Below, one piece after another: positions 1 to 50,399 of a stretch of 50,399 nt of DNA. Position numbers and translations under genes: made by a program. The stretch is from positions 1 to 50,399 of the forward strand of contig JAJZOZ010000004.1 in NCBI GenBank assembly GCA_021811405.1. Direction: 5' to 3'. The stretch's first letter is position 1, and every line of letters begins with the position of its first letter. The notes under the pieces were generated by a model. That model had not been told where the DNA came from. It saw only the letters and a list, made by a program, of their open reading frames with translations, and searched no databases. The DNA comes from a bacterium (GTDB lineage Bacteria > Elusimicrobiota > Elusimicrobia > Elusimicrobiales > UBA9959).

Positions 1-1
1 G

Positions 2-100
2 CCGCAGAGGGAGAAGGCTACGATGTTCTCCGGCTCCGGCCAGGAGGGCGTGGAGAAGATACTGGAGATAATGCGCGGCGAGCATTTCATCGGCGAGTAA
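2..100 (+). CDS. Electron-transfer flavoprotein beta subunit, C-terminal end only (partial)
   Basis: Only the last 32 codons are inside the window, ending in TAA at 98-100. The visible tail (PQREKATMFSGSGQEGVEKI, then a short acidic end) resembles the C-terminal arm of EtfB proteins, where a PPR/K-rich stretch precedes an amphipathic helix. The stronger reason for the call is position: it lies 33 bases upstream of a ferredoxin-EtfA gene on the same strand, and etfB directly before etfA is the usual order. The function would be to bind AMP/FAD and pass electrons to the alpha subunit. The identity is inferred, since too little of the protein is visible for a motif-based call. Confidence 0.55.
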   Translation, partial: PQREKATMFSGSGQEGVEKILEIMRGEHFIGE

Positions 101-133
101 GCGCCGCGCTACTGGATATTACAGGAGAATAAG

Positions 134-1333
134 ATGATAGAAGTTTCCAACAAATGCATAGGCTGCAACAAGTGCGTTCCGGTCTGCCCGTTCGCGGCCA
201 TCAACATGATAGACAAGAAGGCCACGATGAACGAGGCCTGCACCCTCTGCGGCGTCTGCGTGCAGGTCTGCCCGGTGAACGCCATCACTATCACCCGCGA
301 GGAGGCCTCCGCGCGGGACTTCTCCGGCTTCAAGGGCGTCTGGGTCTACGTGGAGCTGACCGAGACCGGCGACAAGAGCCACCAGAAGAGGATAAAGCCG
401 GTCACTTTCGAGCTGCTGGCCGCCGGCCGCCGCCTGGCCGACGAGCTGGGCGAGGACCTCTGCGCGGTACTCCTCTGCGACAAGAACCATAATTACGAGA
501 AGGAGCTGGGAGCCCACGGCGCCGACAAGGTGTACATGGTGGAGCACGAAGAGCTCTTCGAGTACAACACCGACATCTTCTCCACCGTGATAGTCGCCCT
601 GGTCACCAGGCATAAGCCCTCCTCCATGCTCTACGGAGCCACGATACAGGGCCGCGACCTCGCGCCCCGCGTGGCCTCCGCGCTGTACGTGGGCCTTACC
701 GCCGACTGCACCGGCCTGGCCATCAAGGACGGCCTGCTGCTGCAGAGCCGCCCGGCCTTCGGCGGCAACATCATGGCGGACATCCTCGCGCCCAATTCCA
801 GGCCGCAGATGTCCACCGTCCGGCCCAACGTGATGAAGGCCGGCGAGCCCGTGCTAGGCCGCACCGCGGTCGTGGTGCGCGAGACCGCCAAGCTCGATCG
901 TAGCCTGCGCCGCGTCAAGGTGCTGGAGCGCAAGATAGAGCACGACGCCGGCGCCGTGAAGATAGAGAACGCCAATATCATAGTCTCCGGCGGCCGGGGC
1001 ATGAAGACCAAGGACAAGTTCAAGCAGTTGGACGAGCTCGCCAAGCTGCTGGGCGGCGTAGTGGGAGCCTCCCGCGCGGCCGTGGACCTGGGCTTCAAGG
1101 AGAAGACGCACCAGGTGGGCCAGAGCGGCACCACGGTCTCTCCCAAGCTGTACCTCGCCTTCGGCATCTCCGGCGCCGTGCAGCACATAGTCGGCATGAA
1201 GGCCTCGGACGTGATAGTGGCCGTCAATAAGGACCCCAACGCCCCTATCTTCAACGTGGCCAAATACGGCATCGTGGGCGATATCCACGAGATAGTGCCC
1301 AAGCTCATAGAGGCGCTCAAGAAGGCGAAGTAA
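134..1333 (+). CDS. etfA: Electron-transfer flavoprotein alpha subunit with N-terminal 2x[4Fe-4S] ferredoxin domain
   Basis: The 399-residue protein starts with a two-cluster ferredoxin domain: Cys8, 11, 14, 18 and Cys36, 39, 42, 46, each CX2CX2CX3C. An EtfA body follows. The C-terminal FAD domain is clear: VSGGRGM near residue 293, then GQSGTTVSPKLYLAFGISGA. Plain EtfA is about 320 residues, so the extra length is the ferredoxin domain. EtfA proteins with this fusion are known from anaerobes with flavin-based electron bifurcation or confurcation, for example the caffeyl-CoA reductase and lactate dehydrogenase Etf complexes. The gene follows the probable etfB end by 33 bases. The partner dehydrogenase is presumably to the left, outside the window, so whether this pair bifurcates cannot be decided here. 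Confidence 0.93.
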   Translation: MIEVSNKCIGCNKCVPVCPFAAINMIDKKATMNEACTLCGVCVQVCPVNAITITREEASARDFSGFKGVWVYVELTETGDKSHQKRIKPVTFELLAAGRRLADELGEDLCAVLLCDKNHNYEKELGAHGADKVYMVEHEELFEYNTDIFSTVIVALVTRHKPSSMLYGATIQGRDLAPRVASALYVGLTADCTGLAIKDGLLLQSRPAFGGNIMADILAPNSRPQMSTVRPNVMKAGEPVLGRTAVVVRETAKLDRSLRRVKVLERKIEHDAGAVKIENANIIVSGGRGMKTKDKFKQLDELAKLLGGVVGASRAAVDLGFKEKTHQVGQSGTTVSPKLYLAFGISGAVQHIVGMKASDVIVAVNKDPNAPIFNVAKYGIVGDIHEIVPKLIEALKKAK

Positions 1334-1350
1334 GCGCAGACGGCGGGCCT

Positions 1351-1381
1351 GCGGCCGGGACCCATGCCTGTTCCCGGCCGC
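1351..1381 (+). terminator. GC hairpin after etfA
   Basis: A 10-bp inverted repeat (GCGGCCGGGA at 1351-1360, TCCCGGCCGC at 1372-1381) with an 11-nt loop lies between etfA and the histidine kinase. No T-run follows, so if it ends transcription it is either factor-dependent or weak. It is the only structure in this 70-base gap. Confidence 0.35.
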
Positions 1382-1403
1382 CTCGGCCGTACTGCCCGGA
1401 TTT

Positions 1404-3428
1404 GTGACGCTGCTGAACAGGCTTCTGCTGATAGTATTCGGCTCCGGCATCATCCCCCTGGTGCCGGCGGCGGGCTTTTTGTTCTATTTCAACGCCCGCG
1501 CCAGGCAGGACATCTCCAGCCTGCAGCAGAACGTGGCGCAGATGGCCGCGCTGATGATGGAGAGGGAGGCCCAGGACCTCTCGCGGCGCTTCGAGCGCAT
1601 GTGGGACGGGGATTCCTCCTCCGTAAGCCAGGCGGGCTTGGAGCGGGTGCTAAAGAAGAACCCCGAATTCCTCTACCTGGCCTTCACCAAGGCCGACGGC
1701 CGCGAGCTGATCAGCGGCGGCGCGCCGGAACTCAAGAGATACTTCGGCCTGCTGAACCTGGCCGGCGACCCGCAGTTCCTGCGGGCGCTGCGCTCCGGGG
1801 CGCCTGCCCTGGGCAGCTTCGAGCTGATCTACGACATGCCGGTCTGCCGGCTGGTCTACCCGCTGGGCAAGGGCTACTACGCCTTCGCCGCGGTCAACCT
1901 CCGGGACCTGCTCAACCAGCTCCATTCCCAGCGCCTGGGCGCCACCGGCGGCCTGCTGCTGTCGGATTCCGACGGCAAGGCGCTCGTTCTCTCCGGTTCC
2001 TTCGAGCCGTTCAACGATTCGGAGGTCCGCGACATTCTCCGGCGCGGCCGCGTCTTCGAGATAGACGGCCGGGACGGGCCCTACATAGGGGCCTCAGCGC
2101 CGGTGCGCGGCCTGGGCCTGTACATGATAGCGCTGGAGAACCGGGCCGAGGCCTTCGCCGGCGTGAACCGCATCTCCTGGCTGATGGCCTTCTTCCTGCT
2201 GGCGGTGCTCACGGTCTTCTATTTCTCCTCGCTGCTCTTCACGAGCCGCTTAGGGGTGCCGGTGGCCGCGCTGATGTCCGGCGCCGGCAGGGTCTCGGCC
2301 GGCGATTTCAGGACGCCGGTGCCGGAGCACACCGAGTTCACGGAGCTGTCGGCCCTGCTGAAGGCCTTCAACTCCATGATGCGCGAGGTGGAGCGCTACC
2401 ACGGCATACAGGTGGAGAAGGTGTTCGAGGAGAAGCAGAAGCTCGAGCTCCTCGTCAGCCTTATACACGACGCCATCATCCTCGCGGACATGCGCGGGGA
2501 GCTGCTCTACGCCAACGCCGCCGCCAAGGCCATACTGGGGCCTGACGCGGTGCCGGGCGAGAACGAGAAGATCCGCAGGAAAATGTCCCATCTCGTGGAC
2601 CTGAAGGCAAGGTCTAAGAGCGGGGTCATCGAGCTCGACTCCGGCGGGCACCCGAAGTACTACCGCATCAGCATACAGACGCTTTCCGCCAGGACGCAGA
2701 AGCCCGCCATCTTCATGGTGCTGCGCGACATCACGCTGGAGCGCCAGATACAGAAGATGAAAGAGGAATTCTTCCATTCCGTGGCCCACGACTTGCGCGC
2801 CCCGCTGCTGACCATGCAGGGCTACATCAAGCTGCTGGAGAAGGAGTTCCCGCCGGAGGCCAGGCAGGCCGGCTACGTCAGGAACGTCAAGGATTCCAGC
2901 GACAGGCTTTTCAAGCTCCTGGAGAATATCCTGGATATCTCGCGCATGGAGGCCGGCCAGCTGAAGCCGGACATGCGGAAGGTGGACGCAGCGGCCTTCC
3001 TCTCCGCAGCGGCCGAAGGGTTCCGCGCCGTCTTCGAGGAGAAAGGCGTGGAGCTGGCCGTGGACGCCTCCGCCAAGGCCGAGTTCATGGGGGACGATTC
3101 TCTGCTGCGCAGGGTCCTCGAGAACCTGCTCTCCAACGCGCTGAAGTTCACCCCGAAGGGCGGCAAGGTCTCCGCCGCCGTCAGGAAGGACGGGGACGAT
3201 ATCGTTTTTTCGGTAAGTGACACCGGCCCGGGCATTCCCGAGGACCAGCTCGAGGCGGTGTTCGAGAAGTACAAGCAGCTGAAGTCGGGCGAGGAATCTC
3301 ACGGCTTCGGCCTGGGACTGGCGATAGCCCGCAAGATAGTGGAGCTGCACGGCGGGCGGATCTGGGCGGAAGCCGGGCCGGGCGGCGTCTTTAGTTTCTC
3401 GGTCCAATACACACGGGGAGTTCAATAA
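1404..3428 (+). CDS. Membrane sensor histidine kinase (HAMP-PAS-HisKA-HATPase)
   Basis: This 674-residue protein starts at GTG 1404 and has no clear ribosome site. A membrane helix lies at about residues 6-27, an extracytoplasmic sensor region runs to about 250, and a second helix is at about 254-278. A HAMP-like linker and a PAS domain follow (about 345-450). The HisKA domain has the phospho-acceptor His462 (FHSVAHDLRAPL). The ATPase domain shows the N box (NLLSNALKF), G1 (SDTGPGIP) and G2 (GFGLGLA). It would autophosphorylate and pass phosphate to a response regulator, but none is encoded nearby, so the kinase is an orphan within this window. The signal it senses is unknown. The adenylate cyclase gene follows after 11 bases, which suggests co-transcription. 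Confidence 0.93.
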   Translation: MTLLNRLLLIVFGSGIIPLVPAAGFLFYFNARARQDISSLQQNVAQMAALMMEREAQDLSRRFERMWDGDSSSVSQAGLERVLKKNPEFLYLAFTKADGRELISGGAPELKRYFGLLNLAGDPQFLRALRSGAPALGSFELIYDMPVCRLVYPLGKGYYAFAAVNLRDLLNQLHSQRLGATGGLLLSDSDGKALVLSGSFEPFNDSEVRDILRRGRVFEIDGRDGPYIGASAPVRGLGLYMIALENRAEAFAGVNRISWLMAFFLLAVLTVFYFSSLLFTSRLGVPVAALMSGAGRVSAGDFRTPVPEHTEFTELSALLKAFNSMMREVERYHGIQVEKVFEEKQKLELLVSLIHDAIILADMRGELLYANAAAKAILGPDAVPGENEKIRRKMSHLVDLKARSKSGVIELDSGGHPKYYRISIQTLSARTQKPAIFMVLRDITLERQIQKMKEEFFHSVAHDLRAPLLTMQGYIKLLEKEFPPEARQAGYVRNVKDSSDRLFKLLENILDISRMEAGQLKPDMRKVDAAAFLSAAAEGFRAVFEEKGVELAVDASAKAEFMGDDSLLRRVLENLLSNALKFTPKGGKVSAAVRKDGDDIVFSVSDTGPGIPEDQLEAVFEKYKQLKSGEESHGFGLGLAIARKIVELHGGRIWAEAGPGGVFSFSVQYTRGVQ

Positions 3429-3439
3429 GGGGCATACAA

Positions 3440-5638
3440 ATGGCTAACACGGCAAAGGGTTCCGGCAATAAGAAACTTTACGTCGGCACAGCGGTGTTCT
3501 CCGTACTATGGCTGCTGTTGTCGGTGGTTTTCAATATCACGGACCGCCTGGACTACGGCTGGGACCATTTCATTAAGAACGTTCCATCCATCCTGTCCTG
3601 GGTGACGGTCTTCACTTCGGACCAGCCGGATAAGGACGATACGTACGGCTACAGGTTCGCGTTCGGCAAGTACATCACCAAACAGGCGAACCCCAAAATA
3701 TCCATCGCCGCTCTGGACGAGCTTACCCTCCAGCAGTATGGCTGGCCGGTGCCGAGGAAATATTACGGCACGCTGGTGGAGAAACTCAATAAGTACGGGG
3801 CCAAAGGCATACTGTTCGATGTTATTATGTCGCGCACCAACCAGGACAAAGAGGCCGATATACGGCCCTTCGTGGACGCCGTGGCCAGGAGCAATGACGT
3901 CGCCACCATCATCTTCTTCGACATGGAAACGATGGAAATGAAGCCCGCTATCAAGGGTCTTTCCGAAGCCAGTTCCATCATCGCCCAGCCGCACGTGGAG
4001 ATGACGATGGACGTGGACGGCCAGGTGCGCCGCTACAGGCCTTTTTACGGCGTCAAGACCATCGTGGACGACGAGGTGAAGTTCACGAGCTACGCGCAGG
4101 CCGGCCTGACAAAGACGCGGCTGGGCAAGGACTTCCAGAATCTGCCTATCCCCTCTATCGGGATAGCAGGCTATTCATTTTATAGCGGGAAGCATCTTTC
4201 ACAGTTGTTCATGGACTACAGGGATGACAGGATACTGAATTACCGCAACTACGTGATGAGCAAGCTGCATCCGGGCTGGGACAAGGACCCTAAGAACATC
4301 TACATGTCCAGCTACAGGCATATTTCCTTTTCGGATATCCTCAGCGGGCGCCTGAGCAGGGAGGAAAAAGAGGCTATAAAGGGCGGCATCGTTCTTGTCG
4401 GTTCGACCGCCGTAGGAGCCTACGACCATGTCCCGGCCCCGTTCTTCAAGCAGTTCCCCGGCGTAGAGGTGCACGCGACTTTCCTGGATAACGCCATCGC
4501 GGGAGATTTCCTGGAGAAAATGAATCTATTGCTCGTTACGCTGCTGGTGCTCGGCCTCCCGTGGGTGCCATTGCTCCTCAGGAAGTATTCGCTGCCGGTG
4601 CTTATTTCGGTGTGTCTTGGGATCCTCGCCGTTTTCGGCGTCGGCTATATCGTGCTGCTCGCCAATCAGGTGCTGATGCCTTTTGCCAGTATTTCCCTGG
4701 CGCTCTTCCTGCCTTTCGCCTATATCACGGTGGACAAAGGCCTGGCCGAGGGCCGGGAGAAGAAATGGATAAAGGGCACGTTCGGGCAGTACCTGTCGCC
4801 GAAAGTCGTCGAGCTTGTCACTAAGGACCCGTCCAAGCTGGCACTGGGCGGCGAGAAACGCGACATGACCGCCTTCTTCCTGGACATAGCCGGCTTCACC
4901 ACGATGTCCGAAAAGCTGGCGCCTGAAGAACTGACCGCCATGCTGACCAACTATCTCTCGGGTCTGACGGAGATAATACTCAAGCACGACGGCACCGTGG
5001 ACAAGTACATCGGCGACTGCATCATGGCCTTCTGGAACGCGCCGCTGGACCAGGCGGAGCACCGCAAGCTGGCGATACTCGCCGCGGTGGACTGCCAGGC
5101 CGAAATGACGCGCCTCAACGAGGCGCTGACGCAGTACGAGATCAAGCCCTCCTGCCGCGTGGGCGTTAACTCCGGCCCGATGGTCGTGGGCAACATGGGT
5201 TCCAAGACCCGGCTTTCCTACACCATCATGGGCGACTCGGTGAACCTGGCCTCCCGCCTGGAGGGCGCCAACAAGTTCTTCCACTCCAAGATCATGACCA
5301 GCGAGTACACGTTCGAGGATATCAAGGAGCAGTTCGACTACCGGTTCCTCGGCAGCATACGCGTGGTGGGCAAGGCCATCCCGGTGAAGGTGTACGAGCC
5401 GTTCGCGCGCAAGGGCGAAGCACCGGCGGACGTGCAGGGCATGCTGAAGAACTACGCCGCCGGCATAGAGAAGTTCTACAAGGGCGACTACACCGGCTCC
5501 GTGACGGACTTCAAGGCGGCGCTGGCGGCTCGCCCGGGCGACGGCCCGTCGCAGTACTACATAGAGACGGCCGAGGCCTACGCAAAGGCGCCGCCGAAGG
5601 ACTGGGACCAGTCCTTCAACCTCACTTCGAAGGGGTGA
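3440..5638 (+). CDS. CHASE2-domain class III adenylate cyclase
   Basis: The 732-residue protein has an N-terminal membrane helix (about 13-34), a CHASE2 extracytoplasmic sensor domain (about 35-350), three close membrane helices (about 355-425) and a class III cyclase catalytic domain (about 475-655). The two metal-binding aspartates are Asp482 (FLDIAGF) and Asp526 (YIGDCIMAFW). The substrate-choosing pair is Lys (DKYIGD) and Thr (YTIMGD), as in many bacterial adenylate cyclases. The transition-state Asn and Arg are in VNLASRL. A TPR-like tail follows. The expected product is cAMP. AAGGGG lies 7 bases before the ATG. The first 1.2 kb is visibly less GC-rich than the flanking genes. The neighbours are the histidine kinase (11 bases upstream) and a DUF3307 protein (1 base downstream). 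Confidence 0.93.
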   Translation: MANTAKGSGNKKLYVGTAVFSVLWLLLSVVFNITDRLDYGWDHFIKNVPSILSWVTVFTSDQPDKDDTYGYRFAFGKYITKQANPKISIAALDELTLQQYGWPVPRKYYGTLVEKLNKYGAKGILFDVIMSRTNQDKEADIRPFVDAVARSNDVATIIFFDMETMEMKPAIKGLSEASSIIAQPHVEMTMDVDGQVRRYRPFYGVKTIVDDEVKFTSYAQAGLTKTRLGKDFQNLPIPSIGIAGYSFYSGKHLSQLFMDYRDDRILNYRNYVMSKLHPGWDKDPKNIYMSSYRHISFSDILSGRLSREEKEAIKGGIVLVGSTAVGAYDHVPAPFFKQFPGVEVHATFLDNAIAGDFLEKMNLLLVTLLVLGLPWVPLLLRKYSLPVLISVCLGILAVFGVGYIVLLANQVLMPFASISLALFLPFAYITVDKGLAEGREKKWIKGTFGQYLSPKVVELVTKDPSKLALGGEKRDMTAFFLDIAGFTTMSEKLAPEELTAMLTNYLSGLTEIILKHDGTVDKYIGDCIMAFWNAPLDQAEHRKLAILAAVDCQAEMTRLNEALTQYEIKPSCRVGVNSGPMVVGNMGSKTRLSYTIMGDSVNLASRLEGANKFFHSKIMTSEYTFEDIKEQFDYRFLGSIRVVGKAIPVKVYEPFARKGEAPADVQGMLKNYAAGIEKFYKGDYTGSVTDFKAALAARPGDGPSQYYIETAEAYAKAPPKDWDQSFNLTSKG

Positions 5639-5639
5639 T

Positions 5640-6350
5640 ATGACGATATTCTGGAGAATGCTCCTCGCGCACCTGCTGGCGGACTTCACGCTGCAGTTCG
5701 ACATAGTCAACAGGCTCAAGCGCAAGAACATGCTGGGGATGTGGATACACTGCCTCACGCACGTGGTCGTTTCCCTCGCGCTGACCTGGAACCACCTGTC
5801 CGAGACCTGGTTCAGCGCCTGGGGGACGCCGGTGAACGGCTGGGGCGCCATAGCGCTGATGTTCGCGGTGCATTACGGCATCGACGAACTGCGCATCTAC
5901 AGCATGAAGCGCGGCTACCGCGACAACACCGTGAGCTTCCTGACGGACCAGGCGGCCCATGTCTACCTGCTGTTCATGATCTGTCCCGTCTCCATGGGGG
6001 CTTCCGCCTCCGTGACCGGGGAGAAATGGGCCGCCATCGCGTCCCTGCTGGTGCTGATCACTCACTTCACCACCGTGCTCATCTACTTCCTGGAGAAGGA
6101 CATCTTCGGCAAGTCCTTCCCGGACTTCGACGAGAAGTACTTCCTGATCTTCGAAAGGCTGGTGGTCTGGGCCTTCTTCTTCGCCTCGGGCTACTGGTGG
6201 GTGCCTTTCGCCGCTCTCTGGATAGTGCAGCTGCTCTACATCAAGCGCAAGCGCATCATGGACCTGAGCGGTCTCAACGTCTGGGTGAGCGTGGCGATGT
6301 CCGTAGCCATGGGCCTCTGCACCCGGTACGTCTATTACGGAAGCCTGTAG
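5640..6350 (+). CDS. DUF3307 membrane protein
   Basis: The protein is 236 residues and mostly hydrophobic, with about six membrane segments. The start (LLAHLLADFTLQFDIVNRLK) followed by a WIHCLTHVVV segment is the pattern of the DUF3307 family: a polar helix with His and Asp, then a His-rich membrane helix. The family has no established biochemical role. The gene begins one base after the cyclase stop, and its ribosome site (GAAGGGG) lies inside the cyclase gene, so translation is probably coupled. Whether it works with the cyclase is unknown. Confidence 0.8.
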   Translation: MTIFWRMLLAHLLADFTLQFDIVNRLKRKNMLGMWIHCLTHVVVSLALTWNHLSETWFSAWGTPVNGWGAIALMFAVHYGIDELRIYSMKRGYRDNTVSFLTDQAAHVYLLFMICPVSMGASASVTGEKWAAIASLLVLITHFTTVLIYFLEKDIFGKSFPDFDEKYFLIFERLVVWAFFFASGYWWVPFAALWIVQLLYIKRKRIMDLSGLNVWVSVAMSVAMGLCTRYVYYGSL

Positions 6351-6369
6351 CCGGGCATAAAGGAGCCGG

Positions 6370-6963
6370 ATGCTGGAAACCATAGCCAAGCAGAGCATAG
6401 ACGAGGCGGTCTTCACTTTCATAGACGTGGAGACCACCGGCCTTTCGCCTTCCTCGGCCAGGGTCTGCGAGGTCGCGGCCATCAGCTTCCGCGGCCAGGA
6501 GCGCGTCGGGACCATGGCCGAGCTGGTGAACCCCGGCATGCCCATCCCGGCCGAGGTCTCCCGCATCCACGGCATCACCGACGCCATGGTAAAGGGCAGC
6601 CCCGCTTTCCCGGCCATCGCCGGGCGGCTGCTGGACATGATAGAGAATTCCGTCATCGTTGCCCACAACGCGGATTTCGACCTGTCCTTCCTGCGCGAGG
6701 AGTTCCGCCGCGCCGGGCTGAAGTTCCCGAAGCGCCACGTGGTGGACACCCTTTACATAGCCCGCAAGAACTGGAAGTTCCAGAGCAACAGGCTCGGCAA
6801 CATAGCGGCCGAGCTGAACATCTCCAACGAGAACTGGCACCGCGCCCTCTCCGACGTGGAGATGACGCGCAAGATCTTCGAACATTTCATCGCCGCCTTC
6901 AAGGCGGCCGGCGTGGTCACGGTAAAGGACCTGGCCGAAAAATGCGGAGGGAAAACATCATGA
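6370..6963 (+). CDS. DnaQ-type 3'-5' exonuclease (DEDDh)
   Basis: At 197 residues this is a stand-alone proofreading-type exonuclease domain. All three exonuclease motifs are present: FIDVETTG near residue 18 (Exo I, Asp and Glu), VAHNADFDLSFL near 98 (Exo II) and HRALSDVEMT near 158 (Exo III, His and Asp). It would remove nucleotides from DNA 3' ends in a two-metal reaction. It could be a DNA polymerase III epsilon-like subunit or a repair or RNase T-like enzyme; the sequence alone does not decide. AAAGGAG lies 4 bases before the ATG. Its stop codon overlaps the hutH start by four bases (ATGA at 6960-6963), so a DNA repair gene is translationally coupled to a catabolic gene. Confidence 0.9.
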   Translation: MLETIAKQSIDEAVFTFIDVETTGLSPSSARVCEVAAISFRGQERVGTMAELVNPGMPIPAEVSRIHGITDAMVKGSPAFPAIAGRLLDMIENSVIVAHNADFDLSFLREEFRRAGLKFPKRHVVDTLYIARKNWKFQSNRLGNIAAELNISNENWHRALSDVEMTRKIFEHFIAAFKAAGVVTVKDLAEKCGGKTS

Positions 6964-8483
6964 GGGCCGACAAAAGACCGTTCAGGCTGGGCGGAGCGCC
7001 GGATATAGTGGATTTCGCCGAGGTGGCTTACGGCTATCGGAAGGTGGAGCTGCCGCCGGCCGTGCTGAAGCTGGTGGAGAAGCGGCGCGCCGCCCTGGAG
7101 AGGCTGCTGGGCGAGGACAGGGTGATGTACGGCATAAACACGGGCTTCGGAGAACTGGCCAGCCAGCGCGTCTCCCGGGAGAGCCTCAGGAGCCTGCAGA
7201 TCAACCTGATACGCAGCCACGCCTGCGGCGTCGGCGAGCCGCTGGACGACGCCGAGGCGAGGGGCCTGATGTTCGCCAGGGCCAACGAGCTGGCGAAAGG
7301 TAATTCCGGCGTTCGCCCCGTGGTCCTTAAGGCGCTGGCCGGCCTGATCAACAAGGGCGTTGTCCCTTTCATCCCGTCGAAGGGCTCGGTGGGCGCCAGC
7401 GGCGACCTGGCCCCCTCGGCGCACATGGCGCTGACGCTGATAGGCGAGGGCATGGCCAGGCTGCAGGCCGAGACGGGCTGGCGGCCAGCCGCTGAAGTGC
7501 TGAAAGCCGCGGGGCTCAAGCCGGTGGAGCTCGCCGAGAAAGAGGGCCTGGCGCTCATAAACGGCACGCAGGCCATGAAGGCCGTCGGGGGGCTGGCTCT
7601 TTTCGAGGCCATGAACCTCCTGCATTCCTCCGTTCTCGCGGGCGCGATGACCGTGGACGCGCTGAAGGGAACGCCTGCCGCTTTCGACCGGCGCATCCAC
7701 CAGTTGAAGCCGCACCGCGGCCAGGCCGAGGTCGCGGCCCTTCTGGAGAAATACCTCAGGGGCAGCGGCATACGCGCCTCCCACGCCTCCAACGACAAGC
7801 GCGTCCAGGACCCGTATTCGCTGCGCTGCATGCCGCAGGCCATGGGCGCCGCTCTGGATTCGATAACCTACGCCGTTTCGGTGTTCGAGACCGAGCTGGC
7901 AAGCGTTACGGATAACCCCCTGCTGGTCGAGGGCTCCCGGCGCGGCGCGATAGACGTGATATCCGGCGGCAATTTCCACGGCCAGGCAGTGGCTTTCGCG
8001 GCCGATTTCGCCGCCATAGCCGTGACCGCGCTAGGCAACATCTCCGAGCGGCGCATAGCGCAGCTGGTCGGCGACTTCAAGATCCTGCCGCCGTTCCTGG
8101 CGCGCAACCCCGGCCTGGAGAGCGGCTTCATGATAGCGCACGTCACGGCCGCCGCGCTCTGCAACGAGAACAAGGTGCTCAGCCACCCGGCCAGCGCCGA
8201 TTCCATCACCACCTCCGCCAACAAGGAGGACTTCGTCAGCATGGGCATGACCGCGGCGCTGAAGCTCAATACCGTGGTCAACAACGCGGCGCGTATAGTG
8301 GCCATAGAGCTGATGGCCGCGGCCGAGGGCATAGAGTTCCACCGCCCGCTCCGGTCCAGCGCGCGCATCGAGGCCGCGCTGGCGAAACTGAGGGAGATAT
8401 CCCCGTCCTTCAAGGGGGACGAGGTCTTCTCCGACCGCATCGAGGCCGTCTCCCAGGCCATACTCGGCGGCCATTTCATCTGA
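6960..8483 (+). CDS. hutH: Histidine ammonia-lyase
   Basis: It converts histidine to urocanate and ammonia, the first step of histidine degradation. The cofactor-forming Ala146-Ser147-Gly148 triad, which cyclises to the MIO group, sits in [14 protein letters not shown]. The N-terminal YGINTGFG loop with the catalytic Tyr and the later GNFHGQ segment are also present. At 507 residues the length is normal. I chose ATG 6960 over the in-frame ATG at 6942 because GGAGGG lies 8 bases upstream of it and it makes the classical ATGA overlap with the exonuclease stop. hutU follows after 14 bases. Confidence 0.97.
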
Positions 8484-8497
8484 CAGGAGCGTACGAC

Positions 8498-10149
<1,652 letters not shown>

Positions 10150-10153
<4 letters not shown>

Positions 10154-10773
10154 GGGGAAGGTCCTTATTGGCCGCGGCCGCCGCGTCCCTGCTGTGCGGA
10201 TGCGGGGCCGGCGTGAAGACCGTCGTCAGGGACGGGCTCGCCCCGTCGGCTAAGGTGGCCGTGATGCCGTTCAGCGGCCGCGACAAGGATACCGGCCTCT
10301 CCCTGGCCGAGGCCTTCACCACCTACCTGATGGACGACGGCTTCGACGTGATGGAGCGCGCGCAGCTGGAGAGCGTCCTCAAGGAGCAGAAGATGTCGCT
10401 CTCCGGCGCCATGGGCCCCGGGGACCTGGAGCAGATAGGCCGCCTGACAGGGATCAGCGCCGTGGTCACCGGCTCCTACCAGGTGCGGGAGGAGCGGGTC
10501 CGGACGGTCACCCCGAAGGTGGTGCTGCCTCCTCCCCCGGGCAAGCCGAACAAGAGGCCCCTCAGGCCGGTGCGGCAGGTACCGGGCGAGGTCCGCACCG
10601 AGACCGCTACCGTTTTCCGCGGCCTGACGGTCAAGTTCGTGGACGTGAACACCGGCCGCGTGCTGCTGAGCTGCTCCTCGGAGAAGGAGTACGCCGCGGA
10701 CTCCGTCAACGAGGCCCTGGCGGCCATGGCGAAGTCCATAAAAAAGGAACTCGAAAAGAGGAAAGGAGATTAA
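10150..10773 (+). CDS. CsgG/FlgO-like lipoprotein
   Basis: The 207-residue protein starts at the ATG overlapping the hutU stop. A signal peptide ends in a lipobox (LLCGC, modified Cys about residue 17). The mature part has the fold signature of CsgG/FlgO-like proteins: [10 protein letters not shown], then [13 protein letters not shown], then [11 protein letters not shown] Pro-rich insert ([14 protein letters not shown]) lies in the second half. Family members are outer-membrane-associated proteins linked to secretion or flagellar or surface structures, but no such genes are near. Its place between hutU and yajQ gives no clear functional hint. A larger relative fused to a barrel is encoded at 31466-32746. 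Confidence 0.8.
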
Positions 10774-10774
10774 G

Positions 10775-11272
10775 ATGGCTTCCGAATTCAGCTTCGACGT
10801 GGTTTCCAAGGTGGACTTCAATATCGTGGACGAGGCGATAGCCACCGCGATGAAGGAGATAGTAAACCGCTACGACTTCAAGGGCGTGACCTCCGAAATA
10901 AACTTCGACAAGAAGGCTAACACTATCAACCTGCTGTCCGCCGACGAGTACAAGCTCAAGGCCCTCTACGACGTGCTGCTGACCAAGCTCTCGAAGCGCG
11001 GCCTGCCGCTGAAGAACTTCGCCCAGCAGAAAGTGGAGAACGCCCTCGGCGGCACCGCTAAGATGGCGGTGAAGGTGCAGAACGGCATTCCGCAGGACAA
11101 GGCCAAGGAGATGGTCAAGGCGGTCAAGGAGCACAAGTTCAAGGCCAATATCTCCATCCAGGGCGACGCGCTGCGCGTGACCTCCAAGTCCAAGGACGAG
11201 CTGCAGCAGGTCATGTCCGTGCTGCGGGCCGGGGACTTCGGCGTCACCGTCCAGTTCGACAACTTCCGCTGA
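10775..11272 (+). CDS. yajQ: YajQ-family nucleotide-binding protein
   Basis: The 165-residue length and whole-length pattern match YajQ: the start SEFSFDVVSKVDFNIVDEAI, the YDFKG motif near residue 30, and the ending VLRAGDFGVTVQFDNFR. The fold is two ferredoxin-like halves. Some family members bind cyclic di-GMP and act with transcription factors; others bind nucleotides or RNA. AAAGGAG lies 6 bases before the start. Its stop overlaps the hutI start (TGATG), coupling it to histidine degradation. Confidence 0.95.
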   Translation: MASEFSFDVVSKVDFNIVDEAIATAMKEIVNRYDFKGVTSEINFDKKANTINLLSADEYKLKALYDVLLTKLSKRGLPLKNFAQQKVENALGGTAKMAVKVQNGIPQDKAKEMVKAVKEHKFKANISIQGDALRVTSKSKDELQQVMSVLRAGDFGVTVQFDNFR

Positions 11273-12528
11273 TGGCCACGCTCTTCACCGGCATCAGGCA
11301 GCTGCTGACCTTCGCGGGGGACCGGTCCCCGCGGGCCGGCGCCGCCATGCGCGAGACCGGGCTGGTGAAGAACGCGGCGGTGCTGGTGGAGAACGGCGTT
11401 ATAGAGGCGGCCGGCCCCCGCGCCGCGGTGGCGCGCCACCGGCTGGCGAAGAAGGCGAAGACCGTCGAGGCGGGCGGCGTCTGCCTGCCGGGCTTCGTGG
11501 ACAGCCATACCCACATGGTTTTCGCGGAGCCGCGGCTGAAGGATTTCTCGATGCGCACCGCCGGGGCCTCCTACCAGGAGATAAAGGCCGCCGGCGGCGG
11601 GATAGTGTCCAGCATAGGCGCCGTCAGGAAGCAGGCGCCTAAGGCCATGGCCGCCCAGCTGGCCGCCCGGGCCGCCCTTTTCCTCGAATGCGGCACCACT
11701 ACGGCCGAAGTGAAGAGCGGCTACGGCCTTTCGCTCGACTCCGAGCTCAAGATGCTGCGGGCGGTCCGGGACGCCAGGAAGCTCACCCCGCTGGAAATGA
11801 TGCCGACGCTGCTGGCCGCCCACAGTGTACCGCCCGAGTTCAACGGCGACGCGCGGAAATACCTGGACTACGTGACGGGGGAGATACTGCCTAAGGCCGC
11901 GGCCGAGAGGCTGGCGGTCTTCGCCGATATCTTCTGCGAGAAGGGCTATTTCACCCCGGAGCAGACCGAGGCCTACCTCAAGGAGGCCGCGCGCCTGGGC
12001 CTGCGTCCCAAGGTGCATTCCGAGCAGCTCTCCAATTACGGCGGCACCAGGGCCGGCGCCGCGGCTGGCGCCGTCAGCGCCGACCACGCCGACCACGTCT
12101 TCGCGCAGGACATCGCCGCGCTGCGCGACGCCGGCACGATAGCCACGCTGCTGCCGGCCTCGAACTATTACCTGGGCCTGGCCAAGTACCCTCCGGCGCG
12201 GGAGATCATAGCCGAAGGAGTGCCCGTGGCGCTGGCCACCGACTTCAATCCGGGCACCTGCCCGTGCTGGAACATGCAGTTCGTGCTCTCGGCCGCCTGC
12301 ACGCACTGCTCGATGACCCCGGAGGAGGCGCTCTGCGCGGCCACCGTAAACGGAGCCTGGGCGCTGGGCATCGGCGACCGCTGCGGCTCCGTGGTCCCCG
12401 GCATGCAGGCCGACCTGGCCTTCTTCGACGCCGACGACTACCGCGAGCTGGCCTACTATTTCGGCGCCAGCCGGTGCCGCATGACCGTTAAGAAAGGACG
12501 CGTCGTCCACAAGAAGGACCGGAAATGA
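11272..12528 (+). CDS. hutI: Imidazolonepropionase
   Basis: It hydrolyses 4-imidazolone-5-propionate to N-formimino-glutamate, the third step of histidine degradation. The 418-residue amidohydrolase has the first metal motif in GFVDSHTHMVFAEPR, further metal His residues in HSEQLS and SADHADHV, and a late Asp in ATDFNPGTCP. I see no ribosome site of its own, and the start overlaps the yajQ stop, so it probably depends on translational coupling. The enzyme for the next step (HutG, HutF/HutG or a formiminotransferase) is not in the window. Confidence 0.96.
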   Translation: MATLFTGIRQLLTFAGDRSPRAGAAMRETGLVKNAAVLVENGVIEAAGPRAAVARHRLAKKAKTVEAGGVCLPGFVDSHTHMVFAEPRLKDFSMRTAGASYQEIKAAGGGIVSSIGAVRKQAPKAMAAQLAARAALFLECGTTTAEVKSGYGLSLDSELKMLRAVRDARKLTPLEMMPTLLAAHSVPPEFNGDARKYLDYVTGEILPKAAAERLAVFADIFCEKGYFTPEQTEAYLKEAARLGLRPKVHSEQLSNYGGTRAGAAAGAVSADHADHVFAQDIAALRDAGTIATLLPASNYYLGLAKYPPAREIIAEGVPVALATDFNPGTCPCWNMQFVLSAACTHCSMTPEEALCAATVNGAWALGIGDRCGSVVPGMQADLAFFDADDYRELAYYFGASRCRMTVKKGRVVHKKDRK

Positions 12529-13370
12529 AGATCATCCTGTTCGACATCGACGGAACCCTGGTGAAGGCGGGAGGCGCCGGGCGGCGGGCGCTGGACTACG
12601 CCGTGGAGGGGATGACCGGCCATAAGAACGCCTGCGCGGAAGTCCAGCTGCAGGGCGCTACCGATAAGAACAATTTCGAGAACGCCTTCAGGGCCGGCGC
12701 GGGAAGGAAGCCCACGGCCCGCGAGCTCGCCGAGCTGACGCGCAGGTACGTGGACCGACTGCCGCAAGAGGTAAAGGCCTCCGTCAAGGCCAGGAAGTAT
12801 CTGAAGGTCAAAGGCGTGGAGAAGTTCCTCTCCCGGCTGTCCTCCCGGGGCGACGTCCTGATAGGCCTAGGCACCGGCAACCTCAGGGACGGCGCCTTCA
12901 TAAAGCTGGAACCGTCGGGCCTGATGAAGCATTTCGCCTTCGGCGGCTACGGCTGCGATTCCCACCACAGGAGCGAGGTGCTGCGGAAGGCCGTGCAGCG
13001 GGCCGCCAGGCTCGCCGGGGCGCCGGTGAAGGAGAGCCGGGTCTACGTCATAGGCGATACCCACCGCGACGTAGAGGCCGCCAAGGAGGCCGGCTATCAC
13101 AGCGCCGTGGTGCTGGACGGCTTCGGGGACAAGGCCCTGATAATGCGCTCCAACCCCGAGCTCGTGGAGAAGGATTTCGCGGACCTGAAGCCCTGGCTGA
13201 TCTGGCTGGGCCTGGAGAAGGACCCGCGCGGCGTGCGGCGGGGGACCTATATCTGCCCGGATTCGCCCATAGAGCACGCGCATTACGGCCGCACCGGCAT
13301 GGACCTGCGCGACATAGAACTGGGCATGAAGAAGCTGCGCGAGACTAAAAGAAAGGCCACGGGAAAATGA
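12525..13370 (+). CDS. HAD-superfamily hydrolase (phosphatase-like)
   Basis: The 281-residue protein opens with the HAD nucleophile motif FDIDGTL, with Asp7 and Asp9 as the catalytic pair. Later come a conserved Thr (GLGTGN), a Lys region and motif IV (VYVIGDTHRDVEAA). The helical cap and size resemble phosphoglycolate-phosphatase-type enzymes. A tail of about 60 residues beyond the core, with GTYICPDSPIEHAHYGRTG, is not typical. The substrate is unknown. Four-base overlaps join it to hutI upstream and to the SIS isomerase downstream. The pairing with a SIS protein hints at a sugar-phosphate substrate, which is inference only. Confidence 0.85.
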   Translation: MKIILFDIDGTLVKAGGAGRRALDYAVEGMTGHKNACAEVQLQGATDKNNFENAFRAGAGRKPTARELAELTRRYVDRLPQEVKASVKARKYLKVKGVEKFLSRLSSRGDVLIGLGTGNLRDGAFIKLEPSGLMKHFAFGGYGCDSHHRSEVLRKAVQRAARLAGAPVKESRVYVIGDTHRDVEAAKEAGYHSAVVLDGFGDKALIMRSNPELVEKDFADLKPWLIWLGLEKDPRGVRRGTYICPDSPIEHAHYGRTGMDLRDIELGMKKLRETKRKATGK

Positions 13371-14365
13371 GGATAGAGGAAACGCTGACCTTCGGGGATA
13401 TCAAAGAGGTCCCGGAACTGCTGGAGGCCTTCTCCGCGCGCGCCGGCGCGATCGGGCGCACCGCGCTGCGCTCGGCTGACAAGACGGTGTACCTGGTGGG
13501 GCGGGGTTCTTCGGGCACGGCCACGCTGTTCGCAAAATACATCTGGGAGACCTACGCCGGCACCATCACCAATTTCATCCATCCCCATTCCATCTTCGAG
13601 GCGAAGAAGCCGCTGAATTTCAAGGGCCAGGCCGTCTGGGCCTTCTCCCAGTCCGGCCGCAGCCAGGACATAGTGGCCTGCCTCGGGCGGCTTATGAAGT
13701 GGGGGGCGAAAGGCGTGGCCGTTACGAACGAGGACGACCTGAAGAGGAACCCGCTGGCGCGCCTGGCCGGGCGCCATATTCTGCTCTCCCATTCGAAGGA
13801 AGTGCCGGTAGCGGCCACCAAGAGCTTCGAGCTGCAGCTCTGGGCCGTGCTGTGGACGGCGCAGGCCTGGGCCCGCTGTTTCGCCGCGGCAGACTTTAAA
13901 AGGACAATAGCCGCGGCGGCCGCCGCCGCCGCCGAGAACTACGGCGGTTCGGAGCTGGTGGCCAGGATAAAGAAGGCGCACATGCTGGGTTTCGTGGGGC
14001 GCGGGCCTTTCAACGCGGTGGCGGAGGATTCAGCCCTGAAGTTCAGGGAGATGGCCAAAGCCCACGCGCTCGGCTATTCCGCGGCGGAGTTCCTGCACGG
14101 CCCCGTAGGGGCCTATACCCCCAGGGACTTCGTTTTCCTGTTCTCCCCGGCGGACAAGCTGCCGGAGGATATACTGAAGGTGAAGAAAGCGCTCGAGGAG
14201 CGCGGTACCCCTTACCGCGTGATAAAGCCCGGGACGCTGAAATACCCTTTCAGCTGCATCCCGACGGACATCCGCATGAAGAAACTGGCCCTGCGGCTGG
14301 CCCTGGCCAAAGGCCTGAACCCGGACAATCCCAAGGGCCTCAACAAGGTGACGCAGACGTTCTGA
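13367..14365 (+). CDS. Double SIS-domain sugar-phosphate isomerase/deaminase-like protein
   Basis: The 332-residue protein carries two SIS domains like the isomerase half of glucosamine-6-phosphate synthase, without the glutaminase domain. Visible marks are VGRGSSGTATLFAKY and SQSGRSQD in the first domain, VGRGPFNAVAEDSALKFRE in the second, and the ending NPDNPKGLNKVTQT, which is typical of GlmS/AgaS-type proteins. Such stand-alone proteins deaminate or isomerise amino-sugar phosphates. It is the last gene of the plus-strand run and is followed by a strong terminator. Its link with histidine genes is unexplained. Confidence 0.87.
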   Translation: MRIEETLTFGDIKEVPELLEAFSARAGAIGRTALRSADKTVYLVGRGSSGTATLFAKYIWETYAGTITNFIHPHSIFEAKKPLNFKGQAVWAFSQSGRSQDIVACLGRLMKWGAKGVAVTNEDDLKRNPLARLAGRHILLSHSKEVPVAATKSFELQLWAVLWTAQAWARCFAAADFKRTIAAAAAAAAENYGGSELVARIKKAHMLGFVGRGPFNAVAEDSALKFREMAKAHALGYSAAEFLHGPVGAYTPRDFVFLFSPADKLPEDILKVKKALEERGTPYRVIKPGTLKYPFSCIPTDIRMKKLALRLALAKGLNPDNPKGLNKVTQTF

Positions 14366-14384
14366 AGTAAGCCCGGGGGAAATT

Positions 14385-14412
14385 AAAGGGCCGGCTTGAA
14401 GCCGGCCCTTTT
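14385..14412 (+). terminator. Strong intrinsic terminator between convergent genes
   Basis: An 11-bp perfect stem (AAAGGGCCGGC at 14385-14395, GCCGGCCCTTT at 14401-14411) with a 5-nt loop is followed by T at 14412. The A-run on the left arm lets it work in both directions, ending the plus-strand run and the minus-strand permease gene. Confidence 0.88.
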
Positions 14413-14430
14413 CATGATGCTCCCGCGACG

Positions 14431-16380
14431 TTAGAGCTTCCTGGCTCGTCCTTCCCAGTCCATGAAGTAGACGCCGTCCATCGCTGAAATGATCATCCCG
14501 TCGCGCGTCGGCTGCAGCGCGCTGCGCCAGAACTTCTCCCGCACGCTTACGGGCAGTTCCCAGGCGGAATAGGGGCCGTTCGGGCTCAACCCGGTCTTTA
14601 CCAGGTAGTCGTTGCCTATCGTGAACCAGAGTTCACCCTTCTCCTCCCTGACTAGGGCGATATCGCCTTCGACCCGGGGCAGCTCCCGCAGTACCGCGTC
14701 AAGCTGGAAAGACTCGATGGACCTTCCATCCCGGGTCAGGATATTGAAGGAGGGCGAATCGAATTCTTTCCTGGATGTCCCGGTGATGCCCGTGACCGTA
14801 TAGGTTATGCGCGCTCTCCTGTTGTAGCCCCAGAGGGTGCCGTCGGGAGCCTGCCAGAGGTCGGCGCCCAGCCTGAAGTAGCCGTCCCAGAGCTTTCGGG
14901 CCTTGCCGCCGGGCGGGCAGATATAGGCAACTTCCTTCTTCCCTTCACGCGCGGGGACTATATAATTGAAGCCGTCCGCGCGTTCGACCCCCATGAAGGG
15001 GGTCTTGAGGCCCAGGGCCCCGGGGACCGTCCACTTCCTGCCGCCCGCGGTAACGGTCCTCCTGTCCGCCGAGAGCACGGCTACGCCGGGGGCTTCCGAG
15101 ATCTTCCGGCGCAGGAAGGCGCCCATCCGGGCCTCCACCCCTGTCCCGGACGCCCATCTCTTCTCCGCTTCGCCCGGCATGGCGTCTATGTTCTCCCATT
15201 TCAGCGGCTCTTTGCCCGGCGTCAGCGGGGCGTAATAGTAGCCTTCCCTTCTGCGGGCTATTATCCCCGGGACTTTCCCGCGGACCAGGTTGGCGCTCAA
15301 GGACCGGGGGAGCGCGGCGCGCAGCCTGAGGCCGCCGGCCGCTGTGCCTTTCATGAGCACCCCGGGCCTGTCGTAGCGGTCGCAGAATACCCAGACCCCG
15401 CCGTCAGGGGCGCTCATCGTCTGCCCGCGTATAAAGGCCGGGACGGGGAAAAAGTAGCCAGGGAGGCCCGGGCCGGCGTCGGGGGGGAGGACCTCGGCGC
15501 GGCGGCCTTCCCCGTCCACGAGGAAGACCTCGCCGGTGAAAGGCTTCTGCACCAGCATGACCCCCGGCGCCTGCGGCGCGTCCGTGTCGAAGTAATAGCG
15601 GAGCGGGTAAACGGGAAAAGTAATGCCGGAGGCTTTCCGGTTCAGGGCGGCAAGTCCCGCGAAGGGAGGTATTAAGGGCGCGGCCAGCAGCAGCGCGGCC
15701 AGCAGCGTTTTTCCCGCTGCCCCGGCTTCCCTGCGCGCGTAGGCGCGGCAGAGCAGGCGCAGCGCCCACAACGCCCCGCCCAGGGCGAGGGCGCCGGTGA
15801 CCGCGTTCAGCAGGACCAGCGGGATGAGTCTGAGCATCAGCTCCTGGAACAGCGCCGCCGACAGCAGCGGTACGGCCGTGAGGCCTAGCAGGGCGAACGC
15901 GGCCAGGCCGCCGGCTACGGCGTTGCGGAAGGCGTAGGACAGCGTGAAACTGTAGAGGACCAGGAACGCCATGTAGAACGCGTAGTGGCTCGCCACGTGC
16001 GCGGTCACGAAGGTCAGCTTGTCCATCGGTACCGAGAACCCCATTATGGCGAAGACGGACAGCATCAAAAGCGCGGTCCCGGCCAGCGCGGCAACCAGCG
16101 AGGAGAGCACCTGCCCGTACTGGCTTTCGGGCAGGGGCTGCTCGGCCGCCCGCGCCGCTTCGGAGGCGGCGTCGGAGCCGGCGGTCCCGGCCAGCGTCAT
16201 TATCGCCAGCGGGAGTCCCGCCAGCGCCCAGAAGAGCATGGCGAGGTTCACGGCCTCGGGCCCCGTCATGCTCCGGGGATGGAACAGCATAGCCGCCGGA
16301 GCGGAGAGGAGCACCGCGCCCAGCATGACGAGGAAGGTCAGGCGGCTTTTCCTGAATTGAAGCGCAAGCATGTTCTTCAT
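14431..16380 (-). CDS. ABC transporter permease with large C-terminal soluble domain
   Basis: The 649-residue protein has about six or more membrane helices in the first 250 residues, in an ABC-2-like pattern starting LALQFRKSRLTFLVMLGAVL. It then has about 390 mostly soluble residues. This second half is rich in short beta-strand-like stretches with recurring aromatic and Gly turns (DGGVWVFCDRYDRPG, DGTLWGYNRR, GELWFTIGNDY), suggesting a beta-propeller-like domain. I do not recognise a named family for the whole chain. It is the third gene of the operon GntR repressor, ATPase, permease, and begins 10 bases after the ATPase gene. The likely role is export or envelope sensing, but the substrate is unknown. 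Confidence 0.75.
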   Translation of the reverse strand: MKNMLALQFRKSRLTFLVMLGAVLLSAPAAMLFHPRSMTGPEAVNLAMLFWALAGLPLAIMTLAGTAGSDAASEAARAAEQPLPESQYGQVLSSLVAALAGTALLMLSVFAIMGFSVPMDKLTFVTAHVASHYAFYMAFLVLYSFTLSYAFRNAVAGGLAAFALLGLTAVPLLSAALFQELMLRLIPLVLLNAVTGALALGGALWALRLLCRAYARREAGAAGKTLLAALLLAAPLIPPFAGLAALNRKASGITFPVYPLRYYFDTDAPQAPGVMLVQKPFTGEVFLVDGEGRRAEVLPPDAGPGLPGYFFPVPAFIRGQTMSAPDGGVWVFCDRYDRPGVLMKGTAAGGLRLRAALPRSLSANLVRGKVPGIIARRREGYYYAPLTPGKEPLKWENIDAMPGEAEKRWASGTGVEARMGAFLRRKISEAPGVAVLSADRRTVTAGGRKWTVPGALGLKTPFMGVERADGFNYIVPAREGKKEVAYICPPGGKARKLWDGYFRLGADLWQAPDGTLWGYNRRARITYTVTGITGTSRKEFDSPSFNILTRDGRSIESFQLDAVLRELPRVEGDIALVREEKGELWFTIGNDYLVKTGLSPNGPYSAWELPVSVREKFWRSALQPTRDGMIISAMDGVYFMDWEGRARKL

Positions 16381-16390
16381 AAAGCTTCTC

Positions 16391-17257
16391 CTATTCTCCG
16401 AGCAGTACCTTGAAGGTCTCTTCCAGCGGCAGCGGGGAGATCTCGGCCCCGGCGAAGGACTTCTCCAGCTTCAGCTTTTCCAGGGTCCCGCGCCCGAGTA
16501 CCGCGAACTCCTTCACCGCCCCGGCCGAGCGCAGCTGTATGAGGCCGGCCATTTCCGGGGCGTCCCCTTCCAGCCTGGCGGCGGCCCTGAAAACCTCGCC
16601 GTTGAGGAACTCGGCGCTGTGCCGCGCGCTTATGACCCCGCCTTTGAGCACGCAGACCCTGTCCAGTATGCCGCCCATCTCCCCCATGCGGTGGTTGGCC
16701 ACTATTATGGTCCTGCCGCCGTCCGCCAGCTCGTGGATGAGGCCGTTGAGTATATGGTCCCTGACCAGGTAGTCCAGGCCGGAAGTGGGCTCGTCGAGGA
16801 GCAGCAGGTCCGGGTTATGGGCCACGGCCGTTATCCAGGCGAGCTTGGCCAGGTTGCCCTTGCTGAGGGCGGCTACCCTGGCGGCGGAGTCCAGCTCCAG
16901 CCTTTTGCAGAGATCCGACGCCTTTTCCATGTCCCAGCGGGGGAAGAAGCCGGCGCGGAAATCCAGGACCTCCTTCACGGTCATGAACGGGTGGAAAGCG
17001 GGCTTTTCAGGCACATAGCCGATAAGCCCGCGCAGCCTGCCGCTGCCGTCGGGGCTGGCCCCGAGTATCTCCACGCTGCCGGAATCCATGGCCGTCAGGT
17101 CCATAAGGATGGAGAAGAGCGTCGTCTTCCCGGAGCCGTTGCGGCCCAGCACCCCGATCACCTCGCCTCTGGAGGCCGCCAGGTCCAGGCCTTTCAGCAC
17201 CTCGTTACCGGCGAAGGCTTTCCGCAGTCCTTTCACTTCCAGCACGTTGGCGTTCAT
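16391..17257 (-). CDS. ABC transporter ATP-binding protein
   Basis: The 288-residue ATPase has Walker A at residues 38-45 (GRNGSGKT), a signature helix with LSKGN in place of the usual LSGGQ, and Walker B with LLLLDEPTSGLD. This form is common in ABC-2-type exporter ATPases such as YtrB. The C-terminal 70 residues are a short accessory domain. The gene overlaps the repressor stop by four bases and is followed 10 bases on by the permease, so the three act as one operon. Confidence 0.95.
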   Translation of the reverse strand: MNANVLEVKGLRKAFAGNEVLKGLDLAASRGEVIGVLGRNGSGKTTLFSILMDLTAMDSGSVEILGASPDGSGRLRGLIGYVPEKPAFHPFMTVKEVLDFRAGFFPRWDMEKASDLCKRLELDSAARVAALSKGNLAKLAWITAVAHNPDLLLLDEPTSGLDYLVRDHILNGLIHELADGGRTIIVANHRMGEMGGILDRVCVLKGGVISARHSAEFLNGEVFRAAARLEGDAPEMAGLIQLRSAGAVKEFAVLGRGTLEKLKLEKSFAGAEISPLPLEETFKVLLGE

Positions 17258-17625
17258 AAAAGTTTCCTTTTTACTGCCGCTATCATCTTCTCTATCTCGC
17301 CCCAGGAAAAACCGCTCTGCAGGGCGCCCTTCAGGGCGGCCTCGAGTGTTTCGAGCACCTTCCTGTCCGTATCCTCGGCCAGCTTCGCCGCGCGGGGGGA
17401 GATGGTGTTCTCCTGGCCGCGCAGGCTTTCGAAGAAGCCCTCCGCGGTGAGCTCGCGGTAGGCGCGCGCCACGGTGTTCGGGTTGACCTTGAGGTCCGAG
17501 GCCATCTTCCTTATCGAAGGCGCGGCGTCGCCGGGCCTGAGCAGTCCCTTCTTTACGAGCCCTTTCAAGCCGAGCTTGATCTGGTCGTAGATGGGGACCT
17601 GGGAGGTTTGGTTTATCGTTATCAT
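17254..17625 (-). CDS. GntR-family repressor, YtrA type
   Basis: At 123 residues it has the short GntR layout: a winged helix-turn-helix (about 10-75, PIYDQIKLGLKGLVKKG, then PSIRKMASDLKVNPNTVARA) and only a small C-terminal helical part instead of a ligand-binding domain. This matches the YtrA subfamily, whose members usually control an adjacent ABC exporter operon and their own gene. A palindromic operator sits on its own promoter just upstream, which fits autoregulation. Confidence 0.93.
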   Translation of the reverse strand: MITINQTSQVPIYDQIKLGLKGLVKKGLLRPGDAAPSIRKMASDLKVNPNTVARAYRELTAEGFFESLRGQENTISPRAAKLAEDTDRKVLETLEAALKGALQSGFSWGEIEKMIAAVKRKLL

Positions 17626-17626
17626 A

Positions 17627-17650
17627 ACTGTACCACCATGCTAGTACAGT
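17627..17650 (-). promoter_or_regulatory. Palindromic operator of the GntR-ABC operon
   Basis: A perfect 7-bp inverted repeat ACTGTAC (17627-17633) and GTACAGT (17644-17650) with a 10-nt spacer lies between the promoter -10 box and the repressor start codon. It covers the expected transcription start and the region where a ribosome site would lie. It is the obvious binding site for the repressor encoded next to it. Confidence 0.8.
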
Positions 17651-17653
17651 GAT

Positions 17654-17682
17654 AGTATAGCAGGGCCGCCCCTGAGTGTCAA
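17654..17682 (-). promoter_or_regulatory. Near-consensus sigma-70 promoter of the GntR-ABC operon
   Basis: On the minus strand, TTGACA (17677-17682) and TATACT (17654-17659) are separated by exactly 17 bases, making this the best-matching housekeeping promoter in the window. The predicted start site falls inside the palindromic operator, about 20 bases before the repressor start codon. Such a strong promoter needs repression, consistent with a repressor-controlled inducible exporter. Confidence 0.87.
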
Positions 17683-17686
17683 GGGG

Positions 17687-17715
17687 AAAAAAAGAAGCCG
17701 GCCCGGGCCGGCTTC
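17687..17715 (-). terminator. Intrinsic terminator after ssnA
   Basis: A 22-base perfect palindrome (17694-17715, core GGCCCGGGCC) is followed on the minus strand by seven T residues (17687-17693). It ends transcription of the ssnA operon only 5 bases before the -35 box of the next promoter, insulating the two units. Confidence 0.87.
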
Positions 17716-17734
17716 TCTTTCCTTATCTATCCGG

Positions 17735-19060
17735 CTAGAACCTGGCCCAGAGCTTCCTGGCCAGTTCGCAGGACTTGCGGGAGACCTCTTCCTCGTCGAT
17801 ATCCAGCTTCAGCTTCTTGCCTTCCATCAGCACGCGGCCGCCGCAGATAGTGGTGTCCACCGCGCTCTGGCTGACGCCGAAGATCAGGTGGCCCGCGAAG
17901 TTGGAGGCGTCCATAGGCGTGGGGGGGATATAGTCGATTATCGCGAGGTCGGCCGCGAAGCCGGCTTTCAGCTCGCCGACGTCCTTGAAGTAGCGGTTCG
18001 CTATCCTGGCGTTGTTGACCAAGAGGGCGTTCGCCGTCTCCATGAAGCCGCAGGCCGGGTCGCGTTTGAGGTGCTGCAGCCACAGGCCGCAGCGCACCTC
18101 TTCCAGCATGTTCACGGTCATCGCGTCGGTGCCGAGGCCCACGAGCACGCCGCCGTCGGTGAGGGCCGTGATGTCCGCTATGCCTACCGCGTTGTTGGCG
18201 TTGGACTGGGGGTTATGCACCACGGCGGTGCCGGTCTCCTTGAGGATCTCGACTTCCTTCTCGCTGACGTGCACGCAGTGGGCGGCTATGGACTTGCGGC
18301 CGAGTATGCCGAAGTCCCGCAGGCGCTCGACGACGCGCATCTTGTGGTGCGACTCGCAGTGCAGCTGGTCGGAGGTGGATTCGGCGGTGTGGATATGGAA
18401 GCCCACGCCCATCTTGTGGCCGCGGTAGGCGGCTTCCTCGAGCGTCTCGTCGCCGATGGTGAAGGAAGCGTGCAGGCCGAACAGCGCCTTCACCTGGTTG
18501 TCGTCGCGGGCGTTGCAGGCCGCTATGAAGGCCGAGTTCTCGTCCAGGCCCTCTTTCGCCTTCTCCTTGCCGTCGCGGTCGGAGACCTCGTAGGCCAGGC
18601 TCGCGCGCAGGCCGGTCCCGCGCACGGCCTTCTCTATGGCGGCCAGCGAGCCGGTTATCGCGAAGGGGCTCGCGTGATGGTCTATTATCGTGGTGGTGCC
18701 CTTGCGCACCGCGTTGATCAGCGGGATGACCGCGCTGTAGTAGGAGTCGTCGTTGGTGAGCTTCTTGTCCAGCCTCCACCAGAGGTTGTTGAGTATCTCG
18801 ACGAAGTTCTTGGAGGGGTCCGCCTTGCCGAGGCCGCGCGCGAACGTGCTGTAGAAGTGCATGTGCGCGTTGATGAAGCCGGGCATCACCAGCTTGCCCG
18901 CGGCGTCTATGACCTTGGAGTATTTCCCGCGGAGGCTCTTCTGCGGGGCTATCTTCTTGATCAGTCCGTCCTCTATGAGCAGCGCGTGGCCGTACAGGAC
19001 CCTGTTCTTCTCTCCCAGCGTGGCTATGATGCCGTTCTTTATGAGTATGCTTTTTGCCAT
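17735..19060 (-). CDS. ssnA: SsnA-type amidohydrolase
   Basis: The 441-residue amidohydrolase has the first metal site in GFINAHMHFYSTFARGLG, later His residues (GFHIHTAEST, AAHCVHVSEKE) and a metal Asp in GLGTDAMTVNM. The early AHMHFYSTFARG pattern and the NNLWWRLDKKL segment match SsnA, a protein repeatedly found with molybdenum hydroxylases and in purine-degradation gene clusters. Its reaction is not firmly established; relatives deaminate or hydrolyse ring nitrogen compounds. It is the second gene of a two-gene operon after the DPD-like flavoenzyme, 34 bases downstream, and ends at a strong terminator. Confidence 0.87.
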   Translation of the reverse strand: MAKSILIKNGIIATLGEKNRVLYGHALLIEDGLIKKIAPQKSLRGKYSKVIDAAGKLVMPGFINAHMHFYSTFARGLGKADPSKNFVEILNNLWWRLDKKLTNDDSYYSAVIPLINAVRKGTTTIIDHHASPFAITGSLAAIEKAVRGTGLRASLAYEVSDRDGKEKAKEGLDENSAFIAACNARDDNQVKALFGLHASFTIGDETLEEAAYRGHKMGVGFHIHTAESTSDQLHCESHHKMRVVERLRDFGILGRKSIAAHCVHVSEKEVEILKETGTAVVHNPQSNANNAVGIADITALTDGGVLVGLGTDAMTVNMLEEVRCGLWLQHLKRDPACGFMETANALLVNNARIANRYFKDVGELKAGFAADLAIIDYIPPTPMDASNFAGHLIFGVSQSAVDTTICGGRVLMEGKKLKLDIDEEEVSRKSCELARKLWARF

Positions 19061-19094
19061 GGTGTTCCTGTTCGTAGGATCGTACTCCGCCGCG

Positions 19095-21545
19095 CTATTC
19101 CGGGCAGACCTTCAGCTCGGCCGGGGTGCGCTTGCGCATCTTCAGCGCCCCGGAGAAGCACTTCTTCACGCAAAGCGAGCAGCCTACGCACTTCGAGGCG
19201 TCGAACTGCGGCACCTTCTGCCCGTCCAGCTTCACCGCCAGGTAGCCGCAGCGCTCGCAGTTGCCGCAGTGGCGGCAGAGCTCCGCGTCCGCCGCGGGGA
19301 TGTTCTTGACCGGCGTGAGGTCGGGGAAGTCGGTGACCGGCTTGGGCAGCGCGCAGCCGATAAAGTCGCCGACCGACTTATAGCCCTTCTCCTCCAGCAG
19401 GTGGCTGAGCCCGCTCTCCAGCTCGCCGATGATGTGGAAGCCATACTTCATCACTATGGTGCAGAACTGCACGGACTTCGCGCCCAGGGCGAGGAAATGG
19501 GCCGCCGCCTTGTAGTCCATCGGCCCGCCGTTGCCGGAGATAGGCACGCCGAGGTTCACGGCCTTGGAGATGGTCAGGTTGCTGATGGGCGCCACGCCTT
19601 CGCCGCTCATGCCCACTATCATGCCCTCTTCCCAGTTGCCCTTGCCGGAGAGGCGCTTGCGGAAGGCCAGCGCCGGGAAGGAGTTGGCCAGCGTGATGCC
19701 GGCCTTCTTGTGCGGGTATTTCGCGTAGACCTGCTTTATCGCGTTGACCACCTGCCAGATCGAAGTGACGGCGCCGGTCAGCTTGAAGAGCTTCGGGATC
19801 TCCGGGTCGGAGACTTCCATGACCCAGTCTATGATCTTGGCCGCGAGCTCCGGGTCCTGCGAGACGATGTCGCCCTTGGTGCCGTCGCCGCCCTGCGGGC
19901 AGGACAGTGAGTATTCTATCGCCATAGCGCCGGCCTTCTCGAGCTTCAGCGTGTTGCCCTGCCAGCCCTTCCTGTCGAACTCGTCGTTGCCGGTCACCGG
20001 GCCGCCGGTGGAGGCCGCGGTCAGGCGGTCGGGGTATTCCTTAACGAGCCGCGCCACTTCCTTGCAGACGCGGTCGAGCGGGTGGCCGCTGACGTTGTCG
20101 GAGTTGCCGTAGGTGTCCTGGCTGAAGGTCACCATGTACTCCGACGGTATGTGTATGTGCAGGCCGTCGAAGGCGGTCTTCATCACTACGCCCGGCCAGC
20201 CGGCCTCGTAGGCCTGCTTCACCTGCTCGTAACCGTCGGAGTGGGGGGAGGCCGAGATGATGAAGGGCGACTTAAGCTTGCGGCCGAAGAAGTCGGTGGT
20301 CAGGTCCACGGGCTTGAGCTCGCGGCCGGCCAGTATCACGTGGCTCTTCTTGTGGTCCTTGAAGACGGGCAGCTTTTCGCCCCGTATGAAGGCGTGGGCC
20401 TGCATGGCGGCGTTCTTTCCGGAGGCGGCGCCCTCCACCACGGTGGCGGCGCCGTCCTTGCAGTCTCCGGCGAAGAAGACCCCCTTCTCGCCCTTGTCCT
20501 TGAAGACCGGGATGTTCTTGATGGCCAGCACGGTGAACTGTATATCGGTGCGCGCCTGTTCCGTGCCGGGGACGTCCCTGGACTTGTCGTCCAGCCGCAC
20601 TATCTTTATGCCGCCGCCCTTCAGTATGCCGGTGATGCGGCTGCGGGCGTTGATGTTGACGCCGGCCTTCAGTATGTCCCGGAGCTCGTGCGCGGGGAGC
20701 TGTATGTCGCCTATGTTCTTGCGGGTGAAGATCTCCGCCCTGGCCGCGCCGAGCCGGAGCGCCTTCATGGCGCAGTCGGCCGCAACGGCGCCGCCGCCTA
20801 TCACGGCCACGTTCCTGCCCTTCACCCTGTACTTGGAGGTGTTGCGCAGGTACTCGAGGCCCTCCACGCCGAGAGCCTCGTTCTCTATGTTGAGCTTCAG
20901 CTGCTCCTCTACGCCGGCGGTAACTACCACCGCGTCGTACTTCTTCATCAGGGCGGAGGGTTCCTTGACGGACGTGCCGGTCTTTATCGAAATGTCGCCG
21001 AGGGTCTTGATCCATTCTATCTCGGTGCGCAGCACTTCCTTCGGGAAGCGCGCGTCGGGTATCAGGTTGCAGGCGCCGCCCGCCCTCTTGTCCTTTTCGA
21101 GAATGTCGACCTTGTAGCCCAGCTGCGCCAGCGTGCCGGCCGCGGCGAAACCCGCCGGGCCCGCGCCGACTACCGCCACTTTCCCGCCGTTCGGCTTCGC
21201 CTTCCTGAACTCTGGCATCACGCCGAGCTCTTTCGCCTTCTGCACGACGGTGGCCTGCACGGGGGGGATATTGATGGGATTATCGAAGAGCCGGCGGGAG
21301 CAGGCCTTCACGCAGAACCAGTCGGGGCAGACCGCGCCGCAGACGCCGCCGAAGGTGTTGTGGCCCATGATCAGCGCGGCGCTGCGCTTGAAGTCGCCCT
21401 TCTCCATCTGGCGCACGGCCATGATGAAGTCGGCGGGGGAGCAGTCGGCCGGGCAGGCCTTCTGGCAGGGCTTGTCCTCGCAGTAGAGGCAGCGCTCCGC
21501 CTCGCTCTTGAGCTGTGCGTCGGTGAGAAAGGTGATCTTCTTCAT
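19095..21545 (-). CDS. Dihydropyrimidine-dehydrogenase-like fused iron-sulfur flavoenzyme
   Basis: The 816-residue chain has the full domain order of single-chain mammalian DPD. First is an N-terminal Cys-rich Fe-S domain (Cys19, 22, 27, 31, 69, 73, 78, 82). FAD (GAGPAG at 127-132) and NAD(P) (VIGGGAVAADCA) domains follow. An FMN TIM barrel starts near 413, and a C-terminal two-cluster ferredoxin has Cys757/760/763/766 and Cys786/789/792/796. Gln97 in NPINIPPVQ lines up with the unusual Gln cluster ligand of DPD. The general-acid Cys is kept (Cys549 in LSCPQG). The residue matching the pyrimidine-binding Asn in LNLSCP is Ser546, and another Asn position also differs. It probably reduces or oxidises a related ring using NAD(P)H. 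It is co-transcribed with ssnA. E. coli YgfK is a possible distant relative, but I recall its domain order as different. Confidence 0.88.
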   Translation of the reverse strand: MKKITFLTDAQLKSEAERCLYCEDKPCQKACPADCSPADFIMAVRQMEKGDFKRSAALIMGHNTFGGVCGAVCPDWFCVKACSRRLFDNPINIPPVQATVVQKAKELGVMPEFRKAKPNGGKVAVVGAGPAGFAAAGTLAQLGYKVDILEKDKRAGGACNLIPDARFPKEVLRTEIEWIKTLGDISIKTGTSVKEPSALMKKYDAVVVTAGVEEQLKLNIENEALGVEGLEYLRNTSKYRVKGRNVAVIGGGAVAADCAMKALRLGAARAEIFTRKNIGDIQLPAHELRDILKAGVNINARSRITGILKGGGIKIVRLDDKSRDVPGTEQARTDIQFTVLAIKNIPVFKDKGEKGVFFAGDCKDGAATVVEGAASGKNAAMQAHAFIRGEKLPVFKDHKKSHVILAGRELKPVDLTTDFFGRKLKSPFIISASPHSDGYEQVKQAYEAGWPGVVMKTAFDGLHIHIPSEYMVTFSQDTYGNSDNVSGHPLDRVCKEVARLVKEYPDRLTAASTGGPVTGNDEFDRKGWQGNTLKLEKAGAMAIEYSLSCPQGGDGTKGDIVSQDPELAAKIIDWVMEVSDPEIPKLFKLTGAVTSIWQVVNAIKQVYAKYPHKKAGITLANSFPALAFRKRLSGKGNWEEGMIVGMSGEGVAPISNLTISKAVNLGVPISGNGGPMDYKAAAHFLALGAKSVQFCTIVMKYGFHIIGELESGLSHLLEEKGYKSVGDFIGCALPKPVTDFPDLTPVKNIPAADAELCRHCGNCERCGYLAVKLDGQKVPQFDASKCVGCSLCVKKCFSGALKMRKRTPAELKVCPE

Positions 21546-21593
21546 GTCGTAACCTCGCGGCGGCGAAGATGTCGCTGATTAGATTTTATAATT

Positions 21594-24164
21594 TTATGCG
21601 CGCTTATGCTTGATGCGCGCCTTCAGCCGGAAATGCTCGCAGTCGTAGAAGAAGCGGCGGAACACCAGGAAGCGCCAGCTTCCCTTCTTTACTTCCTCGT
21701 CGGCCCTGTCGGAGAGCTCCGCGATCTCCGAGGTATCCGGCAGGGCGATGATATGGGAATGCCAGCACGGCAGATGGGAGGGTTCGTCCAGCCTCAGGTC
21801 TATCACCCCTCCCTGCCTTCTGTACCAGAGCCCTTCCATGTTGAGCTGAGCCTCGAAGGAGTCGGGGGAAAGCTGGCGCAGCGGAGAGTTGAAGAAGACT
21901 TCGGCTTCGTAGGGCCCGTATTCCGCACTGACACGTCCTATCTCCGCGCGGAGTATGCCGCCACGCGAGTCGCTGAAAGAGGAGAGCGGAAGGGAGGGCA
22001 GGTAGAATTTTCTGGAGTCCATGGCCGTTTTGCGGGTCTCGGTGAGGAACATCCAGGCGCGGACGGCCCGCGGCCCGGCTTCGGGCAGGAAGATGTATAC
22101 GGTGGAGGAGGGGATGCCGGTGCGCTTTACGGCCGAGGAGGAGTTGGTCAGCAGTATGTCGCGCGCCGCGCGATAGTTGAATTCCTGGCATTCCTGCGGC
22201 AGCGAGGGGAAGGGCGGAGAATACGACGACGAGCCTTCTATCAGCGCGGCCAGCTCTTCCCTGCTTTTGAAATTTATGTCCGGGGAAAGGTTCCTCGCTA
22301 TGCCCAGGTGCCGCAGCGCCTCCTTCTTGTCGCCGCGGAGGTCGTAGAGCCTGCTGAGGCGGTAGTAGCCCCGCGCGACGATATCGTCCTGGCCGGCGCC
22401 GAAGGATTTGCGCAGCTCCACGCAGGCCGTCCTGTATTCGCGGCGCATGATGGCCAGCTCCGCCCGGAGGTTTATGAGGAATTCGTTGCCCGCGGTAAGG
22501 CGCGAGGCTTCCGCCAGGGCTTTCTCGGCTTCGTCGAGGCGGCCGGTCTCGATGAGCCCTTCTATCAGCGCGAAGCGCAGCATGACGTTCCCGGGGTGGT
22601 GCCGGATCTCCTCCGTAGTCAGCGCCTTCCACGAGTCCCTCCGGCCCAGCCACGCGTCGCGATAGGCTTTGACGAACCACGCGAACAGCGTGGCGCCCGG
22701 GATGGCTTTCGCTATCCTCTCCGCGTAGGCGGCGGCCTTCTCCTCGTCCCCTGCGTACATCCTGGCGCGGGCGCAGAGCGCCAGGAGGGCCGGGTCGTCC
22801 GCGGCCCCTCCCAGGTAGTGCTCCATTTTCCTGAGCCAGTCCCGGCTTCCCGAGAAAAACTCGGTCAAGAGCCCGGCGTAAAGCCTGACTGCCGGGTCCG
22901 AGGCGTCGGCGGCGAGCCGGCGCATACGCCCCGGCGCTTTCCTGTGCAGGGAAGTCTCCCCCATGTGGGAATAGAGGACGGCCAGCATGGCGGTGGCGTC
23001 CACGGAATACGGATCTTTGTTCAGCGCGTCGATGACAAGGCCGTGGGCCTGGTCTATGCCGAAGTCGGTGAAGTAGGCCAGCGCCGCCTCGCCCGCCAGC
23101 CGCGACGCCTCCCGTCGGTTCCCCTCGGGGACGGGGCCAGCGCCCCGCGGCTTTTTCGCCTCCTCCGTGGAAGATTTCAGCATGCCGCGGATGCCGTCCA
23201 CTATCTGGGTCTTTATCCCCTTGGGTCTCGCCGCCAGGCGTATGGCGTCGGCCAGCTCCCTGGCGTCTTTGAAGCGGGCGGACGGCTTCTTCTCGAGGCA
23301 GCGCATTATGACGGCGCCCAGCGCGGCGGAGAGTTCCGGGTTAAGCTTCGACGGGGGCTGGCAGCGGTCCTGGGTGACGGCCCTTATAAAGGCGGCCGTA
23401 TTTTCGCCCTTGAAGGGATGCTCCAGGGTCATCAGCTCGTAGAGCATGGTGCCGAGGCTGTAGATGTCGGAAGCCGGAGAGGCCTCCCTGTTGGCGAAGG
23501 TCTCGGGTGCCATGTAGCGCAGCGTTCCCAGCATCGGCTGGCCGGTGGTGATGTCGGAAGAGTCGGAGAACTTTGCCAGGCCGAAGTCGGCGAGCTTGGC
23601 GGGCCCTTTGCGGGGGATGAGGATATTGGAAGGCTTTATGTCGCGGTGCAGGATGCCGAGCGAGTGTGCCTCATAAAGGGCGTCCGCCACGCCGGCCAGC
23701 AGCGCCGCTACACGGCTCTCGTAGTCAGGGTCGGTCAGCGGGAGGCCTGTGAGCGGCCGCAGGAAATACGGCAGTTCCTCGTCCTCAGGGGACAGGGGTT
23801 TCAGGTAGCCGTATTTTTTCAGCTCCTCCACGTCCCCGATCGCCGCTATGGAGCGGGCCAGTTCGAGAAAAGCGAACAGCGGCTTGCCGTCCACGTACTC
23901 CATCGCGAGGTACGGCAGGCCCTCGTGCTCGCCGAAGGAATAGACCTTTATTATGCCGGGGTGGTCGCAGCGGGCTATGGCGGCCGCCTCCCGCAGGAAG
24001 CGGCGTCGGCTCTGGGGGGTGGCCTGCTCCGGCAGCACCATCTTCAGGGCGGCGTCGCGCTGCAGCACTTTGTCGTGGGCGCGATATACAACGCCCATCC
24101 CGCCGCGGCCGAGCTCGCCGGTTATCTTGAGGTTCCCTAGTTCGTCCCCTTCTTTTATCATCAC
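21594..24164 (-). CDS. Ser/Thr protein kinase with C-terminal TPR region
   Basis: The 856-residue protein has an N-terminal Hanks-type kinase domain (about 10-310): glycine loop [16 protein letters not shown], catalytic Lys41, HRDIKPSN with Asp175, DFG in LADFGLAKF and an APE-type motif YMAPETF. An insert rich in Leu and Glu (about 90-130) separates the two lobes. The C-terminal half has TPR-like helices (about 360-640), then a region of about 200 residues I do not recognise. There is no membrane helix, so it is cytoplasmic. It is divergent from the amidohydrolase at 24219 and shares a 54-base promoter region with it. The target is unknown. A second in-frame ATG directly follows the first. 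Confidence 0.92.
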
Positions 24165-24218
24165 TTATATTTGATTTTACTATAATAAAAGAAAGGCTTC
24201 CGACTCTTAGAGGACAAC
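24165..24218. promoter_or_regulatory. Divergent AT-rich promoter region
   Basis: This 54-base gap between the Ser/Thr kinase and the amidohydrolase is sharply AT-rich. On the plus strand TATAAT at 24181-24186 is a perfect -10 box without a good -35. It would start RNA about 26 bases before the amidohydrolase ATG, which has AGAGGA 5 bases upstream. On the minus strand TATAGT (24179-24184) overlaps it and could serve the kinase, so the two promoters may exclude each other. Confidence 0.6.
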
Positions 24219-25586
24219 ATGAAAACACTGCTGATAAAGAACGCCGAACTGCTGGCCACGATGGACGACGCCGGCCGCGAGATAAAGGGCGGCGACGTTT
24301 ATATCGAGGGCCCCGAGATAAAGAAGGTGGGGAAGGGCCTCAAGGTGAAGGCCGATCAGGTCATCGACGCGAAGGGCTGCGTGGTGATGCCGGGCATGGT
24401 GAACACGCACCACCACCTTTACCAGACGCTGACGCGCAACCTGCCGAAGGTGCAGGACGCGGAGCTGTTCGACTGGCTCGTGTACCTCTACGACATCTGG
24501 AAGCACGTGAACCCGGAGGCTATTTACGCGAGCACCCAGGCGGGCTTGGGCGAGCTGCTGCTGACAGGCTGCACGACGAGCTCGGACCACCTCTACCTTT
24601 TCCCGAAGAAGGACAGCGGCTTCTTCATAGACACGCAGATAGAGGCCGCGCGCGAGCTGGGGATCCGCTTCACGGCCACGCGCGGCTCGATGTCGCGCGG
24701 CCGCAGCAACGGCGGCCTGCCGCCGGACTCCGTGGTGCAGAAAGAGGACTTCATCCTGAAGGACTGCGAGCGGCTGATCAACAAGTTCCACGGCCGGGAG
24801 AAGTTCGCGATGACGCGCGTGGCGATGGCGCCGTGCTCGCCGTTCTCGGTGACCACCGAGCTGCTGGAGATCACCGCCGAGATGGCGAAAAAATGGGGCG
24901 TGCGCATGCATACCCACCTCGCCGAGACGAAGGACGAGGAAGCCTTCTGCCGGAAGCTTTTCAAAATGCGCCCGCTCGAATATATGGAGAGCGTAGGCTG
25001 GGTGGAAGAGGGCAACGCCTGGTTCGCGCACTGCGTCTATATCAACGAGGCCGAGGCGAAGAAGATGGGGCGCACGCATACCGGCGTAGCCCACTGCCCG
25101 TGCTCCAACCTGAGGCTCGGCTCCGGCATAGCGCCGATCCCGATGTTCCTCAAGCACAACGTGCCGGTCGGCCTCGGCGTGGACGGCAGCGCCTCCAACG
25201 ACTCTTCCGACATGCTCGGCGAGGCGCGCCAGTGCATGCTGGTGCACCGCCTCGGCGACATCCACGCGATGCCGGCGCGCAAGGCGCTGGAGCTGGCCAC
25301 CCGCGGCGGCGCCGCGGTGCTCGGCCGCACTGATATCGGCAGCATAGAGCCCGGCAAGGCCGCCGACCTCGCGATCTTCGACGTCAGCGGCCTCGATTAC
25401 ATCGGTTCCAAATCCGACCCGCTGGCCTCGCTGCTTTTCTGCGGCGCCTCGCACAGGACCAAGTACACCGTAGTCAACGGCAAAATCGTGGTGAAGAACG
25501 GGCGCCTCGCGCTGGTGGACGAGCGCCGCGTGACGGAGCGCGCCACGAAGGCCGCGCAGTCGCTTTACCGCAAGGCAGGGGTCTGA
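24219..25586 (+). CDS. Amidohydrolase of the 8-oxoguanine deaminase / TrzN-AtzB type
   Basis: The 455-residue protein has the amidohydrolase pattern: GMVNTHHHLYQTLTRNL (first metal His pair), MHTHLAETKDEEAF, AHCVYINEAEAKK and GLGVDGSASNDSSDMLGE with the metal Asp. The HHHLYQTLTR and GSASNDSS signatures are those of the group containing 8-oxoguanine deaminase, hydroxyatrazine hydrolases and related aminohydrolases, which remove amino groups from purine or triazine rings. Natural substrates in such clusters are usually oxidised purines; the exact one here is inferred. It heads a plus-strand run that continues with phosphofructokinase and molybdenum hydroxylase accessory genes. Confidence 0.85.
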   Translation: MKTLLIKNAELLATMDDAGREIKGGDVYIEGPEIKKVGKGLKVKADQVIDAKGCVVMPGMVNTHHHLYQTLTRNLPKVQDAELFDWLVYLYDIWKHVNPEAIYASTQAGLGELLLTGCTTSSDHLYLFPKKDSGFFIDTQIEAARELGIRFTATRGSMSRGRSNGGLPPDSVVQKEDFILKDCERLINKFHGREKFAMTRVAMAPCSPFSVTTELLEITAEMAKKWGVRMHTHLAETKDEEAFCRKLFKMRPLEYMESVGWVEEGNAWFAHCVYINEAEAKKMGRTHTGVAHCPCSNLRLGSGIAPIPMFLKHNVPVGLGVDGSASNDSSDMLGEARQCMLVHRLGDIHAMPARKALELATRGGAAVLGRTDIGSIEPGKAADLAIFDVSGLDYIGSKSDPLASLLFCGASHRTKYTVVNGKIVVKNGRLALVDERRVTERATKAAQSLYRKAGV

Positions 25587-25596
25587 GGGAGGGGGA

Positions 25597-26712
25597 ATGG
25601 CGAATAACGGCAAGGCGATAAAGAAGATAGCCATCAGCACCGGCGGCGGCGACGCGCCCGGGCTGAACGCGGTCATACGGGCGGTGGTGATAGCCGCCCG
25701 CAACCGCGGCTGGGAAGTGCGCGGCATCAGGGACGGCTACAACGGCCTGCTGAACCCCGGCGACTACCCGGACGGCGGGCTGATGCACCTGCACCGGCAT
25801 AACGTGCGCGGCATCACGCATCTCGGCGGCACTATACTCGGCACTACCAACAAGGGCAACCCGCTCAAGTACCCCACCCAGGCCCGCAACGGCAAGTGGT
25901 ATGAGAAGGACCGTACGCGCGAGCTGCTGGCGGCTTTCCGCAAGCACAAGATAGACGCTCTGGTCGCCATCGGCGGGGACGGCTCGCTGGCAATAGCCAA
26001 TGCGCTCTCGGAAAAAGGCCTGCGCGTCATCGGCGTGCCGAAGACCATAGACAACGACCTCGAGAAGACCGTGGTCACCTTCGGCTTCGACAGCGCCGTC
26101 TCGTTCGCCACCGAATGCGTGGACAGACTGCATTCCACCGCCGAGGCGCACAGGCGCGTGATGGTAGTGGAGGTCATGGGCCGCTACGCCGGCTGGATAG
26201 CCATGAACGCGGGCGTTTCCGGCACCGCCGACGCTATACTGATGCCGGAGATCCCTTACGACATCAAGAAAGTGGCGTCGGCCATAAAGGCCCTGCAGCG
26301 GCAGAACAAGCATTTCGCCATTGTAGTGGTGGCCGAAGGGGCGAGGCCCGTGGACGGCAAGGTCTCCGTGGAGTTCAGGGAGCTCGGCCGCGCCGACAAG
26401 CTCGGCGGGGCAGGGGAAAGGGTGGCCAAGCAGCTGCAGGCGCTCACCGGAAAGGAATGCCGTACCGTGGTGCTGGGGCATCTGCAGCGCGGCGGCGGCC
26501 CGACCACGTTCGACAGGCTGCTTTCGCTGCGCTTCGGCGCGGCCGCGGTGCGAGCTCTCGACGAAGGGCGCTCAGGGATAATGGTGGCGCTGGACCCCCC
26601 CAAGGTGCTCTATGTGCCGCTCAGGGAGATCTCGGGCCGCATGAAGACGGTTCCGCTCGACTGCGACACGATGCTGACCGCCCGCGCGATGGGCATCAGC
26701 TTCGGGGATTGA
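25597..26712 (+). CDS. pfkA: 6-phosphofructokinase with mixed donor signature
   Basis: The 371-residue protein is a group A phosphofructokinase: STGGGDAPGLNAVIRA at the start, GGDGS with Gly129, PKTIDND with Lys149 and catalytic Asp152/Asp154, VVEVMGRYAGW and GHLQRGGGPTTFDR. Gly129 (Gly104 of the E. coli enzyme) points to ATP as phosphate donor. Lys149 (position 124) is usual in PPi-using enzymes. Such Gly/Lys forms are known and many use ATP, so ATP is the likelier donor. A strong ribosome site (GGGAGGGGG) precedes the start. It is an odd neighbour for purine-type genes. Confidence 0.93.
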   Translation: MANNGKAIKKIAISTGGGDAPGLNAVIRAVVIAARNRGWEVRGIRDGYNGLLNPGDYPDGGLMHLHRHNVRGITHLGGTILGTTNKGNPLKYPTQARNGKWYEKDRTRELLAAFRKHKIDALVAIGGDGSLAIANALSEKGLRVIGVPKTIDNDLEKTVVTFGFDSAVSFATECVDRLHSTAEAHRRVMVVEVMGRYAGWIAMNAGVSGTADAILMPEIPYDIKKVASAIKALQRQNKHFAIVVVAEGARPVDGKVSVEFRELGRADKLGGAGERVAKQLQALTGKECRTVVLGHLQRGGGPTTFDRLLSLRFGAAAVRALDEGRSGIMVALDPPKVLYVPLREISGRMKTVPLDCDTMLTARAMGISFGD

Positions 26713-26730
26713 GCGGCCGGGGGAGAGGAG

Positions 26731-27327
26731 ATGCTTTCAGCCATAGTGCTGGCCGCCGGGGATTCTTCCCGCATGGGCAGTCCCAAGGCCCTGCTGCGGT
26801 GGAAGGGTAAGCCTTTCATCGAGCATGTCTGCGACGCGCTGCGGCGCGCCGGCGTAGAGGACAGGATAGTGGTCCTCGGCGGTTCCTCTCACGAGGTGCT
26901 GGCCGGCTGGACGCCCGCGGGGGAGAAGGTGATCGTCAACCCTCATCCGGAGCGCGGCCAGCTCTCCTCGCTGCGCGCCGGCCTCGAAGAGGCCTCCGAG
27001 TTCTCCGGGGCCTTCATGGTCTGCCTGGGGGACCAGCCCACGATAGACGTGGAAACCTACAGGCGGATAATAGAGTTCTGGGAGGAGAACCGGGACAGCA
27101 TAGTTATACCGCGGGTCATCAGGCCCTCGGATTCAAAGCTCAAGCGCGGTCATCCGGTCATTATCCCCGCGGCCCTGAAACACCTGTGTTTCGAGGGCCC
27201 GCTGGAGAAAGGCCTGCACTGGGTGACACACCACGGATCGGCCAGGGTCTCGGACCTGGACGTGAAGGACCCGGAGATAATCCGCGACTTCGACACTCCG
27301 GAAGATTACGCCTCGCTGCGGCAATGA
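26731..27327 (+). CDS. mocA: MocA-type molybdenum cofactor cytidylyltransferase
   Basis: The 198-residue nucleotidyltransferase has the MobA/MocA start VLAAGDSSRMGSPKALL and a later CLGDQPTIDVETYRRI. This small stand-alone form makes molybdopterin cytosine dinucleotide, the cofactor form of bacterial xanthine-dehydrogenase-like enzymes. Location upstream of xdhC-like and hydroxylase genes supports MocA over MobA (GMP form). The GAGGAG directly before the ATG, together with GGGGGAG a little upstream, provides the ribosome site. Confidence 0.88.
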   Translation: MLSAIVLAAGDSSRMGSPKALLRWKGKPFIEHVCDALRRAGVEDRIVVLGGSSHEVLAGWTPAGEKVIVNPHPERGQLSSLRAGLEEASEFSGAFMVCLGDQPTIDVETYRRIIEFWEENRDSIVIPRVIRPSDSKLKRGHPVIIPAALKHLCFEGPLEKGLHWVTHHGSARVSDLDVKDPEIIRDFDTPEDYASLRQ

Positions 27328-27342
27328 TCCCCTAACAGCATC

Positions 27343-28575
27343 ATGTTCCCACTGTTCGCGCTTTCCGCGGTCTTCCTGCTTATAGCGGTGCGGCAGGTAG
27401 GCGGCTTCCGGCTGCCGATGTGGCAGGTCATGTGCGGCGGCGCCGCCGCGGTGCTGCTCTCCGGGGACATCGGCCCTTCCGCCGCGCTGGCTTCGATAGA
27501 TCCCGAAGTGATGCTGTTCCTGTTCGGGATGTTCGCCGCCGGGCAGGTGATGGAGCTGAGCGGCTGGCTGGCGCACGCGGAATACGAGGTGTTCAAGCGC
27601 GCCCGCACCGAGGCCGGCCTGCTGCTGACGCTGGTGTTCTTCATGGGCCTGGCCTCCGCCCTGCTGATGAACGACACGCTGGCCATAGCCGGCACGCCGG
27701 TGGCGCTGCTGCTGGCGCGCAAACACCGCATAGCCACCAAGCCGCTCCTGCTCGCCCTGGCCTTTTCCATAACGATAGGGAGCGTGATGAGCCCCATCGG
27801 CAATCCGCAGAACCTGCTGGTAGCGGTGAAGGGAGGCGTGCAGGCGCCCTTCCTGACCTTCCTGCGCCACCTCGCCGTTCCGACGCTGCTTAACCTGTTC
27901 GCGGTCTTCCTGGTGGTGAGGCATTTCTACCGGGGCGAGTTCGGCCCGGAGGCGCTCAGTCATTCGCAGGAGCCGGTCAGGGACGCGGCCCTGGCCCGCC
28001 TGGCCAGGATAACGGCGTGGACGCTGCTGACCGCTATCGCCGCCAAGGTGCTGCTGGTCACTATCGACCCGCGGCTGGATTTCAGGCTGACCTGGATAGC
28101 CCTGGCCGCCGCGGCTCCGGGCCTGCTCTTCAGCCCGAGGCGCTTCGAGATACTGCGGCGGCTGGACTGGGGAACGCTCGCCTTCTTCGCCGGTATGTTC
28201 GTGCTGACCCGCTCCGCCTGGGACACCGGCTTTTTCCAGGGGCTGTTAGCCCGCGCGGGCGCCGCGGCGGCGGGGACCGGCCCGGTGATGATCGTCAGCG
28301 TGCTGCTGAGCCAGCTGATCTCCAACGTGCCGCTGGTGGCGCTTTATCTCCCGGTGCTTACCCGCGCCGGGGCGGGGACGCCCGAGCTGATGGCCCTTGC
28401 CGCGGCGTCGACCTTCGCCGGGAACCTGTTCGTGCTGGGGGCCGCCAGCAACGTGATCATCATCAGCGCGGCGGAGAGGAAAAGCGGCGAGACGGTGACG
28501 TTCCTGGAATTCGCCAGGGTCGGGGTCCCGCTGACCGTCATAAATGCCATAATATACTGGCTGTTCCTGAGGTGA
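27343..28575 (+). CDS. ArsB/SLC13-type membrane transporter
   Basis: The 410-residue, highly hydrophobic protein has about ten to twelve membrane segments in two halves. The motif SPIGNPQNLLVA, and LLMNDTLAIAGTPVALLLA before it, are the paired re-entrant-loop signatures of the ion transporter superfamily that includes ArsB, NhaD and SLC13 carboxylate carriers. The cargo cannot be told from sequence. In this setting an organic anion (a ring compound, a breakdown product) or an oxyanion such as molybdate-like ions is possible. The start at ATG 27343 has no good ribosome site. Confidence 0.8.
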   Translation: MFPLFALSAVFLLIAVRQVGGFRLPMWQVMCGGAAAVLLSGDIGPSAALASIDPEVMLFLFGMFAAGQVMELSGWLAHAEYEVFKRARTEAGLLLTLVFFMGLASALLMNDTLAIAGTPVALLLARKHRIATKPLLLALAFSITIGSVMSPIGNPQNLLVAVKGGVQAPFLTFLRHLAVPTLLNLFAVFLVVRHFYRGEFGPEALSHSQEPVRDAALARLARITAWTLLTAIAAKVLLVTIDPRLDFRLTWIALAAAAPGLLFSPRRFEILRRLDWGTLAFFAGMFVLTRSAWDTGFFQGLLARAGAAAAGTGPVMIVSVLLSQLISNVPLVALYLPVLTRAGAGTPELMALAAASTFAGNLFVLGAASNVIIISAAERKSGETVTFLEFARVGVPLTVINAIIYWLFLR

Positions 28576-28583
28576 GGAGAGGC

Positions 28584-30071
28584 ATGGCTGAAACAGAACA
28601 GGAAAAGAGAAAAAAGCGGCTTGCCGTCGGCCTGATGACCTTCGCGGCCATCCCGTACTGGCTCGGCACGGTCGGGGAGGGTTTCGCTAAGGCCTACCTG
28701 GCGGCTTTCGCGCCGGGCGACCCCGGCAAGCTGCAGGGCTACAGCTCTTTATGGTTCGGCACTATAATTTTTTTCGGCTATATCTGGGCCCGCCCGGCCA
28801 TGCTGTACAGGAGGGGCCCGACCCCGGAGCTCAGGGAGAAGGTGCGGCGCCGCTTCAGCAGGATACACCTGCACGCGGCCGGACTTCTCCTTCTATCCAC
28901 CATTCCGAACCTTGCGCGGGCTTATTTCTTCAGGAGCTCACTCTCTGAGGGCATGCTCCCGGCCCTTTCCCTCTCGTTCCTCGCCCAGCTCTGTATCCTG
29001 CCCATCATCATCGACTGGATAAGGGCCAGGAACAGCCAGACGATGGAACTGCTTTACGAGGGGGAGGACCTCTACTCCCTGCGCCCCGGTTTCTCGATGC
29101 CGATTTCGCTGAAGGTGGCCATGCTCATCTTCTCCTGCGCCCTGCTGCCCTTCGCGCTTCTGGCCTCCTCCCTGTTGCTGGGAGCCCCGCCAAAGGCCTG
29201 GTCCGGGCCCTTGATAAATCTCATGTTCCTCTGTTCCGTCACGCTGCTGATGGGCCTGGGCGTGGTCTTTTACGGAATACAGCGTCCGATCAACGGCCTG
29301 ATAGAGCGCATGCGGCGCCTGGCTTCCGGGGACTTCACCAAGACCCGCATCTATTACTCCGACGAGATAGCCCGCCTGAAGGCCGGCTTCAACGAGATGT
29401 CGGACGGCCTCAAGGAGCGCGAAGAGCTGCAGGATACCTTCGGCAAGTACATGTCCATAGAGATAGCGCGCGAGCTGATAAAGAACCGGCGTGTGGACCT
29501 GGGCGGGGAGACCATAGAGGCCGCGGTGATGTTCTGCGACATCCGCAACTTCACCACCCTCTCCGAGAGCATGAGCGCGGCCGGGGTGGTGGAGTTCCTG
29601 AACAACTACTTCCGCTACATAGCCCCGGCGATAACGCTGCACAACGGGGTCATCAACAAGTTCATCGGGGACGCGGTGATGGCCGTCTACACGCCCCGCC
29701 TCGGCTCCTCCGACTACGCGGCCGACGCGGTGCGCTCGTCCCTCGCGATGCGCCGGGCGCTGGCCGAGTTCAACGCCTCCGGCAAGGCGCCCGGGGAGAT
29801 ACACTTCGGCATAGGGATACATTCCGGCAAGGTCGTCGCGGGCAACATCGGCACCTTCTCCCGCCTCGAGTACACTTTCATAGGCGACACGGTCAACAGC
29901 GCCTCCCGCCTGCAGGCCAAGACCAAGGATTATTCCACGGACATCGTGGTAAGCGCGGCGGCCATGGAAAAGGCCAAGGGGTCCATCGGCGCGGCGGCGG
30001 CCTTCCAGCCGCTGGGCAAGGTGGCGCTTAAGGGCAAGGCGGAAATGATAGAACTCTACAAGGTGGCCTGA
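28584..30071 (+). CDS. Membrane class III adenylate cyclase with HAMP domain
   Basis: The 495-residue protein starts at ATG 28584 after GAGGAGAGG. It has about six membrane helices in the first 240 residues, a HAMP segment (QRPINGLIERMRRLASGDFT) and a class III cyclase domain. The metal Asp residues are Asp319 (MFCDIRNF) and Asp363 (FIGDAVMAVY). A Lys (NKFIGD) and Thr (YTFIGD) pair indicate ATP as substrate, and VNSASRL holds the transition-state Asn and Arg. Unlike the cyclase at 3440 it has no CHASE2 domain. It is transcribed with the molybdenum hydroxylase accessory genes and ends directly against the next gene. Confidence 0.92.
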   Translation: MAETEQEKRKKRLAVGLMTFAAIPYWLGTVGEGFAKAYLAAFAPGDPGKLQGYSSLWFGTIIFFGYIWARPAMLYRRGPTPELREKVRRRFSRIHLHAAGLLLLSTIPNLARAYFFRSSLSEGMLPALSLSFLAQLCILPIIIDWIRARNSQTMELLYEGEDLYSLRPGFSMPISLKVAMLIFSCALLPFALLASSLLLGAPPKAWSGPLINLMFLCSVTLLMGLGVVFYGIQRPINGLIERMRRLASGDFTKTRIYYSDEIARLKAGFNEMSDGLKEREELQDTFGKYMSIEIARELIKNRRVDLGGETIEAAVMFCDIRNFTTLSESMSAAGVVEFLNNYFRYIAPAITLHNGVINKFIGDAVMAVYTPRLGSSDYAADAVRSSLAMRRALAEFNASGKAPGEIHFGIGIHSGKVVAGNIGTFSRLEYTFIGDTVNSASRLQAKTKDYSTDIVVSAAAMEKAKGSIGAAAAFQPLGKVALKGKAEMIELYKVA

Positions 30072-30518
30072 ATGTACAGACACACTCAGAACGGCAGACT
30101 GATGGTATTGTCGGCGCTGGGCCTGCTGGCCGGCGGGGTCGCGGCTATGGCGGCCACCGGGCAGAGGGCGGTCTTCTACGTGCTGGCCGCCACTGCGGCT
30201 TTCGTCTACTTCGGCTTCAGGGACCTGACGGTCGAGGTGGACCACGAGGCGGTGCGCATCCGGTTCGGCATCGGCCTGTTCAGGAAGGAGTTCCGCCTTT
30301 CGGAGATAACTTCCGTGACGCAGGTGAGCAACAGCTGGCTGGCGGGCTGGGGCATACACTACATCGGCGACGGCTGGCTCTACAACGTGGACGGCTACGG
30401 CGCCGTGGAGCTGCGCTTCGCCTCGGGCGGCCGGGCCAGGATCGGTACCGACGAGCCTGCCGCGCTGGAGACCGCCATCAGGGAGCGCCTGGGCGGCTGG
30501 AAACCCAAAGCGGGGTAA
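30072..30518 (+). CDS. Small PH-like membrane protein
   Basis: The 148-residue protein has two N-terminal membrane helices (about 8-50) followed by a beta-rich domain: DLTVEVDHEAVRIRFGIGLF, then EITSVTQVSNSW, then ELRFASGGRARIGTDEPAAL and a last helix. This is the layout of bacterial PH-like (bPH2) membrane proteins of unknown role. It starts right after the cyclase stop, so it may be translated with it. Confidence 0.72.
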   Translation: MYRHTQNGRLMVLSALGLLAGGVAAMAATGQRAVFYVLAATAAFVYFGFRDLTVEVDHEAVRIRFGIGLFRKEFRLSEITSVTQVSNSWLAGWGIHYIGDGWLYNVDGYGAVELRFASGGRARIGTDEPAALETAIRERLGGWKPKAG

Positions 30519-30523
30519 ATGAG

Positions 30524-31333
30524 ATGAAAGAACAGAAGAACATCATAAAACTCCTCTCCGAGGCCATAGATTCCGGCCGCGCCGCGGCTTTCGTCACCGT
30601 CATCTCCGTGGACGGCTCCACCCCCAGAGAGGCCGGCGCCAAGATGCTGGTCTTCCCGGACGGCTCCATAGAGGGCACCATAGGCGGCGGCTCGGTGGAG
30701 GCGCTGGTGATCAGGCGGGCCGTGGACTGCCTGCGCAGGGGGGAGGGCGGAAAGTTCGCCTTCGAGCTTAAACCCACCGGCAATACCGGCATGATCTGCA
30801 TGGGCGGGATGGAGGTCTTCGTGGACGTGTACAAGAACCCGTTCAAGGTGCTGATCCTCGGCGGCGGCCACGTCGGGGTAAAGATCGCCGAGGCCTGCCG
30901 CCTGGCCGGCTACCCGTTCCTGGTGGCCGACGACAGGCGCGAGTTCGCCAACGCGGAGCGCTTTCCCGGCGCGCTGGCCGTTATCAACGAAATGCCGCAC
31001 AAGGCCGTCGAGGCCGCGGGCGTGGACGCGGAGACTTATGTCGTTATCGTTACCCGCGGCCACGCGCTGGACCGCGAGTGCCTGGAGGCCGCCATGAGCA
31101 CCTCCGCTCCGTACATAGGCATGATCGGAAGCAAGGACAAGGTGGGCGAAGTGTTCAGGCTCCTTGGCAAGAAAAAACTTTACCCTCTCAAGGACGGGCG
31201 GGTGCATTCGCCGATAGGCCTTAACCTGGGGGGGAAGACCCCGGGGGAGATAGCGGTCTCGGTCCTGGCCGAGATCATGAAGGTCCATTACAAGCGCGAC
31301 GCGGGACATATGAAGGATAAGTCCGCGGCTTGA
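30524..31333 (+). CDS. xdhC: XdhC/CoxI-family molybdenum hydroxylase maturation protein
   Basis: The 269-residue protein has both XdhC halves: an N-terminal CoxI region (FVTVISVDGSTPREAGAKML, then EGTIGGGSVEA) and a C-terminal Rossmann domain (VLILGGGHVGVKIAEAC, then VIVTRGHALDRE). XdhC proteins bind molybdenum cofactor, help add the terminal sulfido ligand and insert the cofactor into xanthine-dehydrogenase-type enzymes. It could serve either or both of the hydroxylases encoded downstream. Related selenium-dependent systems use similar proteins, but I see no selD or YqeB here. Confidence 0.93.
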   Translation: MKEQKNIIKLLSEAIDSGRAAAFVTVISVDGSTPREAGAKMLVFPDGSIEGTIGGGSVEALVIRRAVDCLRRGEGGKFAFELKPTGNTGMICMGGMEVFVDVYKNPFKVLILGGGHVGVKIAEACRLAGYPFLVADDRREFANAERFPGALAVINEMPHKAVEAAGVDAETYVVIVTRGHALDRECLEAAMSTSAPYIGMIGSKDKVGEVFRLLGKKKLYPLKDGRVHSPIGLNLGGKTPGEIAVSVLAEIMKVHYKRDAGHMKDKSAA

Positions 31334-31370
31334 CCGCACCCACGGCCCGAATCGGATAAACCCGAAAATA

Positions 31371-31379
31371 TGATATAGT
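31371..31379 (+). promoter_or_regulatory. Extended -10 promoter of the outer-membrane protein gene
   Basis: TGATATAGT is an extended -10 box (TGN directly before TATAGT) in the 132-base gap after xdhC. There is no good -35, as is common with this promoter type. The predicted start is near 31386, giving an untranslated leader of about 80 bases that can fold into two hairpins. Confidence 0.5.
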
Positions 31380-31389
31380 ATTGGCTGGT

Positions 31390-31435
31390 CCGCGCCACGG
31401 GCAGTCCGGCGCGGGGCCGGCGCATGGCCGCCGGC
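31390..31435 (+). other. Two tandem GC hairpins in an mRNA leader
   Basis: Two adjacent 7-bp stems lie between the putative promoter and the ATG of the outer-membrane protein: CCGCGCC (31390-31396) with GGCGCGG (31408-31414), and GCCGGCG (31416-31422) with CGCCGGC (31429-31435). They may slow or protect the transcript. No known riboswitch class is recognised. Confidence 0.4.
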
Positions 31436-31465
31436 ACGGAAAGCGGAGATCTAGGGTAAGGGGAT

Positions 31466-32746
31466 ATGAAAAAAATCACGAAAGCGCTGTTCGCGGTAAT
31501 GCTGCTCGGCCTGGCGGCCGGAGCGCGCGCGGAGGATAAATACGACCAGCTGGCGAAGGAACTCACCGAGGCCGGCTCCTCCATCCAGGGCAAGAAGATC
31601 GCCATAATACCGTTCTCGTACGCCGACGCCCGCGACAAGGCCAGCAAGGACGGCTCGGTCATCGCCGAGCGGCTCACGATAAAGATGATCAACATGCACA
31701 AGTTCGAGATCATCGAGCGCAGCGTCCTCGACAAGGTCATGAACGAGCTGAAGCTCCAGTCCTCCGGGATGATAGACGCCTCCAGCGCTCAGCAGCTGGG
31801 CAAGGTGCTGGGCGTGGAAGCCATAGTGACCGGCACGCTGGTCGAGACCTCCGGCGGCCAGATAGAGGTCAACGCCCGCATGATCAAGACCGAGACGGCC
31901 CAGGCCATAGGCGCTTCCCAGGTCACGGTGGAGAAGAACTGGATCGGCGACGTTTCGTCAGCCCCCCAGGGCCAGTCCCAGACCTACCAGCAGCCGGCCT
32001 ACCAGCAGACCTCCTACGATCAGCCGGCCCCCAAACAGATCTACCGCAGGCCCCGCGGCGAGTTCGAGTACGGCTACTTCGACCTGTTCATGGGCTTCGG
32101 CTCGCCGAACATGGCGCTGGAGTTCTCCAACTCCAACAGCAATATCTACCTCTCGGCCCTGGGCATTACCGCGGCCTATAACGGCCCTTACAACTCGGTG
32201 AAGTGGGACAAGATACAGATGGAGGGCTTCGGCCCGATAGCCATGCGCGTGGGCGGCTACGGCAACGGCAACGTGGGCGGCGCTTTCGAGCTCGGCATAG
32301 AGAAGCGCAACATAAAGCCTCAGAACACCACCTGGACGCTCAACAACAGCGGTACCGGCAATTTCACTTTCACCACCAACGACTACCTCACGATGACCTC
32401 CTTCCAGATGGGCGGCGACCTGATGGTCCGCTTCACCAAGAAGACCAAGGTGGAGCCCTACCTGGGCCTGGGCATCGGCCTGTCGCTGAACTCCATCAAC
32501 ATGCCGAGGGTGAAGGGGTATACCAATTCGGCCACCTTCTCCGCCCCCACCGACGAGTTCGCCGTGGGCTTCATGTTCAACATGCCTTTCGGCGCCCGCA
32601 TCCGCATAGGCGAGAAGACGCAGCTGGTCACGGAGCTCCGCTACCAGCTGAACACCATGACCTTCGACCGCGGCGTCACCGGCGAGCAGGACAGGCTGAC
32701 GCTCAGCGGCATGTATTTCAACCTCGGCATAGGTTTCGACTTCTAG
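31466..32746 (+). CDS. FlgO/CsgG-like domain fused to outer-membrane beta-barrel
   Basis: The 426-residue protein has a signal peptide (cut near ARAED), then a FlgO/CsgG-like domain at about 25-155 (KKIAIIPFSYADA, IIERSVLDKVMNEL, LGVEAIVTGTLVE). A Gln/Tyr/Pro-rich linker (about 170-195, QPAYQQTSY repeats) follows. The C-terminal half has alternating strands, ending YFNLGIGFDF with the C-terminal Phe of outer-membrane barrels. The first domain matches the lipoprotein at 10150. The role is not known; the architecture suggests a periplasmic module anchored by a small barrel. It interrupts the run between xdhC and the hydroxylase genes. Confidence 0.83.
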   Translation: MKKITKALFAVMLLGLAAGARAEDKYDQLAKELTEAGSSIQGKKIAIIPFSYADARDKASKDGSVIAERLTIKMINMHKFEIIERSVLDKVMNELKLQSSGMIDASSAQQLGKVLGVEAIVTGTLVETSGGQIEVNARMIKTETAQAIGASQVTVEKNWIGDVSSAPQGQSQTYQQPAYQQTSYDQPAPKQIYRRPRGEFEYGYFDLFMGFGSPNMALEFSNSNSNIYLSALGITAAYNGPYNSVKWDKIQMEGFGPIAMRVGGYGNGNVGGAFELGIEKRNIKPQNTTWTLNNSGTGNFTFTTNDYLTMTSFQMGGDLMVRFTKKTKVEPYLGLGIGLSLNSINMPRVKGYTNSATFSAPTDEFAVGFMFNMPFGARIRIGEKTQLVTELRYQLNTMTFDRGVTGEQDRLTLSGMYFNLGIGFDF

Positions 32747-32769
32747 TCCGGGAGCCGTCAGGCTACAAG

Positions 32770-32810
32770 CGGCCGGCGCGGCTCTGACGAGACGCCCGGC
32801 CGTTCTTATT
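32770..32810 (+). terminator. Probable terminator after the barrel protein
   Basis: CGGCCGG (32770-32776) pairs with CCGGCCG (32796-32802) around a 19-nt loop and is followed by TTCTTATT. The stem is short and the tail imperfect, so termination may be partial and could let some transcription through to the hydroxylase genes. Confidence 0.5.
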
Positions 32811-32854
32811 CCCGCCCTCGGGCAGCGCCGGGCGGACGCAAGGGAACTTCGCGA

Positions 32855-34234
32855 ATGCTGAATTTCATCCTAAACAAGGAAGTCGTCCGGACCGAAGAGC
32901 GGCCGGGGATGGTCCTGCTGGAATTCATCCGCGACGTCAAGTGCCTCTCCGGCACCAAGGAAGCGTGCCGCGAAGGGGAATGCGGGGCCTGCACGGTGCT
33001 CGTGGGGCGCCGCAGGGCGGACGGTTCGGTTTCTTACAAGGCCTGCGCCTCCTGCCTGCTCCCCATCGGCGACGTCGACGGCTGCCACGTGGTAACCGTG
33101 GAGGGTCTTTCCGGCCCGGAACTGACGCTGGTACAGAGGCTTATCGTAGAGAACAGCGCCTCCCAGTGCGGCTTCTGCACCCCCGGCATAGTCCTTTCCC
33201 TTACCGGCTTCTGCCTGTGCGCGGAGAAGCTTTCCTTCGAAGCCGCCGTGGACGCGCTGGACGGCAATATCTGCCGCTGCACCGGCTACGCCGCCGTACG
33301 CGGCGCGGCGCGCGCGCTGTGCGAGCGGCTCTCGGCCGCGCCCTCCTCTCCGGAGAAGCGCCTGCCGGAACTTATAGCCGGCGGCGTGGTGCCGGAGTAT
33401 TTCAGGGATATCCCCGCGAGGCTGGCGGGTCTTGAGGCCGCGCCTTCCGCGGCCGGCAAGGACGCGGTCATCGTCGCCGGCGGCACCGACCTGTTCGTGC
33501 AGAAACCGGAACAGCTGCTGGACGGGGAACTCTGCTTCCTGTCGAAGCGCTCCGACCTGGATTATATACGGGAGGACGGCGGCGTCCTGCGCGTGGGCGG
33601 GGCCGTCACCATAGAGGATTTCCGCCTCTCGGCGCCGGTGAGGAAGCATTTCCCGGCCCTCGAGAAAGACCTGCTGCTCCATTCCTCCGCCATACTGCGC
33701 AACAAGGCCACGCTGGCCGGCAATATCGTCAACGCCTCCCCCATAGCCGACGCGGCCATAATACTGCTGGCGCTGGACGCCCGGCTCGTGATCGAAGGCG
33801 GGGGGAAGAAGCGCGAAGCGCCGCTCTCGAAGTTCTTCCTCGGCTACAGGAAGACCGGCCTCGCCTGCGGCGAGCTCGTCTGCGAGATAGTCATCCCTCT
33901 GCTGCCGCGAGGCGCCCGCTATAATTTCGAGAAGGTCTCCAACAGGACCACGCTGGATATCGCCGCGGTCAACACGGCCCTGCGCCTGACCGCCGGGCCG
34001 GACGGGGTTATCTCCGACCTGCGCGTCTCGGCCGGCGGCGTGGCCCCCGTGCCGCTGCTGCTGGACCTGGGGGCCTTCAAAGGCCGCAGGCCGGACGCGG
34101 AGACCGCCAAGGCCGCGGCCGCGGCCTCGGAAGCCGCCGTTAAACCCATAGACGATATCCGCGGCTCGGCGGAATACAAGAAACTGCTGCTGGGCCGGCT
34201 TGTGGAAGCGCATTTTAACGGGGAGGCCGCGTGA
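32855..34234 (+). CDS. xdhA: Xanthine-dehydrogenase-like [2Fe-2S]/FAD subunit
   Basis: The 459-residue protein fuses two electron-transfer domains of the xanthine dehydrogenase family. The N-terminal [2Fe-2S] pair has CREGECGACTVLV (plant-type cluster) and QCGFCTPGIV with NICRCTGY (second cluster). The FAD domain begins near 205 with VIVAGGTDLFV and continues with LRNKATLAGNIVNASPIADA. This two-subunit layout is like the Rhodobacter XdhA form. It passes electrons from the molybdenum subunit, encoded next with a 4-base GTGA overlap, to FAD and then to NAD+ or another acceptor. AAGGGA lies 9 bases before the ATG. Confidence 0.93.
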   Translation: MLNFILNKEVVRTEERPGMVLLEFIRDVKCLSGTKEACREGECGACTVLVGRRRADGSVSYKACASCLLPIGDVDGCHVVTVEGLSGPELTLVQRLIVENSASQCGFCTPGIVLSLTGFCLCAEKLSFEAAVDALDGNICRCTGYAAVRGAARALCERLSAAPSSPEKRLPELIAGGVVPEYFRDIPARLAGLEAAPSAAGKDAVIVAGGTDLFVQKPEQLLDGELCFLSKRSDLDYIREDGGVLRVGGAVTIEDFRLSAPVRKHFPALEKDLLLHSSAILRNKATLAGNIVNASPIADAAIILLALDARLVIEGGGKKREAPLSKFFLGYRKTGLACGELVCEIVIPLLPRGARYNFEKVSNRTTLDIAAVNTALRLTAGPDGVISDLRVSAGGVAPVPLLLDLGAFKGRRPDAETAKAAAAASEAAVKPIDDIRGSAEYKKLLLGRLVEAHFNGEAA

Positions 34235-36483
34235 AGAACGAAGACATGCTGATGCACGTGCGCGGCGCCTCGCTGTTCGTCGACGATATCCCGGCCCCGG
34301 GCTGCCTGCACGCCGTCCTTTTCACCTCCCCGGTGGCCCGCGGCAGGATCCGCTCCCTCGATATCTCCAAAGCGGCGGCTGCCCCCGGCGTGGCCGCCGT
34401 CTATACGCACAAGGACGTGCCGGGCCTGAACCAGGTGGGCCATATCCTGAAGGACCAGCCACTGCTGGCCGCGGACGGCGTGGAATACATCGGCCAGCCC
34501 ATCGCGCTGGTGGTTGCCGAAAGCCAGCGGGCAGCGCGCCGGGCCGCGAAGCTCGTAGAGGCGGACATCGAGCCTCTCGAGCCGGTGTTCAGCCCCCGCG
34601 AGGCCGCGGCCAAGGGCCATATACACGGTAAAAGACGGGAGCGGGTCACCGGCGACCCGTCCGCCGCCTTCGCGAAGTGCAAATACGTCGTCCGGGGCCG
34701 GCTCTCCAGCGGGCCGCAGGAACATTTCTACTTCGAGACCCAGCGCGCGCTGGCCGTGCCCGGCGAGCACGACACCATCAAGGTCTACGCCAGCGCGCAG
34801 TCGCCCGGGGCCTTCCATCACCACCTGGCGGAAGTGCTGGGCATCCCTATGCACAAGGTGGAGCTGGACATACGCCGGCTGGGCGGCGGCTTCGGCGGCA
34901 AGGAATCCACCGCCGTCTGGATAACCGCGCCCGCCCTGGCCGCCTTCCTGCTCAAGCGCCCGGTGAAGCTGGCCCTCTCGCGCTCGGAGGACATCGCCAC
35001 TACCGGCAAGCGCCACGCCTACGAGTACGACTACAAGCTGGGTCTGGACGCGGAGGGGAAGATCCTCGCCTACGAGGTGGACCTGTTCCAGCACGCCGGT
35101 GCCTGCGCGGACATCTCCCCCGCCGTGCTCGGCCGCTCCTTCCTGCACGTCTCCGGCTCCTACAATATCCCGAACCTCAGGGTTTCCGGCACCAGCTGCC
35201 GCACCAATGTCCCGCCGAACAACGCGTTCCGCGGCTTCGGCGTGCCGCAGGCCGTGTTCGCGATAGAAGCGGCCCTGACGCACGCCGCGGGGCTGATGGG
35301 CCTGCCGCCCGAGGAGCTCAAGCGCCGCAACCTGCTCAAGGACGGCGACACGCTGGCTTACGGAGTGAAGCTCGAGGGCGTGAACGCGGGCCGCTGCTGG
35401 GAGGTGCTGGATAAGCGGGCCGGCATAGCCGCCCGCCGCTCGGCCGTCGAAGAATATAACAGGACTCATGCCGGTACGAAGAAAGGCCTGGCCGTAGTTC
35501 CTGTCTGTTTCGGCATCTCTTTCGCGCAGACGGCCCTCAACCAGGCCGGCTCGCTCGTGAACATATACGTGGACGGCAGCGTCTCGGTCAGCACCGGCGC
35601 CGTCGAGATGGGCCAGGGCGTGAACGCCAAGATCCGCATAGTGGCGGCCCGGACCCTCGGCGTGCCGCTGGAAAGGGTGCGCGTGGATACCACCAATACC
35701 TCCCGCGTCCCGAACGCCTCGCCCACCTCCGCCAGCTCCGGCGCCGACCTCAACGGCATGGCCACGAAATACGCGTGCGGGCGCCTGCGGGAGCGCCTGC
35801 TCGAGTTCGCGGCCAGGCATCTCAGCTGCGACGACCCGGCGAAGGTCTCGATCCGCGACGGCGAGGTCTTCGTCGGGGAGAAGGATCCGGTCATGACCTG
35901 GGACAGGCTGGTGGCGGCCGCGCAGTGGGCGCGGGTGGACCTCTCCGAGCACGCTTTCTACGCCACCCCTAACCTCCATTACGACATGGAGACCGAGCTG
36001 GGCCGCCCCTTCGCGTATTACGCCTACGGAACCTCGCTGACCGAGGTGCTGCTGGACCGCTCCCGCGGCACTTATTCCATAGAGTCGGTGGACGTGGTGC
36101 AGGACGTGGGGGAGTCCCTCTCCCCGGAGATAGACCTGGGCCAGGTGCAGGGCGCGGTGGTGCAGGGCATAGGCTGGTCGGTGCTGGAACAGGTCAGGTA
36201 CGCGCCCGACGGCAGGGTTCTGACCGGGGCGAACTCCTATAAAGTGCCCGACATCAAGTTCGTGCCGGATAATTTCAACGTGACCCTGCTGAGGGATTCC
36301 TCCAACCCTTTCGCGGTCTGCAATTCCAAGGCGGTAGGCGAGCCGCCGCTTATACACGGGCTGGGCGCCTACCTGGCCCTAGCCGACGCGCTGCGCGCCG
36401 CCGGGGCAACCGGGCCGCTGCCGCCGCTGCCGCTGACGCCGGAGCGGACTTTCATGTGTCTTCACGGGAAGGCCTCTGAATGA
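34231..36483 (+). CDS. xdhB: Xanthine-dehydrogenase-like molybdenum subunit
   Basis: The 750-residue molybdopterin-binding subunit starts at GTG 34231. Family marks are the Moco segment GGGFGGKESTA, NNAFRGFGVPQAVFAIEAA with the substrate-side Arg loop of xanthine dehydrogenase, GAVEMGQGVNAKI and the catalytic Glu704 in SKAVGEPPLIHG. It hydroxylates a ring carbon next to nitrogen using water oxygen. The AFRGFG loop suggests a purine-like substrate, though related enzymes act on other heterocycles. It is followed with a 4-base overlap by a MoaD-type gene. Confidence 0.94.
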   Translation: MKNEDMLMHVRGASLFVDDIPAPGCLHAVLFTSPVARGRIRSLDISKAAAAPGVAAVYTHKDVPGLNQVGHILKDQPLLAADGVEYIGQPIALVVAESQRAARRAAKLVEADIEPLEPVFSPREAAAKGHIHGKRRERVTGDPSAAFAKCKYVVRGRLSSGPQEHFYFETQRALAVPGEHDTIKVYASAQSPGAFHHHLAEVLGIPMHKVELDIRRLGGGFGGKESTAVWITAPALAAFLLKRPVKLALSRSEDIATTGKRHAYEYDYKLGLDAEGKILAYEVDLFQHAGACADISPAVLGRSFLHVSGSYNIPNLRVSGTSCRTNVPPNNAFRGFGVPQAVFAIEAALTHAAGLMGLPPEELKRRNLLKDGDTLAYGVKLEGVNAGRCWEVLDKRAGIAARRSAVEEYNRTHAGTKKGLAVVPVCFGISFAQTALNQAGSLVNIYVDGSVSVSTGAVEMGQGVNAKIRIVAARTLGVPLERVRVDTTNTSRVPNASPTSASSGADLNGMATKYACGRLRERLLEFAARHLSCDDPAKVSIRDGEVFVGEKDPVMTWDRLVAAAQWARVDLSEHAFYATPNLHYDMETELGRPFAYYAYGTSLTEVLLDRSRGTYSIESVDVVQDVGESLSPEIDLGQVQGAVVQGIGWSVLEQVRYAPDGRVLTGANSYKVPDIKFVPDNFNVTLLRDSSNPFAVCNSKAVGEPPLIHGLGAYLALADALRAAGATGPLPPLPLTPERTFMCLHGKASE

Positions 36484-36725
36484 AGAAGAAGATCACGGTG
36501 CGCTACTTCGCCATGATGGGCGAGAAGCGCGGCACGCAGAACGAGACCTACGAGACCGAAGCCGGCACCGCCCGGCAGCTGCTGCACGAGCTGCAGGCCA
36601 ACAAGGCCCTGCCGCTGACCACCAACATCTCCAGGGCCGTGGTCAACGACAAGTTCGTGGACTGGGACTCCCCTATCAGCGACGGCGACCTGGTCATCCT
36701 GATGTCGCCGTTCTCCGGCGGCTGA
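36480..36725 (+). CDS. moaD: MoaD/ThiS-family sulfur carrier
   Basis: The 81-residue ubiquitin-like protein starts KKKITVRYFAMMGEKRG and ends SPFSGG, with the C-terminal Gly-Gly that becomes a thiocarboxylate. In molybdopterin synthase it gives sulfur to the pterin. The start overlaps the xdhB stop (ATGA), so it is made together with the hydroxylase. No MoaE or MoeB is in the window, so its partner lies elsewhere. Confidence 0.9.
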   Translation: MKKKITVRYFAMMGEKRGTQNETYETEAGTARQLLHELQANKALPLTTNISRAVVNDKFVDWDSPISDGDLVILMSPFSGG

Positions 36726-36747
36726 CGATGTCATGCCGCTGAAAGAA

Positions 36748-36785
36748 ACCGGCGCCGCTCTTTACGGAGCGGCGCCGGTCTCTCT
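36748..36785 (+). terminator. Bidirectional hairpin terminator
   Basis: A 13-bp perfect stem (36748-36760 with 36767-36779, core GGCGCCGCTC) with a 6-nt loop lies between convergent genes. The plus-strand tail is CTCTCTT. The minus-strand tail TTTCTTTC is the better match, but the strong stem could stop both transcripts. Confidence 0.75.
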
Positions 36786-36811
36786 TGGAGCCTTTGCTGC
36801 GGGCTTAAGCG

Positions 36812-38053
36812 TCAGGGCTGCTGTACCAGCTTTATTATCTCTTCCGGCAGCCGCATCACGCCGGTGCCGAAGCTGTCCTGGCTGTCCCGCATCAGCCTGC
36901 CCCTTTTGAAAAGGCCGATCCCGCCTACCTGGGTGACGACGGAGAACATCAGCGAGCGGTTCTCGAACCTGGACCCTTTCGGAAGCGTAACGAGATATTT
37001 GGTCCCGTCCATTATGGAGATGGAGGCATGGGCATCGTGCAGCATCCCCATTACAATATCTCTCACCGCCGCGCCGGCAAGGACCGTGCCCAGCTCCGGC
37101 TTGTATTCGATGTAGTCCTTATCCAGGGAGAAGTCGGCGATGAAGCCGAAATCCTGGTTCAATTCATAGGAGTACTCGGTGCCTATGGCAGTTATTACTA
37201 TGCCTATTATCCTGCCGGTCGCGGAGTCGAAAGCGGGGCCGCCGGAATTTCCCCCGAAGACGTCCATGTTGGTCTGGAATACGGTGGGATTTATCATGTA
37301 TACCTGCGCCTGGTCCGGGTCGTCTATCTTTACCGCCATGCCGAGCGGGTATCCGATAGTGAAGACCTTCTGCCCCACCTTGAGGGGCTGCCCGGTCTCG
37401 AGGGAAAGAGGAAGCCTGCCGGCTGGCTCCCTGTCCATGCGTACAAGGGCGAAGTCCCGGTGGTCCTTGTTGTTGCCGCTGCCCTCGAGCGCCCGCGTTT
37501 CTATCTTCTTGATGCTGTAGACGGCGTCCATCGGGAAGTCCTGGGCCGCTGCGCCCTCTTTATCGTATTTCCAGCCGAAGACCATGAGATAGTTCTCAAA
37601 ATAGCTGCGGTCTTCCTTGTTTTCTGATACGCAATGGCCGGCGGTCATTACCAGCCCGCTGCCGACATAGGCGCCTGAGCAGTCGGAGAGCTTGTTCTGG
37701 GAGGAAAAATCCTCGTTCTCGTCCGCGTAATGGGATTCTGAGACCTTGCTGAAGTTCTTTATCCTGTATTTTTTCTCAAGCGGATCGAAGTAGAGGTTCC
37801 TCTTATTCACGAAGGCCACGGTGGAGTCGGCCAGCTTTTTAAGGCTCTCCGGGACCTGGTAGTACTCGTGCATGGAGTTCTCGCCGTAAATGCTCTTCGC
37901 GGAAGAAAAAGAGGGAAGGGGAACGTCCTGGCGCGAAATGTCACGCCGGCCTTTGAGCTGAGCGTATGCCGCGTTTTCGGCGAAAGCGGGCCCGATAGGC
38001 AGCAGTATGGGGAGGAGGAGGGCAAAGAACGTGCGCGATCTATTATTATGCAT
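36812..38053 (-). CDS. Secreted trypsin-like serine protease
   Basis: The 413-residue protein has a signal peptide (about 1-25, FFALLLPILLPIGPAFA) and a chymotrypsin-fold domain with the triad His140 (MTAGHC), Asp200 (RDFALVRMD) and Ser270 (GGNSGGP). About 115 residues before the domain and about 130 after it are not a PDZ repeat I can recognise, so it is not a standard DegP. It acts in the periplasm or outside. The gene is less GC-rich than its neighbours and stands alone between two terminators, which suggests a different origin or independent control. Confidence 0.9.
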   Translation of the reverse strand: MHNNRSRTFFALLLPILLPIGPAFAENAAYAQLKGRRDISRQDVPLPSFSSAKSIYGENSMHEYYQVPESLKKLADSTVAFVNKRNLYFDPLEKKYRIKNFSKVSESHYADENEDFSSQNKLSDCSGAYVGSGLVMTAGHCVSENKEDRSYFENYLMVFGWKYDKEGAAAQDFPMDAVYSIKKIETRALEGSGNNKDHRDFALVRMDREPAGRLPLSLETGQPLKVGQKVFTIGYPLGMAVKIDDPDQAQVYMINPTVFQTNMDVFGGNSGGPAFDSATGRIIGIVITAIGTEYSYELNQDFGFIADFSLDKDYIEYKPELGTVLAGAAVRDIVMGMLHDAHASISIMDGTKYLVTLPKGSRFENRSLMFSVVTQVGGIGLFKRGRLMRDSQDSFGTGVMRLPEEIIKLVQQP

Positions 38054-38080
38054 AATGATATCCTAATTGATAAGCGACTT

Positions 38081-38114
38081 CCCGGTAAGGGCCTTGAGGC
38101 CCTTATTCTCCGGG
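38081..38114 (-). other. Hairpin in the protease upstream region
   Basis: A stem-loop with inner arms TAAGGGCC (38086-38093) and GGCCCTTA (38098-38105) around TTGA, and outer arms CCCGG (38081-38085) and CCGGG (38110-38114), lies 28 bases before the protease start. It could be an mRNA leader structure or a leftover terminator. I found no clear promoter boxes in the 215-base gap. Confidence 0.45.
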
Positions 38115-38212
38115 CTGAAAGGCCTACCGCTTGCCAGGCTGCTCTTTCCTGCATCTGGAGCGGCGTTTCGCGCTAAACGGAGCAATTATTGTGCCATTAT
38201 GGTTTTCGGGCT

Positions 38213-38250
38213 AAAAGAACGCCGCCGGCCCAAAAGGAACGGCGGCGTTC
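38213..38250 (-). terminator. Intrinsic terminator after the three-gene hydroxylase operon
   Basis: On the minus strand GAACGCCGCC (38241-38250) pairs with GGCGGCGTTC (38217-38226) around a 14-nt loop and is followed by TTTT (38213-38216). It lies 19 bases after the stop of the molybdenum subunit gene. Confidence 0.8.
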
Positions 38251-38268
38251 AGGTATGACCGCGGATGG

Positions 38269-40611
38269 TTACTTCTTCTCGGCGGCCTTTATCGCCTTCA
38301 GCACCTTCTCCGGCGTGAGGGGGAACTCGCGCAGGCGGGCTCCGGTGGCGTTGTACAGGGCGTTGGCGAAGACGGGGGCGGCCCCGTTGATGGAGACCTC
38401 CGACACGCTTTTGGCGCCGAAGGGCCCCGTCTCCTCGTAGGAGGGCACCAGGATCACCTTGACCGGCGGCCGGTCCCGCATCGAGTAGATGTGGTAGTCG
38501 GCGAAGGATGCGTTCTGCATGCGCCCCTTCGCGTCGAACAGGTACTCCTCCGTCAGCGCGTAGCTGATGCCGTTGAGCGTGCCGCCCTCTGTCTGGCCTT
38601 CGGCCAGCGCCGGGTTCACCGCCGTGCCGCAGTCTATCGTGGAGACGTAGTTCAGCACCTTGATGAAGCCGGTCCAGGTGTCCACCTCTATCTCCGCGAA
38701 GTGCGCGGCGAAGGGCGGCGGCGACTTCTTCGTGATGTGGGAGGCCGTGCCGATGATCTGGTACTGGTCCTTCTGGTACAGCGTGTACTTGGCTATGTCG
38801 CCGTAGCTGACCTTCTTCGTGCCGTCCTTGCTGCGCACGGCGGAGTCCTCGCAGTAGGCCTGCTCCGGCGGGATGCCCAACATCTCCGCGCCGCTCCTGA
38901 GTATCTGCCGCTTGGCGTCGGCCGCGGCCTTGCGCACGGCCTCGCCCGACAGGTACGTCGTGGACGAGGCGTAGGCGCCTACGTCGAAAGGGGTGACGTC
39001 GGTGTCGGAGGAGTAGACGATCATTTTATCCGTCGTGGTCTCCAGCTCCTCGGCCGCTATCTGCGCGAGCACCGTGTCCGAGCCGGTGCCGAGGTCGGTG
39101 GCGCCCATCAGCAGGTTGAACGAGCCGTCGTCGTTGATCTTGATCGAGGCCGCGCCCATGTCTATGTCCGGGATCGACGAGCCCTGCATCAGGCAGGCCA
39201 TGCCCATGCCGCGGCGGTAGCGGCCGGTCTTGCCGCGCCAGTCCTGGCGCCGCTCCCAGCCTATGGCCTTAGCGCCCTGCAGTATGCACTCGGCGAGCGC
39301 GTTGGACCCCACGGTCATAGGCGTGCCCTCGCGGCCCTCGCCCAGCGCCGCGAAGATGGGGGAGCCCTCGCCCTCGCGGATGTGGTTCATCTGGCGGAAC
39401 TTCATCGGGTCCATGCCGATGGCCTCGGCCATCTGGTCCATCAGGGACTCCATAGCGAAGAAGGCCTGCGTGGCGCCGAAGCCGCGGTACGCGCCGGCCA
39501 CGGGCAGGTTCGTGTAGTACGACTTGCCGTCGAACTTGATGTTGTCGCAGTGATATAAAGGCAGCACCTTGGAGCCGGCGCACGAGACCACGGTGAGGCC
39601 GTGGCCGCCGTAGGCGCCGGTGTTGTTGATGGCCTCCATGTCTATCGCTGTTATAGTGCCGTCCTTCTTTACGCCGGCCTTGAGGCGGATGCGGAACGGG
39701 TGGCGGGTGCGGCCGGTGCGGAAGGTCTCCTCCCGGTCGAACTGCCAGATCACCGCGCGGCCGGTGCGCAGCGCGAACATCGCGGTGACGTCGTCGAGCA
39801 GGATCTCCTGCTTGCAGCCGAAGCCGCCGCCGATACGGGGCTTGATGACCCGTATCTTCTGCACCGGCACGCCCAGCGTGCGCGCCACGATGCGGCGGCA
39901 GTGGAAAGGCACCTGCGTGGAGGTGGTGATCTCGATGCGGCCCGACGGGGCTATGCGCGCCATCGAGGTGTAGGGCTCGATGGGGCAGTGCTGGGCGTAG
40001 GGCGTCTCGAAGGTCTGGTCGAACCTGAAGTCGGCCTCCGCGTAGCCCTTCTCGAAGCTGCCGGCCTCGCAGGCTACGTGCGCGACGAGGTTCTTCTTCG
40101 GCTCGTAGGGGATAGGTATCGGCACGTGGGCTTCCGGCTCGTCGTGTATCACCGGGGCGTCCTTGGCCATGGCCTCGTCCAGCGAGAACACGGGCTTCAG
40201 TACCTCGTACTCCACCTTTATCGCCTCCAGGGCGGCCAGGGCCTGCTCCTCGGTTTCGGCCGCCACGGCGGCCACGCGGTCTCCCACGAAGCGCACCTTG
40301 GCGTCGAACATGAAGGTGTCATACGGCGACGGCTCCGGGAAGCCCTGGCCGGCTGTGCAGTGGGCTATGCGCGGCACGTTGCCGTGCCACAGCACGGCCT
40401 TGACTCCGGGCATCTTCTCGGCCTTGGAGACGTCGAGCTTCTTTATGCGGGCGTGCGCGTGCGGGCTCCACAGCATCTTTATTGCCAGCGCGTCCTTGGG
40501 GACGAAGTCGGCGACGTAGGAATCCTTGCCTAGCGCGAGCTGCAGCGCGTCTATCTTGGTGACGGAATGGTTGACCTGCTTGAGGTGCTTCGCCTTCTCG
40601 TGCCTGATCAT
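38269..40611 (-). CDS. CoxL-type molybdenum hydroxylase large subunit
   Basis: The 780-residue Moco subunit starts at ATG 40611 (MIRHEKAKHLKQVNHSV), overlapping the small-subunit stop by four bases. Marks include GGGFGCKQEILLDDV, the active-site loop GAYRGFGATQAFFAME and the catalytic Glu738 in GAKSVSEVSINGA. The loop lacks the Cys of true aerobic CO dehydrogenase (AYRCSFR), so it is not CoxL in function. It belongs to the broad group hydroxylating purines, nicotinate-like rings or aldehydes. Sequence motifs differ from the two-gene enzyme at 32855-36483, so substrates probably differ. It is the last gene of the operon FAD subunit, Fe-S subunit, Moco subunit. Confidence 0.93.
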   Translation of the reverse strand: MIRHEKAKHLKQVNHSVTKIDALQLALGKDSYVADFVPKDALAIKMLWSPHAHARIKKLDVSKAEKMPGVKAVLWHGNVPRIAHCTAGQGFPEPSPYDTFMFDAKVRFVGDRVAAVAAETEEQALAALEAIKVEYEVLKPVFSLDEAMAKDAPVIHDEPEAHVPIPIPYEPKKNLVAHVACEAGSFEKGYAEADFRFDQTFETPYAQHCPIEPYTSMARIAPSGRIEITTSTQVPFHCRRIVARTLGVPVQKIRVIKPRIGGGFGCKQEILLDDVTAMFALRTGRAVIWQFDREETFRTGRTRHPFRIRLKAGVKKDGTITAIDMEAINNTGAYGGHGLTVVSCAGSKVLPLYHCDNIKFDGKSYYTNLPVAGAYRGFGATQAFFAMESLMDQMAEAIGMDPMKFRQMNHIREGEGSPIFAALGEGREGTPMTVGSNALAECILQGAKAIGWERRQDWRGKTGRYRRGMGMACLMQGSSIPDIDMGAASIKINDDGSFNLLMGATDLGTGSDTVLAQIAAEELETTTDKMIVYSSDTDVTPFDVGAYASSTTYLSGEAVRKAAADAKRQILRSGAEMLGIPPEQAYCEDSAVRSKDGTKKVSYGDIAKYTLYQKDQYQIIGTASHITKKSPPPFAAHFAEIEVDTWTGFIKVLNYVSTIDCGTAVNPALAEGQTEGGTLNGISYALTEEYLFDAKGRMQNASFADYHIYSMRDRPPVKVILVPSYEETGPFGAKSVSEVSINGAAPVFANALYNATGARLREFPLTPEKVLKAIKAAEKK

Positions 40612-41129
40612 TTGCGGGCCCCCTTGGCGGTCTTCTTCGCGGGCTTCCCGCCCTCCGCCGCGCGCTTGTCCAGGGTTTTCCGGAGGGCCACCCAGATCTT
40701 CTCGTAGCCGGTGCAGCGGCACAGGTTGCCGTCCATGTATTCCTTCACGATCTCGTCCTCGAGGACCGTCTCGGTCTCCATCAGGGCGGTGGCGCTCATC
40801 ACCATGCCGGGGATGCAGTAGCCGCACTGCACCGCGCCGGCGGCGACCAGCTGCTTCTGGAACTCCGACGGATCGTCGAAGGTCCCGGCGCTCTCTATCG
40901 TGCGCACCTCGCGGCCCTCGGCCTGCATCGCGTAGAGCAGGCAGGCGTAGGTGGCGCGGCCGTCCACGAGCACGGTGCAGGCGCCGCACGTGCCCTGGCC
41001 GCAGCCGTACTTGGTGCCGCGGTAGCCCTCGCGGCGCAGCAGCGTGAGGAGCTTCTCGTCGGGGCGGGTCTCGAACGACCTCTTCTGCCCGTTGAGGGTG
41101 AAATTCACCGAGCGGGTATTCTTAGCCAT
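40608..41129 (-). CDS. CoxS-type [2Fe-2S] subunit
   Basis: The 173-residue iron-sulfur subunit has GCGQGTCGACTVLVDG for the plant-type cluster and QCGYCIPGMVM with NLCRCTGY for the second cluster. A Lys-rich tail (KPAKKTAKGARK) follows. It carries electrons from the Moco subunit to the FAD subunit. The start ATG 41129 overlaps the FAD subunit stop (TAATG). Confidence 0.95.
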   Translation of the reverse strand: MAKNTRSVNFTLNGQKRSFETRPDEKLLTLLRREGYRGTKYGCGQGTCGACTVLVDGRATYACLLYAMQAEGREVRTIESAGTFDDPSEFQKQLVAAGAVQCGYCIPGMVMSATALMETETVLEDEIVKEYMDGNLCRCTGYEKIWVALRKTLDKRAAEGGKPAKKTAKGARK

Positions 41130-41974
41130 TATTCGGCCCTCCCGCGGGCGAACTCCGCCGCCCGCTCCAGCGAGTCGAAGATCGAGACCTCGGCGAGCCG
41201 CCGGATATAGTCCGCGCTCATGCCCTCGCCGCCGGTCCACTTCGCGGCGCCGCCGCCGGCGGCCGCGGCCGCCCTGAAAACTTCCGCGCGAGCCTCTTTG
41301 CCGACCAGCGCTGCCTCGGCCGCCTTCAGGCGCTGCGGGAACGGAATGCCGCTGCCGGCCGCCACGCGGGCCGACTTTATGACGGCCCCGTCGAGCTCCA
41401 GCAGCGCCGCTACCGTGACCAGCGAGAAGGCCGCCGCGTTGCGCGAGGCTTTCACCGAGCCGAAGCCGTGGTGGGCCTTCAGCACCGGGATCTTCACGGC
41501 GGTGAGTAACTCCCCGTCCCTGAAGAGCCTGGCCGGCTGCGAGGAGAAATACTCGTCGGCGCCCATTTCCTTCTCCTTGCCGGAGTAGATGACCATGCGC
41601 GCGTTCATGGCCAGCAGCACCACCGGCAGGTCGGCCCACGGGAAGACGCGGGCGATATTGCCGCCTATGGTGGAGACGTTGCGCACCTGGTGCGTGGAGA
41701 TGCGCCTGCAGATCTCGTGCATGGCCCAGCGCGGGCCGCGGTAGCGCTGTATGTCCGAGAGCGGGGTGGCGGCGCCGATCTCGAAGAAGGCGCCTTTCTG
41801 CTTTATGTAGGACAGGCCCAGCCGCGTGATGTCCACAGCGGCGACCGGGGCCTTGCCCTGCATGAAATGCAGCGCGGTCCCGCCGGCGAGCGGCATGCCT
41901 TTGGGCCCCAGCGCGCGCAGCGCCTTGCGCGCTTCGGCGAGGGTGGAGGGGCGGATGAATTCGCACAGTTTCAT
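41129..41974 (-). CDS. CoxM-type FAD subunit
   Basis: The 281-residue flavin subunit has the FAD-binding LAGGTALHFMQGK near residue 30 and STIGGNIARVFPWADLP near 102, as in CoxM/XdhB-type proteins. It lacks the tyrosine-rich stretch (TIGG..CNASPAAD) seen in many xanthine dehydrogenases; instead the loop reads ARVFPWADLP. AAGGA lies 5 bases before the ATG. It is first in the operon, downstream of a promoter at 42014-42042. Confidence 0.92.
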   Translation of the reverse strand: MKLCEFIRPSTLAEARKALRALGPKGMPLAGGTALHFMQGKAPVAAVDITRLGLSYIKQKGAFFEIGAATPLSDIQRYRGPRWAMHEICRRISTHQVRNVSTIGGNIARVFPWADLPVVLLAMNARMVIYSGKEKEMGADEYFSSQPARLFRDGELLTAVKIPVLKAHHGFGSVKASRNAAAFSLVTVAALLELDGAVIKSARVAAGSGIPFPQRLKAAEAALVGKEARAEVFRAAAAAGGGAAKWTGGEGMSADYIRRLAEVSIFDSLERAAEFARGRAE

Positions 41975-42013
41975 GATTTCCTTCCTGAAAAAAAGACCGC
42001 TGGATTTCGAGTA

Positions 42014-42042
42014 AATATAGCAGATTTGCCGAGCGGTATAAA
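42014..42042 (-). promoter_or_regulatory. Promoter of the three-gene hydroxylase operon
   Basis: On the minus strand TTTATA (42037-42042) and TATATT (42014-42019) are 17 bases apart, an acceptable sigma-70 pair in an otherwise GC-rich gap. The predicted start is about 30 bases before the FAD subunit ATG. It is back to back with the promoter at 42071-42098, with 28 bases between the two -35 boxes. Confidence 0.65.
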
Positions 42043-42070
42043 GCCGCCCCAGCGGGCCGGAGCCGCGCCC

Positions 42071-42098
42071 TTGACACCGCCCCCCGGGGCGGTATAGA
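42071..42098 (+). promoter_or_regulatory. Promoter with inverted repeat filling its spacer
   Basis: TTGACA (42071-42076) is a perfect -35 box and TATAGA (42093-42098) the -10, 16 bases apart. The whole spacer is a perfect inverted repeat, CCGCCCC-CC-GGGGCGG. A repressor or activator could sit exactly between the boxes. It drives the conserved gene at 42115 with a leader of only about 10-16 bases. Confidence 0.7.
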
Positions 42099-42114
42099 CT
42101 GTCTAAGGGGCACT

Positions 42115-43563
42115 ATGATTATGGACCATAAGAGCGACGCCGAACCCGTACTCCCGCACGAGAAAGCCACCCGCATAAACCTGGACAAGCGCTTCTACGG
42201 CACTTTCGCCGAGATCGGGGCCGGCCAGGAGGTGGCGCGCTGGTTCTTCGTGGTAGGCGGCGCCTCCGGCACGCTGGCCAAGACCATTTCCGCCTACGAC
42301 ATGGCCTTCTCCGACGCCATCTACGGCAAGACGGAACGCTACGTCAGCCGCGAGCGGCTGGAGAAGATGCTGGAGTACGAGTACGCGCTGCTGCTGGAGC
42401 GGCTGGCGGCCGACCGCGGTTCCGCCAACTGCTTCTTCGCCTTCGCCAATACCGTGGCCGCGCGCAGCTACCAGGGCAACAAGGACTGTCACGGCTGGAT
42501 GGGCATCAAGTTCCAGGGCGCGCCGGGCGAGGAGCCGTCGGAGATCATACTGCACGTCAACATGCTCGACAAGGAGAACGTGCAGCAGCAGGTGGCCCTC
42601 GGCATAATAGGCGTGAACCTCGCCTACGGCGCTTTCTACCTGGGCCGCGAGCCGGAAAAGCTGATCGCCTCTCTGCTCGACGGCCTGTCGCGCGACAGGA
42701 TAGAGGTGGACATGATCCGTTTCACGGGACCGCGCTTCAGGACCGTGGACAACAGGCTGATGACGCTGCAGCTGGTGGCGCAGGGGCTGACCGGGGCAGC
42801 GCTGATAGGCGCAGACGGCGGAGTGCTGCAGCCCTACGAGGTGCTGCGCAAGAAGAACATCCTGATAGAGCGCGGCAGCTTCCGCCCTGTCACCAAGGTC
42901 AACATAGACATGCTGGAGGGGGCCCGCTGCCAGTTCCAGGCGGACATCGGCGCCAAGGCGGGGGACATCGTGGAGCTGATGGAAATAACGATGAGCAACC
43001 TGCTCAGCTCCGGCGAGATAGACCACTGCGACTTCCTCGCCCGCGCCGACACGATAAACGCCGTGGGGAAGATGGTGCTGATCTCCGACTACGCGCGGTA
43101 CTTCAAGCTGGCCAACTACCTGCAGCGCTACACGAAGAAGCGCATCGGCATAGTCATGGGCCTGCCCAGCCTGAAGAAGCTCTTCGACGAAAAATACTAC
43201 GAGTCGCTGGAAGGCGGCATCCTCGAGTCCTTCGGCCGCCTGTTCAAGAACGACCTCAAGGTCTACGTCTACCCGCAGATAGGCTCGGAGCCGGGCAAGG
43301 TGGTCACCTGCGACGATTTCGCGATGCCCGGCAACCTGGAACACCTGTTCCGCTACCTGTCCGATAACGGCCGGATAGTCCCCATAAAGGCCTTCAACAA
43401 GAACTGCCGGGGCGCCGTTTCCGGGGAGATAGTGGGCAAGATAGTCTCCGGCGACGATTCCTGGGAGGAGATGGTGCCCCCGGAAGTGGCGAAGTGCATC
43501 AAGGACCACAACTTCTTCGGCCGCCGGCGCTGGTGCGAGGAGGGGGAGCAGAAAGGTTCCTGA
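42115..43563 (+). CDS. Conserved protein of unknown function (482 aa)
   Basis: I do not recognise a characterised family. The 482-residue protein has no signal peptide or membrane helix. It contains distinctive stretches that look conserved: FYGTFAEIGAGQEVARWFF, GGASGTLAKTISAYDM, YVSRERLEKMLEYEYALL and FFAFANTVAARSYQGN near the N-terminus. I have a vague memory of such proteins being mislabelled as receptors; nothing here supports a membrane role. The start is ATG 42115 or ATG 42121; AAGGGG ends 4 bases before the first and 10 before the second. It is divergent from the three-gene hydroxylase operon and may share its regulation. A terminator follows. Confidence 0.85.
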   Translation: MIMDHKSDAEPVLPHEKATRINLDKRFYGTFAEIGAGQEVARWFFVVGGASGTLAKTISAYDMAFSDAIYGKTERYVSRERLEKMLEYEYALLLERLAADRGSANCFFAFANTVAARSYQGNKDCHGWMGIKFQGAPGEEPSEIILHVNMLDKENVQQQVALGIIGVNLAYGAFYLGREPEKLIASLLDGLSRDRIEVDMIRFTGPRFRTVDNRLMTLQLVAQGLTGAALIGADGGVLQPYEVLRKKNILIERGSFRPVTKVNIDMLEGARCQFQADIGAKAGDIVELMEITMSNLLSSGEIDHCDFLARADTINAVGKMVLISDYARYFKLANYLQRYTKKRIGIVMGLPSLKKLFDEKYYESLEGGILESFGRLFKNDLKVYVYPQIGSEPGKVVTCDDFAMPGNLEHLFRYLSDNGRIVPIKAFNKNCRGAVSGEIVGKIVSGDDSWEEMVPPEVAKCIKDHNFFGRRRWCEEGEQKGS

Positions 43564-43585
43564 AGACGGCGGCGCACGGACAAAG

Positions 43586-43620
43586 AAAAAGCCCGCTTAC
43601 GCGGGCTTTTTCCTTTTTCT
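43586..43620 (+). terminator. Strong bidirectional terminator
   Basis: An 11-bp stem (AAAAAGCCCGC at 43586-43596, GCGGGCTTTTT at 43601-43611) with loop TTAC is followed by CCTTTTTCT. The A-run on the left makes it work for the convergent rhodanese gene too. Confidence 0.9.
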
Positions 43621-43633
43621 GGTCCGAGCTGAA

Positions 43634-44131
43634 CTACTTGACCACCGGCCAGCCGGCCGCGATCCAGGCGTTTATGCCGCCCTCGATGTGGTGGATGTCC
43701 GTGAAGCCCATGTTCTTCATGATGCCCAGGGTTATGCCGCTGCGGTGGCCGGAGCGGCAGTAGATCAGGTATTTCGCCTTCTTGTCCAGCTTGGCGAGCC
43801 GGTCCTTGAAGTCGGGGGCGTAGTAGTCCAGGGTCATGCTGACCGCTTCCAGGTGGCCGGCCGCGTATTCCTCGGGGGTACGGATATCTATGACTATCGG
43901 CTTCTTGGCCTCTATGAAGTAGTGGGCCTCGTCCGGCTTTATCTCCACCGGGAAGTCGCAGTTGCCCGGCTTGGGGTCCGAGGCCGAGGGCTGCGGCGTT
44001 TCGGGCGCCGCGGCGAAGAGCGAAGCGGCCCCCGCGGCCTTGGCGCCCCCGCAGAAGATCGCGTCCAGGTCCAGCGCGCGGGCCATGGCCGCCGCCGAAA
44101 CCACCAACAGCGCTGCTATGAATATCTTCAT
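43634..44131 (-). CDS. Exported rhodanese-domain protein
   Basis: The 165-residue protein starts at ATG 44131, chosen because GGGAGG lies 5 bases upstream and a signal peptide follows (KIFIAALLVVSAAAMARA). The rhodanese domain (about 80-165) has VIDIRTPEEYAAGHL and the active-site loop YCRSGHRSG with catalytic Cys125. It would transfer sulfane sulfur in the periplasm. The region between signal and domain is Ala/Pro-rich with two extra Cys. No clear pathway partner is adjacent. Confidence 0.9.
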   Translation of the reverse strand: MKIFIAALLVVSAAAMARALDLDAIFCGGAKAAGAASLFAAAPETPQPSASDPKPGNCDFPVEIKPDEAHYFIEAKKPIVIDIRTPEEYAAGHLEAVSMTLDYYAPDFKDRLAKLDKKAKYLIYCRSGHRSGITLGIMKNMGFTDIHHIEGGINAWIAAGWPVVK

Positions 44132-44163
44132 GATAGCCTCCCGGAAAATGTCCTGCGCGTCAT

Positions 44164-44221
44164 ATTCTACCAAAATAGAGGGGGCCGGCGCCTGAGCGGG
44201 CCCGGGCAAGTTTGGTATCAT
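44164..44221. promoter_or_regulatory. Divergent extended -10 promoters
   Basis: Both genes leaving this 100-base gap have a TGG-preceded -10 box. On the minus strand it is TAGAAT (44164-44169) for the rhodanese. On the plus strand it is TATCAT (44216-44221) for the glycosyltransferase. The plus start would lie about 4 bases before ATG 44232, and there is no ribosome site, so that transcript may be nearly leaderless. Confidence 0.5.
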
Positions 44222-44231
44222 ATAGACAGAT

Positions 44232-45938
44232 ATGGCGAAGAGACCAGGCTTCACCGCGATTCTCGCCTCCGCCGCGCTGGCCCTGCACCTTTTCGCCGGC
44301 CTCTCTTTCATTTTTTCCTCCTCGGCCACTTACGACGAGACGGTGCACCTGTCCAGCGGCTATTCCTACCTGGAGACGGGGCGCTACGCGATGAACATCA
44401 TGGACCACCCGCCGCTGGCCGAGATGCTCTGCGCGCTGCCGCTGGCCTTCATGAACCTGAAGTCCTTCACGGCCCATCCCTATTTCGCCAATCTCATGCC
44501 TTACCATTACGGGGACCTGTTCCTGTACGAGAACACGGCTCCGCCTGGCCGCCTGCTGAACACGGCGAGGAGCTTCGGCTTCCTCGCGTGGACTTCGGTC
44601 TTCGCCTTCTTCATCTGGTCCTTCGCCTCCCGTCTGGAGTCCGGCGCCGCCGCCGCTTTCAGCCTGGCGGTATTCTCGCTGATGCCGGTCTTCATCTCCA
44701 ACGACGCCCTCGTGACCACCGACGCCGCCGCGGCGGCCTTCTATTTCGCCTCTTTCGCCGCCGGCTGGTATTTCACGGAGGGCGAGGCCGGCCAGGGGAA
44801 GCCCGGCGGCGCAGGCGCCCGGCTGTGGCGGCGGGCGGCCCTGGCGGGAGTTCTTTCGGGCCTGGCGCTGGTCTCCAAGTTCAGCATGTTCATAGTGCCG
44901 CCAATGGTGGCCGCCCTGTGGCTGGCGGACAACCGCCTGTCCCGGCGCATGCCCGCCGCGAGGCTGGCCGGCCATATAGCCGTCTACGCCGCGGCCTGCC
45001 TGCTGGCCGTGGCGCTGGTCTACAAGTTCGACCTCGGGCTTTACTGGAAAGGTCTCTACGCCACCCTGACCCGCCTGGACCAGGGGCGTTCCTCGTTCGC
45101 CTTCGGCAGCCATTCCGTCAGCGGGGTCTGGTGGTATTTCCCGGCCGCGCTGCTGGTCAAGACCCCTTTGCCGGCGCTGGGAGCGGCAGCCGCGGGCGTA
45201 TGGCTCGCGGTCAAGAACTTCCGGCGCGGCTATCTCTGGCTGCTGGTGCCGCCGGCCGCGTTCTTCGCAGCCGCGCTGAGCGCTAAGGTGCAGATAGGCT
45301 ACAGGCACATCATGCCGGTGATGCCGTTCCTCGCCGTGCTGGCCGGCCTGGCGCTGGCCCGGATACCCGGGAAGAAGGGCGCCTGGCTGGCTTCCGGTCT
45401 GGTGATCCTTAACGCCGTTTCGGTGCTGCGCGTCCACCCGTATTACCTCGCCTATTTCAACGAGGCCGCCGGCGGCCCGGCGCGCGGCTACAGGCTGCTG
45501 ACCGATTCCAACCTGGACTGGGGACAGGACGTGCGGACCCTCGCGCGCTATCTGGCCACGCGGGGGAACCCGCCGGTGGTCTTCTCCTACTTCGGAGTCG
45601 CCAGGCCGGAGAGCGCCGGCATAAGCTACGTGCCGCTGGGCGTAGTGTCCAACGTCGAGCTCAAGGGCGCGGGGGCGCAGGTCTGTTCCATGAAAGAGGT
45701 GCTGCTGGCCGTCTCGGCCACCAACCTCCAGGGCACCTATTACGCGGACAAGGATACCTACGGCTGGCTGAAGGACAGGAAGCCCGCGTTCGACGCCGGC
45801 CATTCCATCTTCCTGTACGACCTGACCTCGGACGGGCCCGGCCTGCGCCGGCTGGCCGCCCTGTTCGACCGGGAAGGCCGCAACGCGGAGGCCGACTGCC
45901 TCTACGAGAGGGCCGGCAGAGCGGAGAAAGCTCCATGA
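44232..45938 (+). CDS. GT39-type membrane glycosyltransferase (ArnT/PMT-like)
   Basis: The 568-residue protein has about ten membrane helices and the GT-C signature near its start: SATYDETVHLSSGYSYLETG with the catalytic Asp-Glu, then MDHPPLAEML. A later YRHIMPVMPFLAVLAGLAL helix and a soluble tail with DSNLDWGQDV follow, as in PMT-like proteins. Such enzymes move a sugar from a polyprenyl-phosphate carrier to protein or lipid in the periplasm. The acceptor is unknown. The next gene, a TPR protein, overlaps its stop (ATGA). Confidence 0.87.
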   Translation: MAKRPGFTAILASAALALHLFAGLSFIFSSSATYDETVHLSSGYSYLETGRYAMNIMDHPPLAEMLCALPLAFMNLKSFTAHPYFANLMPYHYGDLFLYENTAPPGRLLNTARSFGFLAWTSVFAFFIWSFASRLESGAAAAFSLAVFSLMPVFISNDALVTTDAAAAAFYFASFAAGWYFTEGEAGQGKPGGAGARLWRRAALAGVLSGLALVSKFSMFIVPPMVAALWLADNRLSRRMPAARLAGHIAVYAAACLLAVALVYKFDLGLYWKGLYATLTRLDQGRSSFAFGSHSVSGVWWYFPAALLVKTPLPALGAAAAGVWLAVKNFRRGYLWLLVPPAAFFAAALSAKVQIGYRHIMPVMPFLAVLAGLALARIPGKKGAWLASGLVILNAVSVLRVHPYYLAYFNEAAGGPARGYRLLTDSNLDWGQDVRTLARYLATRGNPPVVFSYFGVARPESAGISYVPLGVVSNVELKGAGAQVCSMKEVLLAVSATNLQGTYYADKDTYGWLKDRKPAFDAGHSIFLYDLTSDGPGLRRLAALFDREGRNAEADCLYERAGRAEKAP

Positions 45939-46699
45939 ACAAACTGATCAAGCCGCTGATGGCCGCCGTGGCGGCCGCGCTGGCCGGCTACGTCTGGTTC
46001 GCCGTGCTGGGCGGCTCCAGGAAGGAAGCCTGCTTCAACATGACCGGGAAGCCCGCGGTGGAGGCGTGCTCCTTCGTGATCCGCTGGCGCGGCGGCGCGG
46101 AAAAGGCGGAGGCCCTGTACCGCCGCTCCAGGCTTTATGCCAGCGGGGAGGCCTGGGACGACGAGAAAGCCGACCTCGAGGCGCTGCTTGCCATGAAGGA
46201 TTCCGCCCGCCTGGGCAAGGAAAGGCTGGGCAACGTCTACGTCGGGCTCGCGCTGGTAGCCACGCGCAAGGGCGACGAGGCGGCGGCCAGGAAATACTCC
46301 GAGCTGGCAGTTCAGACCGGCAACGCGAGCTCGGGGGTTTACTTATCCCTTGCCGGGGCCTATATCGAGGCCAAGCAGTACAAGCAGGCGGCGGACCTGC
46401 TGCTGGGCGCGGCCATTCCCGACAGCGAGAAGAAGCACCCGTACTACAACGCGCTGGCCTCGGCTTACGGCGGCATGGGCGACTACCCCCGGGCCTATTA
46501 CGCCCTGAAGAGCGGACTCGCGGTGAAAGCCCCCAGGCCGGTCCTGGCCGCCACCGCCAAGCAGATGGGCCTGGTGTGCTTCGAGCTGAAGCGCTACAAG
46601 GAGGCTGACATGTACCTCTCCTACGCCCAGCGCTCGGGGGCCGATTGCCCGGAATGCCCGTTGTTGCTTACCACTATCCGGGAATCGCTGATGCCCTGA
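45935..46699 (+). CDS. Membrane-anchored TPR protein
   Basis: The 254-residue protein has one N-terminal membrane helix (about 5-27) and then repeated helical pairs of TPR type (EKAEALYRRSRLYASGEAWD, YVGLALVATRKGDEAAARKY, YLSLAGAYIEAKQYKQAADL, YNALASAYGGMGDYPRAYYA). It probably holds proteins together in the periplasm. A four-base overlap with the glycosyltransferase gene suggests the two work together. Confidence 0.82.
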   Translation: MNKLIKPLMAAVAAALAGYVWFAVLGGSRKEACFNMTGKPAVEACSFVIRWRGGAEKAEALYRRSRLYASGEAWDDEKADLEALLAMKDSARLGKERLGNVYVGLALVATRKGDEAAARKYSELAVQTGNASSGVYLSLAGAYIEAKQYKQAADLLLGAAIPDSEKKHPYYNALASAYGGMGDYPRAYYALKSGLAVKAPRPVLAATAKQMGLVCFELKRYKEADMYLSYAQRSGADCPECPLLLTTIRESLMP

Positions 46700-46847
46700 A
46701 GGCCGCCATTTTCAAATGAAACGCCCTGCGCCGCGCAGCGCCCGCCCCGCGGCCCCTCCCGGGGAGGAACGGCGGAATAACGGCTGGCATGGTTATTGCT
46801 CGGTTTAGGCATGAAGCCCCCGGCCCCGCTCCGGAGCCGCGCGGCCT

Positions 46848-48143
46848 ATGACAACTATGGGAAAAACACTTCTGATCATGATCCTGCTGGCGGCGGCCGC
46901 CCCGGCCAGGGCGGCCGGGTTCACGGCCAGGTCCTATATCGCGGCGGCGCTGGCGGCCTCGCCTTCCATGAAGTCCGCGGAGGAGTCCTTCCGGCAGGCC
47001 GAAAGCTCGTATAAGACCGCGCTGCTGGACGCCGCGCTGCCCTCCCTGACCCTCGGCCTGGGGGAGACCTTTTACGACAACCTCGACACGAGGCTAAGGC
47101 TGGACAGGAACGACGTCGCCTCGTCGCTGTCCGCCTCCTGGAACCTGTACGATTCGGTTTACAGCCCGGCGCGCCGCATAAAGGACGCCCGCCTGGATTA
47201 CGAGACGGCGAAGCTGTCCCTGCTGAAGGCCAAGCAGGACGAGGCCCTGAAGGCGATGGCCCGCTTCTACGCGCTTTATTCCGCCCGGCAGCGTACCGTG
47301 ATAGCGAAGGCCAACCTGGTCTCCCGCGAGCGGCAGTACAAGGACACCAACGAACAGTACAATTCCGGGACCCGCAGCCGCATCGAGGTGACCCAGAGCG
47401 AGGGCGACAAGCTGCAGGGCGAGCTGTCGGTCGCCCAGGCCGAAGCTGCCGAGAGCAAGGCGCTGATGTCCTTCAACGAGCTGATAGACGCCGACCCGGC
47501 CGCGGGGCAGGAGGTGGAGGTCAGCACCATGGCGCCGGAGATACAGCTGCCGCTGCCGCGGGAGGACGTGGACCGCGCGCTGCGGGACAACCTTTCCCTG
47601 CGCATGCAGCGCCTCTCGCTGGAGAAGGCGCGGCTGGCCTACCGCTCCTCGGTCAACTCGGCCTACCCGCGCCTGAGCGTGGACGCCTCGTGGAGGAAGA
47701 CCGCCCTCGGGCTGATAGGCCCCGGCTCTTCCGGCCCCGGCAACCCGTCCTACGCCCTCTCGGCCTCGGTCAGTTTCCCGTTCGGCTTTTTCGGACTGCA
47801 GAACTACCTGAAGACGAAGACCGCGGCCTCGAAGCTGGGCACCGCCGAGCTGAACCTGCAGAACAGCGTCAGGGCCATGAAGACGGACGTGCTGACCTCG
47901 CAGAAGGACATAGAGCTGCAGGTTAAATCCAGGCAGCTGCTGGAGTTCCAGGTGAAGGCGCAGCGGGACACCACCGACAACCTGCTCAGCGAATACTCGC
48001 TGGGCGGCGCCTCCTTCCTGCAGCTCGACAGCTCGCAGACCAAGATGCTGGACGCCGGCAACAACCTGGTGGGCGCTATCAACGACCTGGACCTGGCCCT
48101 GTTCAGCTACAGGGCGCTGCTGGGCGAGAGGATCTGGGAGTAA
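46848..48143 (+). CDS. TolC-family outer-membrane efflux protein
   Basis: The 431-residue protein has a signal peptide (LIMILLAAAAPARA) and two TolC-type repeats with long helices (LLKAKQDEALKAMARFYALY, then RERQYKDTNEQYNSGTRSRI). It forms the outer-membrane channel of a tripartite exporter. The adaptor and ATPase genes follow at once, so this is a complete exporter operon. The start is ATG 46848 or ATG 46857; neither has a clear ribosome site. The 148-base gap before it (46700-46847) holds only short GC palindromes, and no promoter I can support. Confidence 0.9.
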   Translation: MTTMGKTLLIMILLAAAAPARAAGFTARSYIAAALAASPSMKSAEESFRQAESSYKTALLDAALPSLTLGLGETFYDNLDTRLRLDRNDVASSLSASWNLYDSVYSPARRIKDARLDYETAKLSLLKAKQDEALKAMARFYALYSARQRTVIAKANLVSRERQYKDTNEQYNSGTRSRIEVTQSEGDKLQGELSVAQAEAAESKALMSFNELIDADPAAGQEVEVSTMAPEIQLPLPREDVDRALRDNLSLRMQRLSLEKARLAYRSSVNSAYPRLSVDASWRKTALGLIGPGSSGPGNPSYALSASVSFPFGFFGLQNYLKTKTAASKLGTAELNLQNSVRAMKTDVLTSQKDIELQVKSRQLLEFQVKAQRDTTDNLLSEYSLGGASFLQLDSSQTKMLDAGNNLVGAINDLDLALFSYRALLGERIWE

Positions 48144-48155
48144 CGGAGAACGACG

Positions 48156-49076
48156 ATGAAAAGCATGGCGAAACATTCCAAGTGGCTGGCCGCACTCGCG
48201 CTCCTGTCGGCGCTGGGCCTGGCGGGCTACGCGCGCTACGAGAAGATGTCGGTCCGCAGGGACCTTTCGGACTTCATCCGGGAGGCCAGCCGCGGCGACC
48301 TGAAGCTGGACCTGCAGGAGTCCGGCGAGCTGGTCTCGCGGGACTCGGTGGACGTTTTCCCGCCCGGACGCGGCTTCATAGTCGAGGTGCTGAAAAAAGA
48401 GGGGGAGTACGTCGACAAGGGCGAGAAGATCCTGATGTTCAAGGGCGGCGAACGGATAGATTCCAACCAGTACGTGCCGGTGCCGGTGCTCGCCACCCGC
48501 GCGGGCCTGCTTACGCGCTGCATAGACCGCTACGGCAGGACTTCCGACGAGGTGCGCGAGGGGAACCGCGTGGACGGCTCCGGCAGCTGCGTGATGCGCA
48601 TAGTCGACATGAACACCCTGGCCGTGAACCTGCAGGTGAGCGAGCTGAACATCTTCAAGCTGAAGCGCGGCCTGCCTGTCTCCATAACCTTCACCGCCAT
48701 CCCCGGCAGGAAGTTCTCCGGCAGGATAGACGTGATAGCCCCGATGGCCGAGGCCAAGAACAGCGGCTGGATGGGCGGCGGGTCCAAGGTCTTCCGCGTC
48801 GTGATAAACCTGGAGCACCCCGACAAGCAGCTGCGCGTCGGCATGAGCGCCGTGGTGACGGCCGACCTGCAGGCCAAGAAGGACGCCCTCAAGGTCCCGA
48901 TAGAGACGCTGTTCCAGGAAGGCCTGAACTATTACGTCTACCGCCAGAAGAGCGGCTATAGCGCCGAGAAGATACAGGTCTATCCGGGCATGAGGTCCGA
49001 GACCGAGGTGGAACTGGCCGGGCCGGTCAGGCCCGGGGACAAGCTCTTCACCGCGCTGCCGGAGACGCTTAAATGA
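48156..49076 (+). CDS. HlyD/MacA-type periplasmic adaptor
   Basis: The 306-residue protein has an N-terminal membrane helix (about 8-24), a split barrel-sandwich (lipoyl-like) domain (GRGFIVEVLKKEGEYVDKGE, then LATRAGLLTR) and beta-barrel parts (SVTFTAIPG-like VSITFTAIPGRKFSGRID, then LRVGMSAVVTADL). The two lipoyl halves are joined by a short loop instead of a long coiled hairpin, so it is a short adaptor. GGAGAA lies 5 bases before ATG 48156. It links the MacB-type pump and TolC. Confidence 0.88.
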   Translation: MKSMAKHSKWLAALALLSALGLAGYARYEKMSVRRDLSDFIREASRGDLKLDLQESGELVSRDSVDVFPPGRGFIVEVLKKEGEYVDKGEKILMFKGGERIDSNQYVPVPVLATRAGLLTRCIDRYGRTSDEVREGNRVDGSGSCVMRIVDMNTLAVNLQVSELNIFKLKRGLPVSITFTAIPGRKFSGRIDVIAPMAEAKNSGWMGGGSKVFRVVINLEHPDKQLRVGMSAVVTADLQAKKDALKVPIETLFQEGLNYYVYRQKSGYSAEKIQVYPGMRSETEVELAGPVRPGDKLFTALPETLK

Positions 49077-49738
49077 GCATAGCCTGCTCGGAGCTGACGA
49101 AGGTCTACGAGGGAGGCAAGGCCGGCTGGCCGGCCCTGCGCGGTCTTTCTTTCGAAATTAGAACGGGGGAGTTCGTGGCCGTGACGGGCCCCTCCGGCTG
49201 CGGAAAATCCACGCTGCTCAACATAATAGGCCTTCTCGACGAACCGACCGGCGGCGCCTATTCGCTGAACGGCAGGGACGTGGGGTCCATGTCGGATTCC
49301 GAGCGCTCCGGGCTCAGGCTCGGGGAGATCGGCTTCGTCTTCCAGTCCTTCCACCTGCTGAACTCCATCTCGGCGGCGGACAACGTCTGCCTGCCGCTGC
49401 TTTACGCCGGAGAGTACGGCGCGGCCATGCGCCACCGGGCCGCCGAGCTGCTGAAGAAGGTAGGCCTGCACGGCAAGGAGCACAAGACCCCGCTGGAGCT
49501 TTCCGGCGGCGAGAGGCAGCGCGTAGCGATAGCCCGGGCGCTGGCCAACTCCCCCAGGATAATACTCGCCGACGAACCCACCGGCAACCTGGATTCCGCG
49601 TCCAGCCGGGAGATAATGGGGATGCTCTCGGAGCTGAACTCCGAGGGGATCACGATAGTGATGGTCACGCACGACAGGGACCTGGCCGCGCGGGCCGGCA
49701 GGAACATCCGGATGCGCGACGGGAGGATAGAGCCGTGA
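49073..49738 (+). CDS. MacB/LolD-type ABC ATP-binding protein
   Basis: The 221-residue ATPase has Walker A at 39-47 (GPSGCGKST), Q loop in FVFQSFHLLN, signature LSGGERQRVAIARALA and Walker B ILADEPTGNLD. These are typical of the MacB/LolD group, which drives mechanotransmission across the envelope. It overlaps the adaptor stop by four bases and the permease start by four bases (GTGA). Confidence 0.95.
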   Translation: MSIACSELTKVYEGGKAGWPALRGLSFEIRTGEFVAVTGPSGCGKSTLLNIIGLLDEPTGGAYSLNGRDVGSMSDSERSGLRLGEIGFVFQSFHLLNSISAADNVCLPLLYAGEYGAAMRHRAAELLKKVGLHGKEHKTPLELSGGERQRVAIARALANSPRIILADEPTGNLDSASSREIMGMLSELNSEGITIVMVTHDRDLAARAGRNIRMRDGRIEP

Positions 49739-50399
49739 GGGAGCTTTTCAACGCGGCGCGCACCGGCATAGCCGAGATCTGGGCCCACAAGACCCGCTCG
49801 GTGCTGAGCTTCCTGGCCATAGCGGCGGGCTCCGTGGTCTTCATAGACGCGTCCTCCGCCATCGTGAACACCTATTCCAGGCTGAAGTCGCAGCGGGCGG
49901 TGTCAGGAGTGGCGCGCCTCAAGGTCAGCGCCAACACCGGCATGAGCTTCTCCAACCCGGACGCTGGCTACCAGGAATCCCCCAAGATCACCTACGACGA
50001 CGTGCTGGAGCTGCGCAGGAGGATCCCCGGCCTTTACATGGTCTCCCCGGAGATGCGGGTCTACTGGAACATCGTTACCTACGACGGCCGGCGCTACATA
50101 GCCAATACTTACGGGGTGACCCCCGACTGGACCAAGCGCGATTTCACCTACAGGCTGCGCGGCCGTTTCATAAACGACTACGACATGGAGCATAAGCAGC
50201 GGGTCTGCGTGCTCGTCCGCAAGGCGCCCCCGCCGCCGCGCAGCGACCTGGAGAAGACCAGGGCCAGGGAGTGGAACCTTACCGGCCCCTTCGACGACCT
50301 GATGTCGCACGGCGACCCGCTGGACAGGACGGTGACCATGGGCGGCCTCACTTTCACCGTGGTGGGCGTGCTGGAGCAGCTGCCTTATTCGGAACGCCC
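49735..50399 (+). CDS. MacB-type ABC permease, N-terminal part (cut by window end)
   Basis: Starting at GTG 49735, 221 codons are visible before the right edge. One membrane helix (about 18-40, RSVLSFLAIAAGSVVFIDAS) is followed by a large periplasmic domain of the MacB type with SPKITYDDVLELRRRIPGLY. The remaining membrane helices are beyond the window. ATPase and permease are separate genes here, unlike E. coli MacB, where they are fused. The exported substrate is unknown. Confidence 0.88.
   Translation, partial: MRELFNAARTGIAEIWAHKTRSVLSFLAIAAGSVVFIDASSAIVNTYSRLKSQRAVSGVARLKVSANTGMSFSNPDAGYQESPKITYDDVLELRRRIPGLYMVSPEMRVYWNIVTYDGRRYIANTYGVTPDWTKRDFTYRLRGRFINDYDMEHKQRVCVLVRKAPPPPRSDLEKTRAREWNLTGPFDDLMSHGDPLDRTVTMGGLTFTVVGVLEQLPYSER

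Follow-up and report, generated by a model that had tools for sequence, protein, structure and literature searches.

The window, the whole stretch of 50,399 nucleotides that we analysed, comes from an Elusimicrobiota MAG with 88% completeness and 6.5% contamination. An earlier note had described two amidohydrolases, a DPD-like flavoenzyme, two molybdenum hydroxylases (here X1 and X2), MocA, XdhC, MoaD and a transporter, with signalling genes and a phosphofructokinase (PFK) mixed in. All of these genes are present, each as an open frame without an internal stop, and the signalling genes are a Ser/Thr protein kinase and a HAMP/cyclase protein (Table 1). X2 is encoded by three minus-strand genes in the order FAD, FeS, Mo, running from 41974 down to 38269. 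We considered a frameshift or an overlong reading frame in X2 and rejected it, as the FeS gene (40608-41129) is intact and overlaps the Mo gene by 4 bases.

Table 1. Features of the window, with the matches on which each name is based (scores in bits against the model cut-off where given).
Feature	Position	Strand	Basis
ssnA, aminohydrolase opening dihydro-yanthine (predicted)	17735..19060	-	NF005540, 533 > 444; TIGR03314, 495 > 455.5
DPD-type yanthine reductase (predicted)	19095..21545	-	Pfam order Fer4_20, FAD/NAD(P), DHO_dh, Fer4
Ser/Thr protein kinase with TPR repeats	21594..24164	-	PF00069
8-oxoguanine deaminase (OxoGD)	24219..25586	+	NF006055, 636 > 532
PFK	25597..26712	+	PF00365; 10-base gap, same gene run
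MocA-like molybdenum cofactor cytidylyltransferase	26731..27327	+	TIGR03310, 148 < 186
CitMHS-type transporter	27343..28575	+	PF03600
HAMP + adenylate/guanylate cyclase protein	28584..30071	+	PF00211, PF00672
148-aa protein	30072..30518	+	no family match in Pfam search
XdhC, hydroxylase maturation factor	30524..31333	+	PF13478, PF02625; below NF045664 and TIGR02964 cut-offs
X1 small subunit, 2Fe-2S + FAD	32855..34234	+	PF00111, PF01799, PF00941, PF03450; TIGR02963, 320 < 467
X1 molybdenum subunit, canonical xanthine dehydrogenase type	34231..36483	+	TIGR02965, 742 < 849.5
MoaD/ThiS-like protein, C-terminal GG	36480..36725	+	PF02597
X2 molybdenum subunit, XdhD-type urate dehydroxylase (predicted)	38269..40611	-	similarity to E. 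coli XdhD; GEG insertion
X2 2Fe-2S subunit	40608..41129	-	43% to E. coli XdhC
X2 FAD subunit	41129..41974	-	PF00941, PF03450

Conserved co-occurrence in relatives had been named as a check, and the core genes are indeed shared by all 11 neighbourhoods from the same genus that span 30 kb or more; these were picked for holding SsnA. SsnA, the DPD-type protein, OxoGD, MocA and the cyclase occur together in all 11, PFK and XdhC in 10 each, X2 (at least 50% identity) in 9, the transporter in 8, X1 (at least 60% identity) in 7 and the Ser/Thr kinase in 6. X1 was not found in the 6 longer neighbourhoods from other genera of the family. The tie of the PFK, kinase, cyclase and FlgO-like genes to the pathway proposed below consists of conserved linkage only.

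SsnA, the marker of the reductive uric acid pathway, scores above its curated cut-offs, with only 32% identity between the window protein and E. coli SsnA. It is above cut-off in 62 of 294 genomes of the phylum; within the genus, 21 of the 23 members sampled have it. Its neighbour, the DPD-type protein, is a single chain in which an N-terminal Fe-S/FAD/NAD(P) half is joined to an FMN barrel and two 4Fe-4S clusters. Pig DPD is its best match by sequence and by fold; it shares domain order, catalytic Cys, Fe-S ligands and fold with pig DPD and E. coli PreTA, but has 816 residues against 1025 in the pig enzyme. The predicted structure contains weak loops, with pLDDT below 50 at residues 460-482 and 622-653 among others. 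We rejected YgfK as the identity of this gene, given a TIGR03315 score of 130 bits against a cut-off of 835 and the DPD domain order; E. coli YgfK aligns to the FAD half only. The place beside SsnA where a yanthine reductase is expected has neither YgfK nor UacX as such, but a DPD-type protein. Of 33 neighbourhoods, 25 have SsnA and DPD no more than 500 bases apart, and 30 have them within 4.7 kb. One of the remaining three (G124) has a YgfK relative (40%) instead of DPD, in a cluster with SsnA, X1, X2, MocA and OxoGD; in the other two (G009 and G039) no DPD was found beside SsnA. Two Holophagaceae loci (L225 and L226) have only DPD, SsnA, OxoGD and X2 in a row, and a PnrA-type (Bmp) ABC transporter lies near the row in L225. 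A plasmid search with the DPD-type protein returned only PreTA-type matches, all below 60% identity.

Uracil-type pyrimidines are substrates of DPD and dihydropyrimidinase. The cluster might do nothing more than make urate or salvage purines, with X1 and OxoGD supplying the urate and DPD and SsnA acting on a pyrimidine such as uracil. The nearest solved relatives of the DPD-type protein are pyrimidine DPDs, and it keeps the catalytic Cys (Cys549, equivalent to pig Cys671) and the equivalents of pig Asn609 and Asn736; relatives of 8-oxoguanine deaminase also act on isocytosine, according to the available text of PMC6186785. We nevertheless regard this explanation as improbable. The amidohydrolase is an SsnA above curated cut-off, not a dihydropyrimidinase, and the SsnA-linked DPDs carry their own signature, with Ser in the place of pig Asn668 in all 32; Asn is kept at this position in E. 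coli PreA and in the true PreA of genus member G281. In at least this one member of the genus, then, a true PreTA exists apart from the SsnA-linked protein and lies in a run of genes with dihydropyrimidinase. Orthologues of YgeY and YgeW in the window's own genome likewise speak against a pyrimidine route.

The two hydroxylases are of different types. The best solved relatives of the X1 Mo subunit are xanthine oxidoreductases (543 bits), and its alignment retains the motifs GGFGGKE, AFRGFG and AVGEPP, which we take to hold the counterparts of bovine active-site Glu802, Arg880 and Glu1261. The X2 Mo subunit is closer to E. coli XdhD (43% identity, 608 bits) than to XdhA (34%, 411 bits). Among 71 aligned hydroxylases, a GEG insertion with Glu606 occurs in 20, namely X2, XdhD and 18 relatives with at least 55% identity to X2; a Glu at this position is missing in 50, and a single protein (L248) has the Glu without the motif. 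Glu606 is named as present in XdhD and absent from XdhA in the portion of PMC12507026 available to us. In the AYxG(F/Y)G motif, X2 has Arg and E. coli XdhD has Gln.

The earlier note had suggested an undescribed pathway with hydroxylation, deamination and reduction of one ring, and X1 and X2 could in principle use a non-purine N-heterocycle such as nicotinate: both score below equivalog cut-offs, and their substrates cannot be safely read from sequence. The xanthine dehydrogenase motifs of X1, the XdhD insertion of X2 and the placement of both genes with SsnA and OxoGD make this very unlikely. The two hydroxylases are best read as enzymes of consecutive purine steps, X1 leading to urate and X2 removing its 6-oxygen, rather than as alternatives acting on some other ring. 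The broader proposal, catabolism of an N-heterocycle with its own cofactor maturation genes, is borne out, with purine as the heterocycle.

OxoGD belongs to the 8-oxoguanine deaminase family by the curated cut-off; its best solved relative is the 8-oxoguanine deaminase 3hpa (500 bits), followed by 7ww2, and here it is placed in a urate-reduction cluster. Guanine deaminase is above cut-off in none of the 32 genus genomes, and OxoGD is therefore likely the entry point for guanine, an assignment made in this analysis alone.

SsnA, YgeY, YgeW and MocA/YgfJ were found clustered with selenium-dependent molybdenum hydroxylases by Haft and Self in 2008 (PMC2276186, as far as its accessible text goes), so the cluster could be of this kind, with selD overlooked. 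The earlier note had seen such a resemblance and had remarked that selD and YqeB were not there, and these absences hold up. None of the 32 genus genomes has SelD above cut-off, although weak matches occur in all of them (at most 61 bits against 125), and YqeB (TIGR03309) has no match in the one genome searched, that of the window. X1 and X2 are therefore probably selenium-free, and dependence on selenium, to which we assign a very small probability, is already refuted unless a divergent SelD exists. The XdhC gene product does, however, share 36.5% identity with the N-terminal half of E. coli YqeB across 249 residues.

The remaining steps of the pathway lie outside the window, elsewhere in the same genome, and the last is seemingly carried out by an unexpected enzyme. 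YgeY (564 bits, cut-off 321.5), YgeW (676 bits, cut-off 453) and carbamate kinase share one locus; YgeY passes its cut-off in 30 of the 32 genomes of the genus. A HyuA-like hydantoinase, encoded at a different locus, scores 330 bits, below the cut-off of 393, and is unlinked to other pathway genes; 27 of 32 genus genomes have such a match at 330-389 bits. Pathway genes are thus scattered over three loci. True YgeX was sought and rejected, being above cut-off in none of the 32 genus genomes.

Beside carbamate kinase, on contig C154 (7325-8563), stands a threonine-synthase-like PLP protein. This adjacency recurs in 24 of 24 genus genomes inspected, and in other phyla a ThrC-like homologue occurs with YgeY at the SsnA locus in 28 of 52 loci, usually adjacent; a Cloacimonadota homologue lies at L269:12526-13683. 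Like ThrC and YgeX it is a fold type II PLP enzyme. It lies nearest to ThrC, with only 23% identity to YgeX, and in a PLP tree the types fall into separate clades. That tree was built by a quick method with SH-aLRT support only, and we use only its separation into clades; branch order is unsure because the long ThrC and third-type branches meet, as the program warned. Its ThrC rows are 12 proteins of the phylum that have all three ThrC motifs, one of which was scored with NCBIfam (L277, 330 > 167).

We predict that this protein represents a second family of diaminopropionate lyases, a reaction proposed in this analysis alone. It might instead be an ordinary threonine synthase, with diaminopropionate cleaved by another enzyme. 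It passes the threonine synthase cut-offs (TIGR00260, 235 > 167; NF006050, 308 > 303 bits), the solved proteins closest to it in sequence and in fold are threonine synthases, and relatives at 54-58% occur among unrelated genes in Elusimicrobium-type genomes (family f2) that have no strong SsnA. We consider this the less probable assignment, though one that keeps appreciable weight. Homoserine dehydrogenase was found in 0 of 32 genus genomes (14 of 14 controls were found) and homoserine kinase above cut-off in 0 of 32, so the supply of O-phosphohomoserine that these two enzymes would give the C154 protein was not found. The protein also carries ASTGNA, xEGKK and GDG where ThrC has ASTGNTS, xGQKT and GNAG, and thereby differs from all 12 short threonine synthases compared from the phylum; its position next to carbamate kinase and, in other phyla, to YgeY points the same way. 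Among 12 listed of 25 papers that use at least two of the terms concerned, one (PMC3686733) has the term threonine synthase together with ygeY and ygeW. In the literature searched, which includes few subscription papers, 'diaminopropionate ammonia-lyase' and 'threonine synthase' are not named together in any paper.

The genes thus form a genuine, conserved set, but the undescribed pathway that had been suggested is not supported: SsnA, the XdhD-type hydroxylase and the DPD-like reductase correspond to the early steps of a reductive route for uric acid that was published in 2025 (PMC12507026, whose authors, in the text available, already report SsnA in Elusimicrobiota), and the cluster is an Elusimicrobiota variant of its upstream half. 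We think it highly probable that the cluster serves reductive, oxygen-free degradation of purines and uric acid, with the downstream steps encoded elsewhere in the genome. By analogy with the biochemistry of E. coli and C. difficile given in the same source, X1 and OxoGD would convert hypoxanthine, xanthine, guanine or 8-oxoguanine to urate, and X2 would yield 2,8-dioxopurine (yanthine) by removing the 6-oxygen of urate. Yanthine would then be reduced with NAD(P)H by the DPD-type flavoenzyme, a role proposed in this analysis alone, and SsnA would open the ring. The HyuA-like hydantoinase, YgeW with carbamate kinase (yielding ATP) and YgeY may carry out the later steps, and the ThrC-like enzyme, in place of YgeX, may release pyruvate and ammonia from 2,3-diaminopropionate. 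MocA, XdhC and probably MoaD would serve cofactor maturation in both hydroxylases, seemingly with no need for selenium. Counting against this scheme are the scores of X1, MocA and XdhC below NCBIfam cut-offs, the weak HyuA-like match and the spread over three loci in an incomplete MAG. The low identity of SsnA to its E. coli namesake, the Arg of X2 where XdhD has Gln, the SsnA loci of G009 and G039 that lack DPD, the missing X1 in other genera of the family and the threonine synthase cut-offs passed by the PLP protein also weigh against it.

The E. coli cluster comprises xdhD-ygfM, ygfK, ssnA, hyuA, ygeW, yqeA, ygeY and ygeX (PMC12507026, available text). Shared with it are SsnA, an XdhD-type hydroxylase, a flavin reductase, YgeW, carbamate kinase, YgeY, a probable HyuA and MocA. 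Unlike E. coli, the Elusimicrobiota genome has a DPD-type reductase for YgfK, a ThrC-like protein for YgeX, OxoGD for guanine deaminase, no SelD or YqeB match, a separate X2 FeS gene, a distribution over three loci, and PFK, cyclase and kinase genes included. With the C. difficile variant (UacX, UacY), as described in the same text, it shares a DHO_dh-type reductase as the partner of SsnA; YgeW stands where that variant has UacY. In C. difficile, UacX (compared by its description only) lacks an FAD domain and XdhD lacks an FAD subunit, whereas both are present here, and NAD(P)H is therefore the likely donor.

Two points look new: the ThrC-like putative lyase in place of YgeX, and probably selenium-free hydroxylases combined with a likely guanine entry through OxoGD. 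Should the ThrC-like protein prove to be a diaminopropionate lyase, the label 'threonine synthase' would be wrong in these genomes, and predicted amino acid needs would be affected. YgeX was marked through the broad Pfam family PF00291 in the available text of PMC12507026, which would not tell YgeX and the ThrC-like protein apart.

We see roughly even chances that several mostly uncultured phyla have a selenium-free purine pathway with an NAD(P)H-dependent DPD-type reductase beside SsnA, guanine entry through OxoGD and, for the last step, a new family of diaminopropionate lyases that arose beside ThrC and carries its annotation. In that case the pathway would be old and of environmental origin, and no gut invention. 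A 2025 commentary (PMC12990295) weighs an ancient origin of the reductive urate pathway against a recent adaptation to the gut, and inclines to the second view. SsnA loci occur in Elusimicrobiota, Ignavibacteria, Cloacimonadota, Acidobacteria/Holophagaceae and others, and the titles of these MAGs name groundwater, fens, sediments and digesters as sources; this range argues for environmental spread and makes the question of origin testable by phylogeny.

The stretch between 17.7 and 42.0 kb holds all the gene runs listed below, and inspection of the window genes bore out the gene list of the earlier note. We see this cluster as a new version of an already established pathway, reductive uric acid degradation, in which urate would be converted through yanthine (2,8-dioxopurine) to pyruvate by the steps described in the sections of PMC12507026 consulted. 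The reactions of the 8-oxoguanine deaminase (OxoGD) and the xanthine dehydrogenase-type hydroxylase (X1) would be those expected from family knowledge and from the parts of PMC6186785 consulted; in what order the ureido groups are cleaved is contested in the literature (PMC12990295). The window forms one contig (C11) of a MAG with 2.83 Mb in 234 contigs (completeness 88%, contamination 6.5%), and the MAG's closest named relatives among the matches listed are Elusimicrobia bacteria, e.g., GWB2_63_16 and GWC2_64_44.

Gene runs and single genes of the cluster and its right flank (X2, second, XdhD-type hydroxylase)
Feature	Genes in order	Coordinates	Spacing or placement
Run 1, left-going	kinase, DPD-type flavoenzyme, ssnA	flavoenzyme 19095-21545 (-)	gaps 48 and 34 bases
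Run 2, right-going	OxoGD, PFK, mocA, transporter, cyclase, 148-aa protein, xdhC		54 bases from run 1; gaps 0-18 bases
FlgO/CsgG-like gene, outer membrane type		31466-32746	between xdhC and hydroxylase genes
X1 run	small subunit, Mo subunit, moaD		after FlgO/CsgG-like gene; 4-base overlap at each junction
Trypsin-like gene			between X1 and X2 runs
X2 run, left-going	FAD, FeS, Mo		overlaps 1 and 4 bases
482-aa protein		42115-43563	

SsnA and OxoGD both exceed curated cut-offs; among solved structures, the best match to the deaminase is 3hpa (500 bits), followed by 7ww2, titled 8-oxoguanine deaminase (495 bits). The 816-residue flavoenzyme has its domains ordered as in animal DPD, retains the catalytic Cys, and consists of two halves that resemble E. 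coli PreT and PreA, respectively (31% identity). A fold search with its AlphaFold model (mean pLDDT 84) placed pig DPD at the top (TM 0.71 by query length). The position of pig Asn668, which we take to be a substrate-side residue, is Ser in the alignment in all 32 SsnA-linked proteins from many phyla, whereas it is Asn in PreA of E. coli and of the same-genus member G281. By its sequence, therefore, the flavoenzyme is a member of a distinct family travelling with SsnA. Two genus members, G281 (L133) and G208 (L134), carry a dihydropyrimidinase gene run over the cut-off, which in G281 includes PreT and PreA, i.e., ordinary pyrimidine reduction.

Among 294 genomes of the phylum, 62 encode an SsnA above the cut-off, including 21/23 sampled from the genus and 22/24 from the family's other genera. 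We fetched 33 SsnA neighbourhoods (14 genus, 8 family, 11 more distant), and in 30 of them SsnA and the flavoenzyme were no more than 4.7 kb apart. OxoGD was found in 14/14 genus, 7/8 family, and 3/11 distant neighbourhoods. PFK, cyclase, and XdhC are kept within the genus, sparser in the family's other genera (3/6, 2/6, and 5/6 of the longer windows, respectively), and were found in none of the 11 distant neighbourhoods. In these longer windows, X1 (at least 60% identity) occurs in 7/11 from the genus (at least 30 kb each) and 0/6 from the family, and X2 (at least 50% identity) in 9/11 and 5/6; window counts are lower bounds, because many windows stop at contig ends. The FlgO/CsgG-like gene has a relative in 10/14 genus windows, and the 482-aa protein has no Pfam or NCBIfam match and relatives in 0/33 SsnA neighbourhoods. 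Outside the phylum, the Holophagaceae loci L225 and L226 carry the flavoenzyme, SsnA, OxoGD, and X2 genes consecutively, as a core, near which L225 has a PnrA-like ABC transporter. E. coli has YgfK where a DPD-type protein stands beside SsnA here. In genome G124, SsnA, X1, X2, MocA, and OxoGD are clustered with a YgfK relative in the flavoenzyme's place, a swap that supports the prediction that the flavoenzyme performs YgfK's step.

X1 matches xanthine oxidoreductases best among solved structures (543 bits) and retains the active-site residue motifs in the alignment. X2 is, judged by sequence, an XdhD relative (43%, 608 bits to E. coli XdhD versus 34%, 411 bits to XdhA). Glu606 of E. coli XdhD sits inside a GEG insertion, which PMC12507026, in the sections consulted, ties to yanthine formation. 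X2 and XdhD share the insertion with 18 relatives, giving 20 of 71 aligned hydroxylases; Glu is missing from that site in 50, and the L248 protein has Glu without the motif. Hydroxylases adjoining SsnA in Cloacimonadota and Ignavibacteria lack the insertion in the alignment, and the Glu606 type is therefore not universal in SsnA clusters. A third hydroxylase of the same genome (FAD, FeS, Mo; contigs C53, L119:1333-7241, and C49, L121), also without the insertion in the alignment, is flanked by a hydrolase of the cyclase family on one side and a nitrilase-family amidohydrolase on the other; its near-duplicate copies on the two contigs point to a MAG of mixed strains.

YgeY (contig C58) and YgeW (C154) are encoded elsewhere in the genome, both above cut-offs, with 54% and 66% identity to E. 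coli. The two contigs have an exact 127-base end in common, inside or beside ygeY, and relatives carry both genes on a single contig. A HyuA-like protein on C53 scored 330 bits (cut-off 393). Across 32 genus genomes, YgeY was above the cut-off in 30 and D-hydantoinase in 2 (a further 27 at 330-389 bits); YgeX, SelD, and guanine deaminase were above it in none. Haft and Self 2008 (PMC2276186), in the portion consulted, treats SsnA, YgeY, and YgeW as proteins that accompany selenium-dependent hydroxylases. The three occur here without recognizable SelD, which fits a role in urate breakdown rather than in selenium handling.

After ygeW come a protein related to carbamate kinase (34% identity to YqeA; 260, below the 358 of TIGR00746) and a PLP protein, our proposed stand-in for YgeX. 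The PLP protein exceeds two threonine synthase cut-offs, and threonine synthases top its fold search. A match above TIGR00260 is present in 30/32 genus genomes; by open-frame length and identity it is the PLP protein in 29, and G296 has a longer form only. It adjoins carbamate kinase in all 24 of these 29 inspected. Homoserine dehydrogenase was found in 0/32 genus genomes (controls 14/14), and homoserine kinase was above the cut-off in 0/32, with weak matches in 31. Cross-phylum loci were the best 80 named SsnA loci, i.e., nearest relatives only. We set 28 apart as Elusimicrobiota (by title; three bins by at least 84% identity), and none of these has the PLP protein near SsnA. The other 52 include YgeY in 31, a PLP protein relative in 30, and both in 28, at most 86 bases apart in 22; YgeX outscored the PLP protein in none of the 80.

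All 12 phylum threonine synthases carry ASTGNTS, NP(Y/F)RIxGQKT, and GNAG, and 73 of 77 rows of the PLP alignment (two being the same own-genome protein) carry ASxGNA, EGKK, and GDG; the remaining four rows comprise YgeX, a single ThrC, and two proteins belonging to a third type. The replaced Thr and Arg presumably lie where threonine synthase binds the phosphate group. The tree separates three clades, with SH-aLRT 100 for the 12 ThrC rows, 100 for the 5 of the third type, and 98 for the 30 cluster-linked proteins from other phyla; the Elusimicrobiota PLP proteins fall between them. We consider it fairly probable that the PLP protein here is a diaminopropionate lyase. Counting against this reading are relatives at 54-58% identity in an Elusimicrobium-type family, where strong SsnA is mostly missing; four neighbourhoods viewed around them contained no pathway genes, and the PLP family is therefore wider than the pathway. 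By eye, many neighbours of the genus ygeY/ygeW locus (L118, L123-L129, L135-L137) have radical SAM-like N-termini (CxxxCxxC).
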